Shown here piece by piece: positions 1-64,000 of a stretch of DNA of 64,000 nt; the first letter of the stretch is position 1, and each line of letters opens with the position of its first letter. A model generated the notes under the pieces. It saw nothing but the letters and a program-made list of their open reading frames with translations. It did not search any database and was not told where the DNA came from. Position numbers and translations under genes: made by a program. This DNA comes from Catellatospora methionotrophica (GTDB lineage Bacteria > Actinomycetota > Actinomycetes > Mycobacteriales > Micromonosporaceae): assembly GCF_011297335.1 (NCBI RefSeq), contig NZ_JAAOTJ010000027.1, positions 1-64,000 of the forward strand, in the 5' to 3' direction.

Positions 1-431
1 CCGTCACCGAAGCATTCCCACCCATGTCAGTGACCGTCCGACTCGAAGACGAGATCGACATCTCCCGCGGCGACATGATCTGCCGCCCGCACAACACCCC
101 GGCGGCCGCGCAGGACATCGAAGCCCTGGTCTGCTGGATGGACGAGACCCGGCCGTTGACCGTCGGCGCGAAGTACGCCATCAAGCACACCACCCGCACC
201 GCGCGTGCGATCGTCAAGGGCCTGCAGTACCGGCTCGACGTCAACACCCTGCACCGCGACGAGACCGCCACGCAGCTAGGGCTGAACGACATCGGCCGCA
301 TCCGCCTGCGCACCACCGTCCCGCTGATGGCCGACGAATACCGCCGCAACCGCACCACCGGCGGCTTCATCATCATCGACGAGGCCACCAACCGCACCGT
401 CGCCGCAGGCATGATCATCGAAGCCGCCTGA
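1..431 (+). CDS. cysN: Sulfate adenylyltransferase subunit 1 (CysN), C-terminal part
   Basis: The frame is open from the window edge, so the gene is cut at its 5' end. The readable part starts VTEAFPPMSVTVRLEDEID and ends at a TGA at 429-431. It matches the C-terminal beta-barrel domains of CysN, the GTPase subunit of ATP sulfurylase, which drives formation of adenosine 5'-phosphosulfate from ATP and sulfate. The family signature ISRGDMICRP and the later LGLNDIGRIRL segment are clear. The GTP-binding domain lies outside the window. The first in-frame ATG (24) is internal, because family homology continues upstream of it. A strong terminator follows 15 bp downstream. Sulfate activation next to a polysaccharide locus with two PAPS-type sulfotransferases may be functionally linked (inference). 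Confidence 0.9.
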   Translation, partial: VTEAFPPMSVTVRLEDEIDISRGDMICRPHNTPAAAQDIEALVCWMDETRPLTVGAKYAIKHTTRTARAIVKGLQYRLDVNTLHRDETATQLGLNDIGRIRLRTTVPLMADEYRRNRTTGGFIIIDEATNRTVAAGMIIEAA

Positions 432-446
432 CCTGCTCCAACGCCG

Positions 447-482
447 AAGCCGCACCCTCCCCGTCGGGAGGGTGCGGCTTTT
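447..482 (+). terminator. Intrinsic terminator after cysN
   Basis: A 15-bp GC-rich perfect stem (447-461 with 466-480) has a 4-nt loop, and its 3' arm runs into TTTT (479-482). It lies directly after the cysN stop codon and between convergent transcription units. Confidence 0.9.
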
Positions 483-493
483 GGCTTACCGGA

Positions 494-554
494 GATCGCT
501 GTTTCGTGTCAGAAACTGCGGCCCCACCTCACGATGTGACACGAAACAGCGATC
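494..554. repeat. 61-bp hairpin repeat element, copy 1
   Basis: Perfect 18-bp inverted arms (494-511 and 537-554) enclose a 25-nt core. A second element of the same length and layout is at 25411-25471. The reverse complement of this core matches that copy at 17 of 25 positions, so the copies lie in opposite orientation. Arm sequences differ between copies but stay complementary. The element sits 40 bp downstream of the EPS operon stop and may also act as its terminator. Read as an intergenic mobile or structural repeat family (inference). Confidence 0.8.
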
Positions 555-593
555 ATCGTGTGGGACAGGGCGGTTGAGGTCGACGGATCCGGG

Positions 594-1613
594 TCAGTGG
601 CCGGGTTGGCGGGTGAGCCAGGGGTCTTTGGCCAGGAGGGTGAGGGCTTTGACGGCGTCGGGTTCCTTGTCGACCGTGGTGGCGTAGCGCGGGCGGGAGT
701 CCTGCTCGCTGCTGAAGTAGAGGATGCCCTTGATCTGCGGCTGCTGGGGTAGGGCCAGGCGCATCTCGTGCAGCCAGGCGGCTCGCTGGCCGGGGTTGCC
801 CTGCACGACGCCGAACTCGCCGATGAGCAGCGGGCGGGGACGGTGCCGGGCCCACTCCAGCACGGGTGCCATCAGCTGGGTGAAGGTGTACATCTCAGGG
901 CCGGAGTACACGTCGGCGCACAGCCAGTCGACCTGGTCGTCGCCCGGATAGTAGGGCTGGGCGCGGCCGTCCATGAAACCGTCGGCGTGCGGGCACCACA
1001 CCCAGGCGGCGTTGTCCGCGCCGACCTCGGTGAAGATGGCGCGTACGTGCTTCCACGCGGCCACGTAGTCCTCCGGGGAGTGGACCACGTTGAACAGGTT
1101 CGGCCGGTCCATCTCCCAGCGGTAGCGCAGCAGGATCGGGGTGCGGAAGTTGCGTACGGCCTCGGCGCGCCGCCGGATCTCCTCGTCGTAGACCCCGGTC
1201 ACGATCGAGCGGGTGTCGGTGCCCGCCCAGGAGATCATCAGCAGCTTGCCGCGGTGCACCAGTTCGTAGTCGTAGGTCGACGGGAAGTCGTCCTGCCACG
1301 GGTGGAACGAGTGGGCCAGCGCGAGCGGCCGGTCGACCATCTCCTCGAAGCTGTCGATCGCGTCGAGCTGGTCGCCGGTACGCCGGTTCTGCGCGTTGAC
1401 GAAGGCGCCGAACCACGCGCCCGTATCGGGTACCGCGGGCCCGCGCCCGGTGGTCGTGAACGGACCGGACGCGGCCAGGGGGAGCTGCTCCAGGGTGGGG
1501 CTGGGACGAACCGCCATAGGCGGCTCCTCCTCCGGGACGACGGTCGTGCAGCCGGCAGCCGCCACTGCCAGAAGCACCATCACCAGCCCCGCAGCCGGTA
1601 ATGCTCTTCTCAT
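594..1613 (-). CDS. GH26-like glycoside hydrolase lipoprotein
   Basis: The 339-aa protein starts at ATG 1613, overlapping the flippase stop as ATGA. It has a short lipoprotein signal with lipobox AAAGC (Cys22), so it is probably anchored outside the membrane. The rest resembles glycoside hydrolase family 26 (beta-mannanase type): YRWEMD supplies a candidate acid/base Glu167 and LIGEFGV a candidate nucleophile Glu266. The fold is also supported by WAGTD and VWCPHADG segments. It is the last gene of the EPS operon, so trimming or releasing the polymer made by the operon is a reasonable role. The exact substrate cannot be read from sequence. A second GH26-like protein is encoded at 12779-14404. 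Confidence 0.8.
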   Translation of the reverse strand: MRRALPAAGLVMVLLAVAAAGCTTVVPEEEPPMAVRPSPTLEQLPLAASGPFTTTGRGPAVPDTGAWFGAFVNAQNRRTGDQLDAIDSFEEMVDRPLALAHSFHPWQDDFPSTYDYELVHRGKLLMISWAGTDTRSIVTGVYDEEIRRRAEAVRNFRTPILLRYRWEMDRPNLFNVVHSPEDYVAAWKHVRAIFTEVGADNAAWVWCPHADGFMDGRAQPYYPGDDQVDWLCADVYSGPEMYTFTQLMAPVLEWARHRPRPLLIGEFGVVQGNPGQRAAWLHEMRLALPQQPQIKGILYFSSEQDSRPRYATTVDKEPDAVKALTLLAKDPWLTRQPGH

Positions 1614-3202
1614 GGGACGAGGGTCTCCACTGGGGGTGAGGTCTGTGCCGGGGTCTTGCCACGACGCCGGAGCGCGCGCAGGCCGGCCAGTTGCAGAACG
1701 TGTCTGCAGCGCCACACTACCGCCAGATAGGCGACGGTCGCGACGAGCACCGAGGCGACCCCGACGAGCGGGTGGTCGCCGAAAAGGGCACGGGCCAGCA
1801 GGGGCAGGGCGGCGTAGCAGGCCACGGCGGCTGCCATCGCGACGAACCCGCCCCGGCAGAGGGGGGACAGTCCGTGCCGTCGCTGCAGCTGTACCAGCGG
1901 CAGCAGGTTCTTGATGAGCAGCGCCGTCGACCAGGCGATCGCGGCGCCGACGATCCCGTAGGACGGGATCAGCACGATGTTGAGGACCACGTTCACGACC
2001 AGCGCCAGCATGGTCTGGAAGAACGCGACGCCGGTATGCCCGGCCATCTCCTGGACCGTGGAGACCATGCCGCACGCGGTCGCGACGAGCATGGTCAGCG
2101 ACAGCACGATCCCGACGACGCCCGCGTCGCCGCCCGCCGTGTAGCCCTGGCCGAACACCGTCATCAGCTGGCCGCCGAAGATGGCCCAGGTCAGGTAGAA
2201 CGGCCAGATCAGCGCGATCAGCCAGGTGGTGGTCATCTGGTAGAGCCGGTTGGCCTCGTCGTGCTGGTTCTGCGCGAGCAGTCCGGAGAAGCGGTGCTGC
2301 ACGGTCTGCCCGAGTGCCTGCCCGCCGAGCTGGCCGATGACCAGGAAGCGGGTGGCGGCGGTGTAGAGCGCGGCGTCGACCGGGCCGCGCAGCGCGGCCA
2401 TCAGCACCACGTCGAGGCGCTGCAGGGCCAGCTGCGCCAGTCCGGTGCCCGCCCGGGGCGAGGCGTACCGCCAGAACCGTCCCCAGTCCTCGCGGGTCGG
2501 CGCCTCGACGGGCTGCTTGCCGGAGCGTTCGGCCTTGCGGCGCAGTTTCGCCGACCAGAGCACCGCGACGACCAGGCCCAGCGCGTACGGCAGGGACCAG
2601 GCCAGGGCCAGTGCGACGGAGCTGGTCCAGCCCGCGATCAGCACGGCGACGACGCCGAGCAGTTGCAGGCCGGGCCGCAGCACCCGCATGACCATGACGT
2701 TGGGCCGGGTGGTGCCCAGTCCACGGCCCACGGCCAGGTGTACGCCGGTGATGGTGGAGGTGGGCAGGAAGACGCCGAACACCCGGATCGCGGCGACGGT
2801 GCCCGCCGGGGCGTCCGGCAGCATGATGTCGACCAGCCACGGCGCGGCGAACCACAGCCCGACCGCGAGCACGATGCTGGCGACCACGACCGGGATCGTC
2901 GCGATCCGTACCGTGGCGCGGATCTTTCCGGTCTCCTCGCGCACCCGCTGCTGGGCGAGCAGGTAGACCACGCCGGTCTCCGCGCCGAGCAGCGCCGCCG
3001 CGGACAGGATCAGGAACACCGAGGTGAGCGTGAACAGCACCCCGGCGACGCTGGCGTCGAAGCCACGGGTGACGACCACGGTCAGCGCCAGGCCGGCGAG
3101 CGCGGAGACGCCCGCGCCGACGAGGTTGAACAGGCTGCTGCGCATGACGCGCCCGCGGTCGGCCCCGTAGGCCCCGGCGTGCGCCGGTGCGGTGACGCTC
3201 AT
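1610..3202 (-). CDS. Oligosaccharide flippase (Wzx/MATE-like)
   Basis: The 530-aa polytopic membrane protein has about 12-14 hydrophobic segments spread over its whole length and an N-terminal segment FNLVGAGVSALAGLALTVV typical of polysaccharide exporters of the MviN/Wzx/MATE superfamily. Such proteins flip lipid-linked repeat units across the membrane. The ATG at 3202 overlaps the sulfotransferase stop, and its own stop overlaps the GH26-like start, each by 4 bp, so translation is probably coupled. An O-antigen ligase/polymerase-like gene and a Wzz-like gene in the same operon support a Wzy-dependent route. A longer in-frame reading exists upstream, but it lies inside the sulfotransferase gene and has no family similarity. 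Confidence 0.88.
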   Translation of the reverse strand: MSVTAPAHAGAYGADRGRVMRSSLFNLVGAGVSALAGLALTVVVTRGFDASVAGVLFTLTSVFLILSAAALLGAETGVVYLLAQQRVREETGKIRATVRIATIPVVVASIVLAVGLWFAAPWLVDIMLPDAPAGTVAAIRVFGVFLPTSTITGVHLAVGRGLGTTRPNVMVMRVLRPGLQLLGVVAVLIAGWTSSVALALAWSLPYALGLVVAVLWSAKLRRKAERSGKQPVEAPTREDWGRFWRYASPRAGTGLAQLALQRLDVVLMAALRGPVDAALYTAATRFLVIGQLGGQALGQTVQHRFSGLLAQNQHDEANRLYQMTTTWLIALIWPFYLTWAIFGGQLMTVFGQGYTAGGDAGVVGIVLSLTMLVATACGMVSTVQEMAGHTGVAFFQTMLALVVNVVLNIVLIPSYGIVGAAIAWSTALLIKNLLPLVQLQRRHGLSPLCRGGFVAMAAAVACYAALPLLARALFGDHPLVGVASVLVATVAYLAVVWRCRHVLQLAGLRALRRRGKTPAQTSPPVETLVP

Positions 3203-4068
3203 CGCCGCCAGCTCGGCTGATGGCCGAGCCAGTCGGCCAGGCGCTGGTCGTACGGCGCGAAGTGGTCCTCCAGGCGGGCCCGCAGCTCGTCCGACATCGG
3301 CGAGCGGGGCCGGGCGTTGTGCTGGTCGTGCACGATGCCCGGCGCGTCCGGGATGCCCAGGAACTCGCACACGCCGGTGAACACGCGCGCCGGGTCGGCG
3401 AAGTAGTCGTGGCTGTCGACGACGTGCAGCCGCTCGCGGCCGACCAGCGACTCCAGGTGCAGCAGCTGGTCGATGTACTCGCCGCGGCCGAGGTGGGCGA
3501 GGTGGCGTACGGCGTGGCTGTGGTAGTTCGGGTCGGCGGCCATCTTCTCGCGCTCGCCGGCCATGCGCCCGGCTTCGAGCGCGACGGCCTGCTCGAACTT
3601 CTCGGTCTCGAAGCCGCGGGCGTACTCGTGGGCGTGGCCCGAGTAGGCGCGCTCGACCGGGTCGCGCAGCAGCACGATGAGCTTCACACCGGGCAGGTCC
3701 CGGGCGATGCGCTCGGGGGCCAGCGGGTGCCACATGTAGTACGGGCTGGCCTCGCCGGTGACCACGGGCGTGCCGAGGGCCTGCGAGGTGCGCTCGGCCT
3801 TGCTGCGGCTGACGAAGTGGCCCATGAACCAGGCGTGGCCGCGGTGGTAGTCCATGTCGAAGTAGTGCACGCCCTTGCGGAAGCGCGGCGGCAGGTAGGA
3901 CGGGTGCTGCGCGAGCGCCTTGTGCAGCGACGTGGTGCCGCCGCGCTGCGTGCCGACGATCAGGAACGACGGCACCATGCGCCGGTCCGCGGTCAGCTGT
4001 CCCGCGGTCCGGGCCAGCGCGCCCGCCTTGCGCCAGACGAACTTCCGTACGCGGCTCTTGACTGCCAT
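3199..4068 (-). CDS. PAPS-dependent sulfotransferase, EPS operon
   Basis: The 289-aa protein starts at ATG 4068, which overlaps the previous stop as TGATG. It shows the 5'-phosphosulfate-binding loop GTQRGGTTS (residues 39-47) and the 3'-phosphate motif RDPVERAYSGH (Arg135, Ser143) of cytosolic/Golgi-type sulfotransferases. HYFDMDYHRG and GEASPYYMW fit the heparan/NodH-like carbohydrate branch. It should transfer sulfate from PAPS to a sugar hydroxyl, probably on a lipid-linked repeat unit before flipping, since the flippase follows in the operon. Substrate is inferred from context only. Confidence 0.88.
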   Translation of the reverse strand: MAVKSRVRKFVWRKAGALARTAGQLTADRRMVPSFLIVGTQRGGTTSLHKALAQHPSYLPPRFRKGVHYFDMDYHRGHAWFMGHFVSRSKAERTSQALGTPVVTGEASPYYMWHPLAPERIARDLPGVKLIVLLRDPVERAYSGHAHEYARGFETEKFEQAVALEAGRMAGEREKMAADPNYHSHAVRHLAHLGRGEYIDQLLHLESLVGRERLHVVDSHDYFADPARVFTGVCEFLGIPDAPGIVHDQHNARPRSPMSDELRARLEDHFAPYDQRLADWLGHQPSWRR

Positions 4069-5288
4069 CAGTTCTCTCCCACCAGAGAAGCCCATCGCCC
4101 GCCGAGTCCGGCGAACGCCCCGATGATCCACTCGTCGACGCGGCCCATCGGCCGGCCGAGGTTGTCCAGACCGTCGCCGAGGTACCGGCTGCCGATCTCG
4201 ACGAAGTACAGGGCGGCGACCTCGTTCGCGACCGCCGCGTCGACCCCGAGCGGGGCGAGCAGTTCCGCGGCCCGCCCGGCCACCGCCCGTGCGGCGGTCA
4301 CGGGGTCGGTATGCCGTACGGCGACGGCCTCGTGCAGCTCGAAGTGCAGCGGGTCGTAGCCGACCGGCACGTCCGGCGTGAAGCGTTCGAAGTCCCACAG
4401 CAGCAGCTCGCCGTCGCGGACGGACATGTTGCCGCCGTTCCAGTCGCCGTGCCAGCAGCCGAAGCCGAGCTCGGCGTCCGCGCACGCGGCGAGCGCGCGC
4501 CGCATCAGACCCGCGGTGGGCCGCTCGCCCAGCGCGTCGACCTGCGCGGCCAGCCGGGCGGCGTACGAGCTCCCCGCGTACGTGCTCCGGGTGACGCCCT
4601 GCACCTGGGCGATCGAGCGCATCGCGGCGAGGCTCAGCGGGGTCAGCCCGTCCGGCGGGGCGTCCTGGCTGACCGGCAGCGCGCCGACCACGAGCAGGGA
4701 CGCACCGGCCCAGGTGCCGAAGTGCAGCACCTCGGGGACGCGCGCGGGGGCCAGGTCACGGCCGGACAGCAGGCTCAGCGCCCGGTGCTCGGCGTCGACC
4801 AGGGTCGTGGTCAGGTCGTTGACGGCCATCTTCGCGTACGCCACGGTGTGCGCCCGGTCGTCGATGAGCTGGAGCACCGGCTTGCGGTTGGCCCGGGGCG
4901 GCCCGAAGCGCACGCTGAGCCGCACCCGCTGCCCGAGCAGGCCGCTGAGGTGCTCGGCCAGCGTCGGCTGCGCCTGCACCGCGAGCCGGTCACGGAAGAC
5001 CAGGTCGCCGAGGGTGCGGCTGCCGAGCCCGGTGGAGAAGACCCCGGCGAGCACCCGCTGGCGCAGCCGGTCCTTCGCGGACCGGGGGGCGCTGGTGTGC
5101 CGGATGGCCGCACCGGCCGCGCGCCGGTCGCCGTGCGGGACGAGCAGCCGTGCCTTGCCGATGGCGGGCACGACGGTGTAGACCTCGCCGGCCGCTCCCG
5201 CGCCCCGGCCCAGGAAGACCCCGTCGGTGGCGGCGTCGACGTCATCGCCCAGGAGCCGGCCGAGCTCGGTGAGGAACTCCCCGCTCAC
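4068..5288 (-). CDS. APH/choline-kinase-like phosphotransferase
   Basis: The 406-aa protein starts at GTG 5288. Its C-terminal half carries the aminoglycoside-phosphotransferase kinase signature: the catalytic loop CWHGDWNGGNM (around residues 281-291) and the Mg-binding LWDFERF (around 300). The N-terminal 200 residues are divergent. Within an EPS operon it is more likely to phosphorylate a sugar, lipid or polymer precursor than to give drug resistance (inference). It lies 43 bp after the O-antigen ligase gene and overlaps the sulfotransferase start by 1 bp. Confidence 0.75.
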   Translation of the reverse strand: MSGEFLTELGRLLGDDVDAATDGVFLGRGAGAAGEVYTVVPAIGKARLLVPHGDRRAAGAAIRHTSAPRSAKDRLRQRVLAGVFSTGLGSRTLGDLVFRDRLAVQAQPTLAEHLSGLLGQRVRLSVRFGPPRANRKPVLQLIDDRAHTVAYAKMAVNDLTTTLVDAEHRALSLLSGRDLAPARVPEVLHFGTWAGASLLVVGALPVSQDAPPDGLTPLSLAAMRSIAQVQGVTRSTYAGSSYAARLAAQVDALGERPTAGLMRRALAACADAELGFGCWHGDWNGGNMSVRDGELLLWDFERFTPDVPVGYDPLHFELHEAVAVRHTDPVTAARAVAGRAAELLAPLGVDAAVANEVAALYFVEIGSRYLGDGLDNLGRPMGRVDEWIIGAFAGLGGRWASLVGEN

Positions 5289-5331
5289 TTCGCCGCCTCG
5301 CGGCCGGTCGTGGTCAGGGTCCGCGCGCGGC

Positions 5332-6777
5332 TCATGTGTACACCCGGTTCGTCTCGTTGCGCCAGAGCAGGGCCAGCGGAACCATCATGATCACCAGCGT
5401 CATGCCGGTGGAGTTGTAGATCGTGGCGAACCAGATCGCCAGCGGGGCGGTGACCCCGGCGGCGATGCCGAGCCACGAATGGTCGCGACGGAACCGCCAG
5501 CCATACCAGGCGAAGAACAGCAGGTAGAGACCCGCGCCGACGAAGCCCTGCGTGATCAGCAGCATCCAGAGCTGGCCGTCGCTGCCGATGTCGCGGTTGC
5601 CGCACTGCTCGCAGGACGGGCTCTGGCCGATCGCGATGGACCGCTCGCTGCCGATCGTCTCCGACTGGCCGCCGAACCCGATGATCGGCGACGCCTTCGC
5701 GGCCTCCACCGCGGCGGCGTTGAGCGACGCCCGGCCCTCGTTGGAGTGCGGGTTGTCCATGCGCGCCGTGATCGTGCTGCCCAGCGGGGTTGCCAGCACC
5801 AGCAGCCCGGCCAGGGCCACGGCGACGAGCACCCCGGCCACCGGCATGATGCTGCCGCGGATCGCCATCCGGACGACCAGGTAGGCCAGGATGATGCCCA
5901 GGCCCGCCCAGGTGCCGCGGTTCAGCGAGTACACGATCGGGACCATCGCGGCGGCCAGCACGAGCGCGGGCCAGATCTTGCTCCACAGGGTCTTCGCATC
6001 GTGGTACGTGGCCAGGATGAACCAGGGCAGCAGCACCGCGATGCACTGGCCCCAGGCGTTGGTGTACTGGAACGGCGCGGCCGGGCGGGGCGACGGCGAC
6101 TCGCCGACGATGCTCTGCCACTGCGCGAACTCGATGCGCACCGACGAGCGGACCCAGCCGTTGGCCATCAGCGACTTCGGCATCACCTCGGCCAGCGGCG
6201 TCGTCACCGCGATGCGCGGCAGCAGCACACCCGCGATGCCGCCGACGACGAGCACCACGAAGAAGTAGGCCAGGAACTTGACGACACGCTTGGTCGGCAG
6301 CTCCTTCTCGGAGAGGTTGCCGACGTAGAGCAGCACCACGATCGCGGCGGCCATGTCCATCAGGCGGCGTACGAACGCCAGGATGCGCCCGAGGCCCATC
6401 TCCACCGGCAGCGCGTTCGGCACGGTGGCGTCCAGCATGACGACGCCGACCAGGCCCAGGAAGCACAGCAGCAGCCAGGCGAAGACCGGGGAGGGCATCC
6501 GCACCCGGCGACGCCGGAGCAGCTCCAGCGCCATCGGGATCGCCAGCAGCGGCACCCAGGCCAGGGTCAGGCCGAGCAGCCAGCCGACCGGGTACAGCAC
6601 GATCATCGCGAACAGCGCCCACTCACGGACCGGGATCGGCTCGTGCGCGCCCCGGCGGTGCAGCACCGCCGCCAGCGGCGGCAGCGCCCTGGCGTGCTCG
6701 GGGACGGCCACCACCGCGCGGACGCCCGCGCCCGTGGCGGCGGCCTCCCCCGGCGTGCGGCGGGCGGGGGTGGTCAC
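5332..6777 (-). CDS. O-antigen ligase/polymerase-like membrane protein
   Basis: The 481-aa protein starts at GTG 6777, chosen because it overlaps the upstream TGA (GTGA). It has about ten hydrophobic segments and a large outside loop between the last groups that holds conserved-looking polar residues (NRGTWAGLGI, DNPHSNEGRASLNAA) and a close Cys pair in PSCEQCGNRD. This is the layout of the Wzy/WaaL O-antigen ligase family, which polymerises or transfers lipid-linked glycans on the outer face of the membrane. In a locus with flippase and Wzz-like genes, polymerase is the likelier role. Confidence 0.82.
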   Translation of the reverse strand: MTTPARRTPGEAAATGAGVRAVVAVPEHARALPPLAAVLHRRGAHEPIPVREWALFAMIVLYPVGWLLGLTLAWVPLLAIPMALELLRRRRVRMPSPVFAWLLLCFLGLVGVVMLDATVPNALPVEMGLGRILAFVRRLMDMAAAIVVLLYVGNLSEKELPTKRVVKFLAYFFVVLVVGGIAGVLLPRIAVTTPLAEVMPKSLMANGWVRSSVRIEFAQWQSIVGESPSPRPAAPFQYTNAWGQCIAVLLPWFILATYHDAKTLWSKIWPALVLAAAMVPIVYSLNRGTWAGLGIILAYLVVRMAIRGSIMPVAGVLVAVALAGLLVLATPLGSTITARMDNPHSNEGRASLNAAAVEAAKASPIIGFGGQSETIGSERSIAIGQSPSCEQCGNRDIGSDGQLWMLLITQGFVGAGLYLLFFAWYGWRFRRDHSWLGIAAGVTAPLAIWFATIYNSTGMTLVIMMVPLALLWRNETNRVYT

Positions 6778-7772
6778 GAGACGGTCACCTTCGCGGTGGA
6801 GGGCAGCAGCAGGATCCAGCTCGGGCCCGGCGACAGCCGCACCACGGACTGCTCGGGACCGAGCAGGTTGAGCGCGGAGAAGAAGCCCTCCTTGGCCCAC
6901 GTCGCCTTGGCGCCCTGGCCCGCTCCGAAGACCTGGGCCGCGCCCTTGCCGACCGGGTCGGCCATCAGCACCTCACGGTCCAGCGCCTTGACGTCCTTCT
7001 TGTTGAAGGGCGTGGTCAGCAGGATCAGGTTGGCCGCGGCGACGGGCACCCCGCCGAGCGTGGTCTGCCAGCGCCGGGTGGTCGCGTCGAACTTCCAGGT
7101 GACCGCCGTGTGTCCGGCGGCCGCGACGACGATCGTGGTGGCCGGGGTGCTGCCCGTGGCGACGGGCTCGGCGGGCTGGCCGAACTGGAACAGCGAAGCC
7201 AGCAGCTTCTGCTGCGCGGGAGCGGTCGCCTGCAGCGTGCCCGTGTTGACGTAGACGCGCCCGGAGACGGTGGTGAACCCGGTCTTCTTGGCCGGGGTGA
7301 CCGCCGCCAGCTTCGACAGCGTGAGCAGGTCGAGCCAGCCCTTCGGGGTGCCGTTGTGCACCATGTACGGCTGGAGCTGGTTGAGCAGCTTGATCTCGGC
7401 GGGGCGTACGGCCGCCACCGGGCCGACCTTGTCCGCGGGGGTGGACTGGTACACCGCAGCCACCCGCAGCAGCTTGCCCTCGGCGAACTCCAGCTCGACG
7501 ACGTCGGCCTTGTCCAGCCCGACCGGCGCCGCCGCGCCCGTGCCGATCTCGATGGGCACGATGACGGCGCGCTTGGCCTTGGTCGCCTCCTCGGTCTCCA
7601 GCCCGGTCAGCGGCGCGCGTGGGCGCACCGCGTCCGGCGACGGCAGCGTGAACGGCGACTGCTCGACGGGAGCCACCGGCGGCGGCTTGGTGGCGGGGCC
7701 GACCCCGCAGCCGGAGGTGAACGCGGCGGCGGCCAGCACGGCCGCCGCACCCAGGCGAAGTGACCGGCTCAT
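6774..7772 (-). CDS. DUF3048-family lipoprotein
   Basis: The 332-aa protein starts at ATG 7772, overlapping the upstream stop as ATGA. It begins with a lipoprotein signal (lipobox TSGC near residue 22) and a proline-rich linker. The body matches the YerB/DUF3048 family: ADVVELEF, DKVGPVAAVRPAEIKLL and PYMVHNG follow the family pattern in order. The function of DUF3048 proteins is not established. Placement between the Wzz-like and polymerase-like genes suggests an outer-face accessory in chain assembly (inference). Confidence 0.72.
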   Translation of the reverse strand: MSRSLRLGAAAVLAAAAFTSGCGVGPATKPPPVAPVEQSPFTLPSPDAVRPRAPLTGLETEEATKAKRAVIVPIEIGTGAAAPVGLDKADVVELEFAEGKLLRVAAVYQSTPADKVGPVAAVRPAEIKLLNQLQPYMVHNGTPKGWLDLLTLSKLAAVTPAKKTGFTTVSGRVYVNTGTLQATAPAQQKLLASLFQFGQPAEPVATGSTPATTIVVAAAGHTAVTWKFDATTRRWQTTLGGVPVAAANLILLTTPFNKKDVKALDREVLMADPVGKGAAQVFGAGQGAKATWAKEGFFSALNLLGPEQSVVRLSPGPSWILLLPSTAKVTVS

Positions 7773-9487
7773 CGCAGATCGGCGGAGGTGGTCTGGTCGG
7801 AGGAGGAGTTGCGCTTGCTGTTGGCCTTCTTGGCCACGGTGTCGGAGCCCGGGGCCCAGAACTCGATCCGGTCGCCGTCCTCGCCGACCCGCGGGATGAC
7901 CATCGTCTGGTCGAAGTCGCGGCCGGCTCGCGGCAGCTCCGACACCGGCACCGTCGGGGCTTCGGCGACGGGGACCGCGGCGACCTTGCGCTTGAAGTTG
8001 CGGGCGACCCGCGGGCTGCGGACGACCAGCAGGCCGGCCAGCGGGCCCTGGACGCGGGCGACCTGCTCGACCGACTCCTCGACGTCGTCGGCACGGGCGA
8101 CCCGGGTCTCGACGACCAGCAGGACGGACGCGGCGATCTCGCTGAGCGCCTGGGCGTCGACGGCCCGGCTCGGCGGCGCGGTGGCCAGCAGCACCCGGTC
8201 GGCCTGCTGCTGCAGCTGCGCCAGCAGGTCGGAGACGGTGGCGACCGGCAGCTCGACCCGCGGGTCGAGGCGGCCCGCGCCCAGCAGCGAGACGCCGCGG
8301 ATCGCGGGCACCGCGTAGAGCGCGTTGTCGAGGGTGACGTCACCGGCGATGACGTCGCCGAGCCCGCGCGACGGGCTCACGCCCAGCAGGTCGGGCAGGT
8401 GCGAGGTGGAGTCGGTGCACACGATAACGACGCGCTCGCCGGAGCGGGCGAACGCCGCGGCGAGGTTGGCGACCACGAACTCCACCGCCGGGCCGGGTGC
8501 CGCGCCGCAGATCAGCAGCGCGTCGGTGGCCGAGGGGCGACCGCCCCGGGCCGCCCCGGCAGCGACCCGCAGCACGTTGCGCAAGAGGCTGAACTCGCGG
8601 CCCAGCGCACTGGCCGCGTCGGCGACCGCCGCTCCGCGGCCCCGCTGCACCTCCATGAGCACCGGCACGTCGTTGCGGTACGGGATCTGACGGCTGTGGT
8701 AGATCCGGGAGTCCATCCGGTCCAGCACCAGCGCGCCCGCCAGGCCCAGCAGCAGGCCGATGGCCACGCCGCTGACCAGGTAGAGCATCATGTCGGGCTT
8801 GGCCGGGGAGGTGGGCTTGGTCGCCGCGGACAGGATGTTGCCCGGCTTGACGGTGGTCGCCAGCAGCGGGATCAGGCGCGAGTTCAGGGTGTTGATCTGC
8901 GCGGTGAGGATCTGCTGCTTCTGTACGGCCTTCTGCCGGTCCGCCGAATTGGCGGCCAGGCCGACCAGCTGCGCGGCGACCTCGTCGAGCTGCTTGGTGA
9001 GCCCGGCGATCTCGTCGCGCATGGCGGCGCCCTGCACGTCGACGTTCTTCTGCGCCTCGGCGGCGCGCTGGTCCAGGTAGGCCTGGGCGAAGGCCTGCGA
9101 GCCGCGCTGCGCCTCGGCCACCGTGGGCGCGTCGAAGGTGATCGACAGCACCGACGTGTTCGCGGGCACGGTCACGGTGACCCGGGAGACCAGCTCCTCG
9201 ACCGGAGTGTCCGTGTTGATGAGGTTCTTGGCCGCGCTGCCGACCGTCGTGGAGCGCACCACCTGCGACTCGGTGTCGAGGTTCACCTTGACCGTGGTGT
9301 CCTGGCCGACCTGCATCACGAGAACCTTGGTCTCGGACACGTAGACCTTGGGCTGGGTCGCCGCGACCCCGAGCCCGCCGATCGCACCGATCGCCACCGC
9401 GAGCGCCACCAGCCACCAGCGGCGGGCCAGCCAGCCGACGTAATCGCCTACGCTCGCCGTCGGCACCGAGGCCGCATTCGTAGCCAT
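7769..9487 (-). CDS. Wzz-type chain-length protein with degenerate BY-kinase domain
   Basis: The 572-aa protein has membrane segments at about 24-44 and 234-255 flanking an extracytoplasmic coiled region, the Wzz architecture of polysaccharide co-polymerases. The cytoplasmic C-terminal half aligns with bacterial tyrosine kinases but lacks the Walker A lysine: the loop reads CGAAPGPAVEF (about 327-336). Walker A' reads VVIVCTDSTSHLPDLLG and the Walker B stretch ends VLLATAPPS without the usual Asp. A kinase-dead regulator is therefore likely. ATG 9487 is preceded by AAGGGG. It is the first gene of the seven-gene minus-strand operon. Confidence 0.82.
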   Translation of the reverse strand: MATNAASVPTASVGDYVGWLARRWWLVALAVAIGAIGGLGVAATQPKVYVSETKVLVMQVGQDTTVKVNLDTESQVVRSTTVGSAAKNLINTDTPVEELVSRVTVTVPANTSVLSITFDAPTVAEAQRGSQAFAQAYLDQRAAEAQKNVDVQGAAMRDEIAGLTKQLDEVAAQLVGLAANSADRQKAVQKQQILTAQINTLNSRLIPLLATTVKPGNILSAATKPTSPAKPDMMLYLVSGVAIGLLLGLAGALVLDRMDSRIYHSRQIPYRNDVPVLMEVQRGRGAAVADAASALGREFSLLRNVLRVAAGAARGGRPSATDALLICGAAPGPAVEFVVANLAAAFARSGERVVIVCTDSTSHLPDLLGVSPSRGLGDVIAGDVTLDNALYAVPAIRGVSLLGAGRLDPRVELPVATVSDLLAQLQQQADRVLLATAPPSRAVDAQALSEIAASVLLVVETRVARADDVEESVEQVARVQGPLAGLLVVRSPRVARNFKRKVAAVPVAEAPTVPVSELPRAGRDFDQTMVIPRVGEDGDRIEFWAPGSDTVAKKANSKRNSSSDQTTSADLR

Positions 9488-9792
9488 TGATTCCCCTTGT
9501 TTACAAACCCATGAACACAGGACCGACGACCGGCGCGGCGCAGGTGAAGACGCCCTGGGTAGACGGTCCTCACCCTAGCCATCGCCGCCTGGCACGCGTT
9601 CAGCCAAACGGCCACTTCTGTGTCAGACCGGAGTTATTGGACGCCACGATCGCATCGGCGGGCTCAAGAGTATGACGCCCAGACCTGCCGTTCGGTCAGA
9701 TCACATGCACTGTCAGGCTACCGACAATCGTCCGCGCGGAAATGTTAAATCGTGTCGCTAGGCTGCGGGTCGTCGACAGGAGAGGAACCGAG
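9488..9792. promoter_or_regulatory. Divergent promoter region of the two EPS operons
   Basis: This 305-bp gap separates the minus-strand and plus-strand EPS operons. A -10-like TAGGCT at 9759-9764 (+) lies 13 bp before the AGGAGAGG ribosome site (9778-9785) of the Alg14-like gene. On the minus strand, AAGGGG precedes the Wzz-like start. No clear operator palindrome was found. Confidence 0.5.
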
Positions 9793-10263
9793 GTGGGCGA
9801 ACCGAATCGTGCACGTCATGTCATGCTGGTCGGCTCGTCGGGCGGACATCTCGCCCAATTGTACGCGCTGCGTCCATGGTGGACAGATCGTTTCCGCACC
9901 TGGGTGACGTTCCCCACGCAGGACGCGCACAGCCTGCTCGACGGGGAGAACGTGGTCTACGCGCACTACCCGACCACCCGAAACATCCCGAATCTGCTAC
10001 GTAACGCACTGCTCGCGGTGAAGATGCTGCGCAGCACGCGGCCCGACGTGGTGATCTCGACCGGGGCCGGTGTCGCGCTGCCGTTCTTCGTGGTCGCCCG
10101 GCTGCTGCGGATACCCACTGTTTACGTGGAGGTCTACGACCGGCTGGAGACGCGCACCCTGACGGCGCGGCTGTGCGCGCCGTTCACCTCGCGCATGCTG
10201 GTGCAGTTCGAGGAGCAGCTCCGGCTGTACAAGGGCGCGAAGCTGGTAGGGCCGCTGCTGTGA
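9793..10263 (+). CDS. Alg14-like glycosyltransferase subunit (PssD/EpsE type)
   Basis: The 156-aa protein carries the Alg14 signature VGSSGGHLAQL near its N-terminus and the membrane-associating stretch GAGVALPFFVVARLL. Alg14-type subunits anchor an Alg13-type catalytic partner and form a two-part glycosyltransferase; the partner domain is in the next gene. The GTG at 9793 is preferred because AGGAGAGG lies 7 nt upstream and the candidate promoter (9759-9764) falls after the alternative ATG at 9742. The stop overlaps the next start as GTGA. Confidence 0.85.
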   Translation: MGEPNRARHVMLVGSSGGHLAQLYALRPWWTDRFRTWVTFPTQDAHSLLDGENVVYAHYPTTRNIPNLLRNALLAVKMLRSTRPDVVISTGAGVALPFFVVARLLRIPTVYVEVYDRLETRTLTARLCAPFTSRMLVQFEEQLRLYKGAKLVGPLL

Positions 10264-11804
10264 CGACCACCTCCCCCGGCGCACCGATCCAGCGCACCGC
10301 GCTGTCCGTGCCCTCACCTCGCCGCCCCGAACGCGACGCCGTCCTGGTCGTGGTCGGCACCGACGTGCACTCCTTCGACCGGCTGCTGGACTGGGCCGAC
10401 CGCTGGTCCACCGCGACCGGCGTGCCCTGCGTCATGCAGTACGGCTCGTCGACGCCGCGCGAACTGCCCGGTTCGGCCGCGTTCTTCGACCACGAGACCC
10501 TCAACGAGCGGCTGCGCCAGGCCGCGGTCGTCGTCTGCCACGGCGGCCCGGCCACCATCACCGAGGCCCGCCGGGCCGGGCACAAGCCGATCGTGGTGCC
10601 CCGCGATCCGGCGCTGCACGAGCACGTCGACGACCACCAGCAGCGCTTCGCCGCCCGGATGGGCAGCCTGGGAATGGTCGAGCTGTGCCGCACCGAGGCG
10701 GAGTTCCGCGCCGCGCTCGACGCCGCGCTGGCCGAGCCCACCCTGCTGCGCATCTCCGGCAGCGAGGCGGGCGCCGCGGCGACCGCCGCCGCACTGCGGG
10801 TGGGCGAGATCGCCGACGGCCTGGTCGTGCGCACTCCGCGCCCGACACCGTCCGATGAGGTCACCGTGCTGTTCATCGGTGGCTGGGGCCGCAGCGGCTC
10901 CACGCTGACCGACCGCATCCTGGGCCAGGCCGGCGACGTGTGCGCGGTCGGTGAGGTGACTCACATCTGGGAGCGCGCGCTGCGCGACAACGAGCGCTGC
11001 GGGTGCGGCAGCGCCTTCGCCGACTGCCCGTTCTGGGCGAAGGTGGGCGATCTGGCGTTCGGCGGATGGGACAAACTGGACCTGAATGCCGCGATGGCGC
11101 TCAAGCACCGGGTCGACCGGATGCGGTTCGTGCTGAGGATGGGCCTGCCGTTCTTCCTCAACCGCCGCAAGAGGGACCTGCGGGCGTACGGCGAGCTGCA
11201 CCGCAGGATCTACCGGGCGGTGGCCGACGTCTCCGGCGCGAGCGTCGTCGTCGACTCCAGCAAGCACGCCTCGCTGGCCTTCGCGCTGCGCCACGCCCGC
11301 GGCATCGACCTGCGGGTGCTGCACCTGGTGCGGGACGGCCGCGCGGTGGCGTACTCGTGGAGCCGTGAGGTGCGCCGGCCGGAGATCGTGGGTGCCGAGG
11401 TGCTCATGCCGCAGTACTCGGCGGTGAAGTCGGGCGTGCTGTGGTCGGCGCACAACGCGCTGTTCCACCTGCTCGACTGGGTGCGCACGCCGACCCTGCG
11501 GCTGCGCTACGAGGACGTGGTGGCCCGGCCCGCCGACGGCCTGCGCCGTATCCGCGCGTTCGCGGGGCTCGGTCCCGGCGGCGGCGAGTGCCTGACGCAG
11601 CCCGCGGCCGGGCTGCCAGTGGCCCGGCTGGAGACGACCCACACCGTCGCGGGCAACCCGATGCGCTTCACCAACGGCGAGCTGGAACTGCGGCTCGACG
11701 CCGCCTGGCGCGGCAAGCTCGCGCCCCGCAAGCGCCGCATCCTCAGCGTGATGACGTGGTTCGGCCGCGCACGCTACGGCTACCTGGACTGGAGAAGGAA
11801 ATGA
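10260..11804 (+). CDS. Alg13-like glycosyltransferase fused to a sulfotransferase
   Basis: The 514-aa protein starts at GTG 10260. Residues about 25-190 match the Alg13/PssE catalytic domain, including CHGGPATITEARRAGHKPIV and VPRDPALHEHVDDHQ, the donor-binding region that needs an Alg14 partner (encoded just upstream). Residues about 200-510 form a PAPS sulfotransferase: FIGGWGRSGSTL (about 204-215) is the phosphosulfate loop, and HLVRDGRAVAYSW is the 3'-phosphate-binding segment. A Cys-rich insert NERCGCGSAFADCPFW follows the first motif. The fusion would let one polypeptide add a sugar and sulfate the product (inference). No frameshift or internal stop separates the domains, and it overlaps both neighbours. 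Confidence 0.85.
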   Translation: MTTTSPGAPIQRTALSVPSPRRPERDAVLVVVGTDVHSFDRLLDWADRWSTATGVPCVMQYGSSTPRELPGSAAFFDHETLNERLRQAAVVVCHGGPATITEARRAGHKPIVVPRDPALHEHVDDHQQRFAARMGSLGMVELCRTEAEFRAALDAALAEPTLLRISGSEAGAAATAAALRVGEIADGLVVRTPRPTPSDEVTVLFIGGWGRSGSTLTDRILGQAGDVCAVGEVTHIWERALRDNERCGCGSAFADCPFWAKVGDLAFGGWDKLDLNAAMALKHRVDRMRFVLRMGLPFFLNRRKRDLRAYGELHRRIYRAVADVSGASVVVDSSKHASLAFALRHARGIDLRVLHLVRDGRAVAYSWSREVRRPEIVGAEVLMPQYSAVKSGVLWSAHNALFHLLDWVRTPTLRLRYEDVVARPADGLRRIRAFAGLGPGGGECLTQPAAGLPVARLETTHTVAGNPMRFTNGELELRLDAAWRGKLAPRKRRILSVMTWFGRARYGYLDWRRK

Positions 11805-12712
11805 CCGCGAGCGTCTCGGTGGTCGTGCCCACCCGCAACCGCCCGGAGCTGCTGCGCAAGGCGATCGACGCGATCCTGGGCCAGGACTATCCGGGCCCGG
11901 TCGAGGTCGTCGTCGTGTACGACCAGAGCGAGCCCGACTTCTCCCTGTGCGCCGACGACCCGCGCCGCCGCGTGCGGGTCATCACCAACGAGCGCACCCA
12001 GGGCCTCGCGGGCGGCCGCAACACCGGCATCCTGGCCACGGCGGCCGACCTGGTGGCGTTCTGTGACGACGACGACGAGTGGCTGCCCGGCAAGCTGGCG
12101 GCCCAGGTCGCCATGCTCGACGCCCACCCGGCGTCCGAGCTGTGCTCCATCGGCGTCGTCATCGACTACGACGGCAAGGACGTGGACCGCACGCTGGACC
12201 GTCCCCTGGTGACGCTGCCCGAGCTGCTGCGCTCGCGGCTGACCGAGCTGCACCCGTCGACGTTCCTGTTCCGCCGCCCGGCACTGGTCGACGGGATCGG
12301 CCTGGTCGACGAGAACATCCCCGGCAGTTACGCCGAGGACTACGAGCTGCTGCTGCGGGTGGCCCGGCGGGCGCCGATCGCCAACGCGCCCGGCGTGGGC
12401 GTACGGGTGCGCTGGCACCGGCAATCGTACTTCACCGCGCGCTGGGGCACCATCGCCGAGGCGCTGGAGTGGCTGCTGGAGCGCTACCCGGAGTTCGAGG
12501 GCGCGCCGCGCGGGCACGCCCGGATCACCGGGCAGATCGCGTTCGCGCAGGCCGCGGGCGGGCACCGCAAGGACGCGATGCGCTGGGTGAAGAAGACCAT
12601 CCGGCACAGCCCGCGCGAGGCGCGCTCGTACCTGGCGCTGGCGGTGGCCACCCGGCTGGTGTCGGCCGACACCGTGCTGCGCCGCCTGCACCAGCGCGGC
12701 CGCGGCATCTGA
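11801..12712 (+). CDS. Family 2 glycosyltransferase
   Basis: The 303-aa protein starts at ATG 11801, overlapping the previous stop as ATGA, with GGAGAAGG upstream. It has a GT-A fold: VSVVVPTRNRPELLRKAI at the N-terminus, NERTQGLAGGRNTGI, and the metal-binding DXD region FCDDDDEWLP. The later segment SYAEDYELLLRVARR resembles the ED motif of inverting GT2 enzymes. It probably adds one sugar of the EPS repeat unit at the inner membrane face. It ends the plus-strand EPS operon. Confidence 0.88.
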   Translation: MTASVSVVVPTRNRPELLRKAIDAILGQDYPGPVEVVVVYDQSEPDFSLCADDPRRRVRVITNERTQGLAGGRNTGILATAADLVAFCDDDDEWLPGKLAAQVAMLDAHPASELCSIGVVIDYDGKDVDRTLDRPLVTLPELLRSRLTELHPSTFLFRRPALVDGIGLVDENIPGSYAEDYELLLRVARRAPIANAPGVGVRVRWHRQSYFTARWGTIAEALEWLLERYPEFEGAPRGHARITGQIAFAQAAGGHRKDAMRWVKKTIRHSPREARSYLALAVATRLVSADTVLRRLHQRGRGI

Positions 12713-12734
12713 CACGCACCGCTCGAACACGCGG

Positions 12735-12764
12735 AAGGGGCGGGATCCGCGGATCCCGCCCCTT
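12735..12764. terminator. Bidirectional terminator between convergent EPS genes
   Basis: A perfect palindrome with 14-bp arms (12735-12748 and 12751-12764) lies 22 bp after the GT2 stop and 14 bp from the stop of the convergent GH26-like gene. There is no long T-run, but position and stability support termination. Confidence 0.75.
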
Positions 12765-12778
12765 CTCCATGCGCTATC

Positions 12779-14404
12779 TCACGCGTCGCAGAACGACCGC
12801 CACGCCTTCTGGCTGGGCCCGTCCAGCAGCCGCCAGTCGGCCCGGGTGAAGTCGACGTCGAAGTACGTCACCCACAGCGCACCACCCCTGATGGAGGCGT
12901 TGGCCGCGTCGGTCAGCCAGGCGGCCCGGCCGTTGCCGGAGCTGTCCCCGGGCAGGATGGCCGTGCCGAGCTCGGCGATGCCCCACGGCTTGCCCTCGGC
13001 CTTGGAGATGTTGGCCACCCGGTTCACCATGGTCGCGGCGTCGGGATACTTCGGGTTGGTGAAGTTGAAGTTGTAGACGTCCCAGCCGAGCACGTCGATG
13101 ACGTCGCTGCCCGCGTAGTAGTCCTTCCACTTGCGCCCGGACTGCGGGAACACGCTCCAGTCCATCAGCACCAGCGTCGCGTGCAGCTTCGGGTTGCCGG
13201 CCGCGTCGGCCAGCCCGGCGATCCTGCGCCAGGCCGCCCGGTAGTCGGCCGCGGTGAACACGCCGGACTCGATGTTGTCCTCGGGCTCGTGGTAGTAGAC
13301 CCAGTAGACGTCCCGGTCGCGGGGCGCCTGGGCGAACCAGTTGCGCAGGTACGCGTCGCGGGACCCGCTGAGGATCTCCTTGGGGTTGTACTTGAAGGAG
13401 ACCACGACCGTCCGGCCCACCTTGCCGGCGTTGCCCGGCCAGGCCGAGGGAGCGCCCGTGTAGAACGTCCGGAACGCCTCCAGGCCGCCGTACAGCCCGT
13501 CGACCCGGCCGATGCCCTGGGTGTACGACTCGCCGCTCTTGGGGATGAAGCCGACGCCGCACAGCGTGCGCCCGGCCGGGATGTTGCCCGGCGGGTTGGG
13601 CTGGCCGGGGGTGACCGAAGCCGAGGGGTCCACCGACGGCGAGGCCGACGCACCCGGCGAGACGGTGCCGGACGGGTGTGGCTTGCCACTGCCGTCGCCG
13701 CGCTGGTGGCCGTCCAGCGTCTCGGTGTCCTGGATCTCGATGAACGTCACCGCCAGCGCCGGCGCGCCAGCGCCGTGCTCGCCCGCGAACAGCGTCAGCG
13801 TCTCGCTGTCGCTGGCGTTGGTCACCGCGAACGAGTAGAGGGCAGGTCCGTTGCCCGTTGTGGGAGTCGCGGCGCTGACGTCGAAGCTGACCAGGTTGGT
13901 CGCCGAGACCGTCGGCTCGCCGCCGAGCACCTCGCCGAGGCCGGGCCGGGTGGCGTACGACAGTTCCTTCTCCGACCAGTCGCTGGTGAGCACCGAGCGG
14001 ACCTGCAGCGACGCCGGGGGTTTGGCGTCGGCCTGCAGTTGCAGCGACATGGACTGGACCCGGAAACCGGACGGTGCCGTGACCTGGAACTTCAGGTACG
14101 TCACCGCGTAATAGTCCGGGCGGGCCACGGACACCAGGGTGTCCCGGCCACCGAACACCGTGTCCGGCTCCTCGCGCACGACGTAACCGTCCTCACCCAC
14201 GGGGATGCGCTGGGAGGTGGTCTCGGGCGGGCCGTCCTTGGCGAACACGATCGCCACACCGATCAGTGCCACACCGAGGCAGGCGGCGACGACCGCGGCC
14301 ACGATCAAACGGCCACGGGACGGCGGCCAGAAGCCGCGTCGTCGTAATCGAGGGTCCAAACGTTCTGGCGGTGCGAAGCGGGTGCTCCGCGCGGGGTAGG
14401 CCAC
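12779..14404 (-). CDS. Membrane-anchored DNRLRE/CBM96-like plus GH26-like protein
   Basis: The 541-aa protein starts at GTG 14404, chosen for the CGGAG site 7 nt upstream; an earlier in-frame GTG gives an uncharged-poor N-terminus without family support. One membrane segment lies at about 33-55. Residues about 65-225 look like a DNRLRE/CBM96 adhesion module (YLKFQV, SEKELSYATRPG, VSFDVSAA). A Ser/Pro/Gly-rich linker spans 230-275. The C-terminal 260 residues form a GH26-like barrel with candidate catalytic Glu373 (YYHEPED) and Glu478 (GIAELG). It is probably a cell-surface polysaccharide-modifying enzyme. It is transcribed convergently with the GT2. Confidence 0.75.
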   Translation of the reverse strand: MAYPARSTRFAPPERLDPRLRRRGFWPPSRGRLIVAAVVAACLGVALIGVAIVFAKDGPPETTSQRIPVGEDGYVVREEPDTVFGGRDTLVSVARPDYYAVTYLKFQVTAPSGFRVQSMSLQLQADAKPPASLQVRSVLTSDWSEKELSYATRPGLGEVLGGEPTVSATNLVSFDVSAATPTTGNGPALYSFAVTNASDSETLTLFAGEHGAGAPALAVTFIEIQDTETLDGHQRGDGSGKPHPSGTVSPGASASPSVDPSASVTPGQPNPPGNIPAGRTLCGVGFIPKSGESYTQGIGRVDGLYGGLEAFRTFYTGAPSAWPGNAGKVGRTVVVSFKYNPKEILSGSRDAYLRNWFAQAPRDRDVYWVYYHEPEDNIESGVFTAADYRAAWRRIAGLADAAGNPKLHATLVLMDWSVFPQSGRKWKDYYAGSDVIDVLGWDVYNFNFTNPKYPDAATMVNRVANISKAEGKPWGIAELGTAILPGDSSGNGRAAWLTDAANASIRGGALWVTYFDVDFTRADWRLLDGPSQKAWRSFCDA

Positions 14405-14523
14405 AGTCAGACTCCGAGCAGGTTCACGCGGCCCATGCCGCGATCTCTGTATTGGCTCATGGCAGCCGTATGCGGCGCCGTCGCGAACAAGCATTGTCCG
14501 CTACGACGCCGCACATCTCACTG

Positions 14524-14559
14524 CCGATCCTGATCACATTTCTCGTGATCGGCGATCGG
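14524..14559 (-). terminator. Hairpin downstream of the 440-aa propeller gene
   Basis: Two nested stems (14524-14529 with 14554-14559, and 14532-14537 with 14545-14550) lie 12 bp beyond the stop of the minus-strand gene. There is no T-run, so termination is probable rather than certain. Confidence 0.45.
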
Positions 14560-14570
14560 AGGTATCCCGA

Positions 14571-15893
14571 TCACTTTGCCGGCAATGGAAAGAATGCGAT
14601 CCTTCCATGGAACTCGCCATGAACTGTATCCGTATCGCTGGCAATCCACAGTCCTGCGGTGGTGGGGTAGATGTCCTCGGTGCCGACGCCTCGATCTTTT
14701 CCAGGGTTCCAGGTGAAGGCTTTGCCGGTCACCGGATTGATCGCGCCGAGGCCCTCGGCGGGCACGGCGCCGGGACCGGCGCTGTCCGAGCCGTTCGGGT
14801 TGTCCAGCCAGCGCTGGTGACCGCCGACGTAGACGGCCGCTCCGGCCACCGCGACCGACAGCAGGGTGTCGCCGCCGGTGTAGTTGGCCCACACCGGCTG
14901 CTTGTTGGCGACCTGGCTGACCAGGTCCCAGCGGGCGGCGGTGTCGCACAGCGAGCCGGTGCGCTTGGCGCCGGTGGTGACGGCGACGAACCAGGTCCCG
15001 TCGGCGGAGATCTCGACGGCGCGCATGTACGTCGGGAACGAGTTCGAGCACTGCTGCTGGTAGCGGGTCGTCGTCCAAGCCGTCAGCGTGGCCGGGGACG
15101 TGGCCAGGCTGACCACCGCGATCTGGTGCCGGGTCTGGCCCGCGACGCTGCTGAAGTTGCCCATGATGACCAGCTTCGAACCGTCGGGGGTGACGTCCAT
15201 GCCGGTCACCTTCACCGCCGAGGTGGCCCCGGAAGCGGTGGTGCGCGCGCCGTCCAGGTTCAGGTTGACCGAGGCGTCGGCCGCTCCGGTGGCCGCGTTC
15301 ACCGCGGCCAGGCCGCGCCGGCTCGCCCCGCCGACGGTCTGGAAGCGGCCGCCGAGCAGCAGCCGGTTGCCGGTGAGCTTCAGCTCGTCGACGCCGCCGT
15401 TGATCTCCGGCACGGTGAAGCCGGACACCGAGGCGCCGGTCGTGGCGCTGATCCGCTCGACGCCGCGGGAGCGTACGCCGTTGACGTTGGTGAAGTCGCC
15501 GCCGATGTAGAGCGACTGGCCGTCGGGTGCCGCGACCAGGGTGCGGACCGTGCCGTCGACCACCGGCTTGAACGTGGTGTCGATGGCGCCGGTGGTGGCG
15601 TTGAAGGCGAACAGGCGGCGCTGCGTGGTCACGGTCGACGAGTTCGACGGCCGGATCTGGGTGAACGAGCCGCCGACGTAGATCCGGCTGCCGATGGCCA
15701 GGATCTTGAAGGCCGTGCCGTCGAGCGCGTGCGGCGTCCAGTTCACCGGATCCTGCCCGACCAGCCCCGCGTGCTGCACCGATACGGCCGAGGCGGAGGC
15801 GCCGATGGCGACGGCGGCAGCGGTGGCCGCCGTGGTCAGCGCAACGAGCACCGAGCGCCGCCTACTGCGACGCGCGATCGAGAACCCATACAT
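14571..15893 (-). CDS. Secreted beta-propeller protein (DUF5122-like repeats)
   Basis: The 440-aa protein starts at ATG 15893 with a twin-basic N-terminus and hydrophobic core (VLVALTTAATAAAVAIGASA), a signal peptide. The remainder has repeated blades of the form IYVGGSFTQI, LYIGGDFTNVNG, LLLGGRFQTVGG and VYVGGHQRW, each followed by an N/T-G-x-D element, the pattern of DUF5122-type delta-60/propeller repeats. Two Cys (QQCSNSF, GSLCDTA) may form a disulfide. No enzymatic motif is seen. A longer paralogue follows at 16136-18685, suggesting duplication. An extracellular binding role is inferred. Confidence 0.72.
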   Translation of the reverse strand: MYGFSIARRSRRRSVLVALTTAATAAAVAIGASASAVSVQHAGLVGQDPVNWTPHALDGTAFKILAIGSRIYVGGSFTQIRPSNSSTVTTQRRLFAFNATTGAIDTTFKPVVDGTVRTLVAAPDGQSLYIGGDFTNVNGVRSRGVERISATTGASVSGFTVPEINGGVDELKLTGNRLLLGGRFQTVGGASRRGLAAVNAATGAADASVNLNLDGARTTASGATSAVKVTGMDVTPDGSKLVIMGNFSSVAGQTRHQIAVVSLATSPATLTAWTTTRYQQQCSNSFPTYMRAVEISADGTWFVAVTTGAKRTGSLCDTAARWDLVSQVANKQPVWANYTGGDTLLSVAVAGAAVYVGGHQRWLDNPNGSDSAGPGAVPAEGLGAINPVTGKAFTWNPGKDRGVGTEDIYPTTAGLWIASDTDTVHGEFHGRIAFFPLPAK

Positions 15894-16084
15894 ACGTCCG
15901 GATGCTGCCACGAATCGGCGGGAAAGCCTGTCGGGCAGATGACCACGGGAATGCCGGTTTATCGCTTGCGTGAATACCACTTCACGTACTATTACGGGTC
16001 TATTGTCGACAATTAGGCCGAAGTATTCGGCACACTTTAGCCGTTCAGCCCGTATCCGGCAACGCCCTGTCCCGCAAAGCACGA

Positions 16085-16114
16085 CGGACCGGTCACCCGA
16101 AGGTGACCGGTCCG
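16085..16114 (-). terminator. Terminator after the propeller-malectin gene
   Basis: A perfect 13-bp stem (16085-16097 with 16102-16114) with loop CGAA lies 21 bp beyond the minus-strand stop. The flanking bases are only weakly T-rich on that strand. Confidence 0.7.
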
Positions 16115-16135
16115 CCTTTCCTACTCGGGTCGATC

Positions 16136-18685
16136 TCAGCCGCGGAGGAACGCGCCCGGGGTCACCCAGCTCACCGAGTCGATCGCCGGACCGCTGACCG
16201 CGGTCGCGGCACCGACGAAGTAGGTGCCGTCGAACTGCCGCTTGACCAGCCGGCCGTCCGTGCGGGACCAGTACACGTAGCCACCGGACAGGAACAGCGT
16301 GCCGGAGTTCGCGGCCAGCCACTCCAGCGAGGTGCTGGTGCCGGTGCCGTTCTGCTGCCAGCGCTGCGCGCCGATGACGCCGCTGTCCGGGCTGAAGTAG
16401 CGCCAGAACAGCGTGTTGTACCCGGTCATCACGTAGTAGAGCCGACCGTTGCTGTAGAACATGCTCCGGATGTTCGGCAGCTCCGTGTAGAACGCGGTCT
16501 TCTTGCCGTTGTACGTCATGACCGTGCCCTGGCGCTCATCCACCAGCACACCGTCCCAGCGCGGGTCGGAGTGCGGGTTGTGCAGGATGGCCGGACCGAA
16601 GTTGACGCCGTCGAAGGACCGCTTGTACATGTTGCTGTCCGACATGCCGTAGTACAGCGTGTTGTCGACCAGGAACGCGCCGCGCAGGTTGGCCCACACG
16701 GTGCCGTCCACGCCGCCGACAGCGGTGAGGGCGCCGGCCGCGGTGCCGTTGAACGAGCGCTTGGCGACACCGGAGCCGGTGCCGGCGCTGGTGCGCACGA
16801 TCTCGATCGCGTCCACCGCGGGGTTGAGCAGCCCGTGGATGAACTCGATGTTGACCGTCCCGTCACTGGTGACCGGGAACTTCAGGGTGTGCGCGACCTT
16901 GTACCCGACCTGGGCGACCGTGTCGTAGTTGTCGGCACGGAGCACACCGTCGATCTTGATGTCGAACACGCGCTGACCCGCCGCGCTGTAGTTCCAGTCC
17001 CGCGACACGAAGGAGAGGCGGACCTCCACCTGGGTGCCCGCCGCGACCGGGAAGTTCCACATCATCTCCGGCGCGGCCGACGGGTCGAACCGCCGGTCGT
17101 CGAAGACGGCGAGCGGAGTCGTCGCCGGAACCGACGCGTGCGTGGTGAACGTGTTCGACACGATGGTGTTGGGGTTGCTGCCCGAGTTGCGGTACACGCT
17201 GGTCGCCGCGGTGTCCGCCGCCCACACGAGGTCGCCGTCGGTCGCCGCCAGCTCCGGGCCGCCCGCGTTGACGCGGTACAGCACGTCGTTGGCCGGCACC
17301 GAGACGCTGTTGTTCGGGAAGAACACCTCGGTGGGCAGGTCGCCGACGACCCCGGCCGGCGGCGTGGTGCCGCCCGCGAGCGGGAAGTAGGCGATCTTGC
17401 CGCGCATGTGCTCATAGTTGCCGATGTAGTCGGTGTCCGAGCCCACGTAGAGGCCGTCCTCGGTGGCGTACAGCGCCGAGGTGCCGACACCACGCGGGTT
17501 GCGGCCCGGGTTCCACGACATCGGGATGCCGTTGCGCGGCTCCAGCGCCGCCAGCCCCGGCCGGGTGACCGCGCCCTGGCCGGCCGCGTCCTTGACGTCG
17601 GGGTTGTTCATCCAACGCTGGTGACCGCCGACGTACACGGCCGTACCGGTGACGGCCACCGACAGCAGCGTGTCGCCGCCGGTGGAGGCGACCCAGGTCG
17701 GCTGCAGGCTCGTGCCGGTGGCGCTGAACTCCCACCGGGAGGCCGCGTCACACAGCGAGCCGGCGACGAATCCGCCGGTGCTGACGACCACGAAGTAGCT
17801 GCCGTCCGGCGCGATGTCCACGTCGCGGACCCACTTGTCGAAGACGCCGTAGGAGCAGGCATCGTCGAACCGGTTGGTGTGCCAGTTGCGGATCGCCGCC
17901 GCGGCACCGGTCAGGTCCAGCGTCACGACCTGGTCGTAGTCGCCGCCGTTGGCCTGCTTGAAGTTGCCGAGCACGACGGCCTTCGTGCCGTCCGGCGTGA
18001 TGTCGAGCTCGGTCGCACCGACCGCCGAGGAGGCGCCGGTGCCGCTGCCGGGGTAGTTGTGGTGCCCGGTCAGCGAGATGTTCACGAACGGGTCGAACGC
18101 TCCTGTGGTCGCGTTCACCGTCGCCAGGCCGTTGCGGACGTTGCCGGCGGCCGTGGTGAAGAAGCCGCCGACCAGGACCCGGTCACCGAACTGCTTGATC
18201 GAGTTCACCGCGCCGTTGAAGGCCGCCGCCTTGAACGACTGCACCACCGAGCCGTCGGTGGTGTCGAGCAGGACAAGCCTGCTCCAGCCGCCCGCCAGCA
18301 CCCCGGTGAAGCGGCCGCCGACGAAGATCGTGCCGGGCTGGCTGCCCGGCTGCAGCGACAGCACCTCGTCGTTGATGTTCGGCGCGAACGTCGGGTCGAC
18401 CAGACCCGTCGTCGCGTCGAACGCGAACAGGAACGGCTTGTTGTGCACCGTTCCCGTGCCTCGGTCGGTGACCCCGGTGAAGGTGCCGCCGACGAAGACC
18501 TTGTTGTCGACCTTGACGATCGCGTTGACCGTCCCGTCGTTGATGTTCGGCGTCGCGGTCGACGGGACCGCGGACACCACCCGGTCGTGCGGCGGTTGCA
18601 CCGCCGACGCCGGACCGACGCCCAAGAGCAGAGCGGCGCAGACAGCCGCCGTCCCTGCCACCGTGGTGCGACCTAGCCTTCGCAC
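16136..18685 (-). CDS. Secreted beta-propeller protein with malectin-like domain
   Basis: The 849-aa protein starts at GTG 18685 with GGGAG 9 nt upstream; the signal peptide ends near PASAVQPP. Residues about 35-430 repeat the YVGGxF blade motif seen in the neighbouring paralogue (KVFVGGTFTGV, TIFVGGRFTGV, RVLVGGFFTTA, AVYVGGHQRW). Residues about 450-620 resemble a malectin/di-glucose-binding domain (LYRVNAGGPEL, VRLSFVSRDWNYSA, RVFDIKIDG, VNIEFIHG, AVDAIEIV). The C-terminal 220 residues contain further kelch-like repeats with YYGMSDSNMYKRSF and YYVMTGYN. It is probably a secreted carbohydrate-binding protein linked to the surface polymer (inference). Confidence 0.78.
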   Translation of the reverse strand: MRRLGRTTVAGTAAVCAALLLGVGPASAVQPPHDRVVSAVPSTATPNINDGTVNAIVKVDNKVFVGGTFTGVTDRGTGTVHNKPFLFAFDATTGLVDPTFAPNINDEVLSLQPGSQPGTIFVGGRFTGVLAGGWSRLVLLDTTDGSVVQSFKAAAFNGAVNSIKQFGDRVLVGGFFTTAAGNVRNGLATVNATTGAFDPFVNISLTGHHNYPGSGTGASSAVGATELDITPDGTKAVVLGNFKQANGGDYDQVVTLDLTGAAAAIRNWHTNRFDDACSYGVFDKWVRDVDIAPDGSYFVVVSTGGFVAGSLCDAASRWEFSATGTSLQPTWVASTGGDTLLSVAVTGTAVYVGGHQRWMNNPDVKDAAGQGAVTRPGLAALEPRNGIPMSWNPGRNPRGVGTSALYATEDGLYVGSDTDYIGNYEHMRGKIAYFPLAGGTTPPAGVVGDLPTEVFFPNNSVSVPANDVLYRVNAGGPELAATDGDLVWAADTAATSVYRNSGSNPNTIVSNTFTTHASVPATTPLAVFDDRRFDPSAAPEMMWNFPVAAGTQVEVRLSFVSRDWNYSAAGQRVFDIKIDGVLRADNYDTVAQVGYKVAHTLKFPVTSDGTVNIEFIHGLLNPAVDAIEIVRTSAGTGSGVAKRSFNGTAAGALTAVGGVDGTVWANLRGAFLVDNTLYYGMSDSNMYKRSFDGVNFGPAILHNPHSDPRWDGVLVDERQGTVMTYNGKKTAFYTELPNIRSMFYSNGRLYYVMTGYNTLFWRYFSPDSGVIGAQRWQQNGTGTSTSLEWLAANSGTLFLSGGYVYWSRTDGRLVKRQFDGTYFVGAATAVSGPAIDSVSWVTPGAFLRG

Positions 18686-19087
18686 AGTTGTTTTCTCCCG
18701 CCCAACCAAAGGAAGTCGGGCCCGGTAGACACCGGTGCCCGAACGCGATAAGCCGCAGCTGACGCTAACCCTGAAGCTTCGGCGAGTCTCCTGCTCACGG
18801 CAAGAGGAAGCCAGGCAATGTGGCTGATCGGACAATCAATCAACACCCAAGTCGAGTGGATGTTGTATCTTCCGCGTCCGCAGCTCGGCTGGCCGTGACA
18901 CCGGCGAGGCGGATCAGCCGCTCTTCGTGTCGACAGTGCGACATCGGCGCCCGAGGGTCGTCGATCCGATCACGACCATGATGTCGATGACTCCCGCGAA
19001 GTCTAATTCGGACTTGGCATCCCGCCAAGTCGTCACCTTCTGGCTGGTCAGAGCACTGACCGCGGAACACCGGAGGGCCCAGGCCGC
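18686..19087. other. 402-bp gap between propeller gene and ispD
   Basis: No convincing gene was found. Near 18695-18705 it holds the ribosome site of the propeller-malectin gene. A hairpin (19011-19018 with 19024-19031, loop 5 nt) lies 57 bp beyond the ispD stop and may end that transcript. Base composition is less GC-rich near 18780-18860. Confidence 0.5.
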
Positions 19088-19819
19088 TCAGAGTGGATGC
19101 GCGGCCAGGAGGGACTCGGCGATGAGGAGGTCGAGTGGTCGAGTGATCTTGAGAGCCAGGTCGCTGCCGGGGACGCAGTGCACCTGGTGCCCCAGCCGCT
19201 CGACCATGCCGGCGTCGTCGGTGTGCTCGTCCACGGCGTGCTCGTGGGCGCGCACGAGCGTGACGCGCCGGAAGCCTTGGGGAGTCTGGATCACCCGCAG
19301 CGGAGCCCGGTCGACGGTCTCCAGGACGCACTCGCCGGTGTCCACCCGCTTGATCGTGTCGACCACGGGCAGCGCGGGCACGACCGCCTCGCGGCCGGAC
19401 CGGACTGCCGCGGCGACCGCCTCGACCAGCTCGGCCGGGGCCAGCGCGCGGGCCGCGTCGTGCACCAGCACGACCTCGATCGTCTCGGGCACGGCGGCCA
19501 GGGCCGCGGCCACCGACAGCTGCCGGGTGGCTCCGCCCGGCACCACGGTCGCTGCGGGGACCATCGCCCGGACGGCTTCGACCTCGGCGGGCGGCGCGGC
19601 GATGACGATCATCGCGACCGACGGGGCCTGGGCGAGGCGGCGGCACGCGTGCACCAGCAGCGGCTCGCCGGCCAGCTCACGCAGCGCCTTCGGGGTTCCG
19701 CCGCCGAGCCGCAGGCCCATGCCCGCTGCGGGAACGAGAACCGCGACGTCCTTGCGCCGATGGGGCGCAGGAACGTCGCGGCTATCGATATCAGATGACA
19801 CTGTCGTTGTGCGGGTCAC
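19088..19819 (-). CDS. ispD: 2-C-methyl-D-erythritol 4-phosphate cytidylyltransferase
   Basis: The 243-aa enzyme transfers CMP from CTP to MEP in the non-mevalonate isoprenoid pathway. The nucleotidyltransferase signature [12 protein letters not shown] with PKAL (about residues 29-45) and the mid-protein VHDAARAL and TIKRVD segments are present. GTG 19819 overlaps the carD stop as GTGA, so the two genes are co-transcribed, the order usual in actinobacteria. IspF, often the next gene, is not found downstream; a propeller gene follows instead. Confidence 0.93.
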
Positions 19820-20301
19820 GCCTCGGCTAGCACCTTGTCCAAGAGAACCTCGGCTCCGTCCTTGGTGCTCTTCTCGGCGAGCGCGACCTCGCCGACGAGG
19901 ATGTCCCGAGCCTTGGCGAGCATCCGCTTCTCCCCCGCCGACAGACCACGCTCACGCTCACGACGCCAGAGGTCACGCACGACCTCCGCCACCTTGAGCG
20001 GGTTACCCGAGGCAAGCTTCTCGAGATTCGCCTTGTATCGCCGCGACCAGTTGGTCGGCTCCTCGGTGTGCGGGGCGCGGAGGACGTCGAAAACCTTGGA
20101 CAGGCCCTCTTCGCCAACCACCTCACGCACGCCGACGATCTCGGCGTTCTCGGCGGGCACCCGCACCGTCAGGTCGCCTTGAGCGACCCGAAGGACGAGG
20201 TAAAGCTTCTCCTCGCCCTTGATGGTGCGGGTCTCGATAGCCTCGATGAGTGCGGCCCCGTGGTGGGGGTAGACAACGGTCTCGCCGACACTGAAATCCA
20301 T
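19816..20301 (-). CDS. carD: CarD-family RNA polymerase-binding transcription factor
   Basis: The 161-aa protein begins [19 protein letters not shown], the RNA-polymerase-interacting (RID) domain shared with TRCF, followed by an alpha-helical C-terminal domain with [19 protein letters not shown] and basic helix [10 protein letters not shown]. CarD binds RNAP beta and stabilises open promoter complexes, in particular at rRNA promoters. The ATG has AAAGGGG upstream and a TACCCT -10 candidate at 20329-20334. ispD follows with a GTGA overlap. Confidence 0.96.
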
Positions 20302-20328
20302 AGGTACGAAACCCCTTTCGCTGTGTCT

Positions 20329-20334
20329 AGGGTA
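20329..20334 (-). promoter_or_regulatory. Candidate -10 of the carD-ispD operon
   Basis: TACCCT on the minus strand lies 27 bp before the carD ATG, which would give a short leader carrying AAAGGGG. No clear -35 was found. Confidence 0.45.
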
Positions 20335-20599
20335 ACACGGGCGTGCCGCGCAGTCCCAGCCCGTCTTGCACAGTTAGCGCAGCTCACCCCCGTTGTGAGG
20401 CGTATTTCTTCTGCTTGACACGGCTCAGCAGCGCTTCTTCCGCTACTCTCGGTGACCTTTTCTGCACTCATTGGCATCTGTAGGCCCCGATGTCCGCATC
20501 GCGAACCGACCTCAATCTCCTTCGACGCGCCACTAGCGTGAGGCTGTACGACGCGGGACAGTAGAGAGACGCGGTGCTTCAACGCGCGAGGAGCCGGCG

Positions 20600-21046
20600 A
20601 TGGGCACGCTGGGCAACGGCCTTCCGGACCTCCCGCCCGAGTGGGGAGAGGTCGTCATTCCCGATGACCCCGCTGAGCTGGCCGAAGAGGCTGAGCGGAT
20701 CCGGGACGAACTGCGAGCCGAAGCCAGGGCCGCGCGACGGGCGGCCTGGCGGGCCCGCTGGCGACGGCGGCTGCACCTGCCCGAACGCATCGACGATCCT
20801 GATCAGCCTTCGCTCGTGCTGCCGCTGGTCGTGCTCGGCATCGCGGTGGTGATCACTCTGCTGAGCCTGCTGCTCATCGCCTGGCCCGGCCTGACCCGGT
20901 CGACCCCGGACGCACCACAGCCCGGCCCGCCCGTCCGCCCGGCCGTGTCCACCCCCGCCACCTCCGCCCACGCCCACGCCCTCGCCCCCGCCGTGATCGT
21001 CACGCCCGCCTGGCCGTCGCCCGGGGGCGGTGACGCGCGACACTGA
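20600..21046 (+). CDS. Small single-pass membrane protein, unknown function
   Basis: The 148-aa protein starts at ATG 20600 with GAGGAG upstream. It has an acidic N-terminus, then an Arg/Ala-rich amphipathic helix (about 25-57), one membrane segment (LVLPLVVLGIAVVITLLSLL, about 72-95), and a Pro/Ala-rich tail that should lie outside. No known domain is recognised. It precedes the UbiA-like gene by 4 bp. A TACTCT at 20444-20449 could be its -10, leaving a leader of about 145 nt. Confidence 0.7.
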   Translation: MGTLGNGLPDLPPEWGEVVIPDDPAELAEEAERIRDELRAEARAARRAAWRARWRRRLHLPERIDDPDQPSLVLPLVVLGIAVVITLLSLLLIAWPGLTRSTPDAPQPGPPVRPAVSTPATSAHAHALAPAVIVTPAWPSPGGGDARH

Positions 21047-21050
21047 TCGG

Positions 21051-21851
21051 ATGTCACCGCTGGGCCTGCTGCGCGCCTGCCACCCGTTGCCCGCCCTCGC
21101 CGTCACCGTGTTCGGTGGATTGCTCGCCGTCGGCATGGGCCACACCGCAGGCGGCGTCGCCGCGGTCATGGCCACGGTGGCGCTCAGCCAGTTGTCCGTC
21201 GGCTGGGCCAACGACGCGATCGACGCCGCGCGCGACGCAGCCGTGGGGCGGGCCGACAAGCCGCTGGCCGGGGACCCGGCGGGTCGGCGTACCGTCGCCG
21301 TCGCGGCCGGGGTGGCCGCCGCCGCGACCTTCGCCGCCTGCGTGTGGTGGGGCTGGCCGGCCGGGGCCTGGTTCGCGGTCGCCGTGCTCTCCGCCCACCT
21401 GTACAACTGGCCGCTCAAGGCGACCGCCTGGTCGATCGTGCCCTACCTGGTGTCGTTCGCCGCGCTGGTGATCTTCGTGAGCACCGCGCTGCCCGGCGCG
21501 CCCGCCCCGCCCGGCTGGCTGATCGCCGCGGCGGCGCTGCTGGCGGGCGCCGCACACCTGCTCAACGCGGTGCCCGACCTGGCCGACGACGCGGCCACCG
21601 GCATCCGCGGCCTGCCCCAGCGGCTGGGCGCCCGGCGCAGCCTCGCCGCGGCCTCCGGGCTGCTACTGGCCGCGACGCTCACCCTGCTGGCCGGAGCCCG
21701 GCCGCCGCTGTGGGCCGGGGCCGCCGCGCTGCTCACGGCCGCCGTCCTGATAACCATCGGCTGGTACGCGGCACCGCGCACCGCCTTCCGTGCACTGCTC
21801 GCCGTAGCCGCCGTGGACCTGGCTCTGCTGGTGCTCAGCGGCGCGCTGTGA
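21051..21851 (+). CDS. UbiA-family prenyltransferase
   Basis: The 266-aa polytopic membrane protein has the first Asp-rich motif NDAIDAARDAAVGRADKPLA and a second, DLADDAATGIRGLPQRLG, both needed to bind prenyl diphosphate through Mg2+. About eight hydrophobic segments fill the rest. It should prenylate an aromatic or similar acceptor; the acceptor cannot be assigned. ATG 21051 is chosen; an in-frame GTG at 21030 overlapping the previous gene is possible. It lies downstream of an uncharacterised membrane gene and upstream of a lipoprotein gene. Confidence 0.85.
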   Translation: MSPLGLLRACHPLPALAVTVFGGLLAVGMGHTAGGVAAVMATVALSQLSVGWANDAIDAARDAAVGRADKPLAGDPAGRRTVAVAAGVAAAATFAACVWWGWPAGAWFAVAVLSAHLYNWPLKATAWSIVPYLVSFAALVIFVSTALPGAPAPPGWLIAAAALLAGAAHLLNAVPDLADDAATGIRGLPQRLGARRSLAAASGLLLAATLTLLAGARPPLWAGAAALLTAAVLITIGWYAAPRTAFRALLAVAAVDLALLVLSGAL

Positions 21852-21891
21852 TCAGCGGCGGGTCGCCTGCGGGGCCTCGATCGCCGGACAC

Positions 21892-21897
21892 TACGCT
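21892..21897 (+). promoter_or_regulatory. Leaderless -10 of the PCuAC-like lipoprotein gene
   Basis: TACGCT ends 6 nt before GTG 21904, with no Shine-Dalgarno between, so the mRNA probably starts at or next to the start codon. Confidence 0.7.
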
Positions 21898-21903
21898 GGG
21901 CCC

Positions 21904-22641
21904 GTGACTCGCTCGATCACCATGCTCCTGGCCGGCGGTGCCGCCGCCGCTGCCCTGGCCCTGACCGGCTGCAGCGCCGGCATGAACTCGCAGACCGCCG
22001 ACCAGGTGGCGGCCGTGCCCGGCTACAGTCTGACCGCTCCCGGCCCCAACGGGGGCAGTGTCGCGCTCCGCGACGCGATGCTCGCCTACGCCGGCCCGAC
22101 CGGATACGCGAAGGGCGCGATCGCTCCCCTGCAGCTGCGCATCTTCAACGACACCGAGCAGCCCATCACGCTCGACAAGTTCGAGTCCAATGACGCGACC
22201 GGCGTCAAGCTGGCCTCGGCTGCCGACCTGAAGGCGAGCCCGAGCCCGGCCGCCGCGTCGCCGAGCCCCTCGGTGGCCGCGTCGCCGAAGACCTCCGGCA
22301 GCCCGTCCCCGAAGGCCTCCGGCAGCCCGTCGCCCGACGCGGCGACCAGCCCGGAGCCCTCGGCCAGCCCGGCCGCCGCTGCCCCCGCGAAGCTGACCAT
22401 CCCGGCCGCCGGTTACCTCGACCTGACCCCGGGCAGTGGCCAGTTCCTCGCCCTGACCGGGCTCAAGGACGCGGTCCCCAACGGCGAGGGCGTGCACCTG
22501 AAGCTGACCTTCTCCAACGGCGTGGTCCTGGAGACCCTGCCGGGCACCGTGGTGCCGCTCGCACCGCCGCTGAGCCCGCAGCCGCGCCTGCCCGCGACCG
22601 CGCCGCCGACCCGCGCCGGCACCGAGGGCGAAGGCCACTGA
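21904..22641 (+). CDS. PCu(A)C-like lipoprotein with Ser-Pro repeat insert
   Basis: The 245-aa protein starts at GTG 21904, fixed by the leaderless -10. It has a lipoprotein signal with lipobox LTGC (Cys23). Two blocks of the copper-chaperone PCu(A)C fold are visible (SVALRDAMLAYAG to PITLDKFESNDATGVKL, and LTIPAAGYLDLTPGSGQFLALTGL to VHLKLTFSNG). They are separated by about 55 residues of A/S/P repeats such as ASPKTSGSPSPKASGSPSP. The Met/His copper ligands of classical PCu(A)C proteins are missing, so metal binding is doubtful. radA follows. Confidence 0.75.
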   Translation: MTRSITMLLAGGAAAAALALTGCSAGMNSQTADQVAAVPGYSLTAPGPNGGSVALRDAMLAYAGPTGYAKGAIAPLQLRIFNDTEQPITLDKFESNDATGVKLASAADLKASPSPAAASPSPSVAASPKTSGSPSPKASGSPSPDAATSPEPSASPAAAAPAKLTIPAAGYLDLTPGSGQFLALTGLKDAVPNGEGVHLKLTFSNGVVLETLPGTVVPLAPPLSPQPRLPATAPPTRAGTEGEGH

Positions 22642-22654
22642 CACACCCACGGGG

Positions 22655-22660
22655 TAGGTT
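22655..22660 (+). promoter_or_regulatory. Leaderless -10 of radA
   Basis: TAGGTT ends 6 nt before the radA GTG (22667), with no ribosome site between. It lies 13 bp after the previous stop codon. Confidence 0.7.
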
Positions 22661-22666
22661 GCGCAC

Positions 22667-24085
22667 GTGACAGTGCGCAGCACCTCGAAGACGGCGAAGC
22701 CCGCACGCCCCGGATACGTCTGTGACGCGTGCGGGCATCAGCCTCCCAAGTGGTTCGGCCGCTGCCCCGAGTGCGGCGAGTGGGGCTCGGTCATCGAGGC
22801 CTCGACCGGCCCGGCCCTCGGCGCGATGCGCAACGTGGCTGCCCGCACCCCCGGTGAACCCGCCCGGCCCATCGCCACCATCTCCGCCGTGCCCGCCCGC
22901 GCGGTCGCCACCGGCGTCAGCGAACTCGACCGCGTGCTCGGCGGCGGCATCGTGCCCGGCTCGGTCGTCCTGCTGGCCGGCGAGCCCGGCGTCGGCAAGT
23001 CCACGCTGCTGCTCGACGTCGCCCAGCAGTGGGCCTCCGGGGCCGGCAGCCCCGCGCTGATCGTCAGCGGCGAGGAGTCCGTCAGCCAGATCCGGCTGCG
23101 CGCCGAGCGCATGAACACCCTGCACGAGCAGCTCTACCTGGCCGCCGAGACCGACCTGGCCGCCGTGCTCGGGCACCTCGACGCGGTCAAGCCCGGCCTG
23201 CTCGTGCTCGACTCCGTGCAGACCATCGCCGCCCCCGGCAACGACGGCGTGCCCGGCGGCGTCACCCAGGTGCGGGCGGTGACGGCCGCGCTGATCGCCG
23301 TCGCCAAGGAGCGCAACATCGCGGCCGTGCTGGTCGGCCATGTGACCAAGGACGGCAACGTGGCCGGTCCCCGGGTGCTCGAACACCTGGTCGACGTGGT
23401 GCTGCACTTCGAGGGCGACAAGCACTCCTCGCTGCGCCTGGTCCGCGGGCTGAAGAACCGGTTCGGGGCCGCCGACGAGGTCGGCTGCTTCGAGATGCAC
23501 GAGAGTGGCATCGCCTCGCTGCCGGACCCGTCGGGACTGTTCCTCACCCGCTATGCCGAGCCGGTCCCCGGCACCTGCGTCACCGTCGCGATGGAAGGCC
23601 GCCGGGCCCTGGTCACCGAGGTGCAGGCGCTGATCGGGGCGACGGTGGCCGGCTCGCCCCGGCGCACCGTCTCCGGGCTCGACTCGGCCCGGCTGGCCAT
23701 GGTGCTGGCCGTGCTCCAGCGGCGTACCGAGCGCATGGCGCTGCACGACAAGGAGGTGTTCGCGGCCACCGTCGGCGGCATCCGGGTCGTCGAGCCCGCC
23801 GCGGACCTGGCCGTCGCGCTCGCCGTCGCCTCCGCGGGGCTCAACCTGTCCATGTCGCCCCGGCTCGCGGCCATCGGTGAGGTAGGTCTCACCGGTGAGG
23901 TGCGCCGCGTGGGCGCGGTCCCCAGGCGGCTCGCCGAGGCGGCCCGGCTGGGCTTCAAACACGCTCTGGTGCCGCCCGGTTGCGGTCCGTCGTCAACGGG
24001 CACCCCGGCCGGCGACATGCGGGTCGAAGAGGTGTCCGATCTGCGTACCGCACTGCACTGGGCTGCCCGATTGTCCGCTGAGTGA
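22667..24085 (+). CDS. radA: DNA repair protein RadA
   Basis: The 472-aa protein is a RecA-like branch-migration ATPase. Domains in order: a C4 zinc finger (CDACGHQPPKWFGRCPEC, residues about 19-36); a RecA-like core with Walker A GEPGVGKST; the RadA-specific KNRFG motif (about 264-268); and a Lon-protease-like C-terminal domain (GGIRVVEPAADLAVALA, MSPRLAAIGEVGLTGEVR). It acts in recombinational repair. disA follows 54 bp downstream, the usual actinobacterial order, and DisA activity is known to be restrained by RadA in other bacteria. Confidence 0.97.
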   Translation: MTVRSTSKTAKPARPGYVCDACGHQPPKWFGRCPECGEWGSVIEASTGPALGAMRNVAARTPGEPARPIATISAVPARAVATGVSELDRVLGGGIVPGSVVLLAGEPGVGKSTLLLDVAQQWASGAGSPALIVSGEESVSQIRLRAERMNTLHEQLYLAAETDLAAVLGHLDAVKPGLLVLDSVQTIAAPGNDGVPGGVTQVRAVTAALIAVAKERNIAAVLVGHVTKDGNVAGPRVLEHLVDVVLHFEGDKHSSLRLVRGLKNRFGAADEVGCFEMHESGIASLPDPSGLFLTRYAEPVPGTCVTVAMEGRRALVTEVQALIGATVAGSPRRTVSGLDSARLAMVLAVLQRRTERMALHDKEVFAATVGGIRVVEPAADLAVALAVASAGLNLSMSPRLAAIGEVGLTGEVRRVGAVPRRLAEAARLGFKHALVPPGCGPSSTGTPAGDMRVEEVSDLRTALHWAARLSAE

Positions 24086-24127
24086 CGCTCCCACCACGGG
24101 CCGACGGGGTCGCTCCAGCGGCCCCCG

Positions 24128-24133
24128 TAGAAT
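24128..24133 (+). promoter_or_regulatory. Leaderless -10 of disA
   Basis: TAGAAT lies 6 nt before GTG 24140. This spacing, shared by other leaderless genes here, favours that start over the GTG at 24134. Confidence 0.7.
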
Positions 24134-24139
24134 GTGCCC

Positions 24140-25246
24140 GTGCCGATCGATCGCGACACCACCTGGAACACCGCCGCAGTCGGCGGTGATCCGCTGCGCG
24201 CCACCCTGGCACGGGTCGCTCCGGGCACGCCACTGCGCGACAGCCTCGAGCGCATCCTGCGCGGCCGGACCGGCGCCCTCATCGTCCTCGGGTACGACAA
24301 ACTCATCGAGACCCTGGCCACCGGCGGTTTCCCGCTCGATGTCGAGTTCTCCGCCACGCGCCTGCGCGAGCTGTGCAAGATGGACGGCGCCGTCGTGCTC
24401 TCCGCCGACGGCACCCGCATCCTGCGCGCCGCCGTGCACCTGATGCCCGACGCCTCCATCCCCACCGAGGAGTCCGGCACCCGGCACCGCACCGCCGAGC
24501 GCGTCTCCAAGCAGAGCGGCTACCCGGTCATCTCCGTCAGCCAGTCGATGCACATCATCGGCGTCTACGTGGCCGGACAGCGACACACCCTGGACGACTC
24601 CGGACAGATACTGTCCCGGGCAAATCAGGCACTGGCCACCCTGGAGCGCTACAAACTGCGCCTCGACGAGGTCAGCGGCACCCTCTCCGCGCTGGAGATC
24701 GAGGACCTGGTCACCGTCCGTGACGCCCTCGCGGTCGTCCAGCGCCTGGAGATGGTCCGCCGCATCTCCGACGAGATCGCCGGCTACGTCGTGGAACTCG
24801 GCACCGACGGCCGCCTGCTCTCCCTCCAGCTCGACGAGATGATGGCCGGCGTCGACGCCGACCGCACCCTGGTCATCCGCGACTACCTGCCCCCCAACCG
24901 CAAGACCAGAACGGTCGACGAGGCCCTGGTAGAGCTCGACCTGCTCACCGCCAGCGAGCTCATCGACCTCGTCTCGGTCGCCAAGGCCATGGGCTACCCG
25001 GCCACCACCGAGGCCCTCGACGCCGCCGTCAGCCCCCGCGGCTTCCGCCTCCTGGCCCGGGTGCCCCGCCTGCCCGGTGCGATAGTCGACCGCCTCGTCG
25101 ACCACTTCGGCAGCCTCCAGCGTCTCCTGGGCGCCACCGTCGAGGACCTCCAGGCCGTCGAGGGAGTCGGCGACGCCCGCGCCCGCGGCGTACGCGAGGG
25201 CCTCTCCCGCCTGGCCGAGACCTCGATCCTCGAACGCTACGTCTAG
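24140..25246 (+). CDS. disA: Diadenylate cyclase / DNA integrity scanning protein DisA
   Basis: The 368-aa protein makes cyclic di-AMP from two ATP. The DAC domain has both catalytic motifs, MDGAVVLS and [14 protein letters not shown] helical linker and a RuvA-like helix-hairpin-helix DNA-binding end ([19 protein letters not shown]) follow. The protein scans DNA for branched structures and lowers c-di-AMP production there. GTG 24140 is preferred for its promoter spacing; GTG 24134 would add two residues. A repeat-rich intergenic region follows. Confidence 0.96.
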
Positions 25247-25335
25247 CCCCCACCCGCCCAACCCTCCCCACCGCGCCCCACCACGCGCGCCGCACCGCGA
25301 GCCGCGTCCCGCGAGCCGCGTCCCGACCGGCCGAA

Positions 25336-25381
25336 GGAAGGGCACCTTCCCATCGCTATGCGTAGAGGAAGGTGCCCTTCC
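25336..25381. terminator. Long perfect hairpin after disA
   Basis: Perfect 15-bp arms (25336-25350 and 25367-25381) enclose a 16-nt loop, 90 bp after the disA stop. The arm sequence (GGAAGGGCACCTTCC) is itself partly palindromic. It may terminate disA and looks like an intergenic repeat type seen widely in Micromonosporaceae (from memory, not checked). Confidence 0.7.
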
Positions 25382-25410
25382 CAACGGGGATGGACGTCGC
25401 CCACGGCGAT

Positions 25411-25471
25411 GATCGCTGTTTGCGGTCAAAAGGTGAGGTCCAACCGCAGGTTCTGACCTCAAACGGCGATC
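25411..25471. repeat. 61-bp hairpin repeat element, copy 2
   Basis: Arms 25411-25428 and 25454-25471 are complementary with two mismatches, and the pairing extends outward to 25405-25477. The 25-nt core is related, in reverse orientation, to that of the copy at 494-554. Both copies are exactly 61 bp between equivalent arm ends. Confidence 0.8.
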
Positions 25472-25499
25472 ATCGCCACGCACCGCCGCAACACGGGGG

Positions 25500-25555
25500 C
25501 ACGGCGTGGGGACGCGGCACACGCGGACACGGCGTGGGGACGCGGCACACGCGGA
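25500..25555. repeat. Two tandem copies of a 28-bp unit
   Basis: Positions 25500-25527 and 25528-25555 are identical 28-bp sequences (start CACGGCGTGGGGACGCGG), directly before the 13-bp minisatellite. Confidence 0.9.
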
Positions 25556-25582
25556 CGCAGAGCGGGGAAGCGGCGCGCGGAG

Positions 25583-25712
25583 GCAGTGCGGGCACGCAGT
25601 GCGGGTGCGCAGTGCACGGAGGCAGTGCGCGGAGGCAGTGCGGGTGCGCAGTGCACGGAGGCAGTGCGCGGAGGCAGTGCGGGTGCGCAGTGCGCGGAGG
25701 CAGTGGGGCACA
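25583..25712. repeat. 13-bp minisatellite, ten units
   Basis: Ten contiguous 13-bp units all begin GCAGTG. Three variants (GCAGTGCGGGTGC, GCAGTGCACGGAG, GCAGTGCGCGGAG) recur as a 39-bp higher-order period. Because 39 is a multiple of 3, all frames stay open and create spurious repeat ORFs. No gene is supported. Confidence 0.9.
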
Positions 25713-25741
25713 GTGCCGACCCGGTGGAGCGAGCCGAAGGC

Positions 25742-26452
25742 CTAGGTGAGTTTCAGGGTCACAGAACCCGAGATCGCGGTGCCGACCCGCGCGTACAGCC
25801 GGTACTCCCCGGCAGCGGGAACAGGTCCGTCGGGGACTCGCTTGATCGACTTCTCGCAGGCGGAGCTCGCATGGCCGTTCCAGACCACCGTGTACGACCG
25901 CTCATGCGCCGGCGGGAACGACCGCACCTCATGCCCTCGCGGCCCGCCGCAGTCGTCGCTCGACCACACCTTCTCGGTGCCCTTCAGGATCCGGAGCTCC
26001 TGGAGATCGGCGCCGACGTCACGCGTACACGTCCGGTTCGAGGTGTTCTTGATCAGCAACGTGATGAGCAGGTCAGCGCCCCGCTTGAGCGTGGCCTGAG
26101 CCGGCTTCGCGGTCACCTTGATCTCGGAGTCGGTGCACGCGTTCGGGTCGGTCTCACCGTCGCCCTCACCCTCGCCCGCCACGTCCGCGCTCGGCGACGG
26201 CGGCAGTTCGGAGACCGGCGTGATGATCCCGTCGCTCGGCGACGCCGCCGCGGTCGGCGCCGGTTGCGCCGACACCGGTGACACGCCCGCGCCTGTGGAC
26301 ATGCCGTTGGCGGAGGGCTGCTGGGCGCCGCCGCTGCCGGTGCCGCGTACCGCAAGAGTGATCATGAGAACGGCAACCAGCAGCGCACCGAGCACCATGG
26401 CGCGGCGTCGCCAGTAGACGGCTGCGGGCAGCGGACCGACTATCAGTCTCAT
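25742..26452 (-). CDS. Membrane-anchored protein of unknown function
   Basis: The 236-aa protein starts at ATG 26452. A basic N-terminus is followed by one membrane segment (MVLGALLVAVLMITLAV, about 19-35), a low-complexity Pro/Ser/Ala stretch (45-100), and an extracellular domain of about 130 residues with beta-sandwich character and four Cys (ACTDSEIKV, NRTCTRDVG, SDDCGGPRG, SACEKSIK), likely two disulfides. No family was recognised. A TAGCGT lies 9 nt before the ATG, so a very short leader is possible. Peptide deformylase is encoded upstream on the same strand, 69 bp away. Confidence 0.7.
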   Translation of the reverse strand: MRLIVGPLPAAVYWRRRAMVLGALLVAVLMITLAVRGTGSGGAQQPSANGMSTGAGVSPVSAQPAPTAAASPSDGIITPVSELPPSPSADVAGEGEGDGETDPNACTDSEIKVTAKPAQATLKRGADLLITLLIKNTSNRTCTRDVGADLQELRILKGTEKVWSSDDCGGPRGHEVRSFPPAHERSYTVVWNGHASSACEKSIKRVPDGPVPAAGEYRLYARVGTAISGSVTLKLT

Positions 26453-26521
26453 GATGTGCTCACGCTATCGCCCACGATCACGACACGCACGACGCGACAC
26501 GCTCAGCGCGCGAACTCCGCG

Positions 26522-27064
26522 TCACAGATAGACTTTCCGCTGATAGATCGCGTGCGCTCCGCTCACCTTGTCCAAAAAGAGCAGTCCGTTGCAGTGGTCT
26601 ATCTCGTGCTGGAGCGCCCGCGCCTCGAAGGCATCGGTGGTGATCGTCACCTTGCGGCCGCTGCCAGGCAGTTCGCCGGTGACGACGATACGCCCGGCAC
26701 GTTTGACGTCGCCGGTCAGGTCGGGCACGGACATGCAGCCCTCCCGGCCCGGACGCCACCGGCTGGCCTCCACGATCACCGCGTTGGCGAGCACGAACAC
26801 GCCGTGCACGGTGGCCGCCTTGGGGTGGTCGGTGACGTTCACCACGAACAGCTGTACGCCGACGCCGACCTGCGGGGCGGCGAGCCCGACGCAGCCCGGT
26901 GACACGGCCATCGTCGCCACGAGGTCGGCGGCGAGCGCCACCACCTGCGGGTCGGTGGGGTCGACGGGTTCGCCGACGCGGCTCAGCACGGGCTCCGGGG
27001 CAGTGACGACGGGCAGCACCCGGCCCGTCCCGAGCGCGGTGACGTCCCAGCCTTCGATGCTCAC
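26522..27064 (-). CDS. def: Peptide deformylase
   Basis: The 180-aa metalloenzyme removes the formyl group from the initiator Met of new proteins. All three family motifs are intact: GLAAPQVG, EGCMSVP (metal-binding Cys) and QHEIDHCNG (HExxH with two metal His and the catalytic Glu). GTG 27064 is chosen because AAGGAGG lies 4 nt upstream. It follows the ACT-domain gene by 31 bp, and the two probably share a transcript. Confidence 0.96.
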   Translation of the reverse strand: MSIEGWDVTALGTGRVLPVVTAPEPVLSRVGEPVDPTDPQVVALAADLVATMAVSPGCVGLAAPQVGVGVQLFVVNVTDHPKAATVHGVFVLANAVIVEASRWRPGREGCMSVPDLTGDVKRAGRIVVTGELPGSGRKVTITTDAFEARALQHEIDHCNGLLFLDKVSGAHAIYQRKVYL

Positions 27065-27095
27065 ACCGCCTCCTTGTCCCGCACGCTCGGCCCGT

Positions 27096-27626
27096 TCACA
27101 GGACGTCCGCTCCGGCGGGGCGCAGGTTGACCTCGACGCCCAGCTCCTCGGCGACGTGCGCGAGCCGCTTGGCCAGCTCGCCGGGCACGCCCTCGGGGAG
27201 GTCGACCTCGGCGACGAGCAGGTACAGCGGCCCGACCAGGCGGGTGGACAGGTCGGTGACGTTGCCACCGGCCTCAGCCACGACGCGGGTCACCGCCGCG
27301 ACGATGCCGAGCCGGTCGGCGCCGTGCACGCTGAGCAGGTACGGCAGGCCGCCGTTGTGGGCGGCCTCGTCGCCGCCGACGTCGCGCACCGTGACCAGCA
27401 GCTGACCGTCGGCGGACAGCGGCAGCAGGGCGTGCTCGACCTCGGTGGCGCTGGCCGGGGCGGTGCAGATCAGGGTCATCGCGAAGTGGCCGCGCAGCCG
27501 GGTCATCGTGGAGTCGGTGAGGTTGGCGCCGAGGGTGGCCAGCGCTTCGGCGACGTCGGCGACGATCCCGGTGCGGTCCGGTCCGATCACCGTGACGGCC
27601 AGTTCGGCCCCGTGCACGTCAGTCAT
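27096..27626 (-). CDS. Double ACT-domain protein (GcvR-like)
   Basis: The 176-aa protein has two ACT domains in tandem: AVTVIGPDRTGIVADVAEAL at the N-terminus and LSVHGADRLGIVAAVTRVV at about residue 96. ACT domains bind amino acids. The arrangement resembles GcvR, a regulator of glycine cleavage, but no partner can be named. ATG 27626 has GAGGAGAAGG upstream. It is divergent from mutY across 77 bp. Confidence 0.85.
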   Translation of the reverse strand: MTDVHGAELAVTVIGPDRTGIVADVAEALATLGANLTDSTMTRLRGHFAMTLICTAPASATEVEHALLPLSADGQLLVTVRDVGGDEAAHNGGLPYLLSVHGADRLGIVAAVTRVVAEAGGNVTDLSTRLVGPLYLLVAEVDLPEGVPGELAKRLAHVAEELGVEVNLRPAGADVL

Positions 27627-27690
27627 GCCTTCTCCTCGCTGGGCTCGTCGGCGGCAGGACTCGCTCGCTCCAACGGGCATTGTGCACCAG

Positions 27691-27696
27691 TAGGGT
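27691..27696 (+). promoter_or_regulatory. Leaderless -10 of mutY
   Basis: TAGGGT ends 7 nt before ATG 27704, in the divergent gap with the ACT-domain gene. It argues against the in-frame GTG at 27680, which lies upstream of the predicted transcript start. Confidence 0.65.
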
Positions 27697-27703
27697 GGGG
27701 CTC

Positions 27704-28588
27704 ATGTCCGAACTCGCCTCGCTGACCACTGCGTGGTACGACGTCAACGCTCGTGACCTGCCGTGGCGTGACCCGGACATCGGCGCCTGGCCGGTATTGA
27801 TCAGCGAGTTCATGCTCCAGCAGACCCCCGTCGTACGGGTGCTGCCGGTGTGGCGGGAGTGGGTTGCCCGCTGGCCCGCCCCGGCCGACCTGGCCGCCGA
27901 GGACTCCGGCGAAGCCATCCGGGCCTGGGGGCGGCTCGGCTACCCGCGCCGCGCGATGCGGCTGCACGGGTGCGCGACGGCGCTCGTGGAGCGGCACGGC
28001 GGGCAGGTGCCCCGGCGGCTGGACCAGATGCTGGCGTTGCCGGGCGTCGGGGACTACACGGCGCGGGCGGTGCTGGCGTTCGCGTACGGGCAGCGCCATC
28101 CGGTGGTGGACACGAACGTGCGCCGGGTCGCGGCGCGGGCGGTGCACGGCCTGCCCGACGCCGGTGCGGCCACCACCCCGGCCGACCTGGCGCTGGTCGA
28201 GTCGCTGCTGCCGCAGGCCGAGCAGGCGGCGGCGCGGGCCAGCGCGGCGTTCATGGAGCTGGGCGCGGTGCTGTGCACGGCGCGTACGCCCCGGTGCGAG
28301 GCCTGCCCGTTGCGGGAGACCTGCGCGTGGCGGCGCTCGGGCGCGGTGCTGCCCGCGGGGCCGTCCCGCAAGCCGCAGGCCTACGCGGGCACCGACCGGC
28401 AGGTGCGCGGCCTGCTGCTGGCTGTGTTGCGGCAGGCGACCGGGCCGGTGGAACGGCTGGCCCTCGACGTGGTGTGGCCGGACCCGGTGCAGCGGACGCG
28501 GGCCCTCGACAGCCTGCTCGCCGACGGCCTCGTGGTGCCCCGGGGGGAACGTTTCAGCCTGCCCGGGCGTGTTCCCGCCGATTTCTGA
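27704..28588 (+). CDS. mutY: A/G-specific adenine glycosylase
   Basis: The 294-aa enzyme excises adenine mispaired with 8-oxoguanine. The catalytic Glu is in SEFMLQQTPV, the helix-hairpin-helix in LPGVGDYTARAVLAFA, and the catalytic Asp in VVDTNVRRVAARAV. The four iron-sulfur Cys follow C-x6-C-x2-C-x5-C (CTARTPRCEACPLRETC). The C-terminal NUDIX-like 8-oxoG recognition domain of long MutY proteins is reduced, as is common in actinobacteria. The start is set by the leaderless promoter. Confidence 0.95.
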   Translation: MSELASLTTAWYDVNARDLPWRDPDIGAWPVLISEFMLQQTPVVRVLPVWREWVARWPAPADLAAEDSGEAIRAWGRLGYPRRAMRLHGCATALVERHGGQVPRRLDQMLALPGVGDYTARAVLAFAYGQRHPVVDTNVRRVAARAVHGLPDAGAATTPADLALVESLLPQAEQAAARASAAFMELGAVLCTARTPRCEACPLRETCAWRRSGAVLPAGPSRKPQAYAGTDRQVRGLLLAVLRQATGPVERLALDVVWPDPVQRTRALDSLLADGLVVPRGERFSLPGRVPADF

Positions 28589-28634
28589 CTCCGCTCCGAT
28601 CTTTCCGTGGTATTGCGATTTCACCCAGCCTGGA

Positions 28635-28640
28635 TAGAGT
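28635..28640 (+). promoter_or_regulatory. Leaderless -10 of the polysaccharide deacetylase gene
   Basis: TAGAGT ends 6 nt before GTG 28647, with no ribosome site between. Confidence 0.65.
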
Positions 28641-28646
28641 CCGGGC

Positions 28647-29495
28647 GTGGCATCCACCCCCGTACGCCGCGCCGTTGCCGTGTTCCTACTGACCGCCCTC
28701 CTCGCGCCTGCCGCGTGCAAGAGCGCCGGTCCGGAGCCGACGTTCGCCGGTCCTGACATCAGCCCGAGCCCGTCGGCCTCGCCGAGCCCCGGTGCCTCGC
28801 CGAGCCCGTCGGTGCAGCCGTCCCCGGCGGCTTTCAAGAGCCTCCAGTGGTATCTGGACAAGGCGCCCAAGTTCGGGCCCGCACCGGCCCCGCAGCGGGT
28901 TAAGGTGCCGGAGAGCGCCTCGGCCATGTGGCTGTTCAAGGTGCCGACCACGAACAAGGTCGCTTTCATCACGATCGACGACGGCGCGCTGTCGCGTAAG
29001 CCGGAGGTCATCGAGTTCATCCGGCAGGCCAAGATCCCGGTGACGATGTTCCTCAACTCGCCCGCCGCCACGAAGTACACGCCGTACTTCAAGGCGATCC
29101 AGGAGGCGGGGGGCATGGTCGAGAACCACACGATCACGCACACCTCGCTGAAGGGCAAGTCGTACGAGTTCCAGAAGAAGGAGATCTGTGGGTCGGCCGA
29201 CAAGCTGGAGGACCTGTTCGGTCGGCGGCCGACGCTGTTCCGCCCGCCGTTCGGCAACAAGGACGCCAACACGCTGAAGGCGGCGCACGCCTGCGGGGCA
29301 CAGGCCGCCTTCTTCTGGACGCAGACCGTCGACAAGGGCATCGTGCGTTACCAGACCTCGAAGAAGGTCGTGCTGCCCGGCGACGTGCTGCTGATGCACT
29401 TCCGCCCGGCGCTGATGGACGACCTGCTCGGCGCGCTGAACGCGATCTACAAGTCGGGGCTGACGCCTGCCCTGCTGGAGGACTACATCGGCTGA
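28647..29495 (+). CDS. Polysaccharide deacetylase lipoprotein (NodB domain)
   Basis: The 282-aa protein has a lipoprotein signal (lipobox APAAC, Cys24), a Ser/Pro linker (about 38-62) and a NodB/CE4 domain. The motifs are TIDDGA (catalytic and metal Asp pair), NHTITH (metal His), RPPFGN, and LLMHF near the end. CE4 enzymes remove N- or O-acetyl groups from peptidoglycan or chitin-like polymers. Tethered outside, it probably acts on cell wall. It is convergent with clpC, separated by a strong terminator. Confidence 0.88.
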   Translation: MASTPVRRAVAVFLLTALLAPAACKSAGPEPTFAGPDISPSPSASPSPGASPSPSVQPSPAAFKSLQWYLDKAPKFGPAPAPQRVKVPESASAMWLFKVPTTNKVAFITIDDGALSRKPEVIEFIRQAKIPVTMFLNSPAATKYTPYFKAIQEAGGMVENHTITHTSLKGKSYEFQKKEICGSADKLEDLFGRRPTLFRPPFGNKDANTLKAAHACGAQAAFFWTQTVDKGIVRYQTSKKVVLPGDVLLMHFRPALMDDLLGALNAIYKSGLTPALLEDYIG

Positions 29496-29502
29496 GCACG
29501 TG

Positions 29503-29538
29503 AAAAGAGGGGCACCGCTCGCGCGGTGCCCCTCTTTT
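29503..29538. terminator. Bidirectional terminator, deacetylase/clpC
   Basis: A perfect 16-bp stem (29503-29518 with 29523-29538), loop TCGC. The arms end in AAAA/TTTT so each strand gets a U-tract. It lies between convergent genes. Confidence 0.95.
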
Positions 29539-29550
29539 CGTACGTGCTCG

Positions 29551-32085
29551 TTACGCGGCCGCGTCGCTGCCGACCGGCTCGGCGGGGGCCTCGGGGGCCT
29601 CCGGCGGAGCCGTTGCCGCCTTCTGCGATGCCGTGAAGGTCAGCTTGGCCGTCTCGACCTGCTCCGGGTCGCCCTCGCAGTCGACCAGCACGTGCTGGCC
29701 GGGCTTGAGCTCCTGGAACAGGATGCGCTCGCTGAGCGTGTCCTCCAGCTCGCGCTGGATGGTCCGGCGCAGCGGCCGGGCGCCCAGGACCGGGTCGTAG
29801 CCCTTCTTCGCCAGGTACTTCTTGGCGTTGTCGGTCAGCTCCAGACCCATGTCCTTGTTGCGCAGCTGGCCCTCGATCCGCTTGATCATGATGTCCACGA
29901 TCGAGAGGATCTCCACCTCGCCGAGCTGGTGGAAGACGATGGTGTCGTCGATGCGGTTCAGGAACTCCGGGCGGAAGTGCTGCTTCAGCTCGTCGTTGAC
30001 CTTCTGCTTCATCCGCTCGTAGTTGGACTCGGCGTCCTCGGACTTCTGGAAGCCCAGCGAGACCGCCTTGGCCACGTCCCTGGTGCCCAGGTTGGTGGTC
30101 AGGATGATCACGGTGTTCTTGAAGTCCACGATGCGGCCCTGGCCGTCGGTCAGGCGACCGTCCTCCAGGATCTGCAGCAGCGTGTTGAAGACGTCCGGGT
30201 GGGCCTTCTCGATCTCGTCGAAGAGGACCACCGAGAACGGCCGGCGGCGCACCTTCTCGGTCAGCTGGCCGCCCTCGTCGTAGCCGACGTATCCGGGCGG
30301 GGCGCCGACCAGGCGGGACACCGTGTACCGGTCGTGGAACTCCGACATGTCGAGCTGGATCAGCGCGTCCTCGCTGCCGAACAGGAACTCGGCGAGCGTC
30401 TTGGACAGCTCCGTCTTACCGACACCCGAGGGGCCGGCGAAGATGAACGAGCCGGAGGGCCGCTTCGGGTCCTTGAGGCCCGCCCGGGTGCGGCGGATCG
30501 CCTTGGAGACGGCCTTGACTGCGTCGAGCTGGCCGACGACCCGCTTGTGCAGCTCGTCTTCCATGCGCAGCAGCCGGGAGGTCTCCTCCTCGGTCAGCTT
30601 GTACACCGGGATGCCGGTCCAGTTGGCCAGGACCTCGGCGATCTGCTCGTCGTCCACCTCGCTGACGACGTCCAGGTCACCGGCCTTCCACTGCTTCTCC
30701 CGCTCGCCCTTCTGGCCAAGGAGCTGCTTCTCCTTGTCACGCAGCTGCGCGGCCCGCTCGAAGTCCTGCGCGTCGATCGCGGACTCCTTGTCGCGGCGCA
30801 CCTGGGCGATCTTCTCGTCGAAGTCGCGCAGGTCCGGCGGCGCGGTCATGCGGCGGATGCGCATCCGGGCGCCGGCCTCGTCGATCAGGTCGATCGCCTT
30901 GTCCGGCAGGAAGCGGTCGGAGATGTACCGGTCGGCCAGGTTCGCCGCCGCGACCAGGGCCGCGTCGGTGATGGTGACCCGGTGGTGCGCCTCGTAGCGG
31001 TCACGCAGGCCCTTGAGCATCTCGATGGTGTGCGCCACCGAGGGCTCGCCGACCTGGATCGGCTGGAAGCGGCGCTCCAGCGCAGCGTCCTTCTCCAGGT
31101 GCTTGCGGTACTCGTCGAGCGTGGTCGCGCCGATGGTCTGCAGCTCGCCGCGGGCCAGCATCGGCTTGAGGATGCTGGCGGCGTCGATCGCGCCCTCGGC
31201 GGCGCCCGCGCCGACCAGAGTGTGGATCTCGTCGATGAACAGGATGATGTCGCCGCGCGTGCGGATCTCCTTGAGCACCTTCTTCAGGCGCTCCTCGAAG
31301 TCACCGCGGTAGCGCGAACCGGCCACCAGAGCGCCGAGGTCAAGCGTGTAGAGCTGCTTGTCCTTCAGCGTCTCGGGCACCTCGCCCTTGACGATCTTCT
31401 GGGCCAGGCCCTCGACGACGGTGGTCTTGCCGACGCCGGGCTCACCGATCAGCACCGGGTTGTTCTTGGTGCGCCGGGACAGCACCTGCATGACCCGCTC
31501 GATCTCCTTCTCCCGGCCGATCACGGGGTCGAGCTTGCCCTCCCGCGCCGACTGGGTCAGGTTGCGACCGAACTGGTCCAGCACGAGGCTGGTGGACGGA
31601 GCGGCCTCGCCGGTGGCGGCGCCGGCTGCGGCCGGCTCCTTGCCCCCCTGGTAACCCGAGAGGAGCTGGATGACCTGCTGGCGCACCCGGTTGAGGTCGG
31701 CGCCGAGCTTCACCAGCACCTGGGCCGCGACGCCTTCGCCCTCGCGGATCAGACCGAGCAGGATGTGCTCGGTGCCGATGTAGTTGTGGCCGAGCTGCAG
31801 CGCTTCGCGCAGGGACAGCTCAAGCACCTTCTTGGCCCGCGGCGTGAACGGGATGTGCCCGCTCGGCGCCTGCTGGCCCTGGCCGATGATCTCCTCTACC
31901 TGCTGGCGCACGCCCTCCAGCGAGATGCCGAGACTTTCCAGCGCCTTCGCCGCGACGCCCTCACCCTCGTGGATGAGGCCGAGCAGGATGTGCTCCGTGC
32001 CGATGTAGTTGTGGTTGAGCATCCTGGCTTCTTCTTGGGCCAGGACGACCACCCGACGCGCCCGGTCGGTGAACCGCTCGAACAT
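29551..32085 (-). CDS. clpC: ATP-dependent Clp protease ATP-binding subunit ClpC
   Basis: The 844-aa AAA+ unfoldase feeds proteins to ClpP. Domains: two Clp-N repeats (1-145, each with [13 protein letters not shown]); AAA1 with Walker A GEPGVGKT (214-221); a UVR-containing middle region (about 420-460, [15 protein letters not shown]); AAA2 with Walker A GPSGVGKT (about 552-559); and the D2 small domain. The length and UVR motif separate ClpC from ClpA and ClpB. The Ala/Pro-rich C-terminal tail is typical for actinobacteria. No ctsR or mcsAB genes are adjacent. Confidence 0.97.
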
Positions 32086-32486
32086 TCCCGCTCCTCACCT
32101 ACGCCTCAGTTCCTCGAGAACTCCTGCCGGAGATCCGCGGCGGCGAAGCTGTTTCACTCACTCTAACGCCAGACCCCGACCATGTCGGCCCGCCGGAAAC
32201 GCTCGTCCGGTCACCGTTGGGTAACCATCAGGTCGCTTACCGTCGACTAGAAAGCGGAGGAAACAGGGCATCTGCCCCAGCAAACGGCCGACGTGGCTGG
32301 CATCAGAGCCAACCTTGCCTCGCCCGCGGCTGTTCCGCATCCAGGACCGCTACGCGCACAGCGAAATATCGGTGTCCACATCATGGTCGACGCGTCCGGC
32401 GCGTCGCCGAACACGAAAAACGGTGTGACACGAAGAAATCCTCGCATCACACCGTCAATCCGACGAACGTCGCAAACATGTCAAGA
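32086..32486. other. 401-bp gap between lsr2 and clpC
   Basis: It holds the clpC promoter region (right of 32086) and the lsr2 terminator (32411-32454). Apart from these no gene or palindromic operator is convincing. It is less GC-rich than its flanks around 32380-32480. Confidence 0.5.
32411..32454 (-). terminator. Intrinsic terminator of lsr2
   Basis: The outer stem CGGTGTGA/TCACACCG (32421-32428 with 32447-32454) has a further inner stem, and TTTTT follows on the minus strand (32416-32420). It lies 32 bp beyond the lsr2 stop. Confidence 0.85.
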
Positions 32487-32837
32487 CTAACGCAGACCCG
32501 CCGCGTAGTAAGCCTCGATCACCTTGGCCGGCACCCGGCCCCGGTCGTTGACCTCTTTACTCTGACCCTTGGCCCACTCACGCACCCGCTGGTTGAAGGC
32601 ACGCTGCTCAGCCGCGGTCGGCGCCTTCGCCTTGGGGGCCGCGACCGGTCCACGGCGGCCGCTCTCCTTGCGCGCGGCGGCGAGGAACGGCGCCAGCGCC
32701 AAAGCCAGCTTGTCATGGTTCGCCGGGCCGAGATCGATCTCGTAATTGGCGCCCTCGAATCCAAATCTCACACTGCGGACGTCGCCCTCGGAACCATCGA
32801 GGTCGTCCGCCAGCACCACAATCTCGCGCCTGGCCAT
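32487..32837 (-). CDS. lsr2: Lsr2 nucleoid-associated protein
   Basis: The 116-aa protein has the N-terminal dimerisation domain (EIVVLADDLDGSEGDVRSVRF) and the C-terminal DNA-binding domain with REWAKGQSKEVNDRGRVP, where RGR is the AT-hook-like minor-groove contact. Lsr2 silences AT-rich and horizontally acquired DNA in actinobacteria. Between clpC and coaX, it sits in the usual actinobacterial order. ATG 32837 has AAAGGA upstream. It may act on the lower-GC secretion-like module at 55.6-59.9 kb (inference). Confidence 0.97.
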   Translation of the reverse strand: MARREIVVLADDLDGSEGDVRSVRFGFEGANYEIDLGPANHDKLALALAPFLAAARKESGRRGPVAAPKAKAPTAAEQRAFNQRVREWAKGQSKEVNDRGRVPAKVIEAYYAAGLR

Positions 32838-33433
32838 GCCGTCATCCTTTCTCGCCGCCCCGGATCCTCCCCGTCAGTCAAGGGCGTGCCATGAATTCAT
32901 AAAGAAGCGCTCGCCAGGATAGCCACTCATTCACAGCGGATCAATTCCGGCGTGACCCTATTATTCGGCATAGCTTCGCCGGGCGCGGCGCAAAGTGGGA
33001 CAGCAGCCGGGTCGATTATCCTCTGACAAGGGAAAACGGATTGCAGCGCCATTTGGCGGCTCGTCGAGCGCGCGGTGGATACCGGTTCCTGTGAGCCGGA
33101 CGCACGGCATACCCGCGCATGGCGCGCTCGCGTTGCGCAGTCGGGTGGGTACCAGCCGTCGCGCGGACCTGACCCATTCGCGCTCTGCGACGAGGCGATG
33201 ACCCTGTGCGTCGCCCGCCTATCCGAGGGCCGAATACGCGGCCGCCGGACGGCCCGCGAGGACGCGATCGGCGTGCGCGGCCGCAGGCCGATTCGCCGCA
33301 CCCGGCGCGGGCGTATCGGCCCCGTCGGCAGTGCGCTGTCGAGCGATACGCCGAAACGGGGCGAATTCCCGCGCGGGCCGTCTGCACTAGGGTGGCCACG
33401 GCGTTATGGCGCCGACACACGGGAGGCGAACAC
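32838..33433. other. 596-bp gap between lsr2 and a methyltransferase gene
   Basis: The left part, near 32838-33000, is AT-richer and should hold the lsr2 promoter. A TAGGGT at 33388-33393 may be the -10 for the rightward methyltransferase gene. Open frames on both strands lack start signals or known domains. No further feature is supported. Confidence 0.5.
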
Positions 33434-34162
33434 ATGGACCCCATCGACGAACACCGGCTCTCTTTCGGCGCGGCGGCGCGGATTTACCAGCAATCGCGGC
33501 CCGGCTATCCGGCACAGGCGCTGACCTGGGCCATCGGCACCGCCCCCGGCCGCGTGGTCGACCTGGGCGCGGGGACCGGCCAGCTCACCCGGGTGGCGCT
33601 GGCCGCGGGCTTCGAGGTCGTACCCGTCGAGCCCGACCCTGGCATGCGCGCCGCGCTCGACGAGGCCACCCCGGGCACCGTCGCGCTGGAGGGCTCGGCG
33701 GAGTCGATCCCGCTGCCCGACGGCTACGCCGACGCCGTCGTGGTCGGCACCGCGTACCACTGGTTCGACAAGGCGCGCGCCCACCCGGAGATCATCCGGG
33801 TGCTGCGGCCCGGCGGGGTGTTCGCGCCGATGCGCAACGACCGCGACGTGAGCGTCGACTGGGTCCGGCAGCTCGACGTGATCATCAGGTCGGCCCTGTT
33901 CCACCGCCCCGAGAACGCCGCGTTCGGCGAGCTGTTCGCCCCGTTCGAGCAGTCCGAGTTCCGGCACAGCGTCACGCAGACCCCGCAGGGCCTGGTGGAC
34001 CTCATCGCCACCCGCTCCTGGTATCTCGTCGCGCCCTCCGACGAGCGGCGGCGGCTGCGCGAGGCGGTCCTCGAGCTGTGCGCGACCCATCCCGACCTGG
34101 CCGGGCGGGACAGTTTCGCGCTGCCCTACGTCACCAAGGTGCTGCGTACGGTCAGGCGCTGA
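33434..34162 (+). CDS. Class I SAM-dependent methyltransferase
   Basis: The 242-aa protein has motif I VVDLGAGTGQLTRVAL (SAM binding), an acidic end to beta-2 (VVPVEPDPGMRAAL) and motif IV region YADAVVVGTAYHWFD. The AYHWF segment is typical of the UbiE/Trm9-like Methyltransf_11 branch. The substrate is unknown. ATG 33434 has GGGAGGCG upstream; an earlier in-frame ATG at 33206 would add an Arg-rich stretch without family support. The last 11 bp overlap the convergent coaX 3' end. Confidence 0.85.
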   Translation: MDPIDEHRLSFGAAARIYQQSRPGYPAQALTWAIGTAPGRVVDLGAGTGQLTRVALAAGFEVVPVEPDPGMRAALDEATPGTVALEGSAESIPLPDGYADAVVVGTAYHWFDKARAHPEIIRVLRPGGVFAPMRNDRDVSVDWVRQLDVIIRSALFHRPENAAFGELFAPFEQSEFRHSVTQTPQGLVDLIATRSWYLVAPSDERRRLREAVLELCATHPDLAGRDSFALPYVTKVLRTVRR

Positions 34163-34916
34163 CGTTGCGCTCGTACACCATGCGCAGGCCGATCAGGGTG
34201 ATCATCGGCTCGTGATGGGTGATGGTGCGGCACTCGCCCATCACCACCGGCGCGAGCCCGCCCGTGGCGATGACCGCGGTGACCCCGCCCAGCTCCTCGA
34301 TCATCCGCTCGACGATGCGGTCGACCTGCCCGGCGAAGCCGAAGTACATGCCGGCCTGCAGGCACTCGACCGTGTTCTTGCCGATGACCGACCGGGGCTG
34401 GGCGGGTTCGACCTTGCGCAACTGGGCGGCGCGGGCCGCCAGCGCGTCGAAGGAGATCTCGATGCCCGGCGCGAACGCGCCGCCCAGGAACTCGCCCCGC
34501 GCGCTGATCACGTCGAAGTTGGTGGTGGTGCCGAAGTCGACCACGATCGCCGGGCCGCCGTAGATGCTGTGCGCCGCCAGCGTGTTGACCACGCGGTCCG
34601 CGCCCACCTCCTTGGGGTTGTCGATGGCCAGCTGTACGCCCGTCTTCACCCCGGGCTCCACCACGACCGCGGGCAGCCCGGCGTAGTAGCGGCCCAGCAT
34701 GGTGCGCAGCGAGCGCAGCGCGGCGGGCACCGTCGAGCAGGCCGCCACGCCGGTGATCTCGACGTTGTCCCCGGCCAGCAGGCCGCGGAACATCAGGCCG
34801 AGCTCGTCGGCGGTGTTGCGGGCGTCGGTCTTCACCCGCCACGAGTGCACGATCTTTTCACCGTCGAAGGTGGCGAGCACCGTGTTGGTGTTACCGATGT
34901 CGATACAGAGCAGCAC
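34152..34916 (-). CDS. coaX: Type III pantothenate kinase
   Basis: The 254-aa enzyme phosphorylates pantothenate in the first step of coenzyme A synthesis. The ASKHA-fold phosphate-1 motif DIGNTNTVLATF, the adenosine-side motif VVDFGTTTNFDVI and the substrate motif GADRVVNTLAAH are intact. GTG 34916 lies 7 bp after the nadC stop, so nadB-nadC-coaX form one operon. panD and panC, which make pantothenate, are 6 kb away. Confidence 0.95.
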   Translation of the reverse strand: MLLCIDIGNTNTVLATFDGEKIVHSWRVKTDARNTADELGLMFRGLLAGDNVEITGVAACSTVPAALRSLRTMLGRYYAGLPAVVVEPGVKTGVQLAIDNPKEVGADRVVNTLAAHSIYGGPAIVVDFGTTTNFDVISARGEFLGGAFAPGIEISFDALAARAAQLRKVEPAQPRSVIGKNTVECLQAGMYFGFAGQVDRIVERMIEELGGVTAVIATGGLAPVVMGECRTITHHEPMITLIGLRMVYERNVSA

Positions 34917-34923
34917 CCGACGT

Positions 34924-35805
34924 CTACTTCCGCGCTCGGAGGTCCAAGGCGATGTCCACGATAGGCGACGAGTGGGTCAGTGCCCCCACCGACAGGTAGT
35001 CGACGCCGGTGGCCGCGTACTCGGCGGCGACCTGCAGCGTCAGCCCGCCGGTGGCCTCCAGCTCGGCCCGGTCGCCGACGGCCGCGACGACCTCGCGCAG
35101 CAACTGCGGGGACATGTTGTCGCAGAGCAGGAACGTCGCCCCGGCCGCCACCGCCTCCTGCGCCTCGGCCAGCGTGGTCACCTCGACCTGCACTCCCACG
35201 TCGGGGAAGTTCGCCCGCACCAGGTCGTACGCCGCGGTTATCGAGCCCGCCGCGAGCTTGTGGTTGTCCTTGATCATGGCGACGTCGTACAGCCCCATGC
35301 GCTTGTTGGTGCCGCCCGCCGCGCGGACCGCGTACTTCTCCAGCGGCCGCAGGCCGGGGGTGGTCTTGCGGGTGTCCAGCACCAGCGCCTTGGTGCCCGC
35401 GAGCTGCTCCACCCAGCGGCGGGTATGGGTGGCCACCCCGGACATCCGGCACAGCAGGTTGAGCGCGGTGCGCTCGGCCGACAGCAGCGTCCTGGTCGGC
35501 CCGGTGACCGTGGCCAGCACGTCGCCGCGGGCCACCGTGTCACCGTCGGCCGCGTGCACGGTGACCTCCGCGCCCGGCCCGGCCAGCTCGAACACCAGCT
35601 CGGCCACGGCCAGCCCGGCGACCACGCCGGACTCGCGGGCGATCAGGTCCGCGGTGTCGACCTGGGTCTCCGGGATGGTCGCCACGCTGGTCACGTCGAG
35701 CCGGTCCGGGCCCAGGTCCTCGCGCAGCGCGTTGGCCACGATCCGCTGCACCTCGTCCGTGTCCAGCCCCGCCTTGAGCAGCTGCGCCTGCGTCGTGTCC
35801 TTCAC
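34924..35805 (-). CDS. nadC: Nicotinate-nucleotide pyrophosphorylase
   Basis: The 293-aa quinolinate phosphoribosyltransferase converts quinolinate and PRPP to nicotinate mononucleotide. Family motifs include EDLGPDRLDVTS, RTALNLLCRMSGVATHTR, LDTRKTTPGLRPLEKYAV and the MIKDNH segment of the active site. GTG 35805 overlaps the nadB stop (GTGA) and has GGGAGG upstream. It belongs to the nadB-nadC-coaX operon. Confidence 0.95.
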   Translation of the reverse strand: MKDTTQAQLLKAGLDTDEVQRIVANALREDLGPDRLDVTSVATIPETQVDTADLIARESGVVAGLAVAELVFELAGPGAEVTVHAADGDTVARGDVLATVTGPTRTLLSAERTALNLLCRMSGVATHTRRWVEQLAGTKALVLDTRKTTPGLRPLEKYAVRAAGGTNKRMGLYDVAMIKDNHKLAAGSITAAYDLVRANFPDVGVQVEVTTLAEAQEAVAAGATFLLCDNMSPQLLREVVAAVGDRAELEATGGLTLQVAAEYAATGVDYLSVGALTHSSPIVDIALDLRARK

Positions 35806-37568
35806 GCCATCGCCTCCCACGCCTCGTTCGTCGTACCGTCGGCGGCCAGGCCGGGGAACAGGTGCCCCCGCCAGCCGTCGTCGGCCTCTGCATGATCCTC
35901 GCGCCAGTGGCAGCCGCGCGTCTCGGCGCGCAGGGACGCCGAGGCGACCAGCGCACTCGCCACCGTGAGCAGGTTCGCGAACTCCCAGCCCGCGGTGCGC
36001 CCCGGCAGCGGCGGCACGCCGACCTCGCGCAGCACCCGCGCCGTCTCGGCCAGCGACTCGGCGCTGCGCAGCACGCCCGCCCCGCGCGTCATCGCGCGCT
36101 GCAGCCGCTGCCGTCGCTCGGCCAGGTCCACCGGCGGCTCCCCCGCCGCGACCAGGCCCTGCGGCGTCCAGGCCAGCCCGCCCTGGGGCAGGCCCGCCGG
36201 GTCGGGCTCGTCGAGCACCGGGTCGGTCTGCGCGGGCAGGTCGCGGATGATGTCGGCGGCGATGCGGCGGGCGAAGACCAGTCCCTCCAGCAGCGAGTTC
36301 GAAGCCAGCCGGTTCGCGCCGTGCACGCCGGTGCAGGCGACCTCACCGCAGGCGTACAGGCCGGGGATGCTGGTGCGGCCGTCCAGGTCGGTGCGGACCC
36401 CGCCGGAGGCGTAGTGCGCGGCCGGGGCCACCGGGATCAGGTCCACCGTCGGGTCCACCCCGGCGGCCAGGCAGTACGCCGTGATCGTCGGGAAGCGGTG
36501 GGCCAGGTCGGGCACGTGCCGGGCGTCCAGGTAGACGTGATCGGTGCCCGTGGCCAGCATCTGCCGGTGGATGCCCTTGGCGACCACGTCGCGGGGCGCC
36601 AGCTCGGCCAGCTCGTGCTGCCCGACCATGAACCGCTTGCCGTCCCCGTCGACCAGGTACGCGCCCTCGCCCCGCAGCGCCTCGCTGACCAGCGGCTGCT
36701 GCGCGGTGCGGTTGTTCGGCAGGTAGAGCGACGTCGGGTGGAACTGCACGAACTCCAGGTCGGTGACGTCGGCTCCGGCCCGCAGCGCCAGCGCGACGCC
36801 GTCGCCGGTGGACACGACGGGATTGGTGGTGGCCGCGAAGATCTGGCCGAGGCCGCCGGTGGCCAGCACCACGGCGCGGGCCAGCACCGCCCCGACGCCG
36901 TCCTCGGTGCCCTCGCCCAGCACGTGCAGGGTCACCCCGCAGGCCCGTCCCTGGGCGTCGCGCAGCAGGTCCAGCACCAGCGCGTGCTCCACGAGGCGGA
37001 TCCACGGGTCGCGGTTGACCGCGGCGTGCAGCGCGCGCTGCACCTCGGCCCCGGTCGCGTCGCCGCCCGCGTGCACGATGCGGTTCGCGTGGTGCCCGCC
37101 CTCGCGGGTCAGCATCAGCGAGCCGTCGGCGTGGCGGTCGAACTCCGCGCCCATCTTGATCAGTTCGCGTACCCGGGTGGGGCCTTCGGTGACCAGCACG
37201 TCCACCGCGGCCGGGTCGCACAGGCCGACGCCGGCGACGAGCGTGTCGCGGGCGTGGGCGGCGGGGGTGTCCAGCGGGTCGAGCACGGCCGCGATGCCGC
37301 CCTGGGCCCAGCGGGTGGAGCCGTCGTCGATGTTGACCTTGGTGACGACGGTGACGTGCAGACCTGCCTCACGCAGGTGCAGCGCCGCGGTCAGGCCGGC
37401 GATGCCGGACCCGATCACGACGACGTCGGTCGGTTCGAACCAGCTCGCTGGCCGCGCGGGCAACGCCCGGGGCAACACCGGGAGATCACCCGGGACTGTC
37501 AACGCCTTGCGCACCAGCACAGTCAACCCCGCCGAGGCTCGGCGTTCACCCCCGGGCCCACGTGACAC
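35802..37568 (-). CDS. nadB: L-aspartate oxidase
   Basis: The 588-aa FAD enzyme oxidises L-aspartate to iminoaspartate, the first step of NAD synthesis. The dinucleotide-binding motif VVVIGSGIAGLTAALHL begins near residue 49. TRWAQGGIAAVL, GLGQIFAATTNP and HGANRLASNSLLEGLVF follow the family pattern. The start is uncertain: GTG 37568 lies only 7 bp from the upstream terminator hairpin, whereas GTG 37520 or 37514 would drop 16-18 non-conserved residues. nadA is not next to it. Confidence 0.92.
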   Translation of the reverse strand: MSRGPGGERRASAGLTVLVRKALTVPGDLPVLPRALPARPASWFEPTDVVVIGSGIAGLTAALHLREAGLHVTVVTKVNIDDGSTRWAQGGIAAVLDPLDTPAAHARDTLVAGVGLCDPAAVDVLVTEGPTRVRELIKMGAEFDRHADGSLMLTREGGHHANRIVHAGGDATGAEVQRALHAAVNRDPWIRLVEHALVLDLLRDAQGRACGVTLHVLGEGTEDGVGAVLARAVVLATGGLGQIFAATTNPVVSTGDGVALALRAGADVTDLEFVQFHPTSLYLPNNRTAQQPLVSEALRGEGAYLVDGDGKRFMVGQHELAELAPRDVVAKGIHRQMLATGTDHVYLDARHVPDLAHRFPTITAYCLAAGVDPTVDLIPVAPAAHYASGGVRTDLDGRTSIPGLYACGEVACTGVHGANRLASNSLLEGLVFARRIAADIIRDLPAQTDPVLDEPDPAGLPQGGLAWTPQGLVAAGEPPVDLAERRQRLQRAMTRGAGVLRSAESLAETARVLREVGVPPLPGRTAGWEFANLLTVASALVASASLRAETRGCHWREDHAEADDGWRGHLFPGLAADGTTNEAWEAMA

Positions 37569-37574
37569 CCCTCA

Positions 37575-37603
37575 CCGTCCCCCGGCACGCGGCCGGGGGA
37601 CGG
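37575..37603 (-). terminator. Terminator between septum-formation gene 1 and nadB
   Basis: A perfect 12-bp GC-rich stem (37575-37586 with 37592-37603) starts 10 bp beyond the stop of the lipoprotein gene and ends 6 bp before the first possible nadB start. Confidence 0.75.
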
Positions 37604-37613
37604 CTCCGGAGCG

Positions 37614-38498
37614 TCACGCGTAGTTGATCGGCAGGCCCTTGGTCCCGGCCCCACGCAGCGACTTGGTGACCTTCTTCTTGCTCAGCCACAGGTGGCAGCG
37701 CACGCCGTGGTCGCCGGCATCCCAGTCGGCCTGCGACGGCCAGTTCCACACCACACCGGTGCGGTAGTTGATGTTGCCGTCGTTCGGCACCTTCACGTAC
37801 GACGCGATGACGCCCCGGCACGCCTTGGCGATCTTGGTGTTCATGCCCTTGAGGCTGGCGAAGGAGGTGCTGCCCGCGTTCCACACGCCCACGAACTCCG
37901 CGTTGTGGCCCTTGGCGCAGGAGATCGCGACCAGCTGCGAGCCGTACTGGTAGCAGCCGAACTTCAGGCTCGCGAGCGCGCCCTTGAGCGGGGTGGTACG
38001 GGCCACCGGGTCGCCGTACTGGCCGTCCAGCGCGGTCAGCTCGCAGCGGTACCAGCGGGCGCCGCCGTCCCAGCCGGCCGGCGACGGCACTGCGACGCCG
38101 AACCAGAGCGCGCCGTTCCGCCAGTCGCCCCCGACGTACGTGCTGACCTTCGTGCTGCAGTCCGTCCAGGCGGCGCGCAGCTCGGGCGAGCCCTCCGAGG
38201 GCGGCGTGGTGCGGGAGGCCGCGTCGCCGGTGAAGTCCGCGACGGCGACCGTCTCATAGGTGTGGTTCTGGTCACAGGCGACCGGCTTGTACGCCGAGCG
38301 GTAGCTCACGTCGCGGAAGTCGTCGGCGCACTTGGCCTCGTCCGGCCGCCAGCTCTGGGGTTCGGCCACCGCCGCCCACTGGTTGGTGAGGTCGCCGTCC
38401 GCCCCCGGCGGCAGCTGTCCCCCGCAGGCCGACGTGGCCAGCAGGGACGCCGCGACCAGCACGACCCCTGCGACCCTTCGGCCGATCACCTCACGCAT
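37614..38498 (-). CDS. Septum-formation-family lipoprotein, paralogue 1
   Basis: The 294-aa protein starts at ATG 38498 with GGGGAGG upstream. It has a lipoprotein signal (lipobox ATSAC) and two Cys-containing blocks of the septum-formation family type: YKPVACDQNHTYETVAVADF and LVAISCAKGHNAEFVGVWN, each followed by GGARWYRCEL-like or GVRCHLWL segments. The Cys and the C-x2-H pattern are conserved in the two tandem paralogues downstream in coordinate order. The molecular function is not established. Each paralogue appears to have its own promoter. Confidence 0.78.
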   Translation of the reverse strand: MREVIGRRVAGVVLVAASLLATSACGGQLPPGADGDLTNQWAAVAEPQSWRPDEAKCADDFRDVSYRSAYKPVACDQNHTYETVAVADFTGDAASRTTPPSEGSPELRAAWTDCSTKVSTYVGGDWRNGALWFGVAVPSPAGWDGGARWYRCELTALDGQYGDPVARTTPLKGALASLKFGCYQYGSQLVAISCAKGHNAEFVGVWNAGSTSFASLKGMNTKIAKACRGVIASYVKVPNDGNINYRTGVVWNWPSQADWDAGDHGVRCHLWLSKKKVTKSLRGAGTKGLPINYA

Positions 38499-38581
38499 CA
38501 GTGCCTCCCCAGCTTGCCGAACATGAATGCGGAGCATATTTCATGCTCGCCACCGCGTGGCGACACCCGTGGGGTCACGGA

Positions 38582-39475
38582 TCAGCTCGGAATGCCCTTG
38601 CCCGCGGTGCCCTTGGCGGAGCCGGTCATCTTCTTCGTCTCCAGCCACAGGTAGCAGCGCACGCCACGATCGCCCCCGGCCCAGGTGGCCTTGCTGTACG
38701 GCCACGAGATCACGCCGTACTTGCTGGTGGCGCTCACGCTGACGCCGATGAACGTGGCCATCGCCTTGCGGCAGTTGTCGTGGAAGTAGTCCCAGTCCGC
38801 CTCGCTGACCGGATACTTGCGCGCGGCCGCGGCGGTGAACGTGCCGACGTACTCGGCGTTGTGCGACTTGGCGCAGTCGGACTCCGGCATGGTGTCCACC
38901 GAGCCGTTCTTGCCGCTCTCGGCGAAGCAGGTGAGCAGCAGCCCCGGCGGCAGCGAGCCGCGCAGGCTGCCGCTGCGGCGCACCCAGTCGGCCTTGTCGG
39001 TGACCGTGGTGAGCTCGTTGAGCTCGCAGCGGTACCACCGCGCGCCGCCCTGCCAGGCCGCGGCCGAGGGCAGCGTCAGGTCGAGGGTCAACCGGCCGTC
39101 GCGCCACTGCCGGCCGACGAACGCGGTGGAGCGCTCGTCGCACTCCGCGAAAGCCCCCGCGAGCAGCGCGTCGTCGGCCTCCGGCGGGGTGGCGCGCTCG
39201 GCCACGGCTCCGGTCAGCGTGCCGACGTAGACCGTCTCGCCGTAGTGCTCGGTCTCGCAGTCGACCGGCCGGTACGCGGTGGCCCGGCCGGTCTGCTCGT
39301 ACGCCTTGTCATGGCAGACCTCGGCACCGGGGATGAACACCTGCGCCGCGGGCAGGCGCGCCCAGTCGTCGGCGAGGTCTCCGTCCACACCGGCCGCCGG
39401 TGACGTGCAGCCGGCCACCGGCGCCGCCAGCGCGCAGACGGCCGCACCGGCGGCGATCCTCCGCCTCCATGCCAT
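38582..39475 (-). CDS. Septum-formation-family lipoprotein, paralogue 2
   Basis: The 297-aa protein starts at ATG 39475 with GGGAGGGG upstream. Its lipobox is VAGC. The same blocks recur: YRPVDCETEHYGETVYVGTL, GGARWYRCELNEL, MPESDCAKSHNAEYVGTF and GGDRGVRCYLWL. Identity to its neighbours is clear over the whole length. A -10 candidate TAGGCT (39504-39509) and a leader with GACCTGGGAGG closely match those of paralogue 3, so promoter and gene seem to have been duplicated together. Confidence 0.78.
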   Translation of the reverse strand: MAWRRRIAAGAAVCALAAPVAGCTSPAAGVDGDLADDWARLPAAQVFIPGAEVCHDKAYEQTGRATAYRPVDCETEHYGETVYVGTLTGAVAERATPPEADDALLAGAFAECDERSTAFVGRQWRDGRLTLDLTLPSAAAWQGGARWYRCELNELTTVTDKADWVRRSGSLRGSLPPGLLLTCFAESGKNGSVDTMPESDCAKSHNAEYVGTFTAAAARKYPVSEADWDYFHDNCRKAMATFIGVSVSATSKYGVISWPYSKATWAGGDRGVRCYLWLETKKMTGSAKGTAGKGIPS

Positions 39476-39503
39476 GTGTCGCCCCTCCCAGGTCCGCCCG
39501 GGG

Positions 39504-39509
39504 AGCCTA
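39504..39509 (-). promoter_or_regulatory. -10 of septum-formation paralogue 2
   Basis: TAGGCT on the minus strand, 28 bp before the ATG. The flanks TTAGGCTC and the leader GACCTGGGAGG are shared with paralogue 3. Confidence 0.5.
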
Positions 39510-39549
39510 ACCGACAGAACGCGACCGCGACAGCGGTGCTGTCGGCCTT

Positions 39550-40431
39550 CTACCAGCCCGGAACGCCCTTGCCCTTGCTGCCCTTGGCCGACTTCTTCAT
39601 GGTCTTGCCGTCGCCGAACCAGATCGAACAGCGCACCGTCCGGTCGCCGTCCGCCCAGGACTTCTCGTTGTTCGGGCTGGAGATGACGCCGATCCGGTCC
39701 GCGCTGCCCGCGCCGACGCCGAGGAACTTCGCCGCCAGGTCCTGGCACCTGTCGTGCACGACGTTCCACTGCCGCTCGGACTTCGGGTAGGCGGTCGTCA
39801 TGCTCGCGCGGTAGAAGCCGACGAACTCGCTGTCGTGCGCCTTGGTGCAGGCCACCTCGGGCATCGTGACGATCGCCGCGCCCTTCTCCTCGGCGTTCGT
39901 GCAGCCGACCAGCAGCGCTGGCGGCACCGCGCCCTTCAGGCTGCCGGTGCGCTGCGTCCAGTCCATCTCGTCGAAGACCGACTCCACCTCGGTGACGTCG
40001 CACCGGAACCAGCGTGCGCCGCCGTCCCAGGCGGACGGGGTCGGCACGGCGAGCACCAGCTCCAGCCGCGCCTGGCCCCACGGGCGGCCCAGGTAGGCGG
40101 CGGACTTCTGGTCGCACTCGACCAGCGCCGCGGCCTTGTCCTTCGGGCCGGGCGCGGCCGTCAGGCCCGGGAACTCGCCGACGTGTACGACCTCGGCGTA
40201 GTGCGACTTCGCGCAGTCCACGACCGGGTCGGTGTATCGGCCGGTGTCCCGGGGGACCCCGCCCAGGCATACGCCCGCCTCGGGCGCCCAGGCCTTGACG
40301 TCGGCGACCTTCACCCAGTCGTCGGTCAGCGCGCTGTCCACCTCGGTGGGCAGCGTCGAGCCGCAACCGGCCAGGGCCAGATTCGTCAGTAGTGCAGCCA
40401 GCATGGTGCCGACCGTGAGGCGTCCCCGCAT
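39550..40431 (-). CDS. Septum-formation-family lipoprotein, paralogue 3
   Basis: The 293-aa protein starts at ATG 40431 with GGGAGG upstream and lipobox LAGC. The blocks are VVDCAKSHYAEVVHVGEFPG (closest to the family consensus), GGARWFRCDVTEV, MPEVACTKAHDSEFVGFY and GDRTVRCSIWFG. It is the first of the three in transcription direction. All three genes are spaced by 75-85 bp and lack shared overlaps, unlike most operons here. Confidence 0.78.
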   Translation of the reverse strand: MRGRLTVGTMLAALLTNLALAGCGSTLPTEVDSALTDDWVKVADVKAWAPEAGVCLGGVPRDTGRYTDPVVDCAKSHYAEVVHVGEFPGLTAAPGPKDKAAALVECDQKSAAYLGRPWGQARLELVLAVPTPSAWDGGARWFRCDVTEVESVFDEMDWTQRTGSLKGAVPPALLVGCTNAEEKGAAIVTMPEVACTKAHDSEFVGFYRASMTTAYPKSERQWNVVHDRCQDLAAKFLGVGAGSADRIGVISSPNNEKSWADGDRTVRCSIWFGDGKTMKKSAKGSKGKGVPGW

Positions 40432-40463
40432 CGCCCAACCTCCCAGGTCATAGAGCCTGGGCG

Positions 40464-40469
40464 AGCCTA
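40464..40469 (-). promoter_or_regulatory. -10 of septum-formation paralogue 3
   Basis: TAGGCT on the minus strand, 32 bp before the ATG, in a context shared with the promoter of paralogue 2. Confidence 0.5.
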
Positions 40470-40586
40470 AGCGACGGTGCCGTGACCCATATCGTCCTAA
40501 CGGCCGAGAGCGAGATCACAATCTGCGGCGTATCCGCAGCCAGCGGCGTTGCCGCCGCCCGTTTCGCGGTTTTCGTGGCCGGATGC

Positions 40587-41015
40587 CTAGCGGCTCAGCG
40601 TCAGGTCGCCGCGGACGACGTCGCCGACCATGCCCGGCACGGCCTCGGCCGGGTCCGCGCCCAGCGAGATGATCCGGTTGTCGGCGTCCACGTGCACCAC
40701 CCGCGGGGTGTACGAGCGCGCGGTGACCTCGTCGGCCTGCGCGTACGAGATCAGGATGACCAGGTCGCCGGGCTTGACCAGGTGCGCGGCCGCGCCGTTG
40801 ATGCCGATCACACCGGTGCCGCGCTCACCGGGGATGACGTAGGTCTCCAGCCGCGCCCCGTTGGTGATGTCCACGATCGCGACCTGCTCACCGGCCAGCA
40901 GGTCGGCGGCGTCCATCAGGTCCTCGTCGATGGTGACCGAGCCGACGTAGTGCAGGTCGGCCTGCGTCACCGTGGCCCGATGGATCTTGGACTTGAACAT
41001 GGTGCGCAGGAACAT
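40587..41015 (-). CDS. panD: Aspartate 1-decarboxylase
   Basis: The 142-aa pyruvoyl enzyme makes beta-alanine from aspartate for pantothenate. The N-terminal segment [20 protein letters not shown] leads to the self-cleavage site Gly25-Ser26 (YVGSVTID). [17 protein letters not shown] and [13 protein letters not shown] are also family-typical. The ATG shares one base with the panC stop (TGATG), so panC-panD are translationally coupled. Confidence 0.97.
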
Positions 41016-41854
41016 CAGGCCGTTTCCTTCTCGGTCGTCCCGTCGAGGTGGACGGGCAGGTTGTCGATGAGCCGCGTGGTGCCGAGCCGCGCCGCCACCA
41101 GCAGCCGGGCCTCACCGCCCGCCGGGTCCTCGCTGAGGTCTGCCCCGCGCAGGGCCAGGTAGTCCACATCCAGGCCGGTCAGCTCCGCCCGGGCGGCAGC
41201 CAGCACCGCGCCGGGGTCCCGCTCGGCGGCCCCGGCCCGCAGCGCCCGCGACAGCGCCAGCGCCGCCCGCCGCTCGGCCTCGCTCAGGTAGCGGTTGCGG
41301 CTGGACAGCGCCAGGCCGTCGGCCTCCCGGACGGTCGGCACGCCGACGATCTCCACCCCGAGTTCGAGGTCGTGCACCATCGCCTTGATCAGCGTGAGCT
41401 GCTGGTAGTCCTTCTCCCCGAAGAACGCCAGGTCCGGGCGGGTCAGCAGGAGCAGCTTGCCGACCACGGTCAGCACCCCGGCGAAGTGACCGGGCCGGAC
41501 CGCCCCCTCCAGCACCTCACCCAGTGGGCCCGGGTGCACGGTGACCTGCGGCTGGCCGTACGGGTACATCACCTCGGGGGTCGGCGCGAAGATCACGTCG
41601 ACGCCCTCGGCCGCGCACACCGCCACGTCCGCGTCGAAGGTGCGCGGGTAGCGGGCCAGGTCCTCGTTCGGGCCGAACTGCAGCGGGTTCACGAAGATCG
41701 TGGCCAGTACGACGTCGGCGTGCTTACGCGCCTCCCGCAGCAGCGTGGCGTGCCCCTCGTGCAGCGCGCCCATGGTCATCACGACCGCGACGGAGCCCTG
41801 CGCCGCCGCGCGGGCCTGCGCCAGCTCCTCGCGGGTGCGTACGACGGCGGTCAC
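41015..41854 (-). CDS. panC: Pantothenate synthetase
   Basis: The 279-aa ligase joins pantoate and beta-alanine using ATP. The motifs are intact: [19 protein letters not shown] (first ATP contact), [33 protein letters not shown] and [14 protein letters not shown] 41854 overlaps the stop of the Rossmann gene (GTGA). It forms an operon with panD and the DUF2520 gene. Confidence 0.97.
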
Positions 41855-42765
41855 TTCGCGGCCTCACCGAGCTGCCCGGCGTCGGCGGCGGCCGGTTCGG
41901 CCAGCACGCCCAGCAGCGGCTCGGCGTCGACCGCGCGCAGCCGCCCGACGGCGATCGCCCGGTCGGCGGTGCGCCGGGCCAGCGCGACGTACGCCGGGAG
42001 CGAGTCGGGGGCGGTGCGGGCCAGTTCCTGCACGTGCCGGGCGACCGTGCCCGCGTCGCCGCGCGACACCGGCCCGGTGATCGCCGCGTCGCCCATCCGC
42101 AGCGCGTTCTCCAGCGCGGCGGTCAGCAGCGGGCCGAGCACCTTCTCCGGGCTCAGCACGCCCGCGTCGCGCAGCCGGTCGGCGGCCTCGTTCACGAGGG
42201 TGACCAGGTGGTTCGCGCCGTGGGCGAGGCTCGCGTGATACAGCGCGCGGCGGTCCTCGCTGATCCACTCCGGGTGGCCGCCCAGGTCGGTGACCAGCGC
42301 GGCGGCCAGGGTGCGCACGGTGGCGTCGGCGGCGGTGATCCCGTACGAGATGCCGGGCAGCCGGTCCAGGTCGGCGGCCGTGCCGGTGAAGGTCATCGCG
42401 GGGTGCAGCGCCAGCGCGCGAGCGCCGACCGCGGCGGCGGGGGCCAGCACGGCCAGCCCGTGCGCGCCGGACGTGTGCGCCACCACCTGGCCGGGCCGCA
42501 GCGCGCCGGTGGCGGCCAGCCCGGTCACGACCCCGGCGAGGGCGTCGTCGGGCACCGCGATGATCAGCAGATCGGCCGCGGCGCGGGCCACCTCGTCGGC
42601 GGGAAGATTGCGCGCACCGGGAAGCAGGGTGCGGATGCGGTGCTTGGCCGCGGCGGACACGCCGGAAGCGGCAACGACCCGGTGTCCCGCGCCCCGCAGG
42701 GCGGCGGCCAGAACCGCGCCGACCCGGCCGGCGCCGATCACACCGATGGTGAGCTCAGCACTCAT
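41851..42765 (-). CDS. Rossmann-like DUF2520 protein
   Basis: The 304-aa protein begins [20 protein letters not shown], an NAD(P)-binding Rossmann motif. The segments [11 protein letters not shown] and [14 protein letters not shown] then follow the DUF2520 pattern, and the helical C-terminal half ([19 protein letters not shown]) resembles 6-phosphogluconate dehydrogenase-type domains. It is a putative dehydrogenase. It is encoded upstream of panC in many actinobacteria and may supply ketopantoate reductase activity, but this is unproved. ATG 42765 is used. Confidence 0.85.
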
Positions 42766-42886
42766 GATCTGATCCAGTCCTCTTCTTCGGGGTACCGGTC
42801 GGGGCAAGTATGACCCCGTGTCCTGATCACTGGACAGAGACTGTGCGAAACCGCACTGCCCCAGATCGTTCACATACCCACAACAG

Positions 42887-42922
42887 AAAGCGCCCCCGGA
42901 ACCACGTCCCGGGAGCGCCTTT
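42887..42922 (-). terminator. Intrinsic terminator of the 40-aa peptide gene
   Basis: A stem with left arm 42887-42899 and right arm 42909-42922, one bulge and one mismatch. The minus-strand 3' arm ends in CTTT. It lies 20 bp beyond the peptide stop codon. Confidence 0.75.
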
Positions 42923-42942
42923 CGTGACCGCCGTCTCGCGGG

Positions 42943-43065
42943 TCACGCCGTGACGCTGCGCAGCGCGGGTCCCTGGGTTGCCTGCTCGGGTGCCGCCGTG
43001 GCCATGCCGGGCAGCGCGGTCGCCGCCAGGGCTCCGGCCGGGAGGCAGGTGAGAATACGTCGCAT
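42943..43065 (-). CDS. Putative 40-aa exported peptide
   Basis: A 41-codon frame starts at ATG 43065. A TACGGT -10 (43073-43078) ends 7 nt before the ATG, the same leaderless spacing as other genes here, and a terminator lies 20 bp after the stop. The product begins with MRRILTCLPAGALAATALPG, a basic-hydrophobic signal-like segment with possible cleavage after MATAA, leaving about 15 residues (PEQATQGPALRSVTA). No homologue is known to me. Promoter, start, stop and terminator form a complete unit, but translation is unproved. Confidence 0.5.
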   Translation of the reverse strand: MRRILTCLPAGALAATALPGMATAAPEQATQGPALRSVTA

Positions 43066-43072
43066 GGGCCGG

Positions 43073-43078
43073 ACCGTA
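43073..43078 (-). promoter_or_regulatory. Leaderless -10 of the 40-aa peptide gene
   Basis: TACGGT on the minus strand, 7 nt before ATG 43065. An overlapping plus-strand TAGATT (43077-43082) may serve the divergent methyltransferase gene. Confidence 0.5.
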
Positions 43079-43123
43079 GATTCGGCAGGGCAACCGGCGA
43101 CGGACGGAGAGTGAACAGCACCG

Positions 43124-44101
43124 ATGCGCTGGCGGGACGCGATGCGAACTGCGCTGTACGGGCCGGACGGCTTCTTCGTCCGCGAGCGGCCCGCCGACCA
43201 CTTCCGGACCAGCGCCCAGTCACCCCACTTCGCCCGCGCGATCGCGGCGCTCGTGGCCGATGTCGACCGGGCACTCGGCTCCCCCGCCGTGTTCGACCTG
43301 GTGGACGTGGGTGCGGGCCGGGGCGAACTACTGCACGGCGTGCTCGCCGCGCTGCCTGATCCGCTGCGCTCCCGCGTCCGCCCGGTGGCCGTGGAGGTCA
43401 GCACCCGCACACACGACCACGGCGTCAGCTGGCGCACCGAGCTGCCGCGCGGGTTGACCGGGCTGCTGCTGGCCACGGAGTGGCTCGACAACGTGCCGCT
43501 GGACCTCGCCCGTGACAGGTCTTACCTCGACACGGACCTGCACCCGTGCGGCCCGCTCGACCCGGCCGACGCCGCCTGGATCGAGCGGTGGTGGCCCGCC
43601 GGGCCGGACGACATCGTGGAGATCGGGCGCAGCCGCGACGAGGCCTGGGCCGATGCGGTGGGCGCGCTGGACGCGGGCCTGGCACTGGCCGTCGACTACG
43701 GGCACCTGTTCGCCGAGCGGCCCGCCCTGCCCACGGCCACCGGGTTCCGTGACGGCCGGGAGGTGCCGCCCGCCTTCGACGGCAGCACCGACATCACCTG
43801 CCACGTGGCCATGGACGCGATCGCGGCGGCCGGTCGCACCGGTTCGGCGATCGATGCCGGTCAGGTCATGGCCGCCGAGGTGCTGCTGCTCAACCAGCGG
43901 GCCGCGCTGCACCGCCTCGGCCTCAGCGCACGGCGGCCGCCGCTGACCCTGGCGTCCACCGATCCCGGGGCTTACGTCCGGGCGCTGGCCGAGGCCAGTG
44001 AGATCGCCGAACTGACCGCGGCCGGCGGGCTGGGTGCGCACTGGTGGCTCGCGCAGGGCGTCGGCCTCGACCCCCGGCGGGTGTCCTTCCGCCACGAATA
44101 G
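43124..44101 (+). CDS. MidA-family SAM-dependent methyltransferase
   Basis: The 325-aa protein begins [18 protein letters not shown] followed by [18 protein letters not shown], the N-terminal pattern of COG1565/MidA (NDUFAF7 family). The SAM motif is [16 protein letters not shown] (about residues 56-71). [13 protein letters not shown] and [10 protein letters not shown] follow the family. The mitochondrial member NDUFAF7 methylates an arginine of NDUFS2, the NuoD homologue; the next gene here encodes a NuoD. A modification pair is therefore likely (inference). GGAGAG precedes the ATG by about 13 nt. Confidence 0.85.
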
Positions 44102-44137
44102 CGCCGGCAAGGCGCCCTTCCTCTCCCGGGGCTGGCT

Positions 44138-44143
44138 TACGAT
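44138..44143 (+). promoter_or_regulatory. Leaderless -10 of the orphan nuoD
   Basis: TACGAT ends 7 nt before ATG 44151 and overlaps the alternative ATG at 44142, which argues for the downstream start. Confidence 0.65.
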
Positions 44144-44150
44144 GGCGCGC

Positions 44151-45308
44151 ATGGCGGAAACGGGCGGTACCCGGCAGCTGACGGTCGGCGCGGGCGCGGG
44201 AGCCCAGCAGCTGGGCACCGACATGGTGCTGAACATCGGGCCCCAGCACCCGTCGACGCACGGCGTGCTGCGGCTCAAACTCGTCCTCGACGGCGAGAAG
44301 GTGCTCTCCGCCGAGCCGATCATCGGGTACATGCACCGGGGCGCGGAGAAGCTGTTCGAGGTCCGTGACTACCGGCAGATCCTGGTGCTGGCCAACCGGC
44401 ACGACTGGCTGAGCGCGTTCAGCAACGAGCTCGGCGCGGCGATGGCCGTCGAGCGGCTGATGGGGCTGGAGGTCCCGGAGCGGGCGGTCTGGCTGCGCAT
44501 GGCGATGGCCGAGCTGAACCGGGTGCTCAACCACCTGATGTTCCTCGGGTCGTACCCGCTGGAGATCGGCGCGATCACCCCCGTGTTCTACGCGTTCCGC
44601 GAGCGCGAGGTGCTGCAGGCCGTCATGGAGGAGGCCACCGGCGGCCGCATGCACTACATGTTCAACCGCATCGGCGGGCTGAAGGAGGAGGTCCCGGCGG
44701 GCTGGACCCGGCGCGCCCGGGAGGCCGTCGACCTGGTCGCCTCGCGCATGCCGATGCTGGACGACCTGATCCGGCGCAACGACATCTTCCTGGCCCGCAC
44801 CGTCGGGGTGGGCGTGCTCAGCGCCGCCCAGGCCGCCGCGTACGGCGCGTCGGGGCCGGTCGGGCGGGCCAGCGGCCTGGACTTCGACCTGCGCCGCGAC
44901 GAGCCGTACCTGGCGTACGGCGAGCTGGACGTCCCGGTGGTCACCCGTACCGCGGGCGACTGCCACGCCCGCTTCGAGGTGCTGCTCGACCAGGTGTACG
45001 TGTCGCTGGACCTGGTCCGGCAGTGCCTGGACCGGGTCGACCGGATCGGCGGGCCGGTCAACGTACGCCTGCCCAAGGTGGTCAAGGCCCCCGAGGGGCA
45101 CACCTACACGTGGACCGAGAACCCGCTCGGCGTCAACGGCTACTACCTGGTGTCGAAGGGCGACAAGACACCGTGGCGGATGAAGCTGCGCACCGCGTCG
45201 TACGCCAACGTGCAGGCGCTGTCCACGCTGCTGCCGGGCACCCTGGTGCCGGACCTGATCGCCATCCTGGGCTCGATGTTCTTCGTCGTCGGCGACATCG
45301 ACAAGTAA
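44151..45308 (+). CDS. nuoD2: Orphan NADH-quinone oxidoreductase subunit D (NuoD2)
   Basis: The 385-aa protein is a full-length NuoD/49-kDa homologue: [55 protein letters not shown] and the C-terminal FFVVGDIDK. No other nuo gene is nearby. The site that usually reads DRLDYVS, whose Tyr contacts quinone, reads NRHDWLS, so that Tyr is a Trp. The His of HPSTHG is retained. Arg63 in HRGAEK corresponds, by my reading, to the arginine methylated in mitochondrial NDUFS2. It follows the MidA-family gene by 49 bp. Similar isolated copies occur in other actinobacteria; their role is not established. Confidence 0.88.
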
Positions 45309-45326
45309 CCCGCCGCCGCCACGAGA

Positions 45327-45360
45327 ACGCGCCCTCCCGGTAGTCCGGGAGGGCGCGTCT
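45327..45360. terminator. Terminator between nuoD2 and the convergent gene
   Basis: A perfect 14-bp stem (45327-45340 with 45345-45358), loop TAGT, followed by CTTCTTC. It lies 18 bp after the nuoD2 stop and near the convergent stop at 45372. Confidence 0.9.
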
Positions 45361-45371
45361 TCTTCGTACGG

Positions 45372-46673
45372 TCAGCGGTACCGGCGGTCGTAGTCCCGAT
45401 CGCGGTCCCGATCCCGGTCGCGATCCCGGTCTCGCTCACGCGCGTCGTCGTAGTCCGACCAGCGGTCCTCGCGGTCCGCGCCGGTCAGCGCGCGCGGTTC
45501 ACGGCGCTCCTGGTCCCGGTAGGGGAAGCCGCCGCGCTCGTCGTCGGCCCGGTCGTCGTCGACCCCCCGGTCCTCGCGCCGCACCGCGGCCCACCGGTCC
45601 TCGATCCGCAGCTCGGTGCCGGAGCTGTCACTGTGCAGGGCGGCGCGGCGCTCGCCCATGCGCACCTCGCGCCCGCGGTCGTCGCTGCGCACCGTCGTCC
45701 AGCGGTCCCCGGCGGCGCGTACGGCGGGCCGCTCCTCGTCCTCGCGGTCGGACCAGCGGCCCTCGATCGCGTCGGCGGGGCGGTCGGACCAGCGGTCGTC
45801 GCCGCGCTCGCGGCGCGGCGTCCAGCTGTCGCCACCGGAGACCGGCTCGTTCGCGTCGCGGCGGCGCTCCAGCTGCTCGCGCAGCCGCTGCTCGGTCCAC
45901 GACTCCTCGTGCCGGTCCCGCTCGCGGGCGCGCTCGGCCCGCGGGCGCTGCACCTCGACGCGAGGGGTCTCGGCCCGGTGGCCGTATTCGGCCGGCTCGC
46001 GGCCCCGTTCACGGTCACGGTCACGGTCGAAACCGGCCGCCGCGCCGCTGACCGGACTGCCGTAGACCGCCGGGCCGCGCGGGGCGTCCTCGCCGTGCGG
46101 GTCGACGATGGTGTGGCGTGTGGTGACCTGCACGGTCTCGGTGTGGCGGACCACCCCCGGCATGCCCGCGCGGCCGGAGCCGGGGCCGGGCTGGTGCGGA
46201 GCGGGCGCGGGGGCATTGGTGCGGGCGGCGGGGGCCGGTGCGGCCTGGGCGGCGGCTGCCCGCACGGCCTCGGCGCGTACGTGCTCCAACTGCGCGCGGG
46301 TCGCGTCCAGCTCGTGCCGGGTGGCCTCCAGCTGGTCGACCAGGTACTGGAACTTCTCCCCGAAGGCGCGGTGCGTGGCGTGGGCGGCGGTCGAGATGTC
46401 GTCGCGGACGTCGGCCCGGACGGTGTCGATCTCATCGAGGATCATGTCTTCGAGTTCGAGTCGAACGGTCTCGGTGTCGCGACGGAGAGTGATCGACAGC
46501 CCTATCAGGATGACCGACAGGATGACCACGCCCACGGCGGCCCGCAGCGCGGTGCCGCCATCGGCCACGAACAGGAAAATCGCAGCCAGCGGTGCCAGCC
46601 CGACGCCGCCCCAGAACAGGATCGGGAGCAAGCGTGCGTGCCGCTGTTCATCGCGAGTGTCCGAGTTCGGCAT
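45372..46673 (-). CDS. Two-pass membrane protein with coiled coil and Arg/Asp repeat tail
   Basis: The 433-aa protein starts at ATG 46673, 8 nt after a TAGCCT -10 (leaderless). Two membrane segments lie at about 17-35 and 42-62. A coiled-coil region follows to about 140. The rest is low-complexity: Ala/Pro-rich (140-180), then strongly Arg/Asp/Glu-rich repeats (DRWSDR, DRWTTV, EDRWAAV) and a terminal RDRDRDRDRDRD run ending RRYR. No known family. The RD tail suggests RNA, DNA or acidic-lipid contacts, or charge-driven condensation (inference). An upstream in-frame ATG at 46739 is possible. Confidence 0.7.
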   Translation of the reverse strand: MPNSDTRDEQRHARLLPILFWGGVGLAPLAAIFLFVADGGTALRAAVGVVILSVILIGLSITLRRDTETVRLELEDMILDEIDTVRADVRDDISTAAHATHRAFGEKFQYLVDQLEATRHELDATRAQLEHVRAEAVRAAAAQAAPAPAARTNAPAPAPHQPGPGSGRAGMPGVVRHTETVQVTTRHTIVDPHGEDAPRGPAVYGSPVSGAAAGFDRDRDRERGREPAEYGHRAETPRVEVQRPRAERARERDRHEESWTEQRLREQLERRRDANEPVSGGDSWTPRRERGDDRWSDRPADAIEGRWSDREDEERPAVRAAGDRWTTVRSDDRGREVRMGERRAALHSDSSGTELRIEDRWAAVRREDRGVDDDRADDERGGFPYRDQERREPRALTGADREDRWSDYDDARERDRDRDRDRDRDRDYDRRYR

Positions 46674-46681
46674 GTTGCTAG

Positions 46682-46687
46682 AGGCTA
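46682..46687 (-). promoter_or_regulatory. Candidate leaderless -10 of the RD-tail gene
   Basis: TAGCCT on the minus strand, 8 nt before ATG 46673, with no ribosome site between. Confidence 0.5.
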
Positions 46688-46913
46688 CCGACAGTTGCTT
46701 GCGAGGGGAATGCTCCACGGCCTTGAAATGCGAGAACATTCCGCGCGTGGATCGCCGCCGACCCGTCCTGAACAGCTGTGTCACCCAGCGCGGCTTGCCG
46801 GGAACCGTTCGCGGCGCGCGACGCGCCGGTAATCGCCGAACCTTCGTCACGAACGGTTCAACGAGCGCCCGCCCGTTTCGCCCGACTCGAAAGCAGGATG
46901 GCACACCACGACC

Positions 46914-46955
46914 GGAGCCCCGGCTGGGCCGCGAGGGCGGCGTGGCCGGGGCTCC
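46914..46955 (-). terminator. Terminator of the permease gene
   Basis: A perfect 10-bp outer stem (46914-46923 with 46946-46955) and a 5-bp inner stem (46928-46932 with 46937-46941), 14 bp beyond the stop of the permease-like gene. Confidence 0.7.
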
Positions 46956-46969
46956 AGGTCGTTCTCAGC

Positions 46970-48244
46970 TCAGCGCAGGGAGGACCAGCGGTCCTCGTCG
47001 CCCCACTGGTCGGCGCGGGCCGGTGCGGGCTGCGCGGGCAGGTTGGCCCAGGTGTCACCGCTGCCGGTGGACCACGAGGTGCCGGGCACGCCCACGTCGG
47101 ACCAGTCGTCCGGGCTCTCCTCGTCCAGGGGCAGCGGCCGCCCGAACGTCTCGACCAGGCGGGTGACCACCAGGCCGACCGCGATCGCACCGGCGGCCAG
47201 CGCGTACAGCGAGATGTGCCACCGGGCCGCGTCGGCGTACCAGACCACGAGGCCGAGCAGCGTGACGCCGAGCAGCGTGCCGAACACGCCGCCGCGGCGG
47301 CCGTACGCGCTCACGCCGCCGATCAGGGCCGCGCCCAGCGCCAGCCCGGTCAGCTCGAAGCCCTCGGTGGGCGCGACGACCTGCTCGGTCGCCCCGTTGA
47401 GCGCGGCCATCACCACGCCCGCCACCGCGGCCATCGCCATGGAGCCGATCAGCGCCAGCGCGGCGACGACGCCGCCGAGGCCGCCCCGCCGCCGGGCCGG
47501 GTCGGTCACCGGCCGGAACCGGCCGACGCCGCGCCGGATCGACCGGATCGAGCCGAGCAGCCCGGCCACGATGGTCAGCGCCGCGAAGCCGCCGAACAGG
47601 TACAGCGCCTGCCCGGTGGGGTCGTACTCGCCGCTGACGGTCAGCGGGGCCGGGTGCTTCTGGATCCAGACGATCGCCACCAGCGCCGCCGCGAGGCTGC
47701 CCGCCCAGCCGGGCACGTGGAAGCCCACTACGAGGACGGCGACGACCAGGCCCAGCCCGGCCGCGAAGGCGACGGCGATGCCGGCGGTGGGCACCACGCC
47801 CGCCGAACCGTGCTCGGCGTAGTACAGCGCGGCCGCGGCGGCGACCGGGCCCAGGGCCAGGTTCACCGCGCCGGCGCGCAGTGTCATCGAGGCGCCGAGG
47901 CCGAGCAGGCCCAGCACCGAGCCGAAGACGAGCAGTTCCTTCAGGTTCGCGCCGGTGATCGTGTCACGGTGGCCGCTGTGCAGCAGGAAGGCGATCGCGA
48001 CCACGCCGAGCAGCAGCACGCCCTCCCACGCGAAGTGCACACCGAGCCGGTCGCGCCCGACCTCGCCGTGCGACGGGTCGTCGAAGACGTCGTCCAGGTT
48101 GGCCGAGGGCGTCGCCCGCGGCCGGTACTGCATGCCGACGACGCTGTGCGCGCCGCCTTCGGATCTGAGATCGGACTCCTCGCGGAAGCCCTCGCGGTAC
48201 CGTCGCTGCCCTGTCGCGTCGGTCGCTTCGCTGTCGTAGGCCAT
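46970..48244 (-). CDS. Orphan ABC-type permease-like membrane protein
   Basis: The 424-aa protein starts at ATG 48244 with GGGAGG upstream. A polar N-terminal tail of about 70 residues precedes about ten hydrophobic segments. The segment LGLGASMTLRAGAVNLALGPVAAAAALYY matches the RbsC/BPD_transp_2 permease pattern (importers of sugars or amino acids). No ATPase or binding-protein gene is nearby. The C-terminal 50 residues are acidic and rich in Trp/Ser. It may have a role other than transport. DUF3180 and folK genes lie upstream on the same strand. Confidence 0.72.
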   Translation of the reverse strand: MAYDSEATDATGQRRYREGFREESDLRSEGGAHSVVGMQYRPRATPSANLDDVFDDPSHGEVGRDRLGVHFAWEGVLLLGVVAIAFLLHSGHRDTITGANLKELLVFGSVLGLLGLGASMTLRAGAVNLALGPVAAAAALYYAEHGSAGVVPTAGIAVAFAAGLGLVVAVLVVGFHVPGWAGSLAAALVAIVWIQKHPAPLTVSGEYDPTGQALYLFGGFAALTIVAGLLGSIRSIRRGVGRFRPVTDPARRRGGLGGVVAALALIGSMAMAAVAGVVMAALNGATEQVVAPTEGFELTGLALGAALIGGVSAYGRRGGVFGTLLGVTLLGLVVWYADAARWHISLYALAAGAIAVGLVVTRLVETFGRPLPLDEESPDDWSDVGVPGTSWSTGSGDTWANLPAQPAPARADQWGDEDRWSSLR

Positions 48245-48401
48245 GACTCGCGCCTCCCGAGTCGGCTGCCGGTCGCGGGGTACGACACGGCATACCCGAG
48301 GCACCGTACCGGCTGAAACGTGAATGCAACAGGGTCTACCGGCGATGACATCCCGCAGCCGACGGGTACCCGATAGTGGCCGACGCCGATCCGTTCGGGT
48401 G

Positions 48402-48932
48402 TTACTTGATGTCCGGCTTGTCGTCCTCGGGGTTGTTCGGCACCCGGCATGCCCGTTCCAGCCACAGTGCCGCCCCGAGCAGGGCCAGCGAGCAGGCCAG
48501 CGAGGTGAGCGCGGCCGGCAGGTCGCGGCTCACCGCCGCCAGCTGCCGCTGCTGCCCGTCGATGAACAGCCACAGGCTCAGCCCGGCGGCGAACCCGGCG
48601 AAGATCGCACCTGCCAGCGACGACGCCTTGGCCAGCACCGCGTACCTGGCGACGGCCAGCGGCTCGACCCGTTCGCGGCCCGGCTTGGCCTCCAGCCGCG
48701 CCCGGGTCTGCTGCGCGAGCGCGAACTCCACGATGGCGAGCGCGAGCAGCGTGAACGCGGGCAGCCAGCCGTTACGGCCGAGGAACGGCAGCGTCGCCAG
48801 GTCGAAATACCAGGTGCTGATGATGAGCCAGGCGACGGCGGCCGAGCCGAGGCCCGCGACGATCAGGGTGGCCGGGTTGGTGGGTTGCAGCCGTGGCTCC
48901 GGCATCGGCGGCTGGCTCAATTCGGTCCACAC
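48402..48932 (-). CDS. DUF3180-family membrane protein
   Basis: The 176-aa protein has four hydrophobic segments (VAGLGSAAVAWLIISTWYF, WLPAFTLLALAIVEFAL, GAIFAGFAAGLSLWLF and SLACSLALLGAALWL). Together with the AAALTSL/RDL pattern and the position after folK this fits DUF3180, a conserved actinobacterial family of unknown function. GTG 48932 is taken from the open frame; ATG 48905 is an alternative, as neither has a good ribosome site. It is 22 bp from the folK stop, so the two are probably co-transcribed. Confidence 0.75.
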   Translation of the reverse strand: MWTELSQPPMPEPRLQPTNPATLIVAGLGSAAVAWLIISTWYFDLATLPFLGRNGWLPAFTLLALAIVEFALAQQTRARLEAKPGRERVEPLAVARYAVLAKASSLAGAIFAGFAAGLSLWLFIDGQQRQLAAVSRDLPAALTSLACSLALLGAALWLERACRVPNNPEDDKPDIK

Positions 48933-48954
48933 CCCTCACTCGTCTGAATGAAGG

Positions 48955-49482
48955 TCACTCTACTTCGAGCCGGACGGCGGGCAGCGCGGTCATCGCGGCG
49001 ACCTCGGTCGCCATCGGCTCGGCCAGCACGAGGTCGTTGACCCAGCCGTGGCCGGGCAGCTGCGCGTACGGCTGCACCTCCAGCCACGGGCGCAGCACGA
49101 ACGCGCGCTGGTGGGCGTGCGGGTGCGGCAGGGTCAGCTCGGGGGTGTCGCGCAGGATCGGCTCGCCGTCGGCGGCGAACGCGGCGACCAGGTCCACGTC
49201 CAGGGTGCGCGGGCCGTACCGGCGGGCCTGATGGCGCACCCGCCCGGCCTCGTGCTCGATCGCCTGCGCGGTGAGCAGCCACTGCTCCACGGCCGGTGCG
49301 CCGCGTACGAGCACGGCGGCGTTGTAGTACGCCGGCTGCTCCGTGTCGCCCCACGGCGGCGTCTCGTGGACGCCGCTCACCGCCAGCAGCTCGCCTTCCT
49401 CGGCGAGGCGGCGCACCGCGAAGCGCAGATGGTCGGCGCGGTCGCCGAGGTTGCTGCCTATCGAGAAGACCACCGAAGTCAC
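48955..49482 (-). CDS. folK: 2-Amino-4-hydroxy-6-hydroxymethyldihydropteridine pyrophosphokinase
   Basis: The 175-aa enzyme transfers pyrophosphate from ATP to the pterin in folate synthesis. The family patterns are VVFSIGSNLGDRADHL at the N-terminus, NAAVLV, the signature RRYGPRTLDVDLV (metal-binding Asp pair) and LPHPHAHQRAFVLRPW. GTG 49482 is the only reasonable start. It is divergent from folP with just 18 bp between starts. In most actinobacteria folK follows folB in the same direction; here it does not. Confidence 0.93.
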   Translation of the reverse strand: MTSVVFSIGSNLGDRADHLRFAVRRLAEEGELLAVSGVHETPPWGDTEQPAYYNAAVLVRGAPAVEQWLLTAQAIEHEAGRVRHQARRYGPRTLDVDLVAAFAADGEPILRDTPELTLPHPHAHQRAFVLRPWLEVQPYAQLPGHGWVNDLVLAEPMATEVAAMTALPAVRLEVE

Positions 49483-49488
49483 GACCGA

Positions 49489-49494
49489 TATTCT
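49489..49494 (+). promoter_or_regulatory. Leaderless -10 of folP
   Basis: TATTCT ends 6 nt before GTG 49501, inside the 18-bp folK-folP gap. The -35 would fall inside folK coding sequence. Confidence 0.6.
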
Positions 49495-49500
49495 CGCAGC

Positions 49501-50337
49501 GTGGCAGCCGACCTGATGCACGCGACGCCGCCGGTGGTGATGGGGGTTCTCAACGTGACCCCGGATTCCTTCTCCGACGGCGGCCTCTACGACGACCTCG
49601 ACGCCGCCGTACGGCACGGGGTGCAGCTGCGGGAGCAGGGCGCGCACCTGGTGGACGTGGGAGGCGAGTCGACCCGGCCGGGGGCGCTGCGCGTCGACGC
49701 GGACACCGAGATCAAGCGGGTGGTGCCGGTCATCGCCGCGCTGACCGCCGCCGGAGTGCCGACCAGTGTGGACACCACCCGCGCCGCGGTCGCCGAGGCC
49801 GCGGTCAGGGCCGGGGCGGCGGTCGTCAACGACGTCTCCGGCGGGCTCGCCGACCCCGACATGCGCCGCGTCGTCGCCGCCGCCGGGTGCCCGTATGTCG
49901 TCATGCACTGGCGCGGGCACTCCGCCGACATGCAGGCGCTGGCCACCTACCGCGACGTGGTGGCCGAGGTGCGTGACGAGCTGTCGCGCCGCGTCGACGA
50001 GGCGCTGCGCGCGGGCGTCGCGGCCGACCGGCTGATCGTCGACCCTGGGCTGGGCTTCGCCAAGTCCCCCGAGCACAACTGGGCGCTGACCCGGCACCTG
50101 GACCGGATCATCGACCTGGGCCTTCCCGTGCTGTTCGGAGCCAGCCGCAAGTCCTATCTCGGCCTGCTGCTCGACGGCCGCCCCGCCCCGGACCGCGACG
50201 CCGCCACCACCGCGACCAGCGTGCTGGCCGCCGCGGCAGGAGCCTGGGGCGTACGCGTACACGACGTGCGCTCGACCGCCGACGCCCTCGCGGTGTGGCG
50301 GGCCACCGGCAGCCCCCGGCTGCGCTACGAAGGCTGA
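49501..50337 (+). CDS. folP: Dihydropteroate synthase
   Basis: The 278-aa TIM-barrel enzyme condenses the pterin pyrophosphate with p-aminobenzoate; it is the sulfonamide target. Both signatures are intact: VMGVLNVTPDSFSDGGLY and HLVDVGGESTRPGA. Further loops VNDVSGG, DPGLGFAKSPEHNW and GASRKSYLG are present. GTG 49501 is set by the leaderless -10; ATG 49516 is an alternative. folB follows 2 bp downstream. Confidence 0.96.
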   Translation: MAADLMHATPPVVMGVLNVTPDSFSDGGLYDDLDAAVRHGVQLREQGAHLVDVGGESTRPGALRVDADTEIKRVVPVIAALTAAGVPTSVDTTRAAVAEAAVRAGAAVVNDVSGGLADPDMRRVVAAAGCPYVVMHWRGHSADMQALATYRDVVAEVRDELSRRVDEALRAGVAADRLIVDPGLGFAKSPEHNWALTRHLDRIIDLGLPVLFGASRKSYLGLLLDGRPAPDRDAATTATSVLAAAAGAWGVRVHDVRSTADALAVWRATGSPRLRYEG

Positions 50338-50339
50338 CC

Positions 50340-50696
50340 ATGGACCTCATCACGCTCACCGGCCTGCGGGTGCGGGGCAATCACGGCGTCTTCGACTTCG
50401 AGCGGCGCGACGGGCAGGACTTCGTGATCGACGTGGAGCTCGGGCTGGACCTGCGCCCCGCCGCCCACAGCGACGACGTCGCCGACACCGTGCACTACGG
50501 CGAACTGGCCACACGGCTGGCCGAGATCGTGGCGGGGCCGCCGGTCGACCTCATCGAGACCCTCGCCCAGCGGCTCGTCGATGCCTGCCTGGCCGATTCC
50601 CGCGTGGCACGGGCCAGGGTGACCGTCCACAAGCCACAGGCCCCGATCCCGCTGACCTTCACCGACGTCAGCGTGACGATGACCGGGACAAGGTGA
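50340..50696 (+). CDS. folB: Dihydroneopterin aldolase
   Basis: The 118-aa enzyme converts dihydroneopterin to the hydroxymethyl pterin used by FolK. It shows LTGLRVRGNHGVFDFERRDGQ, DLRPAAHSDDVADTVHYGEL, the catalytic-region LIETLAQRLVDACL and VTVHKPQAPIPLTF. ATG 50340 has AAGG upstream and is 2 bp from the folP stop. The secretion-like module begins 230 bp downstream. Confidence 0.95.
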   Translation: MDLITLTGLRVRGNHGVFDFERRDGQDFVIDVELGLDLRPAAHSDDVADTVHYGELATRLAEIVAGPPVDLIETLAQRLVDACLADSRVARARVTVHKPQAPIPLTFTDVSVTMTGTR

Positions 50697-50767
50697 CGGC
50701 CGGACATCCGACACCCGCCACCACCTGCATAGCTTGTCGGGTCGGTGGGGGCACCGTACGCTCTGCT

Positions 50768-50827
50768 ATGGATCGAACACCGGTCCTAGACAACCGCAGA
50801 ACCCCGGCGCTCCACTACGAACTGTGA
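50768..50827 (+). CDS. Possible 19-aa leaderless peptide
   Basis: A short frame (MDRTPVLDNRRTPALHYEL) starts 5 nt after a TACGCT hexamer (50757-50762), like the leaderless genes elsewhere in the window. It lies in the 234-bp gap between folB and the pilin-like gene. The frame could be chance; alternatively the promoter drives the downstream module and the frame acts as an upstream leader ORF. Confidence 0.25.
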   Translation: MDRTPVLDNRRTPALHYEL

Positions 50828-50930
50828 TCGACACGAAGCAGGGTGTCATCGGCTGCATCCCACCGCTGAGGACCCCCATCAGTAAGGCTTAAGCAATTGC
50901 AGCGCCGGTCGCGCACCGGGGAGGTACCGA

Positions 50931-51251
50931 ATGATCGCCATGGAACTGGTCCAGGCGGCGTGGAACCATGCCACGCCGACCCTCGGCATGATCGCCGATG
51001 CGATCCAGGCGGCCCCCGATGAGCCCAAGGGCGGCATCGCGACCAACGACATCCTCACCTTCTTCGCCACGAAGATCTCTCCGATCCTGCTGGCGATCCT
51101 CGGCGTCATCTTCATCGGCCGGGCCAGCAAGGGTGAGGTCTCGAAGGTGCTCACCAGCTCAGCGATCGCCATCATCGGCGTCGCCTTCATCGTCGGCGCG
51201 GGCGCGCTGCTGCTCGTCGGCGAGAACCTCATCGACATCATGTTCGAGTAG
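50931..51251 (+). CDS. VirB2/pilin-like small membrane protein
   Basis: The 106-aa protein starts at ATG 50931 with GGGGAGG 5 nt upstream. It has a short N-terminal region and two hydrophobic helices (ILLAILGVIFIGRAS, about 54-68, and AIAIIGVAFIVGAGALLLVG, about 78-97) separated by a short polar loop, the layout of VirB2/TrbC-type pilins. No signal peptidase site is clear. First gene of the secretion-like module; identity is inferred from size and gene order. Confidence 0.6.
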   Translation: MIAMELVQAAWNHATPTLGMIADAIQAAPDEPKGGIATNDILTFFATKISPILLAILGVIFIGRASKGEVSKVLTSSAIAIIGVAFIVGAGALLLVGENLIDIMFE

Positions 51252-51260
51252 GCGGTAGCG

Positions 51261-51623
51261 ATGCGGCTGCGTACGGACGACGACATCTACCGGGCACGGC
51301 TGGTCTACCTCGGCCCACCCGGCTACACGCTCCCCGTGCAGTTGCCGTACGCCCAGTACGGCCTGTTCGTGCTGCTCGTGCCGCTCTACATGGGCGCGCA
51401 CTGGCTGTTCACCCAGGAGTTCGAGATCTTCCCGACCTGGGAGATCGCGCTCGCCATCGTGACCACGTCGTACATCTTCCGCCACGTCGACCCCGACCGG
51501 CCCGCGCGGATGGTCATCCGCACCGCGCTCACCGACTGGAAGCGCACCCGCGAGCCGGTCATCGAGCGCCGCGACCCGCGCCTGGTCGCCCGCCGCGTCG
51601 TCGTGCGGCAGGCGATCACATGA
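51261..51623 (+). CDS. VirB3/TcpE-like membrane protein
   Basis: The 120-aa protein has two hydrophobic stretches (YGLFVLLVPLYMGAHWLF, about 33-50, and WEIALAIVTTSYIF, about 60-73) and a basic C-terminal cytoplasmic tail. Small two-pass proteins directly before the VirB4 gene are typically VirB3 or PrgI/TcpE. Its stop overlaps the VirB4-like start (ATGA). Assignment rests on context. Confidence 0.55.
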   Translation: MRLRTDDDIYRARLVYLGPPGYTLPVQLPYAQYGLFVLLVPLYMGAHWLFTQEFEIFPTWEIALAIVTTSYIFRHVDPDRPARMVIRTALTDWKRTREPVIERRDPRLVARRVVVRQAIT

Positions 51624-54600
51624 CCAGCAACGATACCGAGTACGACCTGGACGACGCGGTATCCGACGTCGTCCCGTCCGTCGAGGGAACCGCCGCGACG
51701 GGCCCCGTCGCCGTGTTCCAGCCGCCCCGCCGCCGCGAGCCCGCCGAGCCGGAGGGCCCCGCCGAGGAGGAGGGCGGCCGCCCCGAGGCGCGCACCGCCG
51801 ACATCCGCAACGCGGACCTGCGCAGCGACCTGCAGAGCGCGGCCGGTCGCGCCGCCGCCGAGATGCGCGCCGCCGCCGAAGCCGCCACCCAGGCGCAGCG
51901 CGAACGGGCCGCGTCCTCGCGCCGCGACCACGAGCCGCCGCCCGCCCCGTCCGGCCCCGACATAGAGTCGCCGTTCCTGGAACTGTTCGACTCCGAGGCC
52001 GCCGACCCCGGATCGGTCGGCCTGTCCACCACGCCGTTGCGCCCCACCCCGCCCGGACGCGGCCCCACCGCGACCGACCAGCCCACGGGACGCCCCGACG
52101 GGACGTCGCCGTCCGCGCGCACCGGACCGACCCGAACCGACAGCCGCCCGAGCAGTGCCCAGCAGCGGCCCGGGCGCGCGGACACGCCGCCGGTCGCCCC
52201 GCCACCGGTGGCGCCGCCGCCGACCGCACCGCCCGCCGGTTCGCCCGGCCGACCGGCCACCGACCGCGGCGGCTACCACGGCACTGCCTCGGACGCGCCC
52301 CGCGCGGCCCAGGCCGGCTATCCCGGCACCGCAGACCCGCGCGCCCAGCAGGGCGGCTACGTCGGCGCACCGGAGTCGCACGGCACATCCCCGGGCGGCC
52401 GCACCGGTGGCCAGCCCGGTCGCCCGCGCAACGCCCCGGTCAGCGGCGTACCGGTCAGCGGGGTGCCCATGCGCCCCCAGCCCGACCTGCGCAACCGCCC
52501 CGTCAGCGCGATGCCGGTCAGCTCCGTGCCGGTCAGCACCGTGCCGCTGAGCAGCCGCCCGCTGCCTCCGCGCGGCACCCCCCAGGCCGCGCCCCGCAGT
52601 GCCCCGCCCGCAGCGGCCCAGCGGCAACAACCGGCCAAGGGCCGCGGCAAGCAGGTCAAGCCGCCCGCGCAGCCGAAGGCGTCCCGCGACCGCGACGCCG
52701 CCCAGGAACTGGCGATCACCGAGATCGCCGGTCACCTCACGTTCACCCCGCACGCGGTCACCGCGTGGTACATGCTGCCCGAGGTGCGCTGGGCGTTCCG
52801 GCCCGACGCCGACCGCGAGTCGCTGCTGTCGGCCATCAGCGAGCAGTACGCCGGCCTCGCCGGGTTCCGCCTGCACCTGCGCCGCACCACCCGGCCGTTC
52901 CCGGCCGACCAGTGGGCCGCGCAGCTCGACCAGCTCACCCACCGCCCGCTGCCGCCCGTGCCCGGCGCGCCCGGCTGGGGCGACCACCTCGTCGCCGCCC
53001 AGCGGCACCTGCGCGAGATCAACCACAGCGAGGGCCAGACCTACCTCGGCGTCACCTTCGCCCGGCGCGCCCTCGGCGACTCGTTCAGCGAGAAGCTGCT
53101 GCGCGCCTTCGGCAAGGGCACCCCCGACTCCGAACGCCGCAAGCTCGGCAAGCAGGTCGAACAGTTCGACGAGGTGCTCGCCGCCTTCGGCATGCGCGGC
53201 CAGCGCGCCGCCGCCGGAGAGCTGGAATGGCTGCTCTACCGCTCCGTCGCGCTCGGCATGAGCCCGCCGAACATGCTCGGCTCCGTCGGCCACGGTCGCT
53301 GGGACTCCGGCGACCTGCTCGCCCTCACCGAACACATCGAGCGCTACCGCACGCCGTACGGCAGCACGGTCAAGCTCGTCAACCGGATGACCGGCGAGGA
53401 ACGGCACACCGCCGTGCTCACCGTCGGCCGCATGGAACCCCTCGACATCCCCGAGCGGCACGAGCCCTGGCTGCACTTCCACGAGCGCCTGCCCTGGCCC
53501 ATGGAACTGTCGTCGCGGGTCGACATCCTCGGACCCGGCGACAGCTTCCGCAACCTCGAACACCGGCTGCGCATGATCCGCTCGCAGCAGCTGGACTACC
53601 TCGAGCACGGCATGGACGCCCCACCGGAACTCGAACGCCTCGCCAGCCGCGCGCTGGTCATGGGCGACGAGATGACCACCGGCCTGCCCGTCGACTCGGC
53701 TCGCGCCCACGGCTGGCACCGCATCGCCGTCAGCGGCGCCGACCGCGAGGAATGCCTCGAACGGGCCCGCTCCGTCGTCGCGACATACAGCCGCGAACTG
53801 CGCGTCTCCCTGCAGCACCCCAAGCAGCAGGACCAGCTCGCCCGCGAGTTCATCCCCGGCGAACCCGTCGCCAACACCGGCTACCTGCGCCGCATGCCGG
53901 TCCGGCTGCTCGCCGCCGCACTGCCCCAGGCCGCGTCCGTCGTCGGCGACCGCCGCGGCGACCTGCTCGGCCGCACCGCGGGCACCTGCCGCCGCCCCGT
54001 CTTCCTCGACCCGCACTTCCCCATGGAGGTCCGCGAGCGCTCCGGCCTGTCGGTCATGGTCGCCGAACCCGGCGGTGGCAAGTCAACCCTGCTCGGCGCC
54101 ATGGGCTACCTCAACGCCCGCCGCGGCGTCCAGGTCACCCTGCTCGACCCGAGCGGCCCGCTCGCCCGCCTCGCCTCCATGCCCGAGCTCAAGCCGTACT
54201 CCCGCGTGCTCAACCTGACCGGCGGCGAGCAGGGCACCCTCGCCCCGTACTCGCTGATCCCGACCCCGCAGCGCACCGAGTTCGGCCCCGGCGCCGACGG
54301 CGACCGCGAATACGAGATCTCCGTCAGCAACGCCCGCGCCGAACGCCGCATGCTGGTCCAGGACATCTGCTCCATGCTGATGCCGCCACAGGTCGCCCGC
54401 GAGGCCTCCACGGCCACGCTGCTGCGCCACGCGGTGCGCACCGTGCCCGCCGAGGAGACAGCCACCCTGGACGACGTCGTACGCTGCCTCGCCGGCATCG
54501 ACGACACCGGCCGCGAACTGGCCAACCTGCTCCTCGACACCGCCGAGATGCCGCTCGCGCTGCTGTTCTTCGGCAGCCCGCCCGGCGACCTGCTCAGCAC

Positions 54601-55210
54601 CGACTCCGCGCTAACCGTCATCACCATGTCCGGGCTGCGCCTACCCGACCTGAAGATCGAACGCGAGTACTGGTCCGCTGAGGAAGCACTCGCGCTCCCG
54701 ATGCTGCACACCGCCCACCGGCTCGCCGTCCGGCGCTGCTACTCCGGCGACATGCACCAGCGCAAACTCGTCGGACTCGACGAGGCCCACTTCATGGAAG
54801 GCTGGCGGTCCGGCCGCTCCTTCCTGGTCCGGCTCGCGCGAGACAGCCGCAAGTGGAACCTCGCGGCACTCGTCGCCTCCCAGAACCCGAAGGACATCCT
54901 CGGACTCGACGTGCAGAACCTCGTGTCGACCGTGTTCGTCGGACGTATCGCCCAGGACCCGGAGATCGCCTCCGAGGCGCTGCGGCTGCTCCGGGTGCCG
55001 ACCGACGTCGGATACGAAGCGGTGCTCGCCTCGCTGTCCGCGCCCGACGCCAACAGTTCCGGCCGGCTCGGATACCGCGAGTTCGTGCTGCGCGACGTCG
55101 ACAGCCGAGTGCAGCGGGTACGGGTCGACGTGTCATACGTCCAGGGGCTGCTCGAAACCCTCGACACCACCCCGACCGGGCAGGCGGCAGGCCAGGGAGG
55201 CAAGCGGTGA
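51620..55210 (+). CDS. VirB4/TraC-like conjugation ATPase
   Basis: The 1196-aa protein starts at ATG 51620. The first 360 residues are acidic then very Pro/Gly/Arg-rich, with repeats such as PVSGVPVSGVPM and VSAMPVSSVPVSTVP. The remainder is a VirB4/TraC-type ATPase: Walker A AEPGGGKSTLLGAM (about 813-826), QDICSMLMPPQVA, and Walker B KLVGLDEAHF (about 1047-1056), then ASQNPKDILGLDVQNL. Such ATPases energise pilus or substrate movement in type IV secretion. The long Pro-rich N-terminus is unusual for the family. Stop and next start overlap (GTGA). Confidence 0.82.
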   Translation: MTSNDTEYDLDDAVSDVVPSVEGTAATGPVAVFQPPRRREPAEPEGPAEEEGGRPEARTADIRNADLRSDLQSAAGRAAAEMRAAAEAATQAQRERAASSRRDHEPPPAPSGPDIESPFLELFDSEAADPGSVGLSTTPLRPTPPGRGPTATDQPTGRPDGTSPSARTGPTRTDSRPSSAQQRPGRADTPPVAPPPVAPPPTAPPAGSPGRPATDRGGYHGTASDAPRAAQAGYPGTADPRAQQGGYVGAPESHGTSPGGRTGGQPGRPRNAPVSGVPVSGVPMRPQPDLRNRPVSAMPVSSVPVSTVPLSSRPLPPRGTPQAAPRSAPPAAAQRQQPAKGRGKQVKPPAQPKASRDRDAAQELAITEIAGHLTFTPHAVTAWYMLPEVRWAFRPDADRESLLSAISEQYAGLAGFRLHLRRTTRPFPADQWAAQLDQLTHRPLPPVPGAPGWGDHLVAAQRHLREINHSEGQTYLGVTFARRALGDSFSEKLLRAFGKGTPDSERRKLGKQVEQFDEVLAAFGMRGQRAAAGELEWLLYRSVALGMSPPNMLGSVGHGRWDSGDLLALTEHIERYRTPYGSTVKLVNRMTGEERHTAVLTVGRMEPLDIPERHEPWLHFHERLPWPMELSSRVDILGPGDSFRNLEHRLRMIRSQQLDYLEHGMDAPPELERLASRALVMGDEMTTGLPVDSARAHGWHRIAVSGADREECLERARSVVATYSRELRVSLQHPKQQDQLAREFIPGEPVANTGYLRRMPVRLLAAALPQAASVVGDRRGDLLGRTAGTCRRPVFLDPHFPMEVRERSGLSVMVAEPGGGKSTLLGAMGYLNARRGVQVTLLDPSGPLARLASMPELKPYSRVLNLTGGEQGTLAPYSLIPTPQRTEFGPGADGDREYEISVSNARAERRMLVQDICSMLMPPQVAREASTATLLRHAVRTVPAEETATLDDVVRCLAGIDDTGRELANLLLDTAEMPLALLFFGSPPGDLLSTDSALTVITMSGLRLPDLKIEREYWSAEEALALPMLHTAHRLAVRRCYSGDMHQRKLVGLDEAHFMEGWRSGRSFLVRLARDSRKWNLAALVASQNPKDILGLDVQNLVSTVFVGRIAQDPEIASEALRLLRVPTDVGYEAVLASLSAPDANSSGRLGYREFVLRDVDSRVQRVRVDVSYVQGLLETLDTTPTGQAAGQGGKR

Positions 55211-57072
55211 AGCGGCTCGTGCCCGCGATCCTCGCCACCATGGTGCTGGCGCTCGGCACGCTGTTCGGCGCACCCGTCCAGGCAGCGGCGGCCAGCGCGA
55301 CAGCGGTCGCGCCCGGGGACAAGCTGTGCTCGCTGGAGGAATGGACAGCCCGCGGGCTCGACGAGTGCATCAAGCGGCTACAGGAGGTCAGCGCCGCCCG
55401 CGTGCAGTGCCTGAGCGCCCCGAACCCGGCCGCCCCGGACTCCGGGCTGGGCGGCTGGTTCGTCAGCAAGCCCACCTGGACGACTGGTGCCGACGGCAGC
55501 AGCTATCTGCTCTACAGCGAATACGGCTACGCCGGGTACGACTACACCACGTACGACATCAACTGCGTGCAGACCGTCATGCACCCGGACTACAAGCTGG
55601 AGAACACCATCGCCAACGGCGAGTTCATGCTCGCCGCAGGCATCGTCGGTGTCTCGAACGCCCTGCGTGAGCGGGCTTGGGCTCCAGATGAGATGTGGGG
55701 CTGGGCCGACCCGCTGGTGGAGAAGGCGACGACCGCGCTGTACAAGCAGGTCTTCAGCGTCTTCGGTGTGATCACGCTGGCCGTCATCGGGGTGTACCTG
55801 CTCTGGCGTTCCCGCCAAGCCCAGATGTCGATGGCGCTGACCACGGTCGGTTGGGCCCTTCTGGTCATGGTGGGCGTGACCGCCATCGCGAGCTGGCCCG
55901 TCCAGTCCGCGAAGGCCGCCGACAGCACGCTGGTGAGCGTCCTCAGCGTCGTGCACGACGCGGTAGGGCCACGGGCTCAGGCGCCCACGGTCTGTGATGA
56001 CACGACGCCCGGTGCCTGCGAGGACAAGCGCCCACCGGCTGTGCGAGCAGGCGACACAGCGGTGCAGGCGCTTCTGTACCGCAACTGGCTTCGTGGTGTC
56101 CTGGGATCCGCCGATAGCGAGACGGCCAAGAAGTACGGGCCAGCGCTATACCGTGCAAAGTCTCTGAGCTGGGATGACGTTGCGGCGATCCAGGACGATT
56201 CGAGTCGACGTGACGGCATCATCCGAGCTAAGCAGAGCGACTGGATGAAGGTCGCTGAGCAGATCAAGACAGAGGACCCGGAGGCCTACGAGTACCTGCG
56301 GGGAACCAAGGGAATGGAACGGATTGGTGCGGGTTTCGTCGCGATCCTTTCCGCCTTCTGCTATGCCGCGTTCGACATCGTGGCTTCGTTGCTCGTACTG
56401 CTGGGATTCCTCATCATCCGCTGGGCAGTTATCGCCGCACCCGCTCTCGGCACGGTGGGCTTGCTGCGTCCTGCCAGCGCAGGGCTACGTCGGCTGGTGA
56501 ACTCGGTGCTCGCGGCGCTGTTCAACGTGCTGATCTTCGGGACTGGCGCGGCCGTCTACCTCTTCGCCGTCGACCTCATCATGAGTACTTCGTCCTTGGC
56601 GGGATGGCTTCAGGTCACGCTGGTACTGCTATGCGGCGTGGTGGGCTGGATCCTGCTGCGCCCTTACCGTCGGATCACACAGCTCGGCGGAGGCAGCAGC
56701 GGCACCTCGTTGCTAACCGCTAGGCCCTCAGCACCTGCGGTCTCCTCGCCGAACGAGCGGACGCCGACCACAGTTGTGGCCCCCGGTAGCACCTCCAGCA
56801 CTACTGTGCCGGAGGCACGTCCGGAACTTGCGGTCAGCGCGGAGGACCCCGCTGCCGTAGTTCGCGCCGAAGCGCGCGGCGGAGCCGAACCCGTCCGCAC
56901 GGAAACGTGGCGCTCTCCTGACGTACCCGAGTCGTCTCCCGCCTACGCGGTATACCGACCTGCCACGGTGCCCCATCAGGCGGCTACTCGTGCGGAAGCA
57001 CGGACAGAACCGACTACGGAGCCGGCACAGCGGGCTGAGCGCCGCTCCGAGACGTGGGCGGAACGGAGCTAG
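55207..57072 (+). CDS. VirB6/TrbL-like polytopic membrane protein
   Basis: The 621-aa protein starts at GTG 55207 with a signal peptide (LVPAILATMVLALGTLFGAPVQA). An outside domain with Cys (KLCSLEEW, DECIKRL, VQCLSAP) is followed by about seven membrane segments between residues 190 and 490, and a cytoplasmic Ser/Thr/Pro/Glu-rich tail. This is the VirB6/TrbL layout for the T4SS inner-membrane channel. Base composition changes within the gene: after about 55.6 kb, A/T-ending codons become frequent. The boundary may mark an old junction (inference). Confidence 0.68.
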   Translation: MKRLVPAILATMVLALGTLFGAPVQAAAASATAVAPGDKLCSLEEWTARGLDECIKRLQEVSAARVQCLSAPNPAAPDSGLGGWFVSKPTWTTGADGSSYLLYSEYGYAGYDYTTYDINCVQTVMHPDYKLENTIANGEFMLAAGIVGVSNALRERAWAPDEMWGWADPLVEKATTALYKQVFSVFGVITLAVIGVYLLWRSRQAQMSMALTTVGWALLVMVGVTAIASWPVQSAKAADSTLVSVLSVVHDAVGPRAQAPTVCDDTTPGACEDKRPPAVRAGDTAVQALLYRNWLRGVLGSADSETAKKYGPALYRAKSLSWDDVAAIQDDSSRRDGIIRAKQSDWMKVAEQIKTEDPEAYEYLRGTKGMERIGAGFVAILSAFCYAAFDIVASLLVLLGFLIIRWAVIAAPALGTVGLLRPASAGLRRLVNSVLAALFNVLIFGTGAAVYLFAVDLIMSTSSLAGWLQVTLVLLCGVVGWILLRPYRRITQLGGGSSGTSLLTARPSAPAVSSPNERTPTTVVAPGSTSSTTVPEARPELAVSAEDPAAVVRAEARGGAEPVRTETWRSPDVPESSPAYAVYRPATVPHQAATRAEARTEPTTEPAQRAERRSETWAERS

Positions 57073-57074
57073 TC

Positions 57075-57602
57075 ATGCTGTCCCGAATTCCCCTACGGCC
57101 CCGCACCGTGGTGGCGCTCGGGCTGGCCGCCGTGGTCGCGATGATCGTCGCCCTCGGAAAGCTCCTAGGCGATGCGCCACCACCCGTGACCTCCCCGGCT
57201 CAGCCACCCGTTGCATCGCCCAGCGCGGTCGACCCCCATGAGGGCGACGACGGGCTTGTGCAGCTCGATCCGACTCCCAGCCCCATGAAGGCCAACAACG
57301 GCCCGCAGGCGATCTCCGTCGCGACCAAATTTGCGCAGCAGTGGATTAAGCACGATCGAAGTGCGGCCGCATGGCTCGACTCCCTGCGACCGCACAGCAC
57401 TAAGGCGCTTGTCACCGAACTCGACGGCGTAGATCCAGCTGGGGTACCCGCCGACCGGATTACAGGTGCGGCTCGCATGGAAGCACTCGCAGACTCCTTC
57501 GTGGAAGTCGTCTTCCCCATCGACGCGGGCCTGCTGCGGTTACGTTTGGTGGCTTCCGGGGGCAAATGGCTGGTGGACGGCGTCGACTGGGAGCGGGTAT
57601 GA
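57075..57602 (+). CDS. NTF2-like bitopic protein (VirB8/TcpC-like candidate)
   Basis: The 175-aa protein has one N-terminal membrane segment (VVALGLAAVVAMIVALG, about 11-27), a Pro-rich stretch, and an extracellular domain of about 100 residues (ISVATKFAQQWIKHDRSAAAWLDSL to FPIDAGLLRLRLV) with the mixed alpha/beta pattern of NTF2-like domains. Gram-positive VirB8/TcpC proteins have that fold. The ATG at 57075 has GGAG upstream; the stop overlaps the next start (ATGA). Confidence 0.58.
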   Translation: MLSRIPLRPRTVVALGLAAVVAMIVALGKLLGDAPPPVTSPAQPPVASPSAVDPHEGDDGLVQLDPTPSPMKANNGPQAISVATKFAQQWIKHDRSAAAWLDSLRPHSTKALVTELDGVDPAGVPADRITGAARMEALADSFVEVVFPIDAGLLRLRLVASGGKWLVDGVDWERV

Positions 57603-58741
57603 GCACTCTGCCCACGCTCGGCACTCCTCTTCGCGACAAGGGCAAGCGCATAATGCGGCCGAGCGTGATCGTTTCGGTCACTGCCGCGCTTGCGTTGCTG
57701 TGCTGTGGCGGAGCAGTGACCGCCGTAGTCTTCGGTGACTTCGCCACCAATAACTCGTCGCTTACGAACTCACTCGGTTGCGGCAGCACCAAAGCCATTA
57801 GTATCACCGGGCAGTTCCCGCGAATTGGCCCGTACGGCGAGGACAAGATCCGTAACGCTGCAATCATCATCAAAACTGGGCAAGAGCTCAAAGTGCCGCC
57901 ACGAGGATGGGTTATCGCTGTTGCAACGGCGATGCAGGAAAGCAGCCTGACTAACCACGGTCACCTCGGTGACAGAAACGACCACGACTCATTGGGACTT
58001 TTCCAACAGCGACCTAGTCAAGGCTGGGGTACAGCTGAGCAGATCATGGATCCTGTCTACTCGTCGACGAAGTTCTACAAGAAGCTAATCAAGATCAAAG
58101 ATTGGGAGGCACTACCACTCACCGTCGCTGCTCAGCGGGTGCAGGTCAGCGCCTACCCGAACGCATATGCCAAGCATGAACCGACTGCGACGCGAATCGT
58201 CAATGAACTCGCCGACGGTGCGGCACGCGCCGTCGTGGTCGGAAATCAGCTGAAGTGTGCAGGGTTTGGGCAGATCGCCGCGTCTGGCTGGACAGCTCCA
58301 GTGAATGCGGGAGTGTGGTCGGGATTTCGCACCCGCGAAAGGCCAAGCCACAATGGCGTTGACCTGGGCGCGTCACGTCACACACCGATTCGAGCCGCCT
58401 CAGCCGGCGTTGTCATCGTAAGCAAATGCGATGTCGGCAACTGCGATCGGGACGGATCTCCCTCCACTCCCGGCTGCGGGTGGTTTGTAGATATTTTGCA
58501 CGCTGGCCAAGTGATTACGCGTTACTGCCATATGGTCACCAGGCCACTCGTTCGCGTCGGCGAACGCGTCGGTGCTGGCCAGGTCATCGGATACGTAGGT
58601 ACAAGTGGCCACTCCAGCGGACCGCATCTGCATTTTCAGGTTCACCTCGACGGTGACCGTTCGAACCGCGGCGCAATCGACCCAGTGCCGTTTATGGCCA
58701 GCAAGGGTGCTGCCCTCGGAAAGGAGAACGACTCGGCATGA
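57599..58741 (+). CDS. Cell-wall hydrolase with transglycosylase-like and M23 domains
   Basis: The 380-aa protein has an N-terminal membrane anchor (VIVSVTAALALLCCGGAV, about 24-41). The middle domain (AVATAMQESSLTN, DSLGLFQQRPSQGWG) resembles lytic transglycosylases. The C-terminal domain is M23 peptidase-like with zinc motifs HNGVDLGA (about 251-258) and HLHF (about 342-345). VirB1-type hydrolases open peptidoglycan for conjugation channels, which fits the module. Codon usage is markedly less GC-rich than in the chromosomal genes. Confidence 0.82.
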   Translation: MSTLPTLGTPLRDKGKRIMRPSVIVSVTAALALLCCGGAVTAVVFGDFATNNSSLTNSLGCGSTKAISITGQFPRIGPYGEDKIRNAAIIIKTGQELKVPPRGWVIAVATAMQESSLTNHGHLGDRNDHDSLGLFQQRPSQGWGTAEQIMDPVYSSTKFYKKLIKIKDWEALPLTVAAQRVQVSAYPNAYAKHEPTATRIVNELADGAARAVVVGNQLKCAGFGQIAASGWTAPVNAGVWSGFRTRERPSHNGVDLGASRHTPIRAASAGVVIVSKCDVGNCDRDGSPSTPGCGWFVDILHAGQVITRYCHMVTRPLVRVGERVGAGQVIGYVGTSGHSSGPHLHFQVHLDGDRSNRGAIDPVPFMASKGAALGKENDSA

Positions 58742-59352
58742 CCGAGGCAGACTTCGCGGCATGGGCAGCCGAATGGCGTACGCCACCTGCCCCTATCGTG
58801 CCCGTGCCCGCACTTACCGTCATCAGTAGCGGCGGTGTGTTGCGCGGTGCGCGGGTAATGATCGGTCTACCCGGGCACGGTTGGCGCACAGGGTTACGCG
58901 GAGACTCGATGATTCGCCAAGGAGCTAGAAGCCTCATCCCCGTCCTAACCGAGGCGGAGTGGTATCGCGCGGAGCGTGAGCGAGTAGAGGTTTTCGCTGC
59001 TCTCGTGCCCGTGGAGCGGGTCTGGGTCGAGACGATCAGTACATCGGCGGAGCGAACGGCGAGCACGGACAACCTGACGCTGGTCTCGTTGGACTCACCG
59101 CCCACCCGAGTAGCGGTTCCCGCTGAGCTCATGGCAGCTCAGGCGACTGGTCAGTTAACGGGTCGTCGCCTCGTCCAGACCGGTAATGACGGCGAGCAAC
59201 GAGGGCTCCGGGCGGTCACTGAGGCTCACTCTGGGCCCGAAGGGAATGCGCAAGTTCGGGTGGCGCAAGAACACGAGTGGTACCGGTGGGCCGCCACGGG
59301 CCAAGCACCGGCGACCAGAGCAGTTCCTATCTCCGAACTCTGGCTGGAATAG
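58738..59352 (+). CDS. Soluble protein of unknown function in the secretion-like module
   Basis: The 204-aa protein starts at ATG 58738, overlapping the hydrolase stop (ATGA). There is no signal peptide or membrane segment. It is Trp-rich near the N-terminus (AAWAAEWRTPPAP) and contains VERVWVETIST. No domain is recognised. Translational coupling makes it part of the module. The stop abuts the convergent stop at 59353. Confidence 0.6.
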   Translation: MTEADFAAWAAEWRTPPAPIVPVPALTVISSGGVLRGARVMIGLPGHGWRTGLRGDSMIRQGARSLIPVLTEAEWYRAERERVEVFAALVPVERVWVETISTSAERTASTDNLTLVSLDSPPTRVAVPAELMAAQATGQLTGRRLVQTGNDGEQRGLRAVTEAHSGPEGNAQVRVAQEHEWYRWAATGQAPATRAVPISELWLE

Positions 59353-59859
59353 CTAGGGCGAGGCTGAAGCCGACGGAGTCGGCTCCGCGACCCGCTCGGC
59401 CGCACATACTCGCCAGCCGTCCTCCGAAACGAGACCGAAGCGCCACACCTCACTACGTTTGCTGATAACTGCGCCGTCTTTACGGCCTGAGATCGTCAGC
59501 GTGGTCGTCACGGTCGACTCTTCTTCGTTTACGGCACCCGTTATGGCACCCCAGGTCACGAGTACGACGACGCCGAAGTCTCTCTCTCGTCGATCGAATT
59601 CTTCGCGCAGGATCGTGATCGGCACAAGTCCGGCGGGATTACCGCAGACATGAAGATTTACGCCAACTTCGTCCTTCGTTATCAAGGCTGCCCGTAGATA
59701 CTCGTCGAGAACTACCTTGGGATTGCTGCGGTCGATTTTGGTCGCTTCGTTATACGTCACGAGGGCTGCCACCCCGCCCCCGATTCCGGCGAGCGCCACG
59801 ATGATCGCCACGATCAGCAGAATCCTTCGCCACCTCAACGATCGCACCATGCTCCACAT
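59353..59859 (-). CDS. Single-pass membrane protein of unknown function
   Basis: The 168-aa protein starts at ATG 59859 (ATG 59850 also possible). Membrane segment ILLIVAIIVALAGIGGGVAALV (about 13-34), then an extracellular domain of about 125 residues with an NTF2/Mce-associated-like pattern (NPKVVLDEYLRAALITKDE) and two Cys (LHVCGNP, WRVCAAE). It shares low GC with the adjacent module but faces it. Function unknown. Confidence 0.6.
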   Translation of the reverse strand: MWSMVRSLRWRRILLIVAIIVALAGIGGGVAALVTYNEATKIDRSNPKVVLDEYLRAALITKDEVGVNLHVCGNPAGLVPITILREEFDRRERDFGVVVLVTWGAITGAVNEEESTVTTTLTISGRKDGAVISKRSEVWRFGLVSEDGWRVCAAERVAEPTPSASASP

Positions 59860-60134
59860 TCTCGCGTCGCCACCAAGTCTGCCTGTCCGCTACAAGAGCG
59901 ACGTCTGCCATTGGAGCAAAGCGTCACGCTCTGGCCTCGAACCAGCAGCCACTATGCCGCCACAACTGACCCGCGAGCGTGCCCCTCCGCAACACCGACC
60001 TCGTACTGCGGAACCCGCTCATCAGCATGTTCACGTCTCATAGCCAACGACGAGCATCAACACGCCCCTCTGGCAGGGTAGCCGAGCGGACACGCATCGC
60101 ACAGGCCGTGGTTCCGCTGTGGACGGGACCCGCG

Positions 60135-60296
60135 TCAGGCCGACCCGTCGTTCAGATTTCCGAACAGCCACAGGCCGCAGCAGCAGAAGATGATCAGCAG
60201 CAGGACTACGGCCCCGCCGGCGATGGCGAGCATCATCGGCTTCTTGACCAGGCCGAGCAAGAACGACGGCCGCTTCGGCGGCGGGGTCTCGTACAC
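60135..60296 (-). CDS. 53-aa membrane peptide with CCC motif
   Basis: A leaderless unit: TATCGT (60303-60308, minus) ends 6 nt before GTG 60296. The product has a Pro/Lys-rich N-terminus (YETPPPKRPSFLLGLVKKP), then one membrane helix MMLAIAGGAVVLLLIIF followed by CCCGLWLFGNL. Three adjacent Cys at the membrane boundary are unusual and might be acylated or bind metal (inference). No ribosome site is present; the promoter spacing is the main evidence. Confidence 0.55.
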   Translation of the reverse strand: MYETPPPKRPSFLLGLVKKPMMLAIAGGAVVLLLIIFCCCGLWLFGNLNDGSA

Positions 60297-60302
60297 GCGA
60301 TG

Positions 60303-60308
60303 ACGATA
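60303..60308 (-). promoter_or_regulatory. Leaderless -10 of the 53-aa peptide gene
   Basis: TATCGT on the minus strand, 6 nt before GTG 60296. Confidence 0.5.
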
Positions 60309-60386
60309 GCGCGCGGCGCGGGCTGGCACGAGGTGGCGACAGCCCCGTGCGTCACCGCCGAGGAAGCCGCCTGATGGCTCACCCCG

Positions 60387-60392
60387 TACGCT
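60387..60392 (+). promoter_or_regulatory. Leaderless -10 of the 91-aa protein gene
   Basis: TACGCT ends 6 nt before GTG 60399, identical to the hexamer used at 21892. Confidence 0.65.
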
Positions 60393-60398
60393 GGGCGG

Positions 60399-60674
60399 GT
60401 GACCGATTTCGCTGAACTGGATTCCCTGCCCACCGAGGAACTGCGCGAGCGTGCCTTCACGAAGGCGCGCGAGAAGCTGGACATCGGGTTCTTCTGGGAC
60501 CTGTTCAAGCACCTGCCCACGTCGCCGGAGACCGAGGAGCGGGAACTCGCCGACATCGGTTCGGCGGTCGACGACTCCGTGTCGCTGTGGCGGGAGTTCA
60601 CCGGGCACGACTACGGCGACCAGGAGCCTCTGATCAGGGCGCGCTTCATCGACTACCTACAGAAGGACGAATAG
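60399..60674 (+). CDS. Small acidic cytosolic protein, unknown function
   Basis: The 91-aa protein starts at GTG 60399, fixed by the leaderless -10. It is predominantly helical and acidic (ELRERAFTKAREKLDIGFFW, LFKHLPTSPETEERELADIG). No known domain. It is close to an FtsK-like gene but has its own promoter. It resembles small conserved actinobacterial proteins without assigned role. Confidence 0.7.
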   Translation: MTDFAELDSLPTEELRERAFTKAREKLDIGFFWDLFKHLPTSPETEERELADIGSAVDDSVSLWREFTGHDYGDQEPLIRARFIDYLQKDE

Positions 60675-60791
60675 CTCGGCGTCGACCGATGATCTGTCGG
60701 GTTTACTCGGGAGTTGCTTCCGCGTAGTTGCGACAGGTATCGGGCGCTCTGCGCTACCCTCCCCCGGGGAGGACGCAGCGGAGGTGTCGGC

Positions 60792-62729
60792 GTGCCCGGA
60801 TTGAACGCACGGATCGACCAGGCGGCGAGCCTGCACCGGCATGCTTCGGCGGTGGTTCAGGCGGCAGCGTCCGCGTTGGACACCTATCTTCCGCCGCCTC
60901 GGACCGATCTGGCTGAGCAGCAGGCGCTCGCGCAGCGGCTGCGGGATGCCGCAGTGCGGCTGACGCCGGGCTGGCTGGGTGCGGTGCTGGACGAGGTGCC
61001 GGTGGGCACGCCGCTGGGTGATCAGCGGCGGCCTGAGTTCGTGCGGGTCGGGGTGGCCGCGCCGCAGGAGGATGCGCAGTTCCCGGCGGTGTTGCCGCTG
61101 CTGGGGACGGGTCATTTGACGTTCAGCGCCGATTCGCGGGATCCGCGGGTGGCGGGGGTGCTGCGGGCGATCCTGTTGCGGCTGCTGGCGACGGCGCCGT
61201 CGGGCACGCTGGTGGTGCGGGCGGTGGACGCGGTCGGCGGGGCGCTGTTCGCGCCGTTCGGGGCGCTGGCCGATGCGGGGCTGATGCCGCCGCCGGTCAC
61301 GGACCGGGCCGGGTTGCAGGCGGTGCTGGCGGAGGCCGAGCATTGGGTACGCCCGAGCCGTCCGGAGGCGCAGCGGCGCCCGACGGCCCGGCCGCGGCGT
61401 CGGGACTGCACCATGTTGTTGCTGGTCGCGGCGCTGCCGTCGGATGTGCAGGGTGCGGAGCTGAGCCGGATCACAGCGCTGGCGCAGGCGGGTCCGGCGA
61501 CGGGGCTGCACCTGATCGTGGCGGGGTGGCCGCCTCCGCCGTTGACACCGGAAACGTCGCTGCCGTCGGCGCAGGCCCCGTTGCCGATGAGTACGCAGAT
61601 CGCGTTGCGCAACCCGTACGCGCTGCTGGGTGGCATGCCTTTCGCCCAGCCGGCGGTGGGCGGCGGGCCGAGCCCCACGGCGAACTGGCCAGGGCTTTCG
61701 GTGCCGGTGCGGCTCGATCCTGATCCGCCCGCCGAGCTGGTGGCGCGGGTGTGCCGGGAGCTCGCGGAACGGTATGCCCTGTCGGGGCAGGTGCATCTGA
61801 TGGACCTGTTGCCGGATCCGGATCACTGGTGGGCGGAGTCGTCGGCGGCGGGCATGTCGACGACGGCGGGGCTGGCCGGTGATACGCCGATCTCGCTGGT
61901 GTTCGCTGATCTGACGCCGCACTGGCTGGTCGGGGGGCGGTCCGGCGGTGGCAAGTCGGCATTCCTGGTGAACGTGCTGTACGGGCTGTGTACCCGCTAC
62001 GACCCTGACGAGTTGGGGCTGTATCTGCTGGACTTCAAGGCAGGCGGGGCGTTCGGGCGGTTCGTGCCGGGCGCGGCGGGGGGCGAGCCTGATCCGGCGT
62101 GGCTGCCGCACGCGCGGGTGGTCGGCTTGGACTGTGATCGCGAGCAGGGCCTGGCGGTGTTGCAGGAGCTGGACGAGGAGCTGGACCGCCGCGAGCAGCT
62201 GTGGCAGGAGCTGGGTGTGAAGCGGTTCGCGCAGGCTCGTGAGCAGCGTCCACTGCCGCGGCTGGTCTGTGCTGTGGACGAGTTTCCGGAGCTGCTGGCG
62301 GGGTCGGATCCGATCGCGGCGCAGGCGCTGGCGTTGCTGGAGTCGATCGGGCGGCGGGGGCGCACGTACGGCGTGCATCTGATTCTGTGCTCGCAGACGG
62401 TGCGCGGCATCGAGGCGCTGCACGTCCGCCGGGACTCGCTGTTCGGGCAGGTGCCGGTGCGGATCGCGCTGCCGGGCGGCGGCGACGTGCTGGAGGCTAC
62501 TAACGACGCGGCGGCGAGCCTGCCGCTGGGCTGCGCGGTGGTCAACACCGCGGGCGGCCTGGGCGGGCCGCGCGGCGCGATCCGTGGCCACGAGAAGACG
62601 GTTCGTTTTCCCGACCCTGACGCTGACGCCCAGGTCCTCGCGGCCCTGCGTCAGCGCCTCTGGCAGGCCCGTGATCCGGCCTCCGGGCCGCCCCTGATCC
62701 TCACCGCGCTGTCTCAGGAACCCGCGTGA
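60792..62729 (+). CDS. FtsK/SpoIIIE-like ATPase
   Basis: The 645-aa protein starts at GTG 60792 with GGAGG 7 nt upstream; no membrane segment precedes the ATPase. The helical N-terminal region is followed by a C-terminal FtsK/HerA-type motor with Walker A VGGRSGGGKS (Lys388), LLDFKAGGAFGRFVPG, and Walker B CAVDEFPEL (Asp496), then IGRRGRTYGVHLILCSQ. FtsK-like ATPases move DNA or proteins through a ring. Here it might act as a coupling protein for the adjacent secretion-like module, or form an independent pair with the downstream membrane gene (inference). Confidence 0.82.
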   Translation: MPGLNARIDQAASLHRHASAVVQAAASALDTYLPPPRTDLAEQQALAQRLRDAAVRLTPGWLGAVLDEVPVGTPLGDQRRPEFVRVGVAAPQEDAQFPAVLPLLGTGHLTFSADSRDPRVAGVLRAILLRLLATAPSGTLVVRAVDAVGGALFAPFGALADAGLMPPPVTDRAGLQAVLAEAEHWVRPSRPEAQRRPTARPRRRDCTMLLLVAALPSDVQGAELSRITALAQAGPATGLHLIVAGWPPPPLTPETSLPSAQAPLPMSTQIALRNPYALLGGMPFAQPAVGGGPSPTANWPGLSVPVRLDPDPPAELVARVCRELAERYALSGQVHLMDLLPDPDHWWAESSAAGMSTTAGLAGDTPISLVFADLTPHWLVGGRSGGGKSAFLVNVLYGLCTRYDPDELGLYLLDFKAGGAFGRFVPGAAGGEPDPAWLPHARVVGLDCDREQGLAVLQELDEELDRREQLWQELGVKRFAQAREQRPLPRLVCAVDEFPELLAGSDPIAAQALALLESIGRRGRTYGVHLILCSQTVRGIEALHVRRDSLFGQVPVRIALPGGGDVLEATNDAAASLPLGCAVVNTAGGLGGPRGAIRGHEKTVRFPDPDADAQVLAALRQRLWQARDPASGPPLILTALSQEPA

Positions 62730-62832
62730 CCGCCCGGGATCGCGGTGCCGCCGGGCAGTCGTCCATGTCGTCCGTGTCGCACCGGCAGCCAGTACGCGGG
62801 CTGGGCGGGGCGGGGAAAAGTGAGGGTGGCCG

Positions 62833-63456
62833 GTGAGCGAGCGGGGTGTGGCCTGGGCGGAGTACCTGGGGGCGGCGGTGCGGTTGGACACCGTACGGCG
62901 GGAGGCGGCGGATTCGGCCGCGGGTGAGGTGTCGGCGCTGGCGGCGGCCCGTGACGAGCTGCCGATGGTGCAGGCACGGCTGGGGATGCAGGCGACGCGG
63001 CTGGTCGACGCGGCGGATCGGGCCGGGGCTCCGCCGCCGGTGCTGCAGCCGGGGCCGGTGGAGTCGATCGCCGCCGCGGAGGCGGTCGCGGGCGGCCCGG
63101 CGGTCGCGCTGGCCGCGTTGCGGCAGGCGGCGGCCAACGTCGAGGTCGCCGACGGGGCGCTGGCACGGTTCGACGACGAGGGCAGCGGGTCGCAGACGGC
63201 ACGCAACCTGCTGGTGTACGGGCCGCTGGGGCTGGCCGCGCTGCTGGTGCAGCTGGCGGTCGCGGGGCTGGCCGGGGACGGGGCGCAGGTGTTCTTCGCC
63301 GCGGTGTGCGGGCTGATCGTCGCGCCGCTGGCGTTCGGTGGCGGGTGGCTGCTCGTCGGCACCGTCTACCCGGATCGGCCGCGGACCGCCGCGGTGGGCG
63401 CGTTCGCCTGTATCGCGCCTTCGCTGCTGGCGGTCCTGCTGCTCGCCGTCCTGTGA
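62833..63456 (+). CDS. Membrane protein paired with the FtsK-like gene
   Basis: The 207-aa protein starts at GTG 62833 with GAGGG upstream. The N-terminal 120 residues are soluble and helical (VRREAADSAAGEVSALAAAR), followed by three membrane segments (LLVYGPLGLAALLVQLAVAG, VFFAAVCGLIVAPLAFGGGWLL and FACIAPSLLAVLLLAVL). No family recognised. It lies 103 bp after the FtsK-like gene on the same strand and might anchor that ATPase at the membrane. A bidirectional terminator separates it from folE. Confidence 0.65.
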   Translation: MSERGVAWAEYLGAAVRLDTVRREAADSAAGEVSALAAARDELPMVQARLGMQATRLVDAADRAGAPPPVLQPGPVESIAAAEAVAGGPAVALAALRQAAANVEVADGALARFDDEGSGSQTARNLLVYGPLGLAALLVQLAVAGLAGDGAQVFFAAVCGLIVAPLAFGGGWLLVGTVYPDRPRTAAVGAFACIAPSLLAVLLLAVL

Positions 63457-63462
63457 ACGAAA

Positions 63463-63494
63463 GCGCCCGTCGAGCCGGGAGGCTGGACGGGCGC
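63463..63494. terminator. Bidirectional terminator between the membrane gene and folE
   Basis: A perfect 9-bp outer stem (63463-63471 with 63486-63494) plus an inner AGCC/GGCT stem, between two convergent stop codons. Confidence 0.75.
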
Positions 63495-63507
63495 GGACGA
63501 TGACGGG

Positions 63508-64000
63508 TCAGCGGGAGTTGATCAGGGACATCGCTTCGGCGCGGGTCTTCGGGTCCGTCTTGAGGATGCCGCGTACGGCGCTGGTGACGGTGCGGGCCCC
63601 GGCCTTGCGGATGCCGCGCATCTCCATGCACATGTGCTCGCACTCCAGCACCACGATCACACCCCGGGCCTGGAGCTGCTCCTGGAGCAGGTCGGCGACC
63701 TGCGAGGTGAGACGTTCCTGCACCTGAGGGCGGCGGGCGTACACCTCGACGAGCCGGGCCAGTTTCGACAGGCCGGTGATGCGGCCGTCCTCGCCGGGCA
63801 GGTAGCCGACGTGCGCCACGCCACGGAACGGCAGCAGGTGGTGCTCGCACAGGCTGAAGATCGAGATGTCGCGGACGAGCACGAACTCGTCGTGGTCGGC
63901 CTCGAACGTCGTCTTGAGCACGTCCGCGGGGTTGGCGCGCAGGCCCGCGAACAGCTCGGCGTACGCGCGGGCCACCCGGGACGGGGTCTTCTGCAGGCCG
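63508..64000 (-). CDS. folE: GTP cyclohydrolase I, C-terminal part (start beyond window)
   Basis: The reading frame is open to the window edge (upstream residues [19 protein letters not shown]), so the N-terminus is missing. The enzyme makes dihydroneopterin triphosphate from GTP. Zinc and active-site segments are intact: [20 protein letters not shown] and [17 protein letters not shown] (zinc Cys and His), then [13 protein letters not shown]. folE is normally followed by folP; here the next genes on its 3' side face it. Confidence 0.95.

Follow-up and report, generated by a model that had tools for sequence, protein, structure and literature searches.

The bcr1 elements of Bacillus cereus, YPAL of Yersinia and NEMIS of Neisseria are repeats dispersed near genes whose RNA folds into hairpins. 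The element described here differs from all three in sequence, length and host. Among bacterial palindromic repeats, those of the REP/REPIN type carry a GTAG or a CGTC tag, and the phyla named for either tag in the part of that survey used here do not include Actinobacteria (PMC3733652). The RepRanger study tabulates palindromic-repeat counts that cover three species of Actinomycetota, and repeats of this sort are therefore not in themselves new to the phylum; its main text mentions neither Streptomyces nor Micromonospora, nor GATC (PMC12306157). Inverted pairs of DNA uptake sequences form terminators (PMC2267715). The open-licence literature yielded no title dealing with repeats of this kind in Catellatospora, which does not imply their absence from print.

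The stretch of DNA analysed here (the window) comprises 64,000 nucleotides of Catellatospora methionotrophica. An initial annotation had pointed to a 61-bp hairpin element occurring twice in it, with 18-bp arms around a 25-nt core. The features concerned are as follows, with genes as predicted by our own gene caller.

30..431, plus strand: gene 5' of copy 1, eEF1A C-terminal-domain-like (Pfam PF22594), perhaps truncated by the window start
447..480, plus strand: terminator-like hairpin between the gene end at 431 and copy 1
491..493, unstranded: left-end flank of copy 1, GGA (family consensus S-A-W preceding GATC)
494..554, unstranded: hairpin copy 1, 61 bp (left arm 494-511, core 512-536, right arm 537-554)
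594..1517, minus strand: gene 3' of copy 1, convergent, with a glycosyl hydrolase family 26 match (PF02156, E 7e-6)
24134..25246, plus strand: disA, gene 5' of copy 2 (Pfam PF02457 and PF10635)
25408..25410, unstranded: left-end flank of copy 2, GAT
25411..25471, unstranded: hairpin copy 2 (left arm 25411-25428, core 25429-25453, right arm 25454-25471)
25742..26275, minus strand: gene 3' of copy 2, convergent, without a Pfam match

When re-measured, the annotated positions and the 18-25-18 layout of both copies were exact. Copy 1 has a perfect 18-bp stem (18/18), with the triplet CGT at arm positions 12-14. The arms of copy 2 are complementary at 16/18 positions, with one T.G and one C.T, and its pairing continues into the flanks (GGCGAT/ATCGCC). 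The arms of the two copies differ at positions 12-14 and 7, their cores match at 17 of 25 positions when one is inverted, and over the full 61 bases each copy forms 23 of 29 possible Watson-Crick pairs. Stretches of 81-91 bases around both copies folded as RNA better than 200 of 200 dinucleotide shuffles, with z-scores of -4.2 to -8.1 on both strands. By eye, the gap orthologous to that of copy 2 in 10 relatives contains a full 61-bp element in one genome only (G009), where it is differently placed. The evidence for a family from the window by itself is thin: a scan allowing up to 3 mismatches gave 5 matches versus 2.4 expected, with all four arms exact.

The resemblance is not due to chance. 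Matches to the arm pattern GATCGCNGTTTNNNNTCA number 114+116 in the window's genome versus 0+0 for the reversed control, and the strict full 61-bp pattern, a palindrome that registers every copy once on either strand, yields 144 copies versus 0. The annotation had named as its refutation a lack of further copies, or copies with non-complementary arms; checked here, this condition did not overturn the claim. That the two hairpins are unrelated terminators alike by chance might be suggested by their shared position between convergent genes, and is ruled out by the 144 full-length matches set against none for the reversed pattern; we give this idea practically no credence. The pattern was present in all 11 Catellatospora genomes examined, at 1 to 144 strict copies per species, and in none of 289 other genomes of the same family (G074 and G087 included). 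A covariance model searched against 58 genomes of other genera gave weak matches in 6, the best reaching 8e-9 in G074, which had 10 strand hits. Rfam covariance models had 0 matches in the window, and positions 25300-25600 gave 8 weak hits, all far under gathering scores, so a known RNA family was rejected. These data confirm that the window hairpins are two members of one dispersed, Catellatospora-wide family of 61-base palindromes.

The family is sharply defined in shape. The spacer measured 25 bases in 307 of 319 paired arm hits, and only 6 solo arms were found in the 2.4 Mb read. GATC at both ends was invariant in a 45-copy set, later sets having been chosen for GATC ends. Immediately outside GATC, base -1 was A or T at 468 of 468 ends (234 copies), and base -2 was A at 364 of the 468. 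Among all 4-mers, GATC begins the most hairpins (140/1756); per 10,000 occurrences, its rate of 86.6 lies below those of TGAT (98), ATCG (99), CTCT (117), AGAT (138) and AAGA (159), so this control alone does not prove GATC to be a privileged tag. Some of the 4-mers that outrank it are frame-shifted versions of the same hairpins. An 85-bp GATC family, searched in five Catellatospora genomes, gave uneven arm-hit counts (G001 121, G007 112, G010 36, G000 1, G009 0), and at one site the gap is occupied by different families in different species.

The near-fixed length, the GATC ends with W outside, the wide range of strict copy number, the unevenness of the 85-bp family and the exchange of families at one site would all suit selfish, REPIN- or MITE-like mobile DNA, whose arms a transposase would recognise, either folded in single-stranded form or in the role of terminal inverted repeats. 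However, no Y1 transposase match was found in 5 of the 11 genomes, one of them (G006) carrying 93 strict copies. Nor does the first 1.23 Mb of C1 contain any strict match, where 17-19 would be expected from an even spread, yet two of the three Y1 matches in that genome fall there. This search covered the Y1_Tnp family (PF01797) only; within about 1.5 kb of PF01797, arms with up to 3 mismatches were found at 0 of 8 loci scanned (9 fetched). Mobilisation by a RAYT or IS200 enzyme was rejected on these two grounds, PF01797 being missing from 5 of 11 genomes and arms from the 8 Y1 loci. We also rejected a full insertion sequence bounded by these arms, since solo arms are too rare to hint at a parent element anywhere in the 2.4 Mb. 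Neither target duplications nor clean empty sites were seen at copy 2 and several ortholog gaps, where absences accompany wider gap changes and flanks are too variable. The annotation had proposed a mobile hairpin or a structured RNA; one dispersed family is established, and mobility is only inferred.

The left and right arms covary. Kappa was 0.41-0.78 at columns 7, 10 and 12-14, and fell to -0.12, -0.01 and -0.03 at the inner core columns 25, 26 and 29. Among 39 ortholog groups, with one pair drawn at random from each, the arms showed 41 double changes that preserved pairing, where shuffles averaged 9.4 (at most 20 in 1000 shuffles), and the core showed 13, where they averaged 7.1 (at most 15). 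One-sided arm changes in these pairs numbered 90 and two-sided changes 56. In the 45-copy alignment, pairs with double changes did not exceed chance (15 versus 13.8 shuffled; 156 of 500 shuffles); four other measures did exceed shuffles. Selection on structure, as the annotation had suggested, is thus supported by covarying columns and by double changes within ortholog groups. This is qualified by the ortholog of copy 1 in C. vulcania (L218), in which positions 7 and 14 are altered in one arm only, with two pairs broken and no compensation. The excess of double changes weighs against selfish DNA, because a dead insertion should lose its pairing, whereas the orthologs retain it through double changes; we judge that explanation unlikely.

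Replacement of orthologs by random copies was rejected, because the cores of orthologs are more alike than those of random copies: 0.738 versus 0.656 for 18 G000-G006 pairs (P 0.003), and 0.679 versus 0.563 for all 95 pairs, or 0.601 when the better of two orientations is taken. Since the margin over the 95 pairs is modest, some orthologous copies may have been replaced.

Covariation might also reflect a DNA-level dyad between convergent genes, bound by a nucleoid or topology protein, with the arms as two identical half-sites and no RNA pairing. Dyad symmetry, constant spacing, convergent enrichment and a chromosome-scale gap in distribution are in keeping with this, as is the narrow choice of letters at paired columns (mostly C or G at 12, mostly G or T at 14). 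Column 13, in contrast, accepts all four bases while pairing in 72% of copies versus 43% expected, which a binding protein would not need, and the cores of several G008 copies appear unrelated by eye. We think a binding dyad improbable, more so than selfish DNA. Least probable of these three is that selection plays no part and that template switching within the hairpin at replication copies mutations from arm to arm, mimicking compensation. Such switching would yield exact paired changes without intermediates, and double transversions such as G-C to T-A at column 14 are indeed the commonest (36/143 in 95 overlapping ortholog pairs). Against it, the core columns without left-right identity are those closest to the turn.

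One convergent site argues further against template switching, for there the hairpin persists amid flanks that cannot be aligned. It is kept with changed arms in eight species, and G004, G008 and G009 have, by eye, a terminator-like hairpin instead. Across seven aligned copies both sides had changed in 9 of 29 pairs, with a covariation score of 0.241 versus 0.097 shuffled and 0 of 500 shuffles as high. Both sides of the hairpin have often changed in concert, leaving it able to fold, which suggests that it has a job of its own, probably at mRNA ends. When paired changes recur at one site across several species, they strongly indicate that a dispersed repeat functions as a folded molecule.

Most copies lie after genes. 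The 234 copies comprised 102 convergent, 99 tandem, 15 divergent, 15 at contig or locus edges and 3 overlapping a predicted gene, counts that include orthologous copies more than once and loci mostly picked around known copies. In long loci, the 161 copies comprised 74 convergent, 77 tandem and 10 divergent ones; gaps no shorter than 80 bp numbered 202, 701 and 310 in these three classes. Tandem copies lie a median of 58 nt past the upstream stop and 168 nt ahead of the next start. If the element were selfish, this bias would be mere selection against insertion into promoters and genes. Another perfect stem of at least 10 was present in 13 of 91 convergent gaps having a GATC element versus 61 of 178 without (Fisher P 0.0005); the 61-bp family by itself gave 11/68 (P 0.005). 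Only 4 of 468 ends carry TTTT in the 12 nt that flank the stem, so a terminator's T-run is missing. The annotation had set its hairpins apart from two unrelated terminators; they do share a family, but its members occupy terminator positions and tend to replace terminators, which makes the distinction only half right. On the sense strand of tandem copies, arm mismatches were more often G.U than A.C (76 versus 42), and in convergent copies they were 37 versus 44. The excess weakened to 48 versus 29 with one copy per ortholog group (P 0.04) and to 22 versus 13 in a per-copy sign test (P 0.18), and was absent from the core of tandem copies (85 versus 82). We take it as a hint of action at the RNA level.

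We consider it somewhat better than an even chance that this genus-specific, dispersed palindrome acts as an RNA hairpin at transcript 3' ends. Once transcribed, it would mark or protect the mRNA 3' end, and between convergent genes it would serve transcripts of both directions. It may stop or slow polymerase with the aid of Rho, NusG or similar factors, or may instead block 3' exonucleases. Selection would then keep the arms paired because the transcribed hairpin serves the mRNA end. The copies themselves would have arisen by REP-like amplification, to be kept or lost later, site by site. Several observations run against a 3'-end role: the near-fixed length and invariant W at -1 exceed the needs of a terminator hairpin, 10 of 161 long-locus copies sit in divergent gaps, the U-run of a classical terminator is missing, and one-sided arm changes outnumber two-sided ones. 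More speculatively, there could be a superfamily of GATC-tagged fixed-length hairpins (55/56, 61, 75, 85 bp and others), spread independently of RAYT, whose members are interchangeable U-run-free 3'-end elements of core genes that replace ordinary terminators; we think this less likely than not. Hairpins at 3' ends without U-runs would bear on how transcripts end in high-GC actinomycetes, and if a GATC-tagged multi-family repeat system has no consistent RAYT gene, the question arises of what copies it. The family supplies hundreds of natural arm variants for testing function.

Among known systems, DNA uptake sequences resemble the element in placing two inverted short motifs a short distance apart, and differ in that solo arms are nearly missing here, 6 versus 319 paired (PMC2267715). 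Its 18-bp arms are terminal inverted repeats such as define a MITE. Like a bidirectional intrinsic terminator, it is a strong hairpin between convergent stop codons, and a terminator-like hairpin substitutes for it at one orthologous site; unlike intrinsic terminators, it lacks a U-run after a GC-rich stem and has a near-constant length of 61 bases and a shared sequence. The RepRanger text, in the part used here, compares no fixed-length family (PMC12306157). The element does not share the tag, stem length or RAYT gene of REPs. GATC stands at both ends, as against GTAG or CGTC at one end, and a single 61-base hairpin with 18-bp arms replaces the 6-13 bp stems of GTAG families (PMC3733652). REPs flank a RAYT gene (Y1_Tnp), whereas PF01797 is not universal in Catellatospora. 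With REPs and REPINs, as described in the part of the survey used here, it has in common a high extragenic copy number after genes that favours convergent and unidirectional gaps, several families per genome with a common terminal tetranucleotide, and complementary stem changes with G-T pairs within stems (PMC3733652). On balance, we lean modestly towards regarding these elements as REP-like dispersed palindromes that are retained as 3'-end RNA hairpins.

Direct reading of the two copies in the window (494-554 and 25411-25471, both between convergent genes) bore out the initial annotation: each is 61 bp long with the geometry 18-25-18, the arms pair at 18/18 and 16/18 positions, and the cores match at 17/25 when one of them is inverted. 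Both copies fold better than 200 shuffles on either strand. The window taken alone would be a thin case for a repeat family; with up to 3 mismatches allowed, the arm pattern gave 5 matches (4 exact) within it, versus 2.4 expected. The search for further copies proposed in the initial annotation succeeded both in the whole genome and in related genomes. In the 8.39-Mb genome of the window, the arm pattern has 230 occurrences versus 0 for the reversed pattern, and the strict pattern, which spans the full 61-bp palindrome, yielded 144 copies. All ten other Catellatospora genomes contain strict copies (93, 32, 21, 20, 16, 16, 15, 8, 7 and 1); another 289 genomes from the same taxonomic family contain none. 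The totals vary with the pattern used: a covariance model gave 68 to 150 strand hits per genome in all 11 Catellatospora genomes, 150 being the most that it scored per genome, and the low strict counts thus reflect in part diverged copies. Among 84,980 species, each represented by one genome, the strict pattern matched 48 stretches, all in four Catellatospora species, in a scan that may omit records close to the genome of the window. The best covariance-model hits in other genera (8e-9 in G074 and 1.7e-7 in G087) were unconfirmed by the strict pattern.

Contig C1 of the window's genome has no strict match in its first 1.23 Mb, where an even spread would give 17 to 19, an expectation that assumes 115 to 130 copies, fewer than the 144 counted later. 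All 26 strict arm hits of G002, another Catellatospora genome, lie between 1.12 and 7.76 Mb of its 8.9-Mb contig C1. If this contig, which has dnaA at 4.20 Mb, is circular, its empty part lies opposite the origin.

Hairpins of the form GATC...GATC with complementary arms were also sought mechanically, with no other family sequence as input. One length between 40 and 100 dominated: in 1.25 Mb, 77 hairpins of 61 bases had at least 10/14 inner pairs, and every other length had 10 or fewer. Where arms were located by sequence, the spacer was 25 bases in 307/319 paired cases, with 6 arms solo; one element may score twice in this count, once per arm. In 234 distinct copies from the 11 genomes, chosen for 61 bases and GATC at both ends, the base just outside GATC was A or T at 468/468 ends. 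Outside this selection rule, GACC replaces one GATC in two copies, and there are related hairpins 58, 60, 68 and 80 bases long. Across the 234 copies, left-right identity beyond chance was strong at arm columns 7, 10, 12, 13 and 14 (kappa 0.41, 0.52, 0.62, 0.50 and 0.78); core columns 25, 26 and 29 showed none.

The initial annotation had read the arm changes as selection on structure, and this inference holds. Flank matches defined 39 ortholog groups with 95 overlapping pairs. With one pair per group, the arms showed 90 one-sided and 56 two-sided changes; 41 of the latter keep pairing, versus a mean of 9.4 and a maximum of 20 in 1000 shuffles. In the cores, 13 double changes keep pairing, versus 7.1 in shuffles (maximum 15). 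Pairing is retained far beyond chance, yet not always, since copy 1 differs from its C. vulcania ortholog at two positions in one arm only. In a first alignment of 45 copies, 81.9% of cells were paired and covariation scored 0.195 versus 0.132 in shuffles; its pairs with double changes were not above the shuffled value (15 versus 13.8).

The clearest site is L063:10218-10348, between two convergent genes, where the hairpin is retained in eight species, in one of them shortened to 58. Seven copies of 61 bases, each from a different species, form a gap-free alignment in which 9/29 pairs have changed on both sides and 93.6% of cells are paired; G001 has two copies here, one of 60 bases, and its 61-base copy was used. 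The DNA from stop codon to hairpin is unalignable, and neighbouring regions match at 83-94%. At this site G004, G008 and G009 have, as read by eye, a short GC-rich terminator-type palindrome instead.

Between orthologs of the window's genome and G006, arm column 12 agrees in 29/36 arm comparisons (two per copy), as expected of descent rather than replacement. At column 14, 13 arms have G in the window's genome and T in G006, and 2 the reverse. One orthologous copy (L040, L052 and L088, from G004, G009 and G008) has almost unchanged arms and a 25-base core that differs strongly between species and, in G004, forms a perfect palindrome.

With genes called by our own simple codon-based caller, copies are enriched in convergent gaps and depleted in divergent ones, and tandem copies lie closer to the upstream stop than to the downstream start. 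Convergent gaps 30-600 bp long contain another perfect stem of at least 10 in 13/91 cases with a GATC element versus 61/178 without one, the former gaps being the longer. In the window, 4/6 convergent gaps counted have a perfect stem of 10 or more, and three gaps other than those of the two copies contain such hairpins:

Window 12734-12765: perfect terminator-like hairpin, convergent gap without the 61-bp element
Window 29502-29539: perfect terminator-like hairpin, convergent gap without the 61-bp element
Window 45327-45358: perfect terminator-like hairpin, convergent gap without the 61-bp element

Replacement of other hairpins by the element is a tendency, not a rule, since copy 1 shares its gap with a terminator-like hairpin.

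G.U outnumbered A.C by 76 to 42 among mismatches in the arms of tandem copies, read on the sense strand. No such bias was seen in the arms of convergent copies (37 versus 44) or in tandem cores (85 versus 82). With one copy per ortholog group it was weaker (48 versus 29, P 0.04), and a per-copy sign test on the same reduced set gave 22 versus 13 (P 0.18). The G.U bias hints at RNA without settling the question. A U-run was not found at element ends. The most likely role of the element is that of a hairpin at transcript ends.

Further GATC-ended hairpin families occur in the same genus:

L116 9841, L111 13765, L110 7175, L066 19565 and others (genomic loci): families of 55/56, 85, 75 and 62 bp

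The common GATC tag is in part by construction, because the search looked for GATC ends only; in a control with all 4-mers, GATC came first by hairpin number (140), not by rate. Families of 55/56, 75 and 62 bp lie mostly after genes (25, 13 and 2 entries). The 85-bp family, a sister of the 61-bp one, falls, together with an inner 67-bp reading, in convergent gaps in 19/20 entries, which count orthologs and double readings more than once. Its arm, GATCTTGCG, was searched in five of the eleven Catellatospora genomes, with 121 hits in G001, 112 in G007, 36 in G010, 1 in the window's genome and 0 in G009. Strict copy numbers of the 61-bp element also vary widely within the genus, in part through diverged copies. 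Such differences in copy number and family imply gain, loss or both, but no clean insertion was seen at the compared sites, and the mobility suggested in the initial annotation is still an inference.

A second repeat (GGAAGGGCACCTTCC ... GGAAGGTGCCCTTCC) adjoins copy 2 (window 25332-25477). The stretch with both matches 26 other listed places at 73-87% identity, 13 in the window's genome and 13 in G002, G003 and G006; thus the second repeat and the 61-bp element often lie side by side. The region 3' of copy 2 (window 25537-25718) contains, as read by eye, GC-rich repeated units like gcggaggcagtgcgggtgcgcagtg.

The elements are dispersed palindromic repeats. Y1 transposases (Y1_Tnp, PF01797), the transposases of REP systems, are absent from 5/11 Catellatospora genomes. 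Set against REPs (PMC3733652), the elements are similar in number, place and pairing but lack three of the features that define REPs.
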